Shown: positions 1-32,592, counted from the first letter of the stretch. The stretch is DNA of 32,592 bases from a virus (IMGVR_UViG_3300044833_000361:1-32592), one strand, 5' to 3'. Notes: generated by a model not told the origin, from the sequence alone. Numbers and translations are program-made.

Positions 1-222
1 ATGCACGCAGTTTTAGAGGAGCGGCGGAAGGTTCAATTAGATGAAGTGGTGCGGGAGACGCGGCTATTCTCGAAGCGGGCGGATCTCCCGGAGGATCGGA
101 TCGCGCTGGCGGAGATTGAACGGGCGCTGCTGGACCTGATGGAGCGCTGGCACGAGGAAGGCAAGCTGAACGGCCAGGCTGATCTGCCCCTGCCCGAAAC
201 GAACGGGAGCAAGGGCCGATGA
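1..222 (+). CDS. small hypothetical protein, possibly 5'-truncated
   Basis: A 73-residue charged protein with mostly helical composition and no recognised domain. The ATG is the first base of the window, so the true start may lie upstream. Its stop overlaps the next start in an ATGA junction at 219-222, the arrangement used throughout this window, which supports it being translated. Function unknown. Confidence 0.55.
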   Translation: MHAVLEERRKVQLDEVVRETRLFSKRADLPEDRIALAEIERALLDLMERWHEEGKLNGQADLPLPETNGSKGR

Positions 223-464
223 ATCAGGCGCCGGCGTCACTGACGATCGAGCACGATGTGCCGGTGCCGAATCCGCCGGGATGGGCCGCGCCGTTACTGC
301 GGCAGATGCAGCCGGGTGACTCGTGCGTGCTGGAGAACGGGCGCAAGCTCAATACGCTGCGCACATCGGCTGGCCGAATGGGCTGCAAGGTGACAGCGCG
401 AGCGGTGCCGAAGGGTTTTCGATTCTGGCTCCTGGCCCGCAAAGCGAAAGAGGCGGCGCGATGA
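219..464 (+). CDS. small hypothetical phage protein
   Basis: 81 residues. The centre reads like a compact beta-rich fold (LRQMQPGDSCVLENGRKLNTLRTSAGRMGCKV), ending in a basic tail with EAAR before the stop. It is coupled to the upstream gene by ATGA. The last bases belong to a 27-bp segment repeated at 812-838, so this gene end and the coding end at 826 are near-identical (EAAR then stop). It resembles small early phage proteins of unknown role; no catalytic motif is seen. Confidence 0.6.
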   Translation: MNQAPASLTIEHDVPVPNPPGWAAPLLRQMQPGDSCVLENGRKLNTLRTSAGRMGCKVTARAVPKGFRFWLLARKAKEAAR

Positions 465-476
465 GCGACAAGCTGA
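450..476 (+). repeat. 27-bp direct repeat, copy 1 (copy 2 at 812-838)
   Basis: The segment from GAGGCGGCGCG through ATGAGCGACAAGCTGA occurs identically at 812-838. It carries an RBS-like purine stretch and a start encoding MSDKL. The two copies flank a 335-bp insert holding a minus-strand gene. Confidence 0.9.
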
Positions 477-826
477 TGACCGACAAGGAGGTCAGAGCGC
501 GCCTGGAGAAATTCCTGAACGCCGGCGGACCTAGCCAAGTAGTTCCCAGATTTCGGAAAGCGATCGCGTGTCAAATTGAGCCGCGAGAGCAGGCGAAATG
601 TTCTCGGCTTTTTCGAGAAGCTCTTGATGAATGCGCGCTGTCACCAGCGCCAGCGTCTGCTCGATCTTTTCCTCGGGAATGTGCTGGAGGCGCGCCAGAT
701 AAACCAAGGCTGAGTGGTGAGCGCCGAGCCGGGCTTTTAGCTCGTATATTTGCGCGACCAGGGCGGCTACTGTGTCGGCTATTTCACGTTCGTTCATGCC
801 CCCATTCTGAGGAGGCGGCGCGATGA
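461..826 (+). CDS. doubtful reading frame created by duplication
   Basis: An open frame of 121 residues starts at the repeated MSDKL segment (MSDKLMTDKEVRARLEKFLNAGG) and ends in an ATGA overlap with 823. Only about the first 25 residues look like natural protein. From about 531 onward the frame is antisense to the better minus-strand gene and its composition (Pro/Arg/Ser/Cys-rich) looks like a shadow. It may be the stub of a gene interrupted by the insert, or may simply carry ribosomes to 823. Confidence 0.25.
   Translation: MSDKLMTDKEVRARLEKFLNAGGPSQVVPRFRKAIACQIEPREQAKCSRLFREALDECALSPAPASARSFPRECAGGAPDKPRLSGERRAGLLARIFARPGRLLCRLFHVRSCPHSEEAAR
531..797 (-). CDS. hypothetical helical protein, the only minus-strand gene
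   Basis: 88 residues from MNEREIADTVAALVAQ to SLSEIWELLG. Composition is natural and strongly helical, with heptad-like Leu/Ile spacing (IYELKARLGAHHSALVYLARLQ; KIEQTLALVTARIHQELLEKAE), so a small coiled-coil or helical-bundle protein is likely. A purine stretch (GGGGG) lies just before the start. It is the only convincing gene on this strand and lies wholly between two copies of a 27-bp direct repeat, which suggests an inserted cassette. A weak TTGTCG/CAGAAT promoter-like pair lies immediately upstream but is not convincing. Function unknown; antitoxin- or regulator-sized. Confidence 0.6.
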   Translation of the reverse strand: MNEREIADTVAALVAQIYELKARLGAHHSALVYLARLQHIPEEKIEQTLALVTARIHQELLEKAENISPALAAQFDTRSLSEIWELLG

Positions 827-838
827 GCGACAAGCTGA
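812..838 (+). repeat. 27-bp direct repeat, copy 2
   Basis: Identical to 450-476. This copy supplies the RBS region and first codons of the HTH gene at 823. Confidence 0.9.
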
Positions 839-1131
839 ATTTGATCGGGAAGTCGCGGGATGAGATCGCGCGGGCGGTGGCGCGGAAGCGGCCGGAGGAG
901 CTGGTGGACATCATCACGGAGTTGGCGACGATCGAGCCGCATTTCTCGCCGAAGACGATCGCGCGGGCGCGGCAGATGTCGCAACGCCGGATCGTGGAGA
1001 TGTGCAGGACGGGTGAAATGCCGGGCGCGCATAAGCCGCTGGCGAATGGCTGGCGGGTGGCGCTCTCGGGGATCCGGCAATGGGATGAATCGACGGCGGT
1101 GACGCTGGCGAACGGAGGACCGGCGAAATGA
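823..1131 (+). CDS. excisionase/MerR-like helix-turn-helix protein
   Basis: 102 residues. The centre (FSPKTIARARQMSQRRIVEMCRTGEMPGAHKPLANGWRVALSGIRQWDES, residues about 44-93) matches the excisionase-type winged helix: a helix, a turn, an R..V..M...GEMPG wing, then W-R and an IRQW segment. Such proteins act as small DNA-binding regulators or recombination directionality factors. No integrase is in the window, so a regulatory role is as likely. The N-terminal MSDKL lies in the duplicated 27 bp. The end overlaps the next start by ATGA. Confidence 0.6.
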   Translation: MSDKLNLIGKSRDEIARAVARKRPEELVDIITELATIEPHFSPKTIARARQMSQRRIVEMCRTGEMPGAHKPLANGWRVALSGIRQWDESTAVTLANGGPAK

Positions 1132-1364
1132 TTGCGGCCTGGCTTATTTTTTTCTCGGGGTGCGGGCTGGGTGCTGGTGGCCTGGGGGATTTACCGGCCA
1201 TGAGGAGGGGGTGCGATCATCTGCGGGTGTTGATCCAGGCGATCGAGCGGGCCTGGAATGCCCGGACGCGCGGCCGGCTGATCCGTGGCCACTGCCAGGA
1301 TTGCTGGCGTGATGTGCGGCGGGTGGATGGGGTGAATCCGACGGAGTGGAAGGCGGCTTCGTGA
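1128..1364 (+). CDS. small protein with hydrophobic N-terminus and CxxC; may be two coupled genes
   Basis: Read as given, 78 residues: a hydrophobic start (MIAAWLIFFSGCG) followed by a basic part with GHCQDCW near the end. A T7 run at 1147-1153 interrupts the hydrophobic part. Removing one T would give a short membrane-like peptide (SRGAGWVLVAWGIYRP) stopping at 1201-1203 in an ATGA overlap with an in-frame ATG at 1200 (MRRGCDHLRVLIQ). The 1200-1364 part is therefore the safer coding unit (54 residues, one CxxC, basic), preceded by a GGGGG run. The upstream part may be a separate small membrane peptide. Confidence 0.45.
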   Translation: MIAAWLIFFSGCGLGAGGLGDLPAMRRGCDHLRVLIQAIERAWNARTRGRLIRGHCQDCWRDVRRVDGVNPTEWKAAS

Positions 1365-1948
1365 TTTGTCGCGGCATTATTTTTCGCCTGGTGACGGATC
1401 GGCATCCGGGGGATCCGGAGCTGGCCTGGGCTGGAGCGATCCGGACGGAGTATGTGCTGGAGGATAAGTCGGGCGCGCCGGTGAGGTGGACGACGGTGCG
1501 GGACGCGGCGCTGCGGTATCCCCGGCATCTGGACGCGGAGCTGCGGGCGAAGGAGCTGGTGCATTGCCACGCGGCGGTGGCGGGCGATGGGGCGGATCTT
1601 GATTTTTTGCGGGTGACGGATGCAGGTCTGTCAACTGGCGAGGGAAAGCGGCCTGCGATTCATGCCAATGAGACGACGTTAACGACTGGGACAACACCAA
1701 CGTCTTCGCCCCGTCACCCGCAAAATACTGTGAAAGCGCAGGGTGGAGCAGCGGGAGCTCGCCTGGCTCATAACCAGGAGGCCGCGGGTTCGAATCCCGC
1801 CCCTGCAAGAAATTCCAAACGTCTGGCGAAGCGTGAAGTGTCGCCGCGATCGCGGGTGGCTGCTCTGCGGGTCGCCCAGGCGAAGGCCCAGGAGCGCGAA
1901 GCGCCGGTCTCGGATCGATTCTGGTGGAGAGAGGGGCAATTCGCGTGA
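1361..1948 (+). CDS. hypothetical protein whose frame runs through a tRNA gene
   Basis: The GTG at 1361 overlaps the upstream stop (GTGA) and is preferred over the ATG at 1346. Residues 1-100 look like a genuine protein (IIFRLVTDRHPGDPELAWAG; YVLEDKSGAPVRWTTVRDA). From about 1650 the frame passes through the tRNA at 1737-1808, giving the usual tRNA-translation peptide AGSNPAPA. It continues to a stop at 1946-1948 that overlaps the next ATG (TGATG). Either the C-terminus really includes the tRNA sequence, or an ancestral shorter gene was extended when the tRNA arrived. No family recognised. Confidence 0.4.
   Translation: MICRGIIFRLVTDRHPGDPELAWAGAIRTEYVLEDKSGAPVRWTTVRDAALRYPRHLDAELRAKELVHCHAAVAGDGADLDFLRVTDAGLSTGEGKRPAIHANETTLTTGTTPTSSPRHPQNTVKAQGGAAGARLAHNQEAAGSNPAPARNSKRLAKREVSPRSRVAALRVAQAKAQEREAPVSDRFWWREGQFA
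1737..1808 (+). tRNA. initiator-type tRNA-Met (anticodon CAT)
   Basis: A full cloverleaf folds by eye: acceptor 1737-1743 with 1801-1807, D stem GAGC/GCTC, anticodon stem CCTGG/CCAGG around CTCATAA, T stem GCGGG/CCCGC with TTCGAAT. Position 1 is C and position 72 is A, the unpaired C1-A72 mark of bacterial initiator tRNA. D-stem pair 11-24 is A-T, also initiator-like. The anticodon stem has two of the three hallmark G-C pairs; the outer pair (29-41) is T-A. The D loop is short (AGCGGGA). No CCA is encoded after discriminator A73. It lies inside an early phage reading frame. Confidence 0.9.
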
Positions 1949-2370
1949 TGGACCGGGCGGCGATCCTCGGGAGAGTGGCACCGCGGCCGCCGGCCAGGGC
2001 ATCGGCTCTGGCCCGGTTTCTTTTTTCGCGCCGGCCGGATTGGTATCAGAAGCGCAAGGTGTGCGCCTGGTGCCAGACGGTGATGCAGAAAGCGGGCTGG
2101 CTGGGTGGCGCCGAGGTGAGCCATGGGATTTGCTCGCAATGCAGCCGGCAGGCGCACGAGGAGATAGTCCGGGCCCGCAAGTCGCGCGCTAGTGGAATGC
2201 CTGTTCTTTGGGTGCTTCTTTTTTTTGCCTGGGCGGCGATCGGGAACAGTTGCGGACGATCACCGGCGCGGATCGCGGAGCAGGAGCCCTATCACGGGAC
2301 CCGGCATCGGGCTGTGAGCGTGACCTGGTCGCTTGATCCGGAGCGGCCGACTCTGGAGTTGCAGCCCTGA
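1948..2370 (+). CDS. Cys4 zinc-knuckle protein with C-terminal hydrophobic segment
   Basis: 140 residues. The ATG at 1948 overlaps the upstream stop (TGATG) after a GAGAGAGGGG purine stretch, and is preferred over the ATG at 1924. A probable zinc site is formed by VCAWC and ICSQC about 26 residues apart, with VSHGIC before the second pair, similar to the C-x-W-C...SHGxCPxC tail common in bacterial sensor proteins. A later hydrophobic stretch (MPVLWVLLFFAWAAIG) begins at an in-frame ATG at 2197 and could be a membrane anchor or a separate short gene with a lipoprotein-like NSC. Role unknown; possibly regulatory. Confidence 0.55.
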   Translation: MDRAAILGRVAPRPPARASALARFLFSRRPDWYQKRKVCAWCQTVMQKAGWLGGAEVSHGICSQCSRQAHEEIVRARKSRASGMPVLWVLLFFAWAAIGNSCGRSPARIAEQEPYHGTRHRAVSVTWSLDPERPTLELQP

Positions 2371-2384
2371 CTTTTTGTCCTGCC

Positions 2385-3269
2385 ATGTCGCTAACTGAAG
2401 AGCTTTCACCCCCAGCAGCGCCCGCGTCCGCTGAGCCCCGGCCGATTGGCCAGGCGCTTCTTTTTTCGCCGGAGATCGAGCGACGGATAGAAGAGGAGGA
2501 GAGCCGGGGTATTTACACCGCTGAGAGGGCACTGGAGAAGCGGCCCGGGTTAAAGGAGGCGGTGATTCAGTTGCGGGCGGCCGGCGAAGGGTATTTATCG
2601 ATCGCTTCGAAGCTGAATTGTCACCACAGAACGGCGTCTGCGATCGCGGTGCGGTTTGCCGAAAGTGTAGACATAGAGAGGGCAAAAAGGGTAGGGCGTT
2701 TGCGGTCAGCCGCGGATAAGTTGGTGGAGCTACTCGATAACAGTCCGGAGAGCGTGCCGCCGCAGATGCGAGCGCTGGCCGCCAGCCAGCTGTATGACAA
2801 GGCAGAGCTCCTGGACGGCCGGGCCACATCTCGGGTCGAGAAGATGGAGCGCGTGGACCTATTCTCGAACTGGGAGGAGTTCGTGCAGAAGAACCTTGAG
2901 CCAGGGCCCAGTGAGAAGCAGCTGGACGCCGGCGACGTTAAGGAGATCGAGGCGGAACCGCCGCCGCGACCGTCGCGAATAGGTTTAGTCGGCGGAAATG
3001 TGTCGGCAATAGATGCGGCTTCGTCGACCGCAGATCGGCAGCCTGACGAGGCTGCCAGCGATGTGGAATCACTTGTTTCTTCGCCTGTTACCCAAGTAGC
3101 GACGACCGATGCAACGGGTTCTGACACAGATCACGATCACCAAGCGCTCCCGATCGCTGAGGGCGGGGGGGGGGATGCGGGTGCCTCTAGGGGAGCCATT
3201 CAGCCGATCCATAAGGAGCACAGAAAATTTTATTCTAATGAGTTTCCGCCTACGCCGCCGCCCGTATGA
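2385..3269 (+). CDS. helix-turn-helix protein with long disordered tail
   Basis: 294 residues. Residues about 55-100 (EAVIQLRAAGEGYLSIASKLNCHHRTASAIAVRF) look like a homeodomain/terminase-small-subunit type HTH. A helical part follows to about residue 150 (QMRALAASQLYDKAELLDG). The rest is acidic, Ser/Thr/Pro-rich and probably disordered. A run of ten G at 3165-3174 encodes Gly near the C-terminus. It could be an early DNA-binding regulator; a terminase small subunit is possible but TerL lies 7.5 kb away. It couples to the next gene by ATGA. Confidence 0.6.
   Translation: MSLTEELSPPAAPASAEPRPIGQALLFSPEIERRIEEEESRGIYTAERALEKRPGLKEAVIQLRAAGEGYLSIASKLNCHHRTASAIAVRFAESVDIERAKRVGRLRSAADKLVELLDNSPESVPPQMRALAASQLYDKAELLDGRATSRVEKMERVDLFSNWEEFVQKNLEPGPSEKQLDAGDVKEIEAEPPPRPSRIGLVGGNVSAIDAASSTADRQPDEAASDVESLVSSPVTQVATTDATGSDTDHDHQALPIAEGGGGDAGASRGAIQPIHKEHRKFYSNEFPPTPPPV
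3165..3174 (+). repeat. G10 homopolymer tract in coding sequence
   Basis: Ten consecutive G near the end of the HTH gene. One G fewer shifts reading into an open frame ending at 3639; one more gives TAG within about six codons. It could be phase-variable or an assembly problem. Confidence 0.9.
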
Positions 3270-3739
3270 ACGACAACCTTTATATCGAGCGCAAAGTTGC
3301 CGGCCTTCTTGGGCTTCGCCGCGAGGTCTTAAAATACCTGCGGGACGAGCTCTTAAAAAAAGGGCCGGGCTGGACGATGCACGCCAAGGAGGTTGTCCTC
3401 ACCCAGGGCGGGCTGGATACGCTTCTAAACCGCCTCAGTGTGACGACGCACGCGGGCGCTGCAGCCCTCGATTTCACGCCCTCGCTGGTGACCGGCCCGG
3501 ATGCTCCGGAAAAAAAAGAAAGCCCGGCGGCGCGGCCCGATGCCGAGGACCTAACGGTCCTGAAAATCTTTCCAAATTATCGCCTGCTCCAGGCTGTCAC
3601 CGCCACCGGGGAAAAGGTGAACGTGGAGGTCAAGAATAACGCCAATTTCAGGCCCAAAATGAAGCTCAAGGCGCGCCTGGTGAAGGCCGGCCGTTACACC
3701 ATGGAGGGACGATGCCCGCGTTTTCCCGGCCGTTATTGA
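3266..3739 (+). CDS. hypothetical DNA-binding-like protein
   Basis: 157 residues. The N-terminus (IERKVAGLLGLRREVLKYLRDELLKKGPGWTMHAKEVVLTQGGLDTLL) resembles a small helix-turn-helix or XRE/MerR-like fold. After a polar linker, the C-terminal half (VLKIFPNYRLLQAVTATGEKVNVEV) looks like a small beta barrel. A7 (3355-3361) and A8 (3510-3517) runs lie in frame. It is coupled by ATGA to the upstream gene and overlaps the replication gene by 28 bases, so it is probably part of the early replication operon. No firm family. Confidence 0.6.
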   Translation: MNDNLYIERKVAGLLGLRREVLKYLRDELLKKGPGWTMHAKEVVLTQGGLDTLLNRLSVTTHAGAAALDFTPSLVTGPDAPEKKESPAARPDAEDLTVLKIFPNYRLLQAVTATGEKVNVEVKNNANFRPKMKLKARLVKAGRYTMEGRCPRFPGRY

Positions 3740-4866
3740 ACATGCTCGATTCCGTTTATCGAATCCGGAACTGGCCGGAGCACTTCGAGACAGCCGAGAG
3801 CCGGAAGATCAAAGGCGCACTCTCCTGGGTCGCCATCCCCACAAAGCACGACGGAAGAGGCTATAAGCGGGCCGCCAGGCAACGCCACGGGGTCGAGGCG
3901 CTGTGCGGATGGTGGTCGATGCTGCAAGTCGCAGCGAAGATGCCGGTGCATGGCCTCCTGGCCGATCGGGACGGCCCGCTGGACGCCGACGATATCGCGG
4001 ACAAGACCAATTTGCCGGCCAAAATCTACATCACGGCCCTGGAAGTCATGTCGAGTGACAAGATCGGATGGCTGGAAAAGCTTCCGTGGAACCCAAATCT
4101 TGATTTCGCTGGGAACATCGCGGCCCTCATCGCAGCCCAGCACTTACCAGCGGGCGCGCTGGCGCACCAGCGGACACCAGCGGCTTCCAGCAGACCGCAG
4201 CGGACACACAAACTTCAACCTTCCCCAGCAAACCCCAGCGGAGACCAGCAGCCACCCGCGCAGAACAGCTCATCGCCCGCCGCCCCAGCGGAGACCAGCG
4301 GAAACCAGCGGAGCCCGGCGGAGACCAGCCTACATAACATAACAGGACATAACAGGACAATCCCCCTGCCGTCCCCCGAGGGGGGACAGGGAGGGCTGAA
4401 TTTTGATCGGGCAAAGGAATTCCTTAGTGCGGTTTTCAATCGGGAAAAAAGAAAATGGTCGCGGGAGGAGGACGGGTTGCTGGCGGATATTGTTCCGATC
4501 CCGGCGGCCGATGCTACGCTGATCGGGCTTTGGTTTCGCCTGGCGGAGGACCATCCGGTTTTCGAGAAGACCAAACGAAAGCAGGAGCTGACCACCTATC
4601 TCCGTGATTACCAGGGCGAGAACGACAAGATGCGGCGATTCGCTCCATTGTTCGCCGCCGGTTTGAACGGCGCGAATGGCGCGAAAAAAGAGCCGGCTGG
4701 ATGGCGGCAGACCCTGCGCTGGATCCACGGGGGTGAGATCCATTTGCCGCCCACTTACGCGGAGCTGGGAGTCGATCTCCGGAAAGAATACGAGGCGAAC
4801 TGTGACGCTTTTCTGAAGTCGCCCACGCATATGGCGCAGCAAGCGCTTGGGGGCGGCGGCCTATGA
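3712..4866 (+). CDS. replication initiator / helicase loader, lambda O-like organisation
   Basis: 384 residues. An N-terminal folded part (about 1-145) has a winged-helix look (GPLDADDIADKTNLPAKIYITALEVMSSDKIGWLEK), as in phage replisome organisers. The linker (about 146-225) is low-complexity (PAETSGNQRSPAETS) because the DNA encodes iteron-like repeats. A C-terminal helical part (NFDRAKEFLSAVFNREKRKW onward) could contact the helicase. The DnaB gene follows with an ATGA overlap, the usual O-P or loader-helicase order. By analogy with lambda O the protein would bind the repeats inside its own gene and load DnaB. Start ATG follows GGAGGG. The role is inferred from architecture and context. 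Confidence 0.65.
   Translation: MPAFSRPLLNMLDSVYRIRNWPEHFETAESRKIKGALSWVAIPTKHDGRGYKRAARQRHGVEALCGWWSMLQVAAKMPVHGLLADRDGPLDADDIADKTNLPAKIYITALEVMSSDKIGWLEKLPWNPNLDFAGNIAALIAAQHLPAGALAHQRTPAASSRPQRTHKLQPSPANPSGDQQPPAQNSSSPAAPAETSGNQRSPAETSLHNITGHNRTIPLPSPEGGQGGLNFDRAKEFLSAVFNREKRKWSREEDGLLADIVPIPAADATLIGLWFRLAEDHPVFEKTKRKQELTTYLRDYQGENDKMRRFAPLFAAGLNGANGAKKEPAGWRQTLRWIHGGEIHLPPTYAELGVDLRKEYEANCDAFLKSPTHMAQQALGGGGL
4147..4329 (+). repeat. iteron-like CCAGCGG repeats, candidate replication origin
   Basis: Seven exact CCAGCGG copies begin at 4147, 4167, 4177, 4235, 4285, 4295 and 4305. From 4285 to 4329 they form a tandem 10-bp unit (CCAGCGGAGA-like, about five units), so binding sites would lie on one helix face. 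They encode the linker of the O-like gene, as lambda iterons do in gene O. Confidence 0.7.
4332..4361 (+). other. AT-richer stretch with CATAACAGGA direct repeats, possible unwinding element
   Basis: Immediately after the iterons, CATAACAGGA occurs at 4338-4347 and 4348-4357, preceded by ACATAAC. It is clearly lower in GC than its surroundings, as expected for a DNA-unwinding element beside iterons. Confidence 0.5.
4364..4391 (+). other. hairpin bordering the candidate origin
   Basis: GTCCCCC (4371-4377) pairs with GGGGGAC (4381-4387) around a 3-base loop. CCCT (4364-4367) pairs with AGGG (4388-4391) across a 3-base bulge. It completes the iteron, AT-rich, palindrome order. It could alternatively act as an intragenic RNA hairpin. 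Confidence 0.6.
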
Positions 4867-6374
4867 TCACCCAGCAGCTACCGCACGACGACGAAGCCGA
4901 GGAGGGCGTGATCGGATCCATGCTGGTGGGCGGAGCCTCCATCATCGAGGAGATCCGCGCGCTGCTGACGATGGAATCGTTTTATGTGCGCAAGCACCAG
5001 CTCATCTTTAGCGGGATCCTGGGCCTGCACATCTCGGGCGTGCCCACCGATGTCATCACCCTGAGCAGTGCCATGCTGGACGCCGGCATGTTCGAAGACT
5101 TCGGCGGTGAAGTGCCTGGGCGGACGTTTCTCTCGCATCTCCTGAGCGCGGTGCCGTCGCCGTCTGCCGCGCTGCATTACGCCGGGATCGTGCGCGAAAA
5201 AGAAATGCTGCGCCGGATGATCCAGCAATGCACGGAGACGTCGCGCCGCTGCTACGAGGAGCAGGACGACGCGATGGGCGTGCTGCACGATTTGCAGAGC
5301 AACGTGATCGAGATCGGCCAGCTCTCGAGCACGGCGGATTCCCTGAAGCACATCGCCGAGCATGTGCCGGGCGCGGTGCAGGAGATCAAGGCCACCTATT
5401 ACAATCGCGGCGCGCCGGTGGGCCTTTCCAGCGGCTTCGCGGACCTGGACCGCATGACCGGCGGATTCCAGGCACCGCTCACGTATTACATCGGGGGGCG
5501 GCCGGCCATGGGGAAATCGTCCGTGCTGGTGGAAGTGGCGGAGTATCTGGGCATCCGGAACCTGGCGGAAAAAAATCCGATCGGGGTGTTCTCGGTGGAA
5601 ATGACGGGCCGGCAGCTGGCGAAGAGGATCCTGTGCGATCGCGCGAGCATTAACCTGCAACGGCTGCGCGACGGTTTCCTGGCCAAGGACACCGTCCCGA
5701 AGCTGGAAGCGGAAGCGGCGAAGGTGGCCGCGGGGAACATCTGGATCGACGATACCGGCGGGCTTTCCATCTTCGAGTTTCGGGCCCGGGCGCGGCGCGG
5801 GGTGCTGAAGCACGGCTGGAAATTGATCATCATCGATTACCTGCAGCGGATGCGGTCCACCTCGAAGCGGGCGCAGTCTTCGCGCGAGCTGGAGATCAAC
5901 GAGATCGCGTCGGGGATCAGCGAGACGGCGAAAGAATTGAACGTGCCGATCATCGTCCTGGTGCAATTGAACCGGGAGAGCGAGAAGCGCACGGACAAAA
6001 TCCCGCAGCTCTCGGACCTGCGGGAGAGCGGGAGCATCGAGCAGGAGGCGCGCTTTGTAGGGCTGCTGCATCGGCCGGTTTATTACACGCTCACCGAATC
6101 GAGCAAGCGCCACGCGGCCCGGAAACACAAGATTTTCAAGACAGAGCTGGACCCGGTGACCAGCGAGGAGGTCCCGATGATCGGCGACGATGGCGAGCCC
6201 GAGCCGGACCTGGACGCGTTTGAGCAATACGCGGAGCTCCACGTGGTGAAGCAGAACGAAGGGCCGGTCGGGACGATCCGGCTGCGGTTCATCAAGGAGT
6301 TTGCGCGGCTCGAGGGTGTGACCACCAAGCTTTACTCGAATAATCCGGATGAACGGCAGGAGGACCTGCCATGA
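4863..6374 (+). CDS. dnaB: replicative DNA helicase, DnaB family
   Basis: 503 residues with both DnaB domains. The N-terminal helical domain begins LPHDDEAEEGVIGSMLVGG. The RecA-like C-terminal domain has Walker A GGRPAMGKSS (about 211-220), Walker B LIIIDYLQ (about 321-328), sensor-like VLVQLNRESEKR (about 364-375) and the DLRESGSIEQEA motif (about 385-396). It unwinds DNA ahead of the replication fork as a hexamer. An acidic insert (about 420-450) follows the core. It is coupled by ATGA to the O-like gene upstream and to 6371 downstream. A near-copy of its P-loop DNA appears in the ParB-like gene at 6636-6687. Confidence 0.95.
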   Translation: MITQQLPHDDEAEEGVIGSMLVGGASIIEEIRALLTMESFYVRKHQLIFSGILGLHISGVPTDVITLSSAMLDAGMFEDFGGEVPGRTFLSHLLSAVPSPSAALHYAGIVREKEMLRRMIQQCTETSRRCYEEQDDAMGVLHDLQSNVIEIGQLSSTADSLKHIAEHVPGAVQEIKATYYNRGAPVGLSSGFADLDRMTGGFQAPLTYYIGGRPAMGKSSVLVEVAEYLGIRNLAEKNPIGVFSVEMTGRQLAKRILCDRASINLQRLRDGFLAKDTVPKLEAEAAKVAAGNIWIDDTGGLSIFEFRARARRGVLKHGWKLIIIDYLQRMRSTSKRAQSSRELEINEIASGISETAKELNVPIIVLVQLNRESEKRTDKIPQLSDLRESGSIEQEARFVGLLHRPVYYTLTESSKRHAARKHKIFKTELDPVTSEEVPMIGDDGEPEPDLDAFEQYAELHVVKQNEGPVGTIRLRFIKEFARLEGVTTKLYSNNPDERQEDLP

Positions 6375-6562
6375 GCTCACCGATTCTGACCGAGCTTCGT
6401 GAAGCGGGCCGGATCGAACCGGAGTCCTGGGAGATGTGGCTGCAATATCGCCCGCGGTTTTATCAGCGGCCGCGTGAGCAGCAAAATCAATTTCGGTCGG
6501 GCACCTCACGGCCTGGACCTAACGACAGCAACCAAATGAAAGATACAAAACATGACTCTTAA
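6371..6562 (+). CDS. small hypothetical protein downstream of dnaB
   Basis: 63 residues. The first 35 (MSSPILTELREAGRIEPESWEMWL...) look like a folded helical piece, the rest is polar. It is coupled to dnaB by ATGA and overlaps the ParB-like gene by 11 bases. Its end lies in a CA-rich stretch that also leads the next gene. Function unknown. Confidence 0.5.
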   Translation: MSSPILTELREAGRIEPESWEMWLQYRPRFYQRPREQQNQFRSGTSRPGPNDSNQMKDTKHDS

Positions 6563-8297
6563 AGCTCTCGAAAAACCCATCAAGGACCCGCCGCCGGCCA
6601 CGAACGGAGCCGCGCAGGAGCAGATCATCGCCGGCCGGCCGGCGATGGGGAAATCGTCGGTCCCGGAAGCGGCGGAGTATCTGGGCAACGGGCCAAGCTC
6701 CCGGAATGTCCCGTTGAAACAGATCGTGCGGTCCCCGTTCAACCGGGAGATCGACACGAAATCGCCGGAGTTTGCGGAAATGGTGGACAGCGTCCGCCAG
6801 CATGGCGTGATCCAGCCCGGCGTTGGCCGGCCGCTCACGCTGGACCTGGAGGCGGCGAAACGCGGCGCGCCGACGATCGAGCTGGTAATCGGCGAGCGCC
6901 GCTGGCTGGCCAGCTCAGCCGCGGGCCTGGCAACGATGCCGCTCGTTATCCGGCAGCTCACGGACCTGGAAGCGATCGAGCTGCAGACGATCGAGAACGA
7001 CAAGCGGAAGGACCTGAATCCGATCCAGGAGGCGGAGAAATATCAGCAGCTCCTGGAGCAATACGGCAAGGCGGGGATGAATAAGGAGGCCGCGATCGCG
7101 AAGCTTTGCCAGCGGCTGGGCCAGGGGAAATCCACGGTTTACGAGGCGCTGCGGCTGCTGGAGTTATCCGGGCCGGTGCAACTGGCAGTAAAAACCGGGG
7201 CGCTGCCCCCCTCACACGCGGGTTTGCTGGCGAAGTTGCCGGCGGAATTCCAGCCGAGCTACGCCAGAGGGCTCGCGCCCGGTAAAGCACTTTCGCCGAA
7301 AGAGGATGAGGAGCTGGAGCAGCTGGTCGGATATGTCGAGGCCCGCGATGAGGCCACGGGGCTGGTGCCGTTCCGCGAGGCGAAGGAAATCATCGATTCA
7401 GCGCTGGATGAGATCAAGAAGGCGGCAACCTACGAAAAAACCGCGGCAGAATTCCGGAAGAAAGGCGGCATTGCCCTGACCTTGGCTGTATCACGCGCCG
7501 CCAAGCAGGGGGAGTATGTCAGGCTGGAGGATTACTTGGACGATTTTTCCGGGTTCGTGCGAGAGGCGATAAAAGGCGTGAAGGAATTGCCGCAAATGAT
7601 CATGCGGCCGCTCCGCCACGATCCGGCAAAAGCAGAAATGGTTTATCGCACGTCGGCGTTGCTGGCTTCTTTGAGTAAGGCCGGGGTTAAGCCGAAAAAG
7701 CAAGGCGGCGGCGGCTCTATGGAGGATTACCATCGGCGCGAGCGGGAGCGCCAGGCGCGGGAACGCATCGCCAAGGCGGCGTTGAAAGCCAGCATCGACC
7801 CGATCCGGTCCGCGGCAGGCAAGCGGAACGCAAAAATTCCGTGGCCGCTGTTCATTGTGGCCATGGCGGGCTGGACGGCCAGACAGATCTGCCAGCGGCG
7901 CGGTTGGAAAGCTAATTACAGCAACGCGGGCAAGGTGCTGGCGGACCATCTGGCGAAAATGCCGGAGAACCAGATGCCGGGCCTGGTGGCGGATATCCTG
8001 ATCGAGAAGATCACCACCGCCCATACGGGGCGTTTCCAGCCGGAGTTTGTGGAGCTGGGGAAGTTCTATGGCGTGGATGTGAAGGAGATCACTAAAAAAG
8101 AGAGTGCCCGTCTGGCGCCGCCACCGGTGAAAAAGCCGGAGAAGGCCGCGAAGGGGAAAGTCCAGACGTCCGGAACCAGGCCGGCGAAGGCGAAGAAAAC
8201 GCAGAAGGGCCTCACGGCCGCGGCCAGGCGGAAGCTGTCGGAAGCGATGAAGACGCGCTGGGCGGCGGGGCGCAAGGTGGCGGGGGTGAAGAAATGA
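6552..8297 (+). CDS. ParB/KorB-like DNA-binding protein with imported P-loop segment
   Basis: 581 residues. The ParB/Srx N-terminal domain begins about residue 54 (VPLKQIVRSPFNREI), with the nucleotide-binding box GERRWLA at about 114-120. An HTH follows (EAAIAKLCQRLGQGKSTVYEALRLLELS, about 178-206), then SHAGLLAKLP as in KorB/ParB linkers. A long C-terminal extension is helical, then Lys/Ala-rich and basic. ParB proteins bind parS-like sites and spread as CTP clamps; no ParA is present, so regulation or replication control is equally possible. Residues 28-46 (GRPAMGKSSVPEAAEYLGN) are a copy of the dnaB Walker A region, not normal for ParB. A CA-rich leader precedes the start. Confidence 0.8.
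   Translation: MTLKALEKPIKDPPPATNGAAQEQIIAGRPAMGKSSVPEAAEYLGNGPSSRNVPLKQIVRSPFNREIDTKSPEFAEMVDSVRQHGVIQPGVGRPLTLDLEAAKRGAPTIELVIGERRWLASSAAGLATMPLVIRQLTDLEAIELQTIENDKRKDLNPIQEAEKYQQLLEQYGKAGMNKEAAIAKLCQRLGQGKSTVYEALRLLELSGPVQLAVKTGALPPSHAGLLAKLPAEFQPSYARGLAPGKALSPKEDEELEQLVGYVEARDEATGLVPFREAKEIIDSALDEIKKAATYEKTAAEFRKKGGIALTLAVSRAAKQGEYVRLEDYLDDFSGFVREAIKGVKELPQMIMRPLRHDPAKAEMVYRTSALLASLSKAGVKPKKQGGGGSMEDYHRRERERQARERIAKAALKASIDPIRSAAGKRNAKIPWPLFIVAMAGWTARQICQRRGWKANYSNAGKVLADHLAKMPENQMPGLVADILIEKITTAHTGRFQPEFVELGKFYGVDVKEITKKESARLAPPPVKKPEKAAKGKVQTSGTRPAKAKKTQKGLTAAARRKLSEAMKTRWAAGRKVAGVKK
6636..6687 (+). repeat. duplicated dnaB P-loop segment inside the ParB-like gene
   Basis: This segment matches dnaB 5499-5553: CGGCCGGC.ATGGGGAAATCGTC.GT, a 3-base deletion, then GGAAG.GGCGGAGTATCTGGGCA. 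Most differences are third-position changes. The reading frame is kept. Confidence 0.85.
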
Positions 8298-8737
8298 CTG
8301 CGCCCGGCTTTTATCCTCGCACTTCGGTGATGATGCCCGGGCCGCGGCCGGCCAGCTTCCGCCGGAGCCAGCTCGGCGGGCGCGCCCTGGTGGTGGTTCG
8401 CCCGGCGGAAGTAAACTGGATGGTCCGCCAGCTCACGGGGCGCGGCTGGCGCACCGCCACGGAACTGGGGGCGAAGAGCGGCGGGCAAAAGCGAAAGTTG
8501 AAGGCGATCGTGGAGGCCGCGGCGGGCGAGATCCTGCACTTTCGCGGTTCGCCGGGCTTTAAACTGATCCGCGAAGCGACCCGGCCGCAGATTTTGCGGG
8601 GGATCGCCACTCTCCGCAGTGAAGCGCGCACGCCACTGCGCCGCGCCCGCTGTTACCTCGGCTATTTGAAACGGCGGACCCGCCTGGTTACGCCGGAGCT
8701 ATTTCCATCAACCAACAACGACAGCAACAGAAAGTAG
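8294..8737 (+). CDS. basic winged-helix-like hypothetical protein
   Basis: 147 residues, very basic. The centre (EVNWMVRQLTGRGWRTATELGAKSGGQKRKLKAIVEAAAGEILHFRGSPGFKLI) looks like a winged helix with a tyrosine/arginine wing. The C-terminus continues with helical basic residues. It overlaps the ParB-like gene by ATGA, so likely the same operon. A DNA-binding role is plausible, but no named family is recognised. Confidence 0.6.
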   Translation: MTAPGFYPRTSVMMPGPRPASFRRSQLGGRALVVVRPAEVNWMVRQLTGRGWRTATELGAKSGGQKRKLKAIVEAAAGEILHFRGSPGFKLIREATRPQILRGIATLRSEARTPLRRARCYLGYLKRRTRLVTPELFPSTNNDSNRK

Positions 8738-8740
8738 ATT

Positions 8741-9064
8741 ATGAAAACGAAACTAAAAACCTACCGACAGGGCGATGTCCTGATCGAGCAGATCGCGAAA
8801 CTTCCAGGGGCGCTCAAACGCCAGAAGCCGGAGAACGGCCGGATCATCCTCGCGCATGGCGAAGCGACCGGGCACCACCATTCCATCGGGATTGATTCGG
8901 CTGATTGGTGGAAGAATGCGGGCGGGGAGCAATTCCTGAGCGTCAGAACTGACGCGGCGGTGCAACACCAGGAACACGCTCCAATCATGTTGCCGCCCGG
9001 AAGCTACCGCGTGCGCCGGCAGCGGGAATATACCCCGGAAGCGATCCGGAACGTGGCTGACTAA
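8741..9064 (+). CDS. QREY-type conserved small protein
   Basis: 107 residues of a recognisable family: YRQGDVLIEQI at the start, then GRIILAHGEATGHHHSI, HQEHAPIMLPPGSYRVRRQREYTPEAIRNVAD at the end. From memory this family occurs in phages, actinobacteria and cyanobacteria, often near DUF6745 proteins, as here. The histidines in GEATGHHH and HQEHA could bind metal. Biochemical role is not known to me. The leader is CA-rich without a clear Shine-Dalgarno. Confidence 0.8.
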   Translation: MKTKLKTYRQGDVLIEQIAKLPGALKRQKPENGRIILAHGEATGHHHSIGIDSADWWKNAGGEQFLSVRTDAAVQHQEHAPIMLPPGSYRVRRQREYTPEAIRNVAD

Positions 9065-9079
9065 ACAGAGCTGACCCAA

Positions 9080-10339
9080 ATGAAACGAATCGAGACTCTC
9101 AGCAGCGAACAAACCGCGCGATTTCCGGAATTCATCCAGCGATGGACGGACATTGGGCTTTCTACGGAGCCAGCAAACAGGCCGGAAGCGGAAAGGGGGG
9201 TGCGAATCGCGTATGAGCTGGCCGGCAAACCCCCTCCGGAAAAAATTATCTGGTGTGGCTCTCCGCTCAGCCAGGGTCTCACCCGCGCGATTATTTTCGG
9301 GCTGAAAGACGGAAGTATTAAGGTCTGGGCTTCGGTCAGGGCTTCGGTCGGGGATTCGGTCGGGGCTTCGGTCGGGGCTTCGGTCAGGGATTCGGTCAGG
9401 GATTCGGTCTGGGATTCGGTCAGGGATTCGGTCTGGGATTCGGTCAGGGCTTCGGTCAGGGATTCGGTCTGGGATTCGGTCGGGGATTCGGTCGGGGATT
9501 CGGTCTGGGATTCGGTCGGGGATTCGGTCAGGGCTTCGGTCAGGGATTCGGTCTGGGATTCGGTCTGGGCTTCGGTCGGGGATTCGGTCGGGGCTTCGGT
9601 CAGGGATTCGGTCTGGGCTTCGGTCAGGGATTCGGTCGGGGATTCGGTCGGGGATTCGGTCTGGGCTTCGGTCGGGGATTCGGTCGGGGATTCGGTCGGG
9701 GCTTCGGTCGGGGATTCGGGGTATGGCCAGCACGATGCAAGCTGGCTGGCGGTCTATGAATATTTCGCCGAGGCCGTGGGCCTCGGCGAGCAAACCCAAA
9801 AGTTGACCGGCCTCTGGCTCATTGCCAGAAATGCAGGCTGGTTTCTGCCTCACGAGAAAATTTGTTGGATCGCCGAGCGGCATAACATCCTGCGGCGAGA
9901 CGATCGTGGCCGGCTGCATTGCGAAAACGGCCCCGCGCTTTCGTATCCGGACGGCTGGTCCATTTACGCCGTGCACGGCGTGCGAGTGCCGCCGCGCCTG
10001 ATTGAACATCCGGAATTATTGACGGCCGCGGAGATCGAGAAGGAATCGAACACAGAGATTCGGCGGGTCATGATCGATCGATTCGGCCAGGAACGCTTTC
10101 TGGCGGAAGCGGGCGCGATCGAAGTGCACCGGGACGATTTTGGCGTGTTGTTCCGCAAGGAGCTGCCGGGGGATGAGCCGATCGTGATGGTGAAGGTGGT
10201 TAATTCGACAGCTGAGCCGGACGGAAGTTTCAAAGATTACTTTCTTCGTGTCCCGCCTCAGATCACGACCGCGCGGGAAGCGGTGGCCTGGACGTTCGAT
10301 TTACCGGTGCACTCCTACGAGCTGGCGGAGCAAACCTGA
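9080..10339 (+). CDS. DUF6745-like protein with tetrapeptide repeat array
   Basis: 419 residues. N-terminal part about 1-82 (SEQTARFPEFIQRWTDIGLST; PPPEKIIWCGSPLS). Residues 83-210 are 32 tandem tetrapeptides of pattern (W/R/G)(D/A)SV encoded by a 12-base unit. The C-terminal domain (about 225-419) has LHCENGPALSYPDGW, IYAVHGVRVPP, RRVMIDRFGQERFL, VVNSTAEPDGS and AREAVAWTFDLP, typical of DUF6745. It directly follows the QREY-type gene, a pairing recalled from other genomes. The long opposite-strand frame (RIPDRSPD) is a shadow of the array. Function unknown; a repeat solenoid is plausible. Confidence 0.8.
   Translation: MKRIETLSSEQTARFPEFIQRWTDIGLSTEPANRPEAERGVRIAYELAGKPPPEKIIWCGSPLSQGLTRAIIFGLKDGSIKVWASVRASVGDSVGASVGASVRDSVRDSVWDSVRDSVWDSVRASVRDSVWDSVGDSVGDSVWDSVGDSVRASVRDSVWDSVWASVGDSVGASVRDSVWASVRDSVGDSVGDSVWASVGDSVGDSVGASVGDSGYGQHDASWLAVYEYFAEAVGLGEQTQKLTGLWLIARNAGWFLPHEKICWIAERHNILRRDDRGRLHCENGPALSYPDGWSIYAVHGVRVPPRLIEHPELLTAAEIEKESNTEIRRVMIDRFGQERFLAEAGAIEVHRDDFGVLFRKELPGDEPIVMVKVVNSTAEPDGSFKDYFLRVPPQITTAREAVAWTFDLPVHSYELAEQT
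9326..9721 (+). repeat. 12-base coding tandem array (32 units plus partial)
   Basis: Each unit is NGG-G(A/C)T-TCG-GTC, where N is T, A or G. Only bases 1 and 5 vary and all six combinations occur. The last unit breaks at GGG instead of GTC. Period and frame are perfect throughout. Confidence 0.97.
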
Positions 10340-10561
10340 ATGAACACCGCCTCGCTTTGTGTGACCTGCCACGCGGAACCGGCCCGACCCGGGCAGCGGA
10401 CGGGGAAGGCGTGTCACGCGGCCTACATGAAGCGGTGGCGCAAGGGGAAGGTGCTGGTTCCACGGGAAGCAATTTCACGTGAAACACTGATTGCCTGCAG
10501 CGCGCGCGGGAAGAAAGCACGGGCGCGGCTGGAGAGAAGCGGAGGAGGAGGGACCAGATGA
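10340..10561 (+). CDS. small zinc-finger phage protein
   Basis: 73 residues. CVTCHAEPARPGQRTGKACHAAYMKRWRKG carries a CxxC and a later C-H that could bind zinc, with the AYMKRWR segment common in small phage zinc-finger proteins. The rest is basic. The ATG follows the upstream TGA directly, and the end overlaps 10558 by ATGA. Likely nucleic-acid binding; specific role unknown. Confidence 0.65.
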   Translation: MNTASLCVTCHAEPARPGQRTGKACHAAYMKRWRKGKVLVPREAISRETLIACSARGKKARARLERSGGGGTR

Positions 10562-10791
10562 GATCCCAGCTGCGCGTTCATTTGAAGTCAACGCCCGACC
10601 TGGAGCGGATTGCGGCGGGGCCGCTATTGCCGGTTGACCGGGAGGCGGTGGACCGGGAGCTGGAACAGCGGCGGCGATCGGCGGGCGCGGACTCGAAAGA
10701 CCAAATCGGGTTGTTTGAAAAGGCGGGGAACGATCATGAGCAGGATCATGAGCATGATCATGAGCATGAGCAGGAGGGACAGACGACATGA
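10558..10791 (+). CDS. small protein with repeat-encoded His/Glu/Asp tail
   Basis: 77 residues. About 55 residues look ordinary (LRVHLKSTPDLERIAAGPLLPVDREAVDRELEQRR). The end, NDHEQDHEHDHEHEQEG, is encoded by the hexamer array at 10732-10776. It overlaps the terminase start by ATGA and the array supplies that gene's AGGAG. A small terminase subunit would fit the position, but no HTH is evident. Confidence 0.5.
   Translation: MRSQLRVHLKSTPDLERIAAGPLLPVDREAVDRELEQRRRSAGADSKDQIGLFEKAGNDHEQDHEHDHEHEQEGQTT
10732..10776 (+). repeat. GAKCAN hexamer array R1, before terminase
   Basis: Tandem hexamers GATCAT/GAGCAG/GATCAT/GAGCAT in frame with the upstream gene. They end in GAGCAGGAGGGAC, which provides the Shine-Dalgarno about 8 bases before the terminase ATG. 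Confidence 0.85.
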
Positions 10792-12728
10792 CGGGACTGG
10801 AACCGCATCCGCTTTTCACTTTGCCCACGAGGGAGCAGGCGCTGGCGATGGGGCCGGAGCGTTTCGAGGCGCTGATCAGCGAGCGCGCGAAGCGGATGGA
10901 GCTGGAGCGGGACGATCCGCTCAATAACGGCTATGAATCGCCGATCTGGCACCTGATCGATGACATGCTGTGCGAAGGAAAGCGCGTCTGCCTGATCGAA
11001 CACCCGGATATTCTGCCGGCGGACCTGCGCAAGACGGGGTCGCCGCAGCTCGAGTTGATCGGCCGGCGTGAGATCCTGCTCCATGGGGCCAATGGCGCTT
11101 CGAAAACCGAGTATGCCGGCAAGAAAGTCGTGAAAGTGCTGCGCAGCGGCGACGCGAAGCGGACCTGGTCCTTCCACGAGACGGGGCCGGCGTCGATCGC
11201 GCGGCAACAGCCGATCATTTACAAATATTTGCCGCTGCGGATCCGGAGAATCGTGGAAGCGACCGGGCGCTACAAGCGTGGCGTGGTGGCGAACGTGTCT
11301 TACTCGCAGAAAAACGGGTTTACCGAGGACACTTTCGTGCTGGATAACGCTTCCCAGCATTTCTTCAAGAATTACGCCCAGGAAGACAAGACGGTGGAGG
11401 GCGACCAGCTGGATGCGGCCTGGCTGGACGAGCTGGCGCCGCTCAACCTGGTGAAAACCGTCCGGTTCCGCCTGGTGCGGCGAAAAGGGCTGCTGATTGT
11501 CACGTTTACCCCGATCAAGGGCTGGACGACGACGGTGCAGGAGTATCGACAGGGAGCAAAGAAGGTGCTGGAGGTGGATGCCGAGCTTTTGCCGATCAAA
11601 GACGCAAACGGCAAGCCGACCGGGCACCTGGAGAAGGTGCCGCGGATCGAGGTGGCCGGCCCCGGGACGGAGGGGAGCCTGAAGGCGAACATCGTTTACC
11701 TGCACAGCTCGGATAACCCGTATTTCGACAAGACGGAGCTGTTCGAGCTGCTCCGGGGAGCGCGGCGTCAGCTGATCCTGGAGCGAGCGTATGGGGTGGC
11801 GACGAAAGCGTTTGCGAACCAGTTCGCGAAGTTCAGCGAGCTGGTGCACGTGGTGGAACCGGACCGGATCCCAAAGGAAGGGACGAATTTCCACATCGTG
11901 GACCCGGTGGCAGGTCGGAATTGGTTCATGCTTTGGATGAGGATCGATCCGAACCCGATCGTGCGTCCGGACGGGACGGAAGCTTATCGCCGGTGGATTT
12001 ACCGGGAATGGCCGTCGACGGATCACACGGGGCTATCGGCTTATATTCCGGGCATCGGCGATCCTGGAGCGTGGACGCTGCCGGGGAACTCGGCGGACGG
12101 GCAGCGCGGGCCGGCGCAGGATGCGTTTGGCTGGGGGTTGGACCGTTACAAAGTGGAAATTTTGCGGCTGGAAGGCCACAAGGCAATCGCGGCGGCGGAA
12201 GCGATGGGGCCGGAAAAAAAGCAGGCCGCGCCGGCGATGCTGCCGGGGGACCGGCCGGCGGTGCGGAAGAGCCCCTACCTGAATGCCGCGGCGGGGCCGG
12301 TGGTGACGAGCGGCGGGGAAGCGATCGCGGAGCGGCTGATGGATTCGCGCTACGGGGCGGCGCCGATGCAGGACAACGAGCGGACCACTACGCTGCTGGA
12401 GAAGATGCGCGACGAGCAGGGGATGGAATTCCTGCCGGCGAGCGGGAAAGATATCGGGGAAGGGGTGCAGATGATCAACGACGGGCTGGATTACGACGAC
12501 CAGGTGCCGCTGGGGGATTATTCTCCGAGCCTGGCCCGGATCAACGCGCCGCTGCTGTATATCTCGCGCGAATGCCCAAACCTGATTTACGCACTGCGGG
12601 AATGGACGGGGAAGGATGGGCTGCACGGGGCGAGCAAGGACCCGGTGGATTGCCTGCGGTATGGGTTTGAGGCGGACCTGGCATATATCGGAGAAGATGC
12701 GTTTGCTTGGAAGGGCGGGATGAGATGA
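10788..12728 (+). CDS. terL: terminase large subunit
   Basis: 646 residues, the usual size or slightly longer. ATPase domain: Walker A GANGASKT (100-107) and Walker B-like AAWLDE (about 209-214) with the catalytic acid, followed by LLIVTFTP (coupling motif-like). The nuclease domain likely begins at HIVDPVAGRNWFMLWMRID (about 369). The C-terminus has KDPVDCLRYGFEA, the acid-rich ending typical of terminase nucleases. It packages DNA into the prohead as a motor at the portal. A long polar insert lies at about 455-530. The start is coupled by ATGA and has an RBS from array R1. Confidence 0.9.
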   Translation: MTGLEPHPLFTLPTREQALAMGPERFEALISERAKRMELERDDPLNNGYESPIWHLIDDMLCEGKRVCLIEHPDILPADLRKTGSPQLELIGRREILLHGANGASKTEYAGKKVVKVLRSGDAKRTWSFHETGPASIARQQPIIYKYLPLRIRRIVEATGRYKRGVVANVSYSQKNGFTEDTFVLDNASQHFFKNYAQEDKTVEGDQLDAAWLDELAPLNLVKTVRFRLVRRKGLLIVTFTPIKGWTTTVQEYRQGAKKVLEVDAELLPIKDANGKPTGHLEKVPRIEVAGPGTEGSLKANIVYLHSSDNPYFDKTELFELLRGARRQLILERAYGVATKAFANQFAKFSELVHVVEPDRIPKEGTNFHIVDPVAGRNWFMLWMRIDPNPIVRPDGTEAYRRWIYREWPSTDHTGLSAYIPGIGDPGAWTLPGNSADGQRGPAQDAFGWGLDRYKVEILRLEGHKAIAAAEAMGPEKKQAAPAMLPGDRPAVRKSPYLNAAAGPVVTSGGEAIAERLMDSRYGAAPMQDNERTTTLLEKMRDEQGMEFLPASGKDIGEGVQMINDGLDYDDQVPLGDYSPSLARINAPLLYISRECPNLIYALREWTGKDGLHGASKDPVDCLRYGFEADLAYIGEDAFAWKGGMR

Positions 12729-12862
12729 TGAGCTCTGCGAATCCTCCTGCTCGTGCTCATGATCTTGCTCATGATCCACGTGCCTGCGTGAAGACAGGCC
12801 GGGAAATCGATCAGGAGCAGGATCAGGAGCAAGAGCATGAACGGAAAGGCCGAAGGGGATGA
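12725..12862 (+). CDS. coupled 45-residue ORF built from hexamer repeats
   Basis: The ATG overlaps the terminase stop (ATGA) and its own stop overlaps the next gene's ATG (ATGA). Product: MMSSANPPARAHDLAHDPRA, then a short Cys-containing link, then DQEQDQEQEHE. Nearly all is encoded by two inverted hexamer arrays. It is probably translated as a leader that hands ribosomes to 12859; a protein function is doubtful. Confidence 0.35.
   Translation: MMSSANPPARAHDLAHDPRACVKTGREIDQEQDQEQEHERKGRRG
12744..12839 (+). repeat. inverted hexamer arrays R2 forming a long hairpin
   Basis: Left arm 12751-12776 and right arm 12809-12834 pair at 22 of 26 positions. A second hairpin GCCTG/CAGGC (12782-12786 with 12795-12799) sits in the loop. 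The left arm has CTCATG/ATCTTG-type units, the right arm GATCAG/GAGCAG units. Confidence 0.8.
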
Positions 12863-13119
12863 GCGAGCCGGCGCAGGAATTTCTGCGGAGGGGGGAAGTG
12901 ATGGACTGGCTCACTTCGCCGGAGCTTGGTTTTAAGCGGGACGCGGTGAGGAGCATGATGGAGCTGGACATCATCAAAGGCGCGCCGCTGCCGGGATGGG
13001 TGAAGGCCACCGCGCCGGGAAAGAAGAAAAAGAGCGAGGGGAAAAACGGCCACACCGGCGCGAAGGGCGCGAGGAATTATCATCGGAAAAGCCAGATCAA
13101 GGCGGCACTAAATTTATGA
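12859..13119 (+). CDS. small basic DNA-binding-like protein
   Basis: 86 residues. The first half (EFLRRGEVMDWLTSPELGFKRDAVRSMMELDIIKGAPLPGW) reads like an excisionase or MerR-type helix-turn-helix. The second half is Lys/Gly-rich (PGKKKKSEGKNGH). It is coupled on both sides. It lies between terminase and portal, an unusual place for a regulator; it could help DNA packaging. Confidence 0.5.
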   Translation: MSEPAQEFLRRGEVMDWLTSPELGFKRDAVRSMMELDIIKGAPLPGWVKATAPGKKKKSEGKNGHTGAKGARNYHRKSQIKAALNL

Positions 13120-13319
13120 CATTACTGTGTTTGATAGGGTTGCACGATATTCGCTGCTCGCAGCGATACGTGCCAGAAAATCATTATGGGAAGATACTGG
13201 AAGAGGATCATTTCATAGCGAAGTGCGCACGATGCGGATGGGTAAAAGACGAAACACACAACCGATGGAACGGACATGACTTCGTGCCGATTCAGGAGTC
13301 TGAACCTAAGGACAGCTGA
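13116..13319 (+). CDS. small CxxC protein, DUF1660-like
   Basis: 67 residues, MTLLCLIGLHDIRCSQ, then AKCARCGW and WNGHDFVP. The N-terminal LLCLIGLHD, a CxxC-G and a closing HDF fit the small phage zinc-ribbon family DUF1660, though divergent. The ATG overlaps the previous stop (ATGA) and is preferred to the frame opening at 12996. Base composition is more AT-rich than its neighbours, hinting at acquisition. Confidence 0.6.
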   Translation: MTLLCLIGLHDIRCSQRYVPENHYGKILEEDHFIAKCARCGWVKDETHNRWNGHDFVPIQESEPKDS

Positions 13320-13379
13320 CTCGATGACGACAGAAAATAGAATTTAAACCAAACAACCAACCCTGGCACCTGACGAATT
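13320..13379 (+). promoter_or_regulatory. CA-rich leader without Shine-Dalgarno, before the portal gene
   Basis: The 60 bases before the portal ATG are A/C-rich (AAACCAAACAACCAACCC) with no AGGAG. A 7-codon frame at 13323-13346 (MTTENRI) resembles the portal start (MTTDKRL). Probably an unstructured leader. Confidence 0.4.
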
Positions 13380-15581
13380 ATGACTACTGACAAAAGATTG
13401 AAGGACGCGGAGTTTAACCTGGAAGTGGGGACGGACACGCCGAATGTGCGGCTGATCCTGCGCGAGCTGGAGGACGCGCAGCAGCCGGCGAGCGATTACC
13501 TGGCCCGCAACCTGAAGGCGCACAACTCGTGGCATTCGCGCTGGCCGGGGCAGTGCATCGACGGGCGGAAACATCCGCTGGCCGGGGAGGAAGTGTTCCC
13601 GTGGCCGGGCGCGAGCGATTCGCGGCTCCGGAGCGTGAAACAACAGATCCGCGACCACGTGATGGTGGGCAAGGCGGGGGTGCGCGGGTGCCGGATCCAG
13701 GCGCAATCGGTGCGGCCGCTTGCGCCGGGGCACTCGCGGTTTTCGAACCAGGTGACGAAACTGCTCCAATGGCAGACGGGCACGCAGCTCCGGAATGAGC
13801 TGCAACGGGAGATCCCGCTGGCGCTGAGCTGGCGTTTCGGCTACGGCGCGGCGGCGCTGAGCGTGGGCTGGTGGCAGTGCAGGCGTCTGGAATACCACGA
13901 GCTCACCATCCCGATCCTGGCGGATATCGTGTCGGCCCAGACCGGGCTGCAGCCGGGGGAAGCGCTCTTCCAGGTGCAGGAAGGGCTGTCGAACCCGGCG
14001 CAATTCGAGCAAATGGCGCAGTATCTCCAGACGCTCTCGCTGATCGTGACGAAACGGCAGGCGCGCAAGGCGGTGGAAGATTTGCAGCAGCTCCGCACGA
14101 CGAAGCTGCCGATTCCCTACACCTTTCAATCGCAGCCGCGGATCACGGCGCTGCGGCCGGGGGTGGACCTGCTCTTCCGCGATCTGACGGGGGATTTGCA
14201 GGCGGAACCGTGGATCGCGTGGAGGGAAATGGTGAGCGAGACGGACCTATACGATCTGATCGAGACGGATAATTACGATCCGCGGTTCGTAGAGGAAGCG
14301 GTGAGCCAGAAAGGGGAGCGGAACGACGATATCTGGCTGCTGCAAACGCTGGCGGAACGGGGCCTGTATGGCGATCATCTGGCGCGGCCGGCGTGGGTAA
14401 ACGCCTACCAGAATTCGATCGAGCTGATCCATTTCTGGTATAAGGCGCATGTCAAAGGGGTGCCGATCGTTTTCCGGACGATCCTGAACCCGCGGGTGCT
14501 GGGGAGGGACCTGAAAAACCCGCTTTATGCGAGCCACGGGCCGCATCCCTACGATCACGGGCAATATCCGCTCGTCGCGATGCGGCACGAGAAGGAGGAG
14601 CGCGGGATCCTGAGCAGCCAGGGGATCGCGGAGCTGGCTTACACGTGGGAGCAGGAAGAGAAGATCCAGGCGGACGGGCTGGCGGATCGCACGGCGATCG
14701 CGCACCGGCCGCCGTTGATCGTGCCATATTCGAAGGTGCACGCGATCCAGGGCTCGCCGCTGCCGGGGGCGGTGCTGGGGGTGACGAGGCCGCAGGAGAT
14801 CCAATGGATGCCGATCCCGCCGGGGGATGACACGCCGGTGCAGGTGCTGCAGGCGATCGCGCGGCGGGTGGAACGGTTCTTCCCGCTCTTCGGCGCGGAG
14901 CTGGACCCGGACCTGAAGAATATGTATCGGCAGGAGGTAGTGGACGGGCCGCTGCAGGAGATCGAGGCGGTGCTGGAAATGATGTTTCAGCTGGACCAGC
15001 AATATCTGCCGGAAGACGAGGTAGCGGACGTGGCAGGCGGGCTCCAGATGCCGTTCCACGTTTCGCGGAAAGAGATCCAGGGCGCGCATAATATCCGGGT
15101 GAAATTCGACGCGAAAACGATCGACGTTGAATATGTGAAGGAGAAGGTAGGGCTGATGGGGCTGCTGCTGCCGTTCAACCAGGGGGGCACGGCGAACATG
15201 AACGCGTTTTTCCGTTCGGCCATGGAGCTGGTAGATCCGGACATGGCGGACGATGTGATCGAGAACGACCAGGTGGCGACGGATCGGGAACGGCAGGATG
15301 AAAAGCAGGCGATCGCGCAAATGCTGGTGGGCCTGGAGCCCGATAAACCGGCGCAGGCGAATAACCAGCTCCGGCTGCAGGTGATCCAGGAAGCGCTGGC
15401 GATGCCCGGGATGAAAGAGAAAGTGACGGGGAACGAGGTGACCCAGGCGCTGTTCAAGAACCGGATCGCGTTTTTCATGAACCAGATCCAGCAATACCAG
15501 AAGAACCCGCAGATCGGGCGGGAAGTCAGCACGAAGACGTTTAGTAACGATGCGCCGTCGATGACGCAGTTGCCGGGATAG
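13380..15581 (+). CDS. portal protein
   Basis: 733 residues, close to P22-type portal size. It follows the terminase module and precedes scaffold and capsid, the usual order. Seen features: GEEVFPWPGASDSRLRSVKQQIRD near the start, a long helical middle, DVEYVKEKVGLMGLLLPFNQGG in the region usual for the portal stem, and a C-terminal Gln-rich helix (FFMNQIQQYQKN). It would form the dodecameric ring through which DNA is packaged and ejected. Identification rests on size, position and overall pattern rather than a single catalytic motif. Confidence 0.8.
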   Translation: MTTDKRLKDAEFNLEVGTDTPNVRLILRELEDAQQPASDYLARNLKAHNSWHSRWPGQCIDGRKHPLAGEEVFPWPGASDSRLRSVKQQIRDHVMVGKAGVRGCRIQAQSVRPLAPGHSRFSNQVTKLLQWQTGTQLRNELQREIPLALSWRFGYGAAALSVGWWQCRRLEYHELTIPILADIVSAQTGLQPGEALFQVQEGLSNPAQFEQMAQYLQTLSLIVTKRQARKAVEDLQQLRTTKLPIPYTFQSQPRITALRPGVDLLFRDLTGDLQAEPWIAWREMVSETDLYDLIETDNYDPRFVEEAVSQKGERNDDIWLLQTLAERGLYGDHLARPAWVNAYQNSIELIHFWYKAHVKGVPIVFRTILNPRVLGRDLKNPLYASHGPHPYDHGQYPLVAMRHEKEERGILSSQGIAELAYTWEQEEKIQADGLADRTAIAHRPPLIVPYSKVHAIQGSPLPGAVLGVTRPQEIQWMPIPPGDDTPVQVLQAIARRVERFFPLFGAELDPDLKNMYRQEVVDGPLQEIEAVLEMMFQLDQQYLPEDEVADVAGGLQMPFHVSRKEIQGAHNIRVKFDAKTIDVEYVKEKVGLMGLLLPFNQGGTANMNAFFRSAMELVDPDMADDVIENDQVATDRERQDEKQAIAQMLVGLEPDKPAQANNQLRLQVIQEALAMPGMKEKVTGNEVTQALFKNRIAFFMNQIQQYQKNPQIGREVSTKTFSNDAPSMTQLPG

Positions 15582-15592
15582 GGGGAATTCTC

Positions 15593-15621
15593 ACACGAAG
15601 GAACACGGAGGAACACGAAGC
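15593..15621 (+). repeat. ACACGAAGGA 10-base tandem array before 15622
   Basis: Three units (ACACGAAGGA, ACACGGAGGA, ACACGAAGC) end directly at the ATG at 15622 and provide GGAGG. Related 9-base units occur at 16039-16065 (opposite orientation) and 28396-28422. Confidence 0.8.
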
Positions 15622-16032
15622 ATGACAATGCGGAAGCAGAGGGCCCCGCGCGGCGCGCCGCCGAGAGCGAGCGGTGCTAACATGGAAAATACTATGACTA
15701 CTCAAAACGAAGATTCAAAACCGGGCGGCGGTGAACTGGAGCGACTGGTTAAGACTTTCCCGCGCGTGCCTACTCGCGAAGGAATAGGGAAATACGGTCG
15801 GTGGTGGTGGTTCTGTAACGACGAAACCATGAAGGACGTTCAGCCGGTGCTTGTGTGGCTAAATGATAAATACGATGAGAATAGTATTGTGGAATTTCGG
15901 CAACCGTGGCCAGCCGATCACAACCTCGAAAAGAATGAGAATGTGACGAACTGGGAAGCGAGTTTCCACGGCCCCTGCTTAATCGCAATGGATGTGGGTG
16001 AACTGGAGAAGTCTTCTGCAACCAGTGGTTAG
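15622..16032 (+). CDS. hypothetical accessory protein
   Basis: 136 residues from the first ATG. The start could be 15682 or 15694 (MENTMTTQNEDSK), because the first 20 residues are Arg/Pro-rich and unlike the rest. The body (GIGKYGRWWWFCNDETMKDVQPVLVWLNDKYDENSIVEFRQPW) looks folded and is noticeably less GC-rich than head genes. It is bracketed by related short tandem arrays in opposite orientation. Function unknown; probably a moron-type gene between portal and scaffold. Confidence 0.55.
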   Translation: MTMRKQRAPRGAPPRASGANMENTMTTQNEDSKPGGGELERLVKTFPRVPTREGIGKYGRWWWFCNDETMKDVQPVLVWLNDKYDENSIVEFRQPWPADHNLEKNENVTNWEASFHGPCLIAMDVGELEKSSATSG

Positions 16033-16038
16033 TTTAGG

Positions 16039-16065
16039 ATCGTTGTGACCTTCGTGGACTTTGTG
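16039..16065 (-). repeat. 9-base tandem array (CACGAAGGT-type), opposite orientation
   Basis: On the minus strand this reads CACAAAGTC-CACGAAGGT-CACAACGAT. It matches the array type at 28396-28422 and is related to 15593-15621. On the + strand it encodes the first residues (TFVDFV) of the next gene. Confidence 0.75.
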
Positions 16066-16377
16066 AGAGGACTCTTCCGGCCGCGGATTGTCATCGTGCG
16101 GCCGGAGGAGATGAGCGAGAAGGCGATCGATGAGGCGCTGGCGGCGACGCCGGAGACGCACCCGCTTTACCGGGCGTTCATGCAGCTGATCGACCAGGCG
16201 GAAATGGATGCGCAGGAATCCGCCGGCCAGGATGTGAACCTGCCGAATTCCCTGGCGGGCCATGTGGTGGCCGCGCGCTATTTGCGGGAGTTACGGCGGG
16301 ATATTGTCACGCGCCGGCAGCGGGCGAGGAAGAGCCAATCACCGGCCGGCAACAATCCAAGCTCCAAGATGCTATGA
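16045..16377 (+). CDS. small hypothetical structural-region protein
   Basis: 110 residues from a GTG at 16045, or 88 from the ATG at 16111, which has GGAGG just before it. The body (SEKAIDEALAATPETHPLYRAFMQLIDQAEMDAQESAGQDVNLPNSLAGHVVAARYLRELRRDI) is a typical helical phage protein often found near the portal. If the GTG is used, its first residues derive from a short tandem array. It is coupled to the methyltransferase by ATGA. Role unknown. Confidence 0.6.
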   Translation: MTFVDFVRGLFRPRIVIVRPEEMSEKAIDEALAATPETHPLYRAFMQLIDQAEMDAQESAGQDVNLPNSLAGHVVAARYLRELRRDIVTRRQRARKSQSPAGNNPSSKML

Positions 16378-16859
16378 GTGAAGCTTCAATCTTGGATGTT
16401 TGTTGTGGCTCTCGAATGTTTTGGTTTGACCGTGGCGATCGGCGCGCGGTTTTTGTAGACAAGCGTCGGGAACGACACGACCTGACCGACCGGTCTAGTA
16501 AGGGTGGAAGCCGTTCGCTGGTAATCGATCCCGATATCCAGGCCGACTTCACCGCGCTGCCATTTCCGAACGAGAGATTTACGCTTGTGGTTTTCGATCC
16601 GCCGCACCTGATTCGTGCCGGACGCAAGGGATGGCTCGCAAAGAAATACGGCAAACTTGGAGATGATTGGCGGGACGAACTGCGCTGAGGTTTTCTGGAG
16701 TGCTTTCGCGTGCTCAAGCCAGCTGGCACGCTGATTTTTAAGTGGAATGAATATCAGGTGCCGGTAGCTCAAGTGCTGGCGCTTACACCAGCGGTGCCGC
16801 TGTTGGGTAATCGGCGGCCCAGAGAGACGAAGACACATTGGATCGTGTTCATGAAATGA
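16374..16859 (+). pseudogene. class I SAM-dependent methyltransferase with in-frame TGA
   Basis: Codons 1-104 give ASILDVCCGSRMFWFD (SAM motif I) and FTLVVFDPPHLIRAG (DPPH catalytic motif). A TGA at 16686-16688 then interrupts the frame, and the same frame continues GFLECFRVLKPAGTLIFKWNE and ends THWIVFMK at 16859, exactly the family's remaining half. The whole would be 161 residues, a normal length for this phage methyltransferase family (probably acting on DNA). A CGA to TGA change is the simplest cause. Otherwise it is a readthrough site or a base error. The end is still coupled (ATGA) to 16856. Confidence 0.8.
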
Positions 16860-16999
16860 TTGACATCGCTGCTGGATCGTCAGTTGTCGAAGATCAGCTC
16901 CCGCCGTCCGATTACACTCCTATTCCGCTCGAGACGACGGACTGGGATGAAATGCACGAGGCGATGGCGGCGATCGAGCGGAAGCTGGCGTTTTATTAA
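16856..16999 (+). CDS. small acidic hypothetical protein
   Basis: 47 residues, MIDIAAGSSVVEDQLPPSDY then PIPLETTDWDEMHEAMAAIERKLAFY. The ATG overlaps the methyltransferase stop (ATGA), and composition is natural, unlike the overlapping Arg-rich frame at 16860-17099. Function unknown. Confidence 0.55.
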   Translation: MIDIAAGSSVVEDQLPPSDYTPIPLETTDWDEMHEAMAAIERKLAFY

Positions 17000-17290
17000 G
17001 CGGGATTTCAGTGAGCTGAGGGAGAGGGAGAGGGAGAGGGAGAGCGGGGACGATCAGGAGCAGGATCAGGAGCAGGAGTTGTTGATGGGAGGGAGCTGAT
17101 GAGGGGTTATTTCTGCGGTTTAGGGCGGTCTTCTGCGGTTTAGTGCGGTGTTGGGGGGCGAGTGGCTTGCCCCGCGCGAAAACGGGGAGCACAACGGCCT
17201 CCGTAATGAGGCGCTTCTTTACTTCGACCTATCGGCCGAGCCCGGCGGGCACGGCAACTGAAGTAATGCACACCACTTGGAGGGATATCC
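17000..17290 (+). promoter_or_regulatory. longest gene-poor stretch: repeats and a structured leader before the scaffold gene
   Basis: It holds GAGAGG-type hexamers (about 17018-17045) and GAKCAN array R3 (17052-17078). A 20-base tandem pair TTCTGCGGTTTAG(G/T)GCGGT follows at 17111-17130 and 17131-17150. Then come two small hairpins: CCCCG/CGGGG around a GAAAA-containing loop near 17169-17187, and GCCTC/GAGGC near 17200-17214. GGAGGGA precedes the scaffold ATG. A 32-codon frame from the ATG near 17206 overlaps the scaffold start but has no RBS. This is a likely regulatory leader for the head genes; no clear sigma-70 promoter is seen. Confidence 0.45.
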
Positions 17291-18538
17291 ATGCTGTTAC
17301 CTGAATCAGGCGCGGCCCCGGACGTTTCCGGAGCAAATAATGAGTCAACCGCTGCCGGCGGGCCAACGCCCGAAGTGCAAGAGCAGCAGCAACCCGAACA
17401 TCAACCGGCCCCCGCCGATAAACAGACGCTGGCCAATAATAGCAGATTGGCGGCGATCCTGGAGGAGGAAGGGATCCCGGAGGATGAAGTAAAGGAATTG
17501 GTAAAACCGAAGGAAGAACCCAATGCCAAAGAAACCAAACCCAAAACACCCGCCAGTGATCGAGCACCCGAAGGGGCTGGAGCTGGTGACGCCACCGAAG
17601 GCGACGACGACAAACCGCAAGCCGAAGGCCAGAAACCGGAAAGCAAAGGCGGCGAAGAGCAAAAGCCGGGCGGCGTCGAGGAAGAAAAGCCGTTAAGCGA
17701 CCAGGAGAAAAAAACCTGGCCGGCTGAAGCGGTCAACCGCATCCACAAAGCGACGCGGCAACGCGAAGCGGCCCGGACGGAAGCGAAACAATTGCGCGAG
17801 CAATTGCAAGCGGCCACGCGGGTAGTGCCGCCGGCATCGGCGGCGGATCCGCTGGCGGACGTGAGCTCGCCGCAGGAGCTGCAACGGGCGGTGACCGATT
17901 ACGAAAACCTGCTCCAATTCGCGGAAACGAATCCGGACGGAGCGGTGGATGTGATCGTGGGCCACGACGCAAAAGGCCAGCCGATTACGCAGGATTTCTC
18001 CGCGAAGGAAATGGCGGAGATCCGGTCGAAGGCCGGGCGGATCCTGCGGCAGGCGGTGCCGGCGCGGGCCGGTTATCTGCGCGAGCAGCAGCAGCACGAA
18101 GCCATCGCGCGGCAGGTGACGCCAGCGATGTTCGATCCCGAAGCGCCGGAGCACAAGGAGTATCAGACGATTCTCCAGCATGTGCCGGAGCTGACCCGGA
18201 TCCCGGGTTACCAGCGGTGGATCGGATGGGCGCTGATCGGCAAACAGGTGGAAGCGGACGCGCGCCAGGCGGCCGCGGAGAAGAACGGCGCGGCGGGGAA
18301 GGGGAATGGCAAAACGGCAGTGGCAAATCCCAAGGCGGCACCATTTCTGAGGACGCATGGACCGGTGGCACCAGGGGTGCCGGCGGCCCGGCTTTCGCGG
18401 GAAGATGCGGCGGAGAAGGGCTCGAAAGCCCGGGTGACTCAGGCCCAGGAGCGCGTGTTAGCGGGCGATGGCGAGGAGGCGGAGGTCGATTTGGTCGATT
18501 CGCTCCGGTCCGGCCAGTCCCGTGGCGTCCTGGTATGA
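17291..18538 (+). CDS. capsid scaffolding protein
   Basis: 415 residues, highly charged, Glu/Lys/Gln/Pro-rich at the N-terminus (about 1-140) and helical after that (AEAVNRIHKATRQREAARTEAKQLREQLQ, coiled-coil-like). The C-terminal region is low complexity with a basic and then acidic tail. It lies directly before the major capsid gene, the canonical scaffold position, and has the composition of scaffolds. A clear GGAGGGA precedes the ATG by about six bases. It would guide capsid assembly and leave before packaging. Confidence 0.75.
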   Translation: MLLPESGAAPDVSGANNESTAAGGPTPEVQEQQQPEHQPAPADKQTLANNSRLAAILEEEGIPEDEVKELVKPKEEPNAKETKPKTPASDRAPEGAGAGDATEGDDDKPQAEGQKPESKGGEEQKPGGVEEEKPLSDQEKKTWPAEAVNRIHKATRQREAARTEAKQLREQLQAATRVVPPASAADPLADVSSPQELQRAVTDYENLLQFAETNPDGAVDVIVGHDAKGQPITQDFSAKEMAEIRSKAGRILRQAVPARAGYLREQQQHEAIARQVTPAMFDPEAPEHKEYQTILQHVPELTRIPGYQRWIGWALIGKQVEADARQAAAEKNGAAGKGNGKTAVANPKAAPFLRTHGPVAPGVPAARLSREDAAEKGSKARVTQAQERVLAGDGEEAEVDLVDSLRSGQSRGVLV

Positions 18539-18614
18539 ACGCGGACGCAATTAACCAAGCAGGTGGCAAACGGCCCTCGTGGCCGTGGCTGCAACAACCA
18601 AGGAGGATAAATTT

Positions 18615-19691
18615 ATGGCTGGACCCGGTGTAACGACTGCGGACCAGGTGGTCTTCGAGGATCTGTCGAAAGCGCACGAGGTTCTCGATCAACGGCAAGT
18701 GCCGTTTTACTCCCGCCTCAAGGCGGGAAAACGTCCGGAAGCGGGCTTGTTTGCCCAAGCGCTGGATAAGATGGGCAAGCGCCGCAAGGGCGGTGTGCCG
18801 GAGCGCCAGGATATCAAGGGCTTCGAGGGCGACAAGACGATCAAACTCTATGCCAGGACGGAGCGCTTCCAGCGCACCCCATCCGTTTCGGTGGAAGCGG
18901 AGGAGCTGAACCGCACTGCCGGGCTGGACGCGAACAAGGCCTACAACGGCCAGGTGACGAAGAAGATCAAGGAGAACAAGCGCGACATCGATTACTGGCT
19001 CCTGAGCGATCAGGAAAGCCAGGAAGACGATGGCATTACTGGCCAGCTCCTGCGCGGGCTCGGGATGCACATCAACGATGGGAGCAAGGGCGCGGCGACT
19101 TCGACGCGGCTGGATTCCAGCGGCGTCCCCACGCTTACCTTCACCGATACGCAGACGACGCCGCCCACCACGGTGCGGACGCCGGCGGCGCAGATCTACG
19201 CGGGCGCGCTCGCGGACTTCGATGAGGTGGCGGTGAACGCGATCATGCAAAACCGCTGGAGTTACGCGGGGAACATGACGGATTTCACCTTCTGGGTGGG
19301 CTCCGCGCTGAAGGGCCAGATCAGCACGAACTGGGGCCGCTACCAGGCGGATAAGCTCGGTTACCAGCCGATCGTGCGGACGGCGATCGCCGATATCGAC
19401 AAGCGGAAGCTCGTCACCAGCGGCATCGACGTTTACGAGGGCGACTACGGGAACATGACCGTGGAGCTGGAACCCTGGATGCCGACGACGGGACGGGGCT
19501 ACGGCTGCGAGATGGACCGCTTCGAAAAGCGGGTCCTTTTCCTGGCCCGGCACTCGGAGTTTGAGAACAAGGGCGGCGGGCGCCGGGGGTTGATCGATTC
19601 ACTCCTGGGCGCGTGGTGGGACGATCCGCGGGCGTGCTTCAAGGTCGCGCCATCGGATGAAGTGGCGTCGGTGGTCGACTTCGACTTCTAG
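18615..19691 (+). CDS. major capsid protein, SU10/DUF5309-like
   Basis: 358 residues from the ATG at 18615, which follows AAGGAGG at the right distance. This is preferred to the ATG at 18579. Family pattern: PSVSVEAEELNRTAGLDANK, then KENKRDIDYWLLSDQES, GQLLRGLGMHIND, a beta-rich middle, and MTVELEPWMPTTGRGYGCEMDRFEKR. This order of helix, glycine-rich segment and late beta strands fits the HK97-fold capsid proteins of the SU10/DUF5309 type. It forms the icosahedral shell. The strong RBS fits the highest-expressed virion protein. Confidence 0.85.
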   Translation: MAGPGVTTADQVVFEDLSKAHEVLDQRQVPFYSRLKAGKRPEAGLFAQALDKMGKRRKGGVPERQDIKGFEGDKTIKLYARTERFQRTPSVSVEAEELNRTAGLDANKAYNGQVTKKIKENKRDIDYWLLSDQESQEDDGITGQLLRGLGMHINDGSKGAATSTRLDSSGVPTLTFTDTQTTPPTTVRTPAAQIYAGALADFDEVAVNAIMQNRWSYAGNMTDFTFWVGSALKGQISTNWGRYQADKLGYQPIVRTAIADIDKRKLVTSGIDVYEGDYGNMTVELEPWMPTTGRGYGCEMDRFEKRVLFLARHSEFENKGGGRRGLIDSLLGAWWDDPRACFKVAPSDEVASVVDFDF

Positions 19692-19723
19692 GCCTTAACC
19701 ACAAAGAAAGGACACAACTTATT

Positions 19724-20212
19724 ATGCGCAGACTAACACCGCTCCTCCTGGAGGAGCAGCAAGGCAGTAACGGCGGGTTTACCCACGGTGCCGTTCTTGA
19801 CGCGGACGACCTCACGATGGCGACCAACAACACCGTGCAGGATATCACGATCGGCACGGTGCCCAAAGGCTGGATCATCAACAAGACGTTGATCCGGCTG
19901 GTTAACCCGTTCCAAAACACGGGGGACGCCGCATTCAATACCACGACTCTCATCCTGGGAGACGCGGGATCGAGCAACCGCTACATGGCCTCCGCGGAGC
20001 TAAACCTGAACGGGACGGAGATTACCTATCCCAAGGTGAACCTGACCGCTTACCAGGTGACGGCGGACACGGCGATCGTGGCGGAGTTCGGCAGCATGTC
20101 GGGCAAGAACCTGAACACGCTGAACAAGGGGGAAGTTCATATCTTCCTGCAGCTGATCGATACCACGACGCTGAGCCAGCTATCCGCGGCCCAGCCGATC
20201 CTGATCAAATAA
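19724..20212 (+). CDS. head decoration or minor capsid-like protein
   Basis: 162 residues, beta-rich and polar (TNNTVQDITIGTVPKGWIINKTLIRLVNPFQNTGDAAFNTTTLILGD; KNLNTLNKGEVHIFLQLIDT). Such proteins commonly follow the major capsid gene and decorate the head or form a small fibre. A GAAAGGA lies before the ATG. No signal peptide, unlike the next gene. Family not named. Confidence 0.55.
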   Translation: MRRLTPLLLEEQQGSNGGFTHGAVLDADDLTMATNNTVQDITIGTVPKGWIINKTLIRLVNPFQNTGDAAFNTTTLILGDAGSSNRYMASAELNLNGTEITYPKVNLTAYQVTADTAIVAEFGSMSGKNLNTLNKGEVHIFLQLIDTTTLSQLSAAQPILIK

Positions 20213-20290
20213 TCCCGACGGAAAGTAATAAACCGTTGAAACAGGCCGGCCTGCGCAAGCGGGCCGGCCTTTGGCGGCAGGAAGTCGGGA
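20213..20290 (+). terminator. nested inverted repeats, probable terminator after the capsid genes
   Basis: Inner stem AGGCCGGCC (20243-20251) pairs perfectly with GGCCGGCCT (20262-20270) and is followed by TTT. Outer arms TCCCGAC (20213-20219) and GTCGGGA (20284-20290) also match. The T-run is short, so termination may be partial. Confidence 0.6.
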
Positions 20291-20308
20291 TAAAACTTAA
20301 ACCAAAAA

Positions 20309-20335
20309 GATCAGGAGCAGGATCAAGATCATGAG
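20309..20335 (+). repeat. GAKCAN hexamer array R4
   Basis: GATCAGGAGCAGGATCAAG then ATC runs straight into the ATG at 20331, supplying AGGAG about 14 bases upstream. Confidence 0.8.
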
Positions 20336-20969
20336 TAAGAAATTTTCTTTAATTATCGCGCTGGCATTAACGGCGCTGGCGATGCCGGCGCGGGCGGATA
20401 CGAGCGGGGTTTATTCGAAAAAGGGAGTAGGGACGTTTGTCGGCGGCACGGCGAGCGACAAAGTGGGATTCCATGGCGTGGCTGGGGTGCAAAACCCGGC
20501 TACGGATACGGCGTTCAAATCCATGCAGGACCATGGCGGCATCGCGGCGGGCGCGGATTACTCCGTGCAACACAAAACGATCACGCTGAGCGCGGCGCAA
20601 ATCATCGCGATGTATACCACGCCGGTGCAGCTGATCGCGGCGCCCGGCGCGGGGAAATCGATCGTGGTGGCAAAGGCGGCTTTTACCATCGTGCGAACGA
20701 GCACGGCGTTTACCGGCGGCGCGGCCGCGATCGTGCAATACGACAGCACGGCGAACGGCGGCGGGACTCAGGCCCTGGATTCGACGCTGGCTTCCACGGT
20801 GATCACGGGCGCGGCGGGAACGACGGTGAGCTTGCGCAATGGCGCGATCATCAGCGACCTGGCCAGCACGTCGATCCAGAACAAGGGGCTGTTCATCTCG
20901 AACGGCACCGCGGTCTTCGCCGCCGGCACCGGCACGGCCACGGTGGACGTCTGGTATTACGTTTACTGA
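20331..20969 (+). CDS. exported phage structural-type protein with signal peptide
   Basis: 212 residues. The first 23 form a textbook Sec signal (MSKKFSLIIALALTALAMPARA, cleavage after ARA). The rest is a beta-rich domain common next to phage capsid genes (KTITLSAAQIIAMYTTPVQLIAAPGAGKSIVVAKAAF ... ATVDVWYYV). A secretion signal on a virion-type protein is unusual: it may be exported before lysis, or the virion protein may have captured a host leader. RBS from array R4. Confidence 0.65.
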   Translation: MSKKFSLIIALALTALAMPARADTSGVYSKKGVGTFVGGTASDKVGFHGVAGVQNPATDTAFKSMQDHGGIAAGADYSVQHKTITLSAAQIIAMYTTPVQLIAAPGAGKSIVVAKAAFTIVRTSTAFTGGAAAIVQYDSTANGGGTQALDSTLASTVITGAAGTTVSLRNGAIISDLASTSIQNKGLFISNGTAVFAAGTGTATVDVWYYVY

Positions 20970-20974
20970 GAGAT

Positions 20975-21067
20975 TCTCCTGCTCCTGACCATGATCCTAC
21001 TCCTGATCCTCCGGGAAAAGGTGGAAAGCATTCGAGCACGAGCACGATCATGAGCATGAGCACGATC
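20975..21067 (+). repeat. inverted hexamer arrays R5
   Basis: Left arm 20975-21012 (CTCCTG/ATCCTA-type) and right arm 21034-21067 (GAGCAC/GATCAT/GAGCAT) are imperfectly complementary around a purine spacer. The right arm contains the start codons at 21050 and 21056. Confidence 0.75.
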
Positions 21068-21643
21068 GTCGAAGATGTAGCCATTTTGCCCGAGCGGGTG
21101 AAGCGGGAGCTGATCCGCGGGGAAAATGCGCGGGCGGAGTTTGCCATCCGGGCGCAGAACGCGCTGCAGGAGGCGATGATCGAGATGGGGCCGGTGCGGC
21201 ACGTGGAGGGGATCGGGCGGAAGGTGGCCACGATCCACCCGGAGATGGCGGCGCGCATCCGGGTGCAGTATGGGGTGCGTTCGCTGCACGATCCGGATTT
21301 TCTCCGGTGTCTGCTGAAAGAAAACCCGTTCCTGCGGGTGCAGACGGTGCCGGCGCGGCTGACGGTGCGGGTGGATGGCTTGCGGGCGGATTCCAGACGC
21401 CCGGAGGAGAAGGGTAATCCGCAGATTTCGCAGATTACGCAGATGGGGCAAGGGGGAGGAAATGGTGCGCAGGGAGATCCTGCGTCGCCGCGCGGTTTGA
21501 GGAACCGCAGGGGATCGCCCGAGACAGCTTTCCCTCGATCCGGCCATGAAACACCCTCCCGGCCACATCTGCGGCAATCTGCGAAATCTGCGGATGGATT
21601 AGGAGCAAGATCAGGAGCAGGAGCAAGAGGGGGAAGGGAATGA
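21050..21643 (+). CDS. hypothetical virion-region protein, C-terminus replaced by an inserted element
   Basis: 197 residues; start 21050 or 21056. The first 110 or so residues (IVEDVAILPERVKRELIRGENARAEFAIRAQNALQEAMIEMGPVRHVEGIGRKVATIHPEMAARIRVQYG) look like a genuine helical phage protein, perhaps a head-completion component. From about residue 122 the sequence (NPQISQITQM ... LRQSAKSADG ... GAGARGG) comes from a repeat-bounded element and a hexamer array. It couples to 21640 by ATGA. The ancestral gene was probably shorter. Confidence 0.6.
   Translation: MSMSTIVEDVAILPERVKRELIRGENARAEFAIRAQNALQEAMIEMGPVRHVEGIGRKVATIHPEMAARIRVQYGVRSLHDPDFLRCLLKENPFLRVQTVPARLTVRVDGLRADSRRPEEKGNPQISQITQMGQGGGNGAQGDPASPRGLRNRRGSPETAFPRSGHETPSRPHLRQSAKSADGLGARSGAGARGGRE
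21419..21593 (+). mobile_element. 175-bp inverted-repeat element, MITE/REP-like
   Basis: Ends are near-perfect inverted repeats of three 9-base units: 21419-21445 (CCGCAGATT-TCGCAGATT-ACGCAGATG) and 21566-21593 read backwards. Inside are two perfect 6-bp hairpins, CGCAGG/CCTGCG (21468-21484) and GCGGTT/AACCGC (21492-21508). It lies in frame in the C-terminus of the gene at 21050. No transposase is nearby. Confidence 0.65.
21601..21629 (+). repeat. GAKCAN hexamer array R6
   Basis: Hexamers with GATCAGGAGCAGGAGC, immediately after the inverted-repeat element and before the ATG at 21640. GGGAAGGGAA adds further purines near the start. Confidence 0.8.
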
Positions 21644-22359
21644 GGGCGGTCAACTTCAGGGATACGGTGCTTTACGGGGTGGCGTATTTCATGGGTTACG
21701 ATCCGAAGAAGGATCTGCTCACGCCGCAGCTGGAGAGCTGGACGAATTTCATCAACCGCTGGGTGTTGAAGCTGTGGGACCAGGCGGATTTCCCGGAGTG
21801 GACGGTGATCGAGCGCCGCATTCCGGATGTGAACCATGAAATCAGCTTCGACCAGACCAGCCAGACGCCGATCGGGAAGCTGCTGAAGGTTTACCTGCGC
21901 GATCCGCGCACGAACCGCGGACCGCTCGAGACGCCGTTCCGGCTCTCGGCGGAAGGGGTGCACGTGGGCTACGAGCACGGCACGTATGTGTGGCTGAAGT
22001 TTTCGATTCGCGCCCCGCAATTCAGCTCGACGCCGTGGAACAGCGGGACGGCCTATGCGGTGGGTGACCTGGCTTACGGGACGGCGAAGGGTGAAACCTA
22101 CCGCGCGATCCAGGCCGCGACGAACCATGCGGTGACGGACGCGGCGTATTGGGCGCTGGTCCCGTTCCCGTTCCAGCTGGCGGAGCCGGTGATCCTGGGC
22201 GCGTATGCCGATGCGCTGCGCGATGAAGGCCAGACGGACAAGGGCGGCGCGGAAGAGCAACTGGCGGGCGCGGCGGTGAACCAGCGGGCCGGAGCGATGG
22301 CCACGAGCGAGCACGATGTTTTGAGCGATCAGGTGGCGACCGGCGGGAGGTATCGATGA
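21640..22359 (+). CDS. head-tail adaptor-like protein, paralogue 1
   Basis: 239 residues. It shares layout and motifs with 22472: MRAVNFRDTVLYGVAYFMG at the start, YVWLKFSIRAPQFSSTPWNSGTAYAVGDLAYG in the middle, a small binding-type beta domain, and GAYADALRDEGQTDKGGAEEQLAGAAVNQRAGAMA at the end. The mid-domain resembles carbohydrate-binding modules (W-x-TAYAVGDLA...YRAIQAATNHA). Its place between head and tail genes suggests a connector or tail-completion role. It is coupled by ATGA to the gene before. Confidence 0.55.
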   Translation: MRAVNFRDTVLYGVAYFMGYDPKKDLLTPQLESWTNFINRWVLKLWDQADFPEWTVIERRIPDVNHEISFDQTSQTPIGKLLKVYLRDPRTNRGPLETPFRLSAEGVHVGYEHGTYVWLKFSIRAPQFSSTPWNSGTAYAVGDLAYGTAKGETYRAIQAATNHAVTDAAYWALVPFPFQLAEPVILGAYADALRDEGQTDKGGAEEQLAGAAVNQRAGAMATSEHDVLSDQVATGGRYR

Positions 22360-22377
22360 TCTTCTCCGCGAAGCGTT

Positions 22378-22458
22378 CTGCTCATGATCCTGATCCTGCT
22401 CCTGATCGATTCGGGGGAGGAAGAGAGATCATGAGCATGATCAGGAGCAGGAGCATGA
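22378..22458 (+). repeat. inverted hexamer arrays R7 forming a hairpin
   Basis: Left arm 22378-22408 (CTCATG/ATCCTG units) pairs with right arm 22427-22458 (GATCAT/GAGCAT/GATCAG units) at about 23 of 27 positions, with a purine-rich loop. The right arm contains a mini-ORF leading to the next gene. Confidence 0.8.
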
Positions 22459-22475
22459 GGGGGAGAGGGAAGTGA
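22431..22475 (+). CDS. 14-residue coupled mini-ORF in array R7
   Basis: ATG at 22431 to TGA at 22473-22475, peptide MSMIRSRSMRGRGK. Its stop overlaps the GTG start of the next gene (GTGA). Probably a leader peptide; a protein role is unlikely. Confidence 0.35.
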   Translation: MSMIRSRSMRGRGK

Positions 22476-23422
22476 GGACCGTCACTTTCAAATCCGTGAG
22501 GGATGGAGTGTTGCGCCGGCTGGGGAAAGACCCGGACGCGGAGACGACCACGCAGGACGCGGTCCGCGCGGTGACGGAGCATATCCAGACCCGGCTGAAT
22601 ACGGCGTGGAATTTCTGGCCGTGGAAAGAATTGATGGTGACGGAGCAGCGTGCGTTCCGGCCGCTCTGGTTTGTGGACCGGGCCACGCCGGCGGGCACGG
22701 AAATCTATTACCAGCCGCTGGGATATTTCAAAGCGATCCTGGACGCGCCGGCGGCCACGGTGCCGACGAACGGGACTTACTTCGTGGCGATCCCGACGCC
22801 TTACTTTGGGAATATCCCCTTCGAGCAGACCGGCCAGCGCACGATCGGCCAGGTGTTCGCGGCTTTTAATGGCGACCCAGACATAAGTAATCCATACATA
22901 TCCCGGCAGCTCGATTTCGAGCAGACGGAAAACGGGATTGCCGTGGGATATGCCGGCACAAGCACGGCCTGGATCACCTACCGGCTGCCGCCGCCGCAAT
23001 TCACCAGCGTCCCGCACGCGGCGGGCAAAATTTATCGCGAAGGCGACGTGGTGTTCGATCCGGATCCGGCACACCAGGGGTTTGGCGAATGTTATGTGGC
23101 CCTGGTCGACGACCCGGAGAACAGCGCGGCCTCGCCCCGCTGGGAAAAGCAGATGTTCCCGGAAATGTTCGCCGATTACGTGAAGCTGGGCGCTTACTCG
23201 GATGCGCTGGGCGAGCTGGATAACGATCGCGCGGCCGATAAAGAGCAAACGGTGATGGCGGTGGCAAACCGCGCCGCCAGCCAGGCCGAAGAGATGCTGG
23301 CGAGCCTCTGCAACCGCCAGATCGAGCAGGGGCAGCGGGCCAGCTACCGGCTCTTCCAGCGCCGCGCGTGGCCCGCCTCGGAAATCTCGTGGCCGGGAGT
23401 GCTCCTCAATTCCATCGCATGA
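22472..23422 (+). CDS. head-tail adaptor-like protein, paralogue 2
   Basis: 316 residues from GTG at 22472 (MRTVTFKSVRDGVLRRLG). It is a diverged paralogue of 21640: the start motif, the PPQFTSVPHAAGKIYREGDVVF domain and the closing LGAYSDALGELDNDRAADKEQTVMAVANRAASQAEEM all correspond. It has an extra N-terminal part (NTAWNFWPWKELMVTEQRAF) typical of phage tail-completion or gateway proteins. Tandem duplication is likely. It ends in ATGA with the spike gene. Confidence 0.55.
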   Translation: MRTVTFKSVRDGVLRRLGKDPDAETTTQDAVRAVTEHIQTRLNTAWNFWPWKELMVTEQRAFRPLWFVDRATPAGTEIYYQPLGYFKAILDAPAATVPTNGTYFVAIPTPYFGNIPFEQTGQRTIGQVFAAFNGDPDISNPYISRQLDFEQTENGIAVGYAGTSTAWITYRLPPPQFTSVPHAAGKIYREGDVVFDPDPAHQGFGECYVALVDDPENSAASPRWEKQMFPEMFADYVKLGAYSDALGELDNDRAADKEQTVMAVANRAASQAEEMLASLCNRQIEQGQRASYRLFQRRAWPASEISWPGVLLNSIA

Positions 23423-24546
23423 ACGGCCTGGCCCTTACCCCGCAATTTTACGATCGCTTCGGCGTGGCCGAAGGGGACCGCGCTCCATCGATCATTAACC
23501 CGGCAAACTACGATACCATCCCGGACGCCCTGGCGGCGGTGACTTCTTCCGCCGGGGAAATTGTGTTCGGCGCCGGAACCTTTGTTTTGGACTTGCAGGC
23601 CATTTCCGAGCTGGACGGGTTAGTAATCCGCGGCGCGGGCGTCGGGCGCACGATCATCAAACGGGGGGCCACGCTGGCCTCCGCGATGTTTAACCTGAAC
23701 GGGCTGAACCAGACGATCCGCGACCTGACGATCGACGGGAACGGCCTGCTGAACACGGCCGGCAATCAGTGTGAGTTGTCGCTCTTTGGCGATGGCCCGG
23801 GGACGCTAGTGCAAAACGTCGAAATCAGAAACGTCCGGAGCCGTGGGATCGACGTTTATAAGTCCGCGCGCATTCTCGATTGCATCGTCACCGGGCTGAG
23901 CAACGCCTCGATCCCCAGCATGGGGATCTGGATGGACGCGCCCAGTGTCCTGGATGTGAAGATCCGTGGCTGCCTTATTTCCGGGCACGGGATCAACGGC
24001 ATTTACGCCGGCGGCCGGAAGATCCGGATTATCGGCAACACGATCCGGAGTAACCACTGGCAGACCACGCCCACCGGCGGCGGCCAGATCGATTTGCAAT
24101 CCGATAACGCCGCCGTCGCGGACATCATCATTAGCGCGAACGACATTTCAGATGGGGGCGGCCTAGTGACGTGCGGGATCGAGATCGATGGCGGAAACGC
24201 GGTCATCTCCGGGAACCTCATTTCTGGAAATAAAGGGGGCGGGATCCTAGTCCAATCAACGGCGGTGCGCCCCTTAATCACTGGGAACGAGATTAAAAAC
24301 AACGGCAACGGCGGCACCGAACCAGGGATTAGCGTCCCCGCGGGCGGGTCTTACTTCCAGATCGTGGGGAACCACGTTTACGACGACCAGGTTACCAAGA
24401 CGCAAATGTATGGCATCAGCGTGCCAGTGGGGGCCAGCGATCATTACGTGATCGCAAACAATCTGTGCCACGGGAACGGCACCTCTCAGCTCTCCGATTT
24501 AGGGACTGGGTCGAACAAATCTGTCGCGAACAATGTGACAACCTAA
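23419..24546 (+). CDS. right-handed beta-helix tailspike-like protein
   Basis: 375 residues from the ATG at 23419 (ATGA overlap), preferred to 23368. Repeated coils with N-rich turns are visible: LVIRGAGVGRTIIKRG, IRDLTIDGNGLLN, VEIRNVRSRGIDVYKSARILDCIVTG, IRIIGNTIRSN, IIISANDISDGGG, AVISGNLISGNKGGGILV, ITGNEIKNNGNGG, FQIVGNHVYDDQ. This is the pectate-lyase-like parallel beta-helix pattern of phage spikes that bind or cut surface glycans. The helix ends in KSVANNVTT without a long C-terminal trimerisation domain. Confidence 0.8.
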   Translation: MNGLALTPQFYDRFGVAEGDRAPSIINPANYDTIPDALAAVTSSAGEIVFGAGTFVLDLQAISELDGLVIRGAGVGRTIIKRGATLASAMFNLNGLNQTIRDLTIDGNGLLNTAGNQCELSLFGDGPGTLVQNVEIRNVRSRGIDVYKSARILDCIVTGLSNASIPSMGIWMDAPSVLDVKIRGCLISGHGINGIYAGGRKIRIIGNTIRSNHWQTTPTGGGQIDLQSDNAAVADIIISANDISDGGGLVTCGIEIDGGNAVISGNLISGNKGGGILVQSTAVRPLITGNEIKNNGNGGTEPGISVPAGGSYFQIVGNHVYDDQVTKTQMYGISVPVGASDHYVIANNLCHGNGTSQLSDLGTGSNKSVANNVTT

Positions 24547-24548
24547 CT

Positions 24549-25283
24549 ATGAAGAAATACCTAACGACTGCAAGGAAAGTGACCAGTGACCAGTGGCCAG
24601 TGATAAGAGTAATCTGCCTGGCTGCTATCTTCTGTCTTCTGACCCCTGTTCACGTTTTCGCCGATAACATCAATATCATCGATCACCAGCTTAAGACGAG
24701 CAAGCCGCTGCCGGTCAATGTGGTAAGCGCGGCGGCGGTGGCTGGTGCATCTACCGCGGCCAAACAGGACACCGGCAATACATCGCTGGCGTCGATTGAC
24801 TCGAAAACTCCGACTTTAGTCGGCGGCCGCCAGCCAGTGGATGGATCGGGAGTTACCCAACCCGTGAGTGCCGCGGCGTTACCGTTGCCCACTGGAGCCG
24901 CCACTTCGGCTCTCCAGCCCGCTTTAGTTAGTGGCCGAACGCCAGTGGATGGATCGGGAGTTACCCAGCCCGTGAGTGCCGCGGCGTTACCGTTGCCCAC
25001 TGGAGCCGCTAAGGCGGTCGGCACCCCGAACTACGCAAATGGACAGGTGACACTCTCCACTGCCGCCGGAACAGTGAAGGCATCGAACGCGACGCGCCGG
25101 TCCATTTCAATCACCAATCTGGATCCAGGGATCACTGTTTATATCGGCGGCGCCACAGTCACCAGCGCGAATGGAGAACGGCTCTTGCCCGGGCAGTCGA
25201 AAGTAATTAACGCGGTCGGACTTATCCAGGGGATCGCGGTATCCGGCACTCCAATTGTCTCTTACTGGGAGGAATATGATTAA
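24549..25283 (+). CDS. exported tail-fibre-like protein with internal repeat
   Basis: 244 residues from ATG 24549, two bases after the upstream stop. A signal peptide is likely (IRVICLAAIFCLLTPVHVFA, cleavage about residue 38), preceded by an n-region encoded by a heptamer tandem repeat (VTSDQWPV). The mature part has the phage-tail phrase GASTAAKQDTGNTSLASID and two copies of a 36-residue unit PVDGSGVTQPVSAAALPLPTGAA, then a beta domain (SISITNLDPGITVYIGGATVTSANGERLLPGQS). Fibre or decoration role inferred from these phrases. Confidence 0.6.
   Translation: MKKYLTTARKVTSDQWPVIRVICLAAIFCLLTPVHVFADNINIIDHQLKTSKPLPVNVVSAAAVAGASTAAKQDTGNTSLASIDSKTPTLVGGRQPVDGSGVTQPVSAAALPLPTGAATSALQPALVSGRTPVDGSGVTQPVSAAALPLPTGAAKAVGTPNYANGQVTLSTAAGTVKASNATRRSISITNLDPGITVYIGGATVTSANGERLLPGQSKVINAVGLIQGIAVSGTPIVSYWEEYD
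24583..24603 (+). repeat. heptamer tandem repeat CCAGTGA x3
   Basis: CCAGTGA, CCAGTGG, CCAGTGA in tandem within the signal-peptide coding region of 24549. Similar heptamer repeats are, from memory, common between genes of some bacteria such as cyanobacteria. Confidence 0.8.
24834..25009 (+). repeat. 68-bp direct repeat, period 108
   Basis: 24834-24901 and 24942-25009 are identical but for one base. Flanks of each copy are partly diverged, so a 36-residue unit was duplicated, with recent conversion of its centre. Confidence 0.9.
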
Positions 25284-25857
25284 CAGATTTTTGCTGTCGT
25301 TAGGTATCGTTTTAACGCTCTTCGCTCCTGCATTAGCGGTGGGTCCCACGATACCAGGAGAAGTGCTTATTGCGAATAAGAAGACCGTGGCGCTCACCGG
25401 TAACTCCGTGGTTATTAGTGTTCCGGCTGGTTACACTAATTTGCGCGTGGTGTTGACCGGCAGATCAGATGCTGTTGTAGCCGCCCAGGGGGTGCTTATT
25501 ACTTTTAACGCGATCGCCACCGGATATGACTACGATTTTATCGAGACCTCCGGCTCGAGCACGCCGACCTCAAATCTTACAACAGGCGCAACGGGCATTG
25601 GCGGGAGCGCTGTGCCTGGAACCACGGCTACAACGAATTACCCTGGCACGATTCAAATATTCGTGCCGAATTACTCGGGAACCACGTTTGCCAAGGGATT
25701 GTTGGCAAAGTGCGGGTTTTTAAATGGATCAACCACGGTGATCCGTGAGATCACCGGCACTTGCTCAAGCACGGCGGCAATCACTTCGATTAGTTTCACG
25801 CTTAACGGCGGCGGAAATTTTGTTTCTGGCAGCAGCGCCACCTTGATCGCGGAATGA
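25276..25857 (+). CDS. exported beta-rich protein
   Basis: 193 residues from ATG 25276, after GGGAGGA and overlapping the upstream stop by 8 bases; preferred to 25255. Signal peptide MINRFLLSLGIVLTLFAPALA, cleavage near residue 21. The body is Thr/Gly/Ser-rich beta (KKTVALTGNSVVISVPAGYTNLRVVLTGRSDA; GYDYDFIETSGSSTPTS; SISFTLNGGGNFVSGSSATLIAE), like phage tail or decoration domains. With 20331 and 24549 it forms a set of secretion-signal proteins in the virion region. Function unknown. Confidence 0.6.
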   Translation: MINRFLLSLGIVLTLFAPALAVGPTIPGEVLIANKKTVALTGNSVVISVPAGYTNLRVVLTGRSDAVVAAQGVLITFNAIATGYDYDFIETSGSSTPTSNLTTGATGIGGSAVPGTTATTNYPGTIQIFVPNYSGTTFAKGLLAKCGFLNGSTTVIREITGTCSSTAAITSISFTLNGGGNFVSGSSATLIAE

Positions 25858-26369
25858 CCGTGATGGAAATACTACGCCAATTTCCCGCCATCTGGGCCAC
25901 GCTCGGGCTGCTTGTCGGCGGCGGCGTGATGTTTTGGGTAACGAAGAAATTTGGCCCGATGCGGAACGACGCATTAAATGAGGTAATCGGGGCCTACAAG
26001 GAGCAGGTGAAGGCGCAGATAGCTCTATCGGCCACTCAGGCGGAACAGAACATGGCTACCCTCACGATGCAGAAGGACCATTGGGCCGAGGAACTGGCAA
26101 AGATGGAGAAGGAGCGAAACAATTACCGGAACGATCTGCACGCGGAGAGAGAGATTCATAACGCGGCCAAGCTAAAGGTGCAGGAACTGGAAATGCGGCC
26201 TTCGCTCGAGCTGGTGCAAACCGAGCAGCAATCCTTCTATCGGGACATGACTAACACTCTAAAAGGGATCGCGGAGTCGATGAAACTGCACGACGACAAA
26301 TCGCAGGAACGTTTCGAGGAATTGATCATGAGCCTTCGAAAACCATCCTCGAAAAGGAAGGTGGCATGA
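25854..26369 (+). CDS. membrane-anchored coiled-coil protein, spanin-like candidate
   Basis: 171 residues; start 25854 (ATGA) or 25863. One membrane segment at about 10-30 (FPAIWATLGLLVGGGVMFWVT) is followed by a long charged coiled coil (about 40-120: EQVKAQIALSATQAEQNMATLTMQKDHWAEELAKMEKERNNYRNDL). This topology fits an inner-membrane spanin (Rz type), with a lipoprotein at 26696 as possible partner. It could also be a tail-associated membrane protein. It lies at the start of a lysis-like block and is coupled to 26366. Confidence 0.55.
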   Translation: MTVMEILRQFPAIWATLGLLVGGGVMFWVTKKFGPMRNDALNEVIGAYKEQVKAQIALSATQAEQNMATLTMQKDHWAEELAKMEKERNNYRNDLHAEREIHNAAKLKVQELEMRPSLELVQTEQQSFYRDMTNTLKGIAESMKLHDDKSQERFEELIMSLRKPSSKRKVA

Positions 26370-26689
26370 TCCTACTCGCTCTCACCGCCCAGGAATTTGG
26401 CACTAACGGCCGGGATTGGGTCGAAGCGATCAGCGGCGTGCTGGATGTGACGATCGCGAAGGTGGGCGTGCTGGGTCTCGCCATCATCGCGGTTTACCAG
26501 AATTTGAAATCGCGGGCGGAAATCAAGGAGCGGCTCGACCGGCAGGGAGAACGTATTGACCAGGTCGCGCTGGCCACCCCGCCCGCGGGCTCACTGACAG
26601 GGAAGCCCGCGGCTGAAAACATCTCGGCTGAAGCACAGCCAACAACTGCGACTTCGCACAGCGAAGTGGCTACAGAAGAAAGAACCTAA
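26366..26689 (+). CDS. small membrane protein, holin-like candidate
   Basis: 107 residues. One clear membrane segment (VTIAKVGVLGLAIIAVYQNL, about 28-47), then a charged helix (KSRAEIKERLDRQGERID) and a disordered polar tail. It is coupled by ATGA to the spanin-like gene. Size, single hydrophobic helix and place near an endopeptidase gene fit a holin or pinholin, without proof. Confidence 0.5.
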   Translation: MILLALTAQEFGTNGRDWVEAISGVLDVTIAKVGVLGLAIIAVYQNLKSRAEIKERLDRQGERIDQVALATPPAGSLTGKPAAENISAEAQPTTATSHSEVATEERT

Positions 26690-26695
26690 CGACCA

Positions 26696-27100
26696 ATGAA
26701 AATATACATAGCTCTTGCAATCATCTGCCTTCTCTCATTCCCGGCTTGTAGCACGACCAGGAACACGGATGGCACGTCAACTACTTCGTTCGACGCGAAC
26801 AGCCCGGCGGCCCAGGCGGCAATCTCGGCGGCGACACAGATCGCCGTGAGCGCGGCTAACTCCGCCATCCAGAATTACCTGGGGCCGCAGAACAATAGTC
26901 ATGCGCGACACGCAAAAGTGTCTCTCGCGGATCATCCCAAGCTCGCAGCCGCGGAACAGGCCGCGGAGAAATCTATTTCACGGGCGCAGCCGAAGCTCCC
27001 GAAAGCGACCGTGCACAAGATAACGGTGAAAGCATTTCAGGCGCGATTGCTGGAAGAAAACACCGCGTCCTTCCGGGACCCAGCGGAGTCAACGCCGTAA
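26696..27100 (+). CDS. lipoprotein, possible outer spanin
   Basis: 134 residues. Signal MKIYIALAIICLLSFPAC with Cys18 in a lipobox-like FPAC. The mature part is Ser/Ala/Asn-rich (SPAAQAAISAATQIAVSAANSAIQNYLG), then basic. It could be the Rz1-type partner of 25854. A CA-rich stretch (CTAACGACCA) precedes the ATG instead of a Shine-Dalgarno. Confidence 0.55.
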   Translation: MKIYIALAIICLLSFPACSTTRNTDGTSTTSFDANSPAAQAAISAATQIAVSAANSAIQNYLGPQNNSHARHAKVSLADHPKLAAAEQAAEKSISRAQPKLPKATVHKITVKAFQARLLEENTASFRDPAESTP

Positions 27101-27114
27101 CTGAAAGCAAGGCC

Positions 27115-27846
27115 ATGCCAAAACACATTCTAGCCGCCGCGTTCAACCAGGGCGGGCAGTTCCCGACGATCGGCGTCGTCAATCTCGCGACTGTCCCGCT
27201 GGGTTGCGATTTCAATGCGCTGGTCGCGGCGCTCCAAAAGTTCCTCGACCAATTCTTCGTTCCGATCTGGGGTTATCCGGCAAAGCTCGTCATCTATCCC
27301 GACGTGAAATCCATCCCGGCCGATCAATGGCAATTCCTGTTCATCGACAATGCGGACACTGCCGGCGCGCTGGGCTACCATGACCTGACGAAAAATGGGC
27401 AGCCGGTCTCGAAGATTTTCGTCAAGACGACCATCGCCGATAAGCAGCTCGTCAGCGTAACGGCCTGCCACGAGCTGGCGGAGATGATGATCGACCCGGG
27501 CGCTCAACTTTGGGCGCAGAAACCGGACGGCAGCTTCGTCGCCTACGAAATGTCGGACCCGGTGGAGGAGCAGACGTTCGACATCGACGGGATCACGATG
27601 AGCAACTTCGTTTTGCCGTCCTACTTCGAATCGTGGAAGCATCCGAAGGGAACCAAGTTCGATTATCTCGGGAAGCTGACAAAACCTTACCAGATCGCGA
27701 AGGGCGGCTACCTGATCGTGGCGCAGGGCGGGAAAGTCACGGAAGTATTCGGCTCGGCCTCGAAGGCGAGACGGTTCGCCGGCGAGAATCGCGTGGGCCA
27801 TCGCAGCGAGCATCGGAAACCGGACGGTGAAAGGATCCAATCGTGA
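27115..27846 (+). CDS. HExxE zincin-like metallopeptidase homologue
   Basis: 243 residues. The core is VTACHELAEMMIDP (His119, Glu120, Glu123, Asp127), then VAYEMSDPVEEQTFDIDGITMSNFVLPSYFE. This HExxE...DP arrangement with a later EMSDPVE and SNFVLPSYF matches a family of phage-linked zincins as I recall it. The usual third ligand may be Asp or Glu rather than His. No signal peptide. It lies among lysis genes, so it may process virion or host surface protein. The basic C-tail (HRSEHRKPDGERIQS) may be disordered. Confidence 0.65.
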   Translation: MPKHILAAAFNQGGQFPTIGVVNLATVPLGCDFNALVAALQKFLDQFFVPIWGYPAKLVIYPDVKSIPADQWQFLFIDNADTAGALGYHDLTKNGQPVSKIFVKTTIADKQLVSVTACHELAEMMIDPGAQLWAQKPDGSFVAYEMSDPVEEQTFDIDGITMSNFVLPSYFESWKHPKGTKFDYLGKLTKPYQIAKGGYLIVAQGGKVTEVFGSASKARRFAGENRVGHRSEHRKPDGERIQS

Positions 27847-28262
27847 AGCCCCTTCACAAAACGGTAACGATCTTGTTTACGATCGCGGCAGCAGCGCTCC
27901 TGATCTTTGTCGGCTCTTACCATGTCCAGTTCGATTGGGCATGGCGTGAGATCGCGGGCATCGATCTACCCGTTGCCGTCATTCTCGGATGGTTCGAACT
28001 GCTCACCGGGATCTTGTTCGTTCTCCTGGCTGTATGGCTGATTGCCGGCTGGCGCATGGGATTGAAAGCGGCTGGGATGATGATCGCGCTGGCGCTGTCT
28101 GCCTGTGGCGATTCTTCTTCAGAGGAAGCCGATTGTTACATCGGCTGCGGGCATCCCCAAAGGAACCTGAGCCAGACGGGCGTGGACGATGCGGGCATAG
28201 CGCTCCCGACCCGCGTTGAGTATGCGAAGGAACACAATTTACCGCCGCCGCGAGACCAATGA
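27843..28262 (+). CDS. holin-like membrane protein with embedded lipoprotein start
   Basis: 139 residues. Two membrane segments (about 9-27, ILFTIAAAALLIFVGSYHV; about 42-70, LPVAVILGWFELLTGILFVLLAVWLIAGW) are followed by a second signal-like stretch MGLKAAGMMIALALSAC. That stretch starts at Met72 (ATG 28056) and ends in a lipobox LSAC (Cys88). Translation from the inner ATG would give a small lipoprotein with CYIGCG. So one frame may give a holin-lipoprotein fusion or two products. It is coupled at both ends by ATGA. Confidence 0.55.
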   Translation: MKPLHKTVTILFTIAAAALLIFVGSYHVQFDWAWREIAGIDLPVAVILGWFELLTGILFVLLAVWLIAGWRMGLKAAGMMIALALSACGDSSSEEADCYIGCGHPQRNLSQTGVDDAGIALPTRVEYAKEHNLPPPRDQ

Positions 28263-28441
28263 TCCGCGCTATCCTCATCGTCATTGGCTGTCTGCTGCTG
28301 CAATCGTGCGATCCGCTGCGCGCCGGTCCGTTCTCGGAACATCTGTGCACGAATTGCGACGATAACGATGCCAGGCAACTGGCGAAGAGTCCTCACACGA
28401 AGGTCACAAAGGTCGCAACGGTAAGCGGGAGGAACCGATGA
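28259..28441 (+). CDS. small lipoprotein
   Basis: 60 residues. Signal MIRAILIVIGCLLLQSC with lipobox LQSC (Cys17), then CTNC. The last residues (HTKVTKVATV) are encoded by the 9-base array at 28396-28422. It is coupled to both neighbours by ATGA. It may be a spanin-like or superinfection-exclusion lipoprotein; the sequence does not decide. Confidence 0.5.
   Translation: MIRAILIVIGCLLLQSCDPLRAGPFSEHLCTNCDDNDARQLAKSPHTKVTKVATVSGRNR
28396..28422 (+). repeat. 9-base tandem array CACGAAGGT-CACAAAGGT-CGCAACGGT
   Basis: Three units end 15 bases before the endolysin ATG, with GGGAGG following. The same type runs the other way at 16039-16065. Confidence 0.8.
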
Positions 28442-29040
28442 GCAAAATTTCTGATATTCAGGCGATCCTGGGGGTAACGGCAGATGGCGCATGGGGACCG
28501 AAATCGCAGGCGGCGCTCGACGCGGCAAAGGGAGAGGGGGCGGCTGACACAGCCGCCGCTACAGGGGCGGCGCCGGGAGCGACGGAGGACGGAGGCCTGG
28601 TCGATCCGCGGAGTGAGATCGCCATTGCCACTTTGCACCGCAAGGTGCAGCCGATCGCGCGCAAGCTGGTGAAGCTCGCGGCCGCGAATGGAATCGTGAT
28701 CAAGATCACCTCCGGCACGCGGACTTATGCGGAGCAGGACAAGCTCTTCGCGCAAGGGGGCGTGACCCATGCGCGGGGTGGGCAATCGAACCATAATTTC
28801 GGCCTGGCTTTCGACCAGACGATTTTCGACGGGCCGCAACCGGTGTGGGAATCACCGCTTTATAAAAAGGTGGGCGCGCTGGGAGAAAGCGTGGGGTTGA
28901 GCTGGGGCGGCCGCTGGACCTCCATCGTGGACGAGCCTCACTTCGAACTTCGCCCTCCCTGGGCCGCGAGCATGAGCGAAGGGCAGATGCTGGCCGAGCT
29001 GCGGCGTCGGCACGATAACGGAATCGACGCATTTGCATAA
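28438..29040 (+). CDS. endolysin, M15-family peptidoglycan endopeptidase
   Basis: 200 residues. N-terminal short peptidoglycan-binding-like motif (ISDIQAILGVTADGAWGPKSQAALDA, about 5-29), then an Ala/Gly linker. The M15 domain has SGTRTYAEQDKLFAQG (92-107), SNHNFGLAFD (117-126, zinc ligands His119 and Asp126) and DEPHFEL (165-171, zinc ligand His168). It would cut L-Ala-D-Glu or D-Ala bonds in the cell wall at lysis. No signal peptide, so a holin is needed for release; holin-like genes lie just upstream. RBS GGGAGG. Confidence 0.9.
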   Translation: MSKISDIQAILGVTADGAWGPKSQAALDAAKGEGAADTAAATGAAPGATEDGGLVDPRSEIAIATLHRKVQPIARKLVKLAAANGIVIKITSGTRTYAEQDKLFAQGGVTHARGGQSNHNFGLAFDQTIFDGPQPVWESPLYKKVGALGESVGLSWGGRWTSIVDEPHFELRPPWAASMSEGQMLAELRRRHDNGIDAFA

Positions 29041-29044
29041 GACT

Positions 29045-29098
29045 ATGAGCGATCACGAGCACGATCACGAGCAGGAGCAGGAGGGGGAAACGGAATGA
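29045..29098 (+). CDS. 17-residue coupled mini-ORF made of hexamers (array R8)
   Basis: MSDHEHDHEQEQEGETE, starting 4 bases after the endolysin stop. Its stop overlaps the next ATG (ATGA, 29095-29098). Encoded by array R8 (29051-29084), which also gives AGGAGCAGGAGGGGG before 29095. Probably a translation-coupling leader. Confidence 0.4.
   Translation: MSDHEHDHEQEQEGETE
29051..29084 (+). repeat. GAKCAN hexamer array R8
   Basis: GATCAC/GAGCAC/GATCAC/GAGCAG/GAGCAG units directly before the gene at 29095; no left arm. Confidence 0.85.
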
Positions 29099-30831
29099 GG
29101 ACGACACCTTCCGGGCGTCTGGACTCGGCTCTTTTACAGGATGGGGACGATGAATTTAAGGCGCTCGATATGAAGACGCACCGGGCGCTGCTCCCGCAGG
29201 GGACGCTGGCGCGGGCGTCGAATACCCGGCTGGTGGACCGGAGCGCGGCGACGCGGCCGGGCACGGTGCTGCCGGTGTTTGCGAATGTGATGATCGATTT
29301 TCTGGCGATCCGCGGCTCCGGCCTTTATTCGAACCCGAACGGGGAAGAGACGCTGCTGATCGCCGCCGATACCAGGGTGTGGCGGGTGCGGGACGGCTCA
29401 GCCCCGCTGCCGGTGGAGCTGCCGGCGGGCGAATCGACCGGCGGCCACGCGGAGTTCGTCCAGGCGTTTGACAAAGTGCTCCTGTTCCGCGGGCTCGATT
29501 ACGCGCCGCTGGTGTGGGATGGCATCGCGCCGGAAGGTTTCGCGGCCATCGCGAAGAGCAAGGACGATCTGACCTACCTGGACGTGATCCCGAACGCGGT
29601 GACGGCGGAGATCGCGGGCAATCGCGCGCTGGTCCCGTTCGACAAGGACAAGGTGGCGGTCTCGGACATCCTGGATTACACGATCTACGATAAGGACCTG
29701 GCCTGGACCCGGCTGAATACCGGCACCTCGGATTCGCTGGTGCGGATTTTCCCTTATTCGCAGGCGAACGTGATTGTCTTCAAGGGCCAGTCGATCGCGC
29801 ACTGGGCCAATTTTAACGATCCCGCCACGGTGGCGCTGCAGGACCTGGATCGCGGGATTGGATTGATCGGGCGCAAAACGCCGCAGATCGCCGGGGACGG
29901 CATTTTGTTCCTCTCGAATCCCAGCGGGGTGCGCCGAATCCGCTCGGTCAATGGAAAGCTGGAGGTGGATCCCATCCCGGTGAGCGATGCGATCGATCCA
30001 GTCATCCGCCGGATCAATTGGGCGGCCGCGGGCCAGGCGGTGAGCGCGATCGTGGGGAATTATTATTTCCTGGCGGTGCCGCTGGATGGCAGCCAGGTCA
30101 ATAACGCGCTGCTGGTCTTGAACACGGTGGTGTGGAACGCCGCGCGCGGCCGGCTGGGCTACAGCGATGCGGACCAGATCCCATTGCCGGGCTGGGAAAG
30201 CGCTCCGGACCAATGGGCGGCCGCGTTCCAGATCGATAATCTGCTGGTCCACACTTACCTGGGGAAAAAGGCGCTTTACGCGATCGACCAGGCCGCGCCG
30301 GCGGTGTATGTGCTGAACGTCGACGGAGCCACCACCGATACCCTGAAGGATGGCGAGCACCAGATCACGACCATCGTGGAATCGCGCGGCTACGGCCGGG
30401 GCCAGGAAGGGCAGGGGAGCTGGAAGAATTTCCGGCGCGCGAGCGTTTCCGTAGCCACGCTGAACCCGAGCCTGAGCATAACGGCGATCACGGATGGAGT
30501 GAACGAGGAGCGGGCCCTGACGGCCGCCGCGATCACGCGGAACCGGACGAAATATTTCACGTGGGCCATGCCGGATTTTGTGACGTCGAACGTGAACGGC
30601 GATTTCCTCGCGCCGAAACGGGAGGATTACACCGTCTCACTGGCGGACGCACCGCTCACCATGGGGACGGGGATCGTGCCGGGCCTGAAACAGGAAAGCA
30701 CCGAGCGCCTGCCCGTGGCGTTGCCGGGCCGGTGGCTTTCGATCCGGCTGACGAATGCGCAGGGGCAATGCGACGTGCGGGCGATGAGCGCGGTGGGATT
30801 GCCGGCGAGGGAAACAAGGAGGGCAGCATGA
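29095..30831 (+). CDS. large tail-hub or beta-propeller-like virion protein
   Basis: 578 residues. Repeated short strands around D and G (LLIAADTRVWRVRDG; VLLFRGLDYAPLVWDG; NVIVFKGQSIAHW; GILFLSNPSGVRRI; NYYFLAVPLDG; NLLVHTYLGKKALYAID) suggest a beta-propeller, as in P22 gp10-like tail factors. A C-terminal beta domain follows (ITTIVESRGYGRGQEG onward). It lies beside the fibre genes, so a tail hub or stabilising protein is likely. No enzymatic motif. RBS from array R8. Confidence 0.6.
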   Translation: MRTTPSGRLDSALLQDGDDEFKALDMKTHRALLPQGTLARASNTRLVDRSAATRPGTVLPVFANVMIDFLAIRGSGLYSNPNGEETLLIAADTRVWRVRDGSAPLPVELPAGESTGGHAEFVQAFDKVLLFRGLDYAPLVWDGIAPEGFAAIAKSKDDLTYLDVIPNAVTAEIAGNRALVPFDKDKVAVSDILDYTIYDKDLAWTRLNTGTSDSLVRIFPYSQANVIVFKGQSIAHWANFNDPATVALQDLDRGIGLIGRKTPQIAGDGILFLSNPSGVRRIRSVNGKLEVDPIPVSDAIDPVIRRINWAAAGQAVSAIVGNYYFLAVPLDGSQVNNALLVLNTVVWNAARGRLGYSDADQIPLPGWESAPDQWAAAFQIDNLLVHTYLGKKALYAIDQAAPAVYVLNVDGATTDTLKDGEHQITTIVESRGYGRGQEGQGSWKNFRRASVSVATLNPSLSITAITDGVNEERALTAAAITRNRTKYFTWAMPDFVTSNVNGDFLAPKREDYTVSLADAPLTMGTGIVPGLKQESTERLPVALPGRWLSIRLTNAQGQCDVRAMSAVGLPARETRRAA

Positions 30832-32201
30832 CCGTTACTCCCGGGAAACAATTCGCGCCGAACGAGACGGTAGACCTGGCGAAATTGAACGCGCTGGGCG
30901 CGCCGACGATCGCGCTGGGCAACCTGGACGTGCTCGACGCCATGATCGCCTCGTTGAACTGGAGCAAGATCCTTTCCGGCGTGCTGTCGGGCACGAAGGT
31001 GCTGCAAATGTCCGGCGCGGGAGTGATTCTGCGCAGCGCGGGCTATACCAGGGATAACCAGACGTATACCGACGGCGTTTTTAATAGCTTGTCGCACACC
31101 CTGGCCTCGATCACCGCAAACTTCACCGTCGCGGATGTTGGCCGGGCGATCACGAGCGATTACTTTCCCAATGGCACCACGATCGCCAGCGTGACGGATG
31201 CGCAGCATGTGGAGCTTTCGAATTTCCCGACCGCTCTTGTCATCGGCGCGACGTTCCGGATCACGGGACGGCCGCGCGGCACTGGGTTTGCCCTGTATGG
31301 CGATGGGACGATGGAAGTAAATGAAGGCGCGTTCCGCGGCACGGTGCAGCTGCCCGGCTTCAACGTGGCCACGGACGGCACGGTGACGATCGGCAGCGGT
31401 CCCACAAAAATGGTGGCGCTGCCGAATGGGGATTTCATCTTCGGCATGGGCGGTGCGATCGTGGGGATCACGCACGATGGGAAACTCTTCGCGGGCGGGG
31501 CGGACTACGCTTCGGCGGTGTTCGTGGTGGAGCCGGCGGGGAATGTGATCGTGAAAAACACGGCGCAATCGCTGCACTCGATCAATATCGGCGCGATCGA
31601 TGCGACGATGGCCGCGCCGGTGATCACGCCGGCGGGCGGCGCGTTCGACACGGCGGTGGATGTGTCGATCAATTGCGCCACGCAGGGCGCGAAGATTTAT
31701 TACACGGTGGACGGCACCACGCCGGACAAGACGAAGACGCTTTACGCCGGCCCGGTGCACCTGACCACGGGGGTGACGCTGAAGGCGATCGCTTATAAGC
31801 TGGGCGAATATAGCGCGGTGACTTCGGTGGCGTTCACCACCAGCGCCACGGTGGTGTCGAACCCGGAATTCGCGCCGATCGCGGGCGATTACAGCCCCAC
31901 GGACGGCAATTTGACGGTGGAATTGAGCGACATCACGCCGGGATCATCGATCCGCTACACCACGGACGGATCCACGCCGAGCTCGAGCGTGGGCACTCTC
32001 ATTTCGCCGGCCAATAGCACCACGGGACCGATCGGAACTTTCGTGCTTACTACCGGCACGCGCACGGTGAAGGCGATCGCGTTCAAAGCAGCGCTGACCG
32101 ATTCCGATGTGGTGACGGCGATTTATAATATCACCAATGGCGGCAACTCCGGCGGCGGCGGGGGCGGCGGCTGGGGCGGCGGCGGCCGGAACGAGCCTTA
32201 A
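30828..32201 (+). CDS. tail fibre with two chitobiase-type C-terminal domains
   Basis: 457 residues from the ATG at 30828 (ATGA overlap), preferred to the frame opening at 30561. The N-terminal FAPNETVDLAKLNALGAPTI is typical of fibre attachment ends. The middle is beta-rich with FALYGDGTMEVNEGAFRGTV. Two CHB_HEX_C_1-like domains follow: ITPAGGAFDTAVDVSINCATQGAKIYYTVDGTTPD...LKAIAYKLG and APIAGDYSPTDGNLTVELSD...IRYTTDGSTPSS...VKAIAFKAAL. The C-terminus is Gly-rich (GGGGGGGWGGGG). It probably mediates host-surface binding. Confidence 0.8.
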   Translation: MTVTPGKQFAPNETVDLAKLNALGAPTIALGNLDVLDAMIASLNWSKILSGVLSGTKVLQMSGAGVILRSAGYTRDNQTYTDGVFNSLSHTLASITANFTVADVGRAITSDYFPNGTTIASVTDAQHVELSNFPTALVIGATFRITGRPRGTGFALYGDGTMEVNEGAFRGTVQLPGFNVATDGTVTIGSGPTKMVALPNGDFIFGMGGAIVGITHDGKLFAGGADYASAVFVVEPAGNVIVKNTAQSLHSINIGAIDATMAAPVITPAGGAFDTAVDVSINCATQGAKIYYTVDGTTPDKTKTLYAGPVHLTTGVTLKAIAYKLGEYSAVTSVAFTTSATVVSNPEFAPIAGDYSPTDGNLTVELSDITPGSSIRYTTDGSTPSSSVGTLISPANSTTGPIGTFVLTTGTRTVKAIAFKAALTDSDVVTAIYNITNGGNSGGGGGGGWGGGGRNEP

Positions 32202-32220
32202 AAATAGACGATAAAAATTT

Positions 32221-32592
32221 ATGCCAATTCCATATCCTACCGGCCAAAACGCGCCGTTATTGCCGACGAATCCCGGCCCGGTCGAGCCGCCCATTCTCAC
32301 GGGGGCAGGCGGCGGTTACCCGCCGGATGATGGCCGGCTGGACGCTTTCACGCTCGGGAACGGGACGATGCCTCAGCCGTGGCAGGGCCAGTGGGACCCG
32401 AGTTATTTCACCCAGATGGATCCAAACATGGGCTATCTCAATCCCAGCGTGCAGATCAGCGGTGCGCCGAATGAAAGCGGCGGGCTGCAGGGCAGCGGTG
32501 CGCCGTCGTCGACCGGGGAAAATATGTGGACGCGCACGCCGATCGGCGGGCTGAGCCACGGCATGGCCTCGCTCGGCCGCGGGACTTTCATG
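32221..32592 (+). CDS. 3'-truncated Pro/Gly-rich virion-region protein
   Basis: Open from ATG 32221 to the window edge (124 codons, no stop). Product starts MPIPYPTGQNAPLLPTNPGP and is rich in Pro, Gly, Asn and Gln (DPSYFTQMDPNMGYLNP; GGLSHGMASLGRGTFM), like disordered ejection or fibre-adaptor proteins. No Shine-Dalgarno; the leader is AT-rich (AAAAATAGACGATAAAAATTT). Function unknown. Confidence 0.6.
   Translation, partial: MPIPYPTGQNAPLLPTNPGPVEPPILTGAGGGYPPDDGRLDAFTLGNGTMPQPWQGQWDPSYFTQMDPNMGYLNPSVQISGAPNESGGLQGSGAPSSTGENMWTRTPIGGLSHGMASLGRGTFM

Follow-up and report, generated by a model that had tools for sequence, protein, structure and literature searches.

GAKCAN hexamer arrays beside the late genes of a viral contig probably belong to a REP-like hairpin family of Verrucomicrobiota

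The REP/BIME elements, which carry GTAG or CGTC tags, are short dispersed palindromes that are mostly intergenic and lie near or overlap gene ends; mRNA stabilisation and transcription termination have been proposed as their roles, and they have been reported from Verrucomicrobia, among which Opitutus terrae is described as particularly rich in GTAG repeats (PMC3733652). The hexamer arrays described here resemble them in being short dispersed inverted repeats, mostly intergenic and near gene ends, but where REP/BIME elements are palindromes of 20-40 bp, the GAKCAN arms are ~30 bp long and made of degenerate hexamers in which the sixth base is free. Nor do the arrays carry at their ends the GTAG or CGTC tag that accompanies the short REP palindrome; their edges read GCANGA. 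A second comparison is offered by the inverted pairs of DNA-uptake sequences in Neisseria and Haemophilus, which form hairpins after genes and are tied to uptake; these share with the GAKCAN family a short repeated motif, its inversion and a hairpin just past stop codons, but have one motif per arm instead of several units. The STRR sequences of cyanobacteria are likewise intergenic arrays of a short degenerate unit, yet they run head-to-tail, whereas the GAKCAN arms form inverted pairs with a fixed polarity. Intrinsic terminators consist of a GC-rich hairpin followed by a U-run, and no U-run was seen in the inspected outer flanks of the GAKCAN arms.

The arrays were encountered in the viral contig IMGVR_UViG_3300044833_000361 (32.6 kb; the whole stretch analysed, 32,592 nt, is referred to below as the window), which encodes an SU10-like major capsid protein, a DnaB-like helicase, a ParB-like protein and a large terminase (start at 10788; a weak match to an annotated terminase), and in which the late phage genes all lie on the + strand and run in one direction. 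The eight + strand arrays of the original prediction are all present, each with four to seven strict units. Runs of at least four GAKCAN units number 10 in the window, against a mean of 0.0 and a maximum of 0 in 200 dinucleotide shuffles, and a reversed control pattern gave 0 matches. The arrays and the arms that face them are the following:

10732..10773, + strand: R1, single 7-unit right arm within the C-terminal end of ORF 10558-10791; its edge, 14 nt upstream of the terminase start at 10788, reads AGGAGGG
12747..12776, - strand: left arm of R2, 18 nt past the terminase stop
12809..12838, + strand: R2, 5 units, right arm of the hairpin 12747-12838
17052..17075, + strand: R3, single right arm of 4 units; the next called gene (17291) is ~215 nt away
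20309..20332, + strand: R4, single right arm of 4 units, overlapping the start codon at 20331
~20976..21010, - strand: imperfect left arm of R5, ~7 nt past the stop of 20331-20969
21034..21063, + strand: R5, right arm of 5 units, with candidate starts at 21050 and 21056 inside it
21597..21626, + strand: R6, single right arm consisting of GATTAG and four strict units (21603-21626), at the end of ORF 21050-21643 and upstream of the start at 21640
22378..22407, - strand: left arm of R7, 18 nt past the stop of 21640-22359
22427..22456, + strand: R7, right arm (5 units) of the hairpin 22378-22456; the GTG at 22472 lies 15 nt downstream
29051..29080, + strand: R8, single right arm of 5 units, 14 nt upstream of the ATG at 29095; edge AGGAGGGGG

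The arrays had been described as always having the same orientation, which the three minus-strand arms (one of them imperfect) contradict: these arms face R2, R7 and R5 and create three inverted repeats, each just past the preceding stop codon. We therefore distinguish complete elements (R2, R5 and R7, all between tandem genes) from lone right arms (R1, R3, R4, R6 and R8). A partner arm is absent at 5 of the 8 phage loci, whereas in the bacterial genomes sampled 10 of the 67 long arms lack one. Since the right arm is always on the downstream side and transcription runs one way, every right arm appears on the + strand near a start. That the arrays lie just before genes is true of R1, R2, R6, R7 and R8, which end 14, 20, 13, 15 and 14 nt upstream of a start, respectively, while R4 and R5 overlap start codons and R3 is too distant to qualify; moreover, R1 and R6 sit inside the end of the preceding ORF and not in gaps. 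The predicted absence of arrays from the first 10.7 kb holds for runs of at least three units (there is one two-unit run at 3129). This 'late only' pattern follows from the scarcity of gaps in the early region, as the first ~10.3-10.7 kb has just one called gap of 50 nt or longer and the remainder 11.

Several other features of the window were noted. A tRNA-Met (CAT) at 1737-1808 lies within the called ORF 1361-1948, degenerate decamer arrays (CACCAGCGGA, CCAGCGGAGA, ACATAACAGG) at 4165-4359 lie within ORF 3712-4866, and 33 copies of an in-frame 12-bp repeat at 9322-9719, within ORF 9080-10339, encode a D/A-S-V-x ladder (DSVRDSVWDSVGASV...). After R3, at 17111-17149, there are two copies of a TTCTGCGGTTTAGGGCGGTC-like 20-mer; a ATTCTGCGGTT stretch also follows an array in Opitutia MAG 287ce (L144 ~401-411). 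Beside R6 a second inverted pair of short-unit arrays (21420-21444 and 21567-21594) is built from the nonamer CGCAGATTN, a doublet of which occurs in 36 of the 286 genomes of the bacterial class considered below, with facing pairs in G140 and G224. The genes 21640-22359 and 22472-23422 are likely paralogues, both matching one phage ORF in genome G168, and each is preceded by an array plus GAGGGGGA.

An invading repeat family at start sites had been put forward as an alternative from the outset, and it finds support for the most part: candidate host genomes were to be searched for intergenic arrays, and in some Verrucomicrobiota genomes a hairpin family is indeed dispersed between the genes. 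Its members have an NTGMTC left arm, a loop of 5-42 nt and a GAKCAN right arm, usually with five hexamers per arm. All 56 distinct paired bacterial elements have the order left arm-loop-right arm and no other, and the mode is 5 units per arm. The paired pattern gave 28, 30, 14 and 12 matches in G226, G330, G348 and G269, respectively (counts that include overlapping registers), and the reversed pattern gave 0. At least one four-unit match was found in 24 of the 286 genomes of the class that holds G001 and G226, with some counts far above the reversed control, and the inverted-pair pattern in 10 of the 97 genomes of the G226 order. Array-bearing genomes include Opitutia MAG 287ce (G001) and other Verrucomicrobia MAGs; MAG AV89 (G003) is of the same family as G330. 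Loose scans for five GAKCAN units returned, among the matches listed, mostly apparent coding low complexity, and the element searches then required mixed units or inverted pairs.

Only 3 of 52 bacterial array elements were located inside called genes. Among the 44 intergenic paired elements, 28 occupy tandem gaps, 9 convergent and 7 divergent ones; by simple arithmetic this distribution is not significantly different from that of the gaps measuring 90 nt or more in two sets of sampled contigs (175 tandem, 49 convergent and 89 divergent). With genes called by a simple codon-usage caller, so that start positions are approximate, the median distance from the element edge was 13 nt to a stop versus 67 nt to a start (Mann-Whitney p = 0.001), and a paired comparison of the two distances in tandem gaps gave p = 0.026 (Wilcoxon). 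Elements typically have a stop codon no more than ~15 nt away. In its position the bacterial family is a hairpin that keeps close to stops, the opposite of what a ribosome-binding module would show.

The free N base of the hexamer is genome-specific, C being almost absent in G330 and dominant in G269. At N and K, partner arms match no better than strangers within a genome in the outer-aligned register, and an N excess between arms appeared in G226 in shifted registers only. This absence of covariation between the arms implies that the stem depends chiefly on the fixed GAKCA blocks, and it provides no evidence of selection for pairing as such. An apparent excess of matches between the arms of one element over shuffled partners was discarded, as a within-genome control removed the signal, which was mainly a between-genome dialect effect. 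In one orthologous convergent gap a hexamer hairpin is present in G330, G269, G226 and G293, each with its own N bases, and in G350 the same gap contains a long hairpin without hexamers (L493 ~2140-2302). A hairpin that appears to be kept while its sequence turns over, seen at this one site, fits a structural role.

The phage arrays share the details of this family. The third bases of the units follow the order TGTTG in 12 of the 19 five-unit arms of G330, and TGTTG and TGTGG are the commonest orders in G226; in the phage, R2, its left arm, R6, R7 and R8 read TGTGG and the left arm of R7 reads TGTTG. Arm units, polarity and a loop of 5-42 nt agree in R2, R5 and R7. The order T-G-T-(T/G)-G and the GA at the outer edge recur as well, except for the unit order of R5 and R1, which departs from this scheme; all 8 phage right arms have GA after their last unit, as do at least 77 of the 80 bacterial arms. 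The left arms of R2, R5 and R7 are stop-proximal (18, ~7 and 18 nt), as in the bacteria. What the phage does not share is a complete pair at each site, given its five lone right arms, but bacterial arms, though usually paired (57 of 67), are not always so either. Together, the agreement in length and polarity of the arms, in loop size, in unit order and in the edge makes chance convergence unlikely. We consider it probable (about 0.62) that the phage arrays are copies, or single halves, of a REP-like family of intergenic hairpins of Verrucomicrobiota that the phage has taken up. Array density in the window is ~10x that of the sampled G330 and G226 stretches, so the actual host may be a different genome in which arrays are more abundant.

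A search of related phages had been proposed as well. No GAKCAN array of at least three units was found in 1.01 Mb around homologous terminases (80 viral contigs, ~35% identity). Terminase relatives were also found in two genomes of the G226 order. G168, which belongs to the same order as the array-rich genome G226, contains a phage or prophage that matches nine window proteins in syntenic arrangement (among them the helicase, the terminase, the 13380-15581 protein and the capsid), and neither its 40 kb (searched for arrays of at least three units) nor the G168 genome contains arrays. The absence of arrays from the terminase relatives and the G168 phage indicates that they are not ancestral in the phage group. 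A search for the capsid among viral contigs gave no locus. The only other viral match to the paired pattern, L487, is a palindromic GATCAT run, identical to its reverse complement, and not this element, and several of the arrays in L258-L266 look coding (leucine-rich or acidic). The viral contig L262 (30.5 kb, 59% GC) has GAKCAN arrays at 419-448 and 8894-8917, one of them shortly upstream of a possible start, and is perhaps a second phage with lone arms.

If the phage arrays derive from the bacterial hairpins, the complete elements would form REP-like intercistronic RNA hairpins past stop codons, which might shield the upstream mRNA at its 3' end or damp read-through. Predicted folding was strong for R2 (-50.7 kcal/mol, z -6.9) and R7 (-39.2 kcal/mol, z -3.8) and weak for R5 (-27.3 kcal/mol, z -2.0); the lone arms R1 (z -1.65) and R3, R6 and R8 (z about 0.8) have no significant structure of their own, and the strong fold near R4 is due to a separate, ordinary, array-free hairpin upstream of it, 3' of the gene 19724-20212. 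In the bacteria, 7 of the 44 elements lie in divergent gaps, where a role at 3' ends is not expected. The lone arms would mostly be passengers, of which the purine-rich outer edge (GCAGGAG) may serve as, or fuse with, the Shine-Dalgarno (SD) sequence of the downstream gene. Such arms could be remnants, could have been carried along when genes were duplicated (compare the likely paralogues downstream of R6 and R7) or could have been retained as leaders.

The same family might have no function at all and be a neutral, REP-like or MITE-like mobile repeat that was transferred from the host and has accumulated between phage genes. Its occurrence in all gap types, the fast turnover of the N base with arms that do not covary within genomes, and its absence from related phages are in line with this, but the strict polarity of the arms, their proximity to stops and the hairpin kept at one orthologous site across species suggest constraint, and no link to a transposase was found, Y1_Tnp (RAYT-type) being present, in a comparison of genome-level presence, in array-bearing and array-free genomes alike. 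On balance we regard neutrality as rather unlikely. A more far-reaching and still less likely proposal is that the arrays represent a new class of element with every sixth base free, co-opted from the host between virion genes, perhaps with the GAKCA ladder being read by a host RNA- or DNA-binding factor, and with the half-elements turned into leaders of late cistrons.

In the original prediction the arrays served as ribosome-binding modules of late genes only, placing an AGGAG-type site or a coupling mini-ORF and thereby setting the translation of virion genes. The array edge is itself the likely SD at R1 and R8 (GCAGGAGGG), AGGA at a usable spacing makes the edge a plausible SD at R4, and at R6 and R7 the array borders immediately on a purine-rich SD; the AGGAG-type sites do not extend to R5, which has no SD, or to R3, which has no adjacent gene. 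Strong SD pairing at R1, R6, R7 and R8 (about -11 kcal/mol), where the arrays end 13-15 nt upstream of the starts, speaks for such a role, as does the larger share of lone arms in the phage than in the bacterial sample; given this excess, lone arms near starts may have a separate role. Nevertheless, the SD of array genes does not differ in predicted strength from that of other genes (median -10.75 kcal/mol for 8 array genes versus -8.5 for 27 others, p = 0.37, computed against an assumed 16S tail), and a fixed position relative to starts across the family was not observed. R7 and R8 each have a tiny ORF with a stop overlapping the following start codon, and the two differ in frame; the ORFs that reach into the start at R1 and R6 are the tails of larger ones. 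As the bacterial copies are found at stops and the related G168 phage does without arrays, we consider this function improbable as a general rule. Independent slippage of a hexamer microsatellite within the phage would account for the tandem structure and the seven units of R1, but is hardly credible given the fixed TGT(T/G)G order, five-unit arms, inverted pairs and GA edge that match the bacterial family.

We found no published description of the GAKCAN hairpin family, only general papers on REP elements, in a search that covered few subscription journals, for which reason this absence is weak evidence of novelty. The family nonetheless appears undescribed, and it has an odd build of fixed GAKCA blocks, a free sixth base and a fixed unit order that is shared by some genomes of a poorly studied phylum and a phage. 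If it proves lineage-specific, it would offer a way to link uncultured phages to their hosts and a natural test of the function of stop-proximal hairpins.
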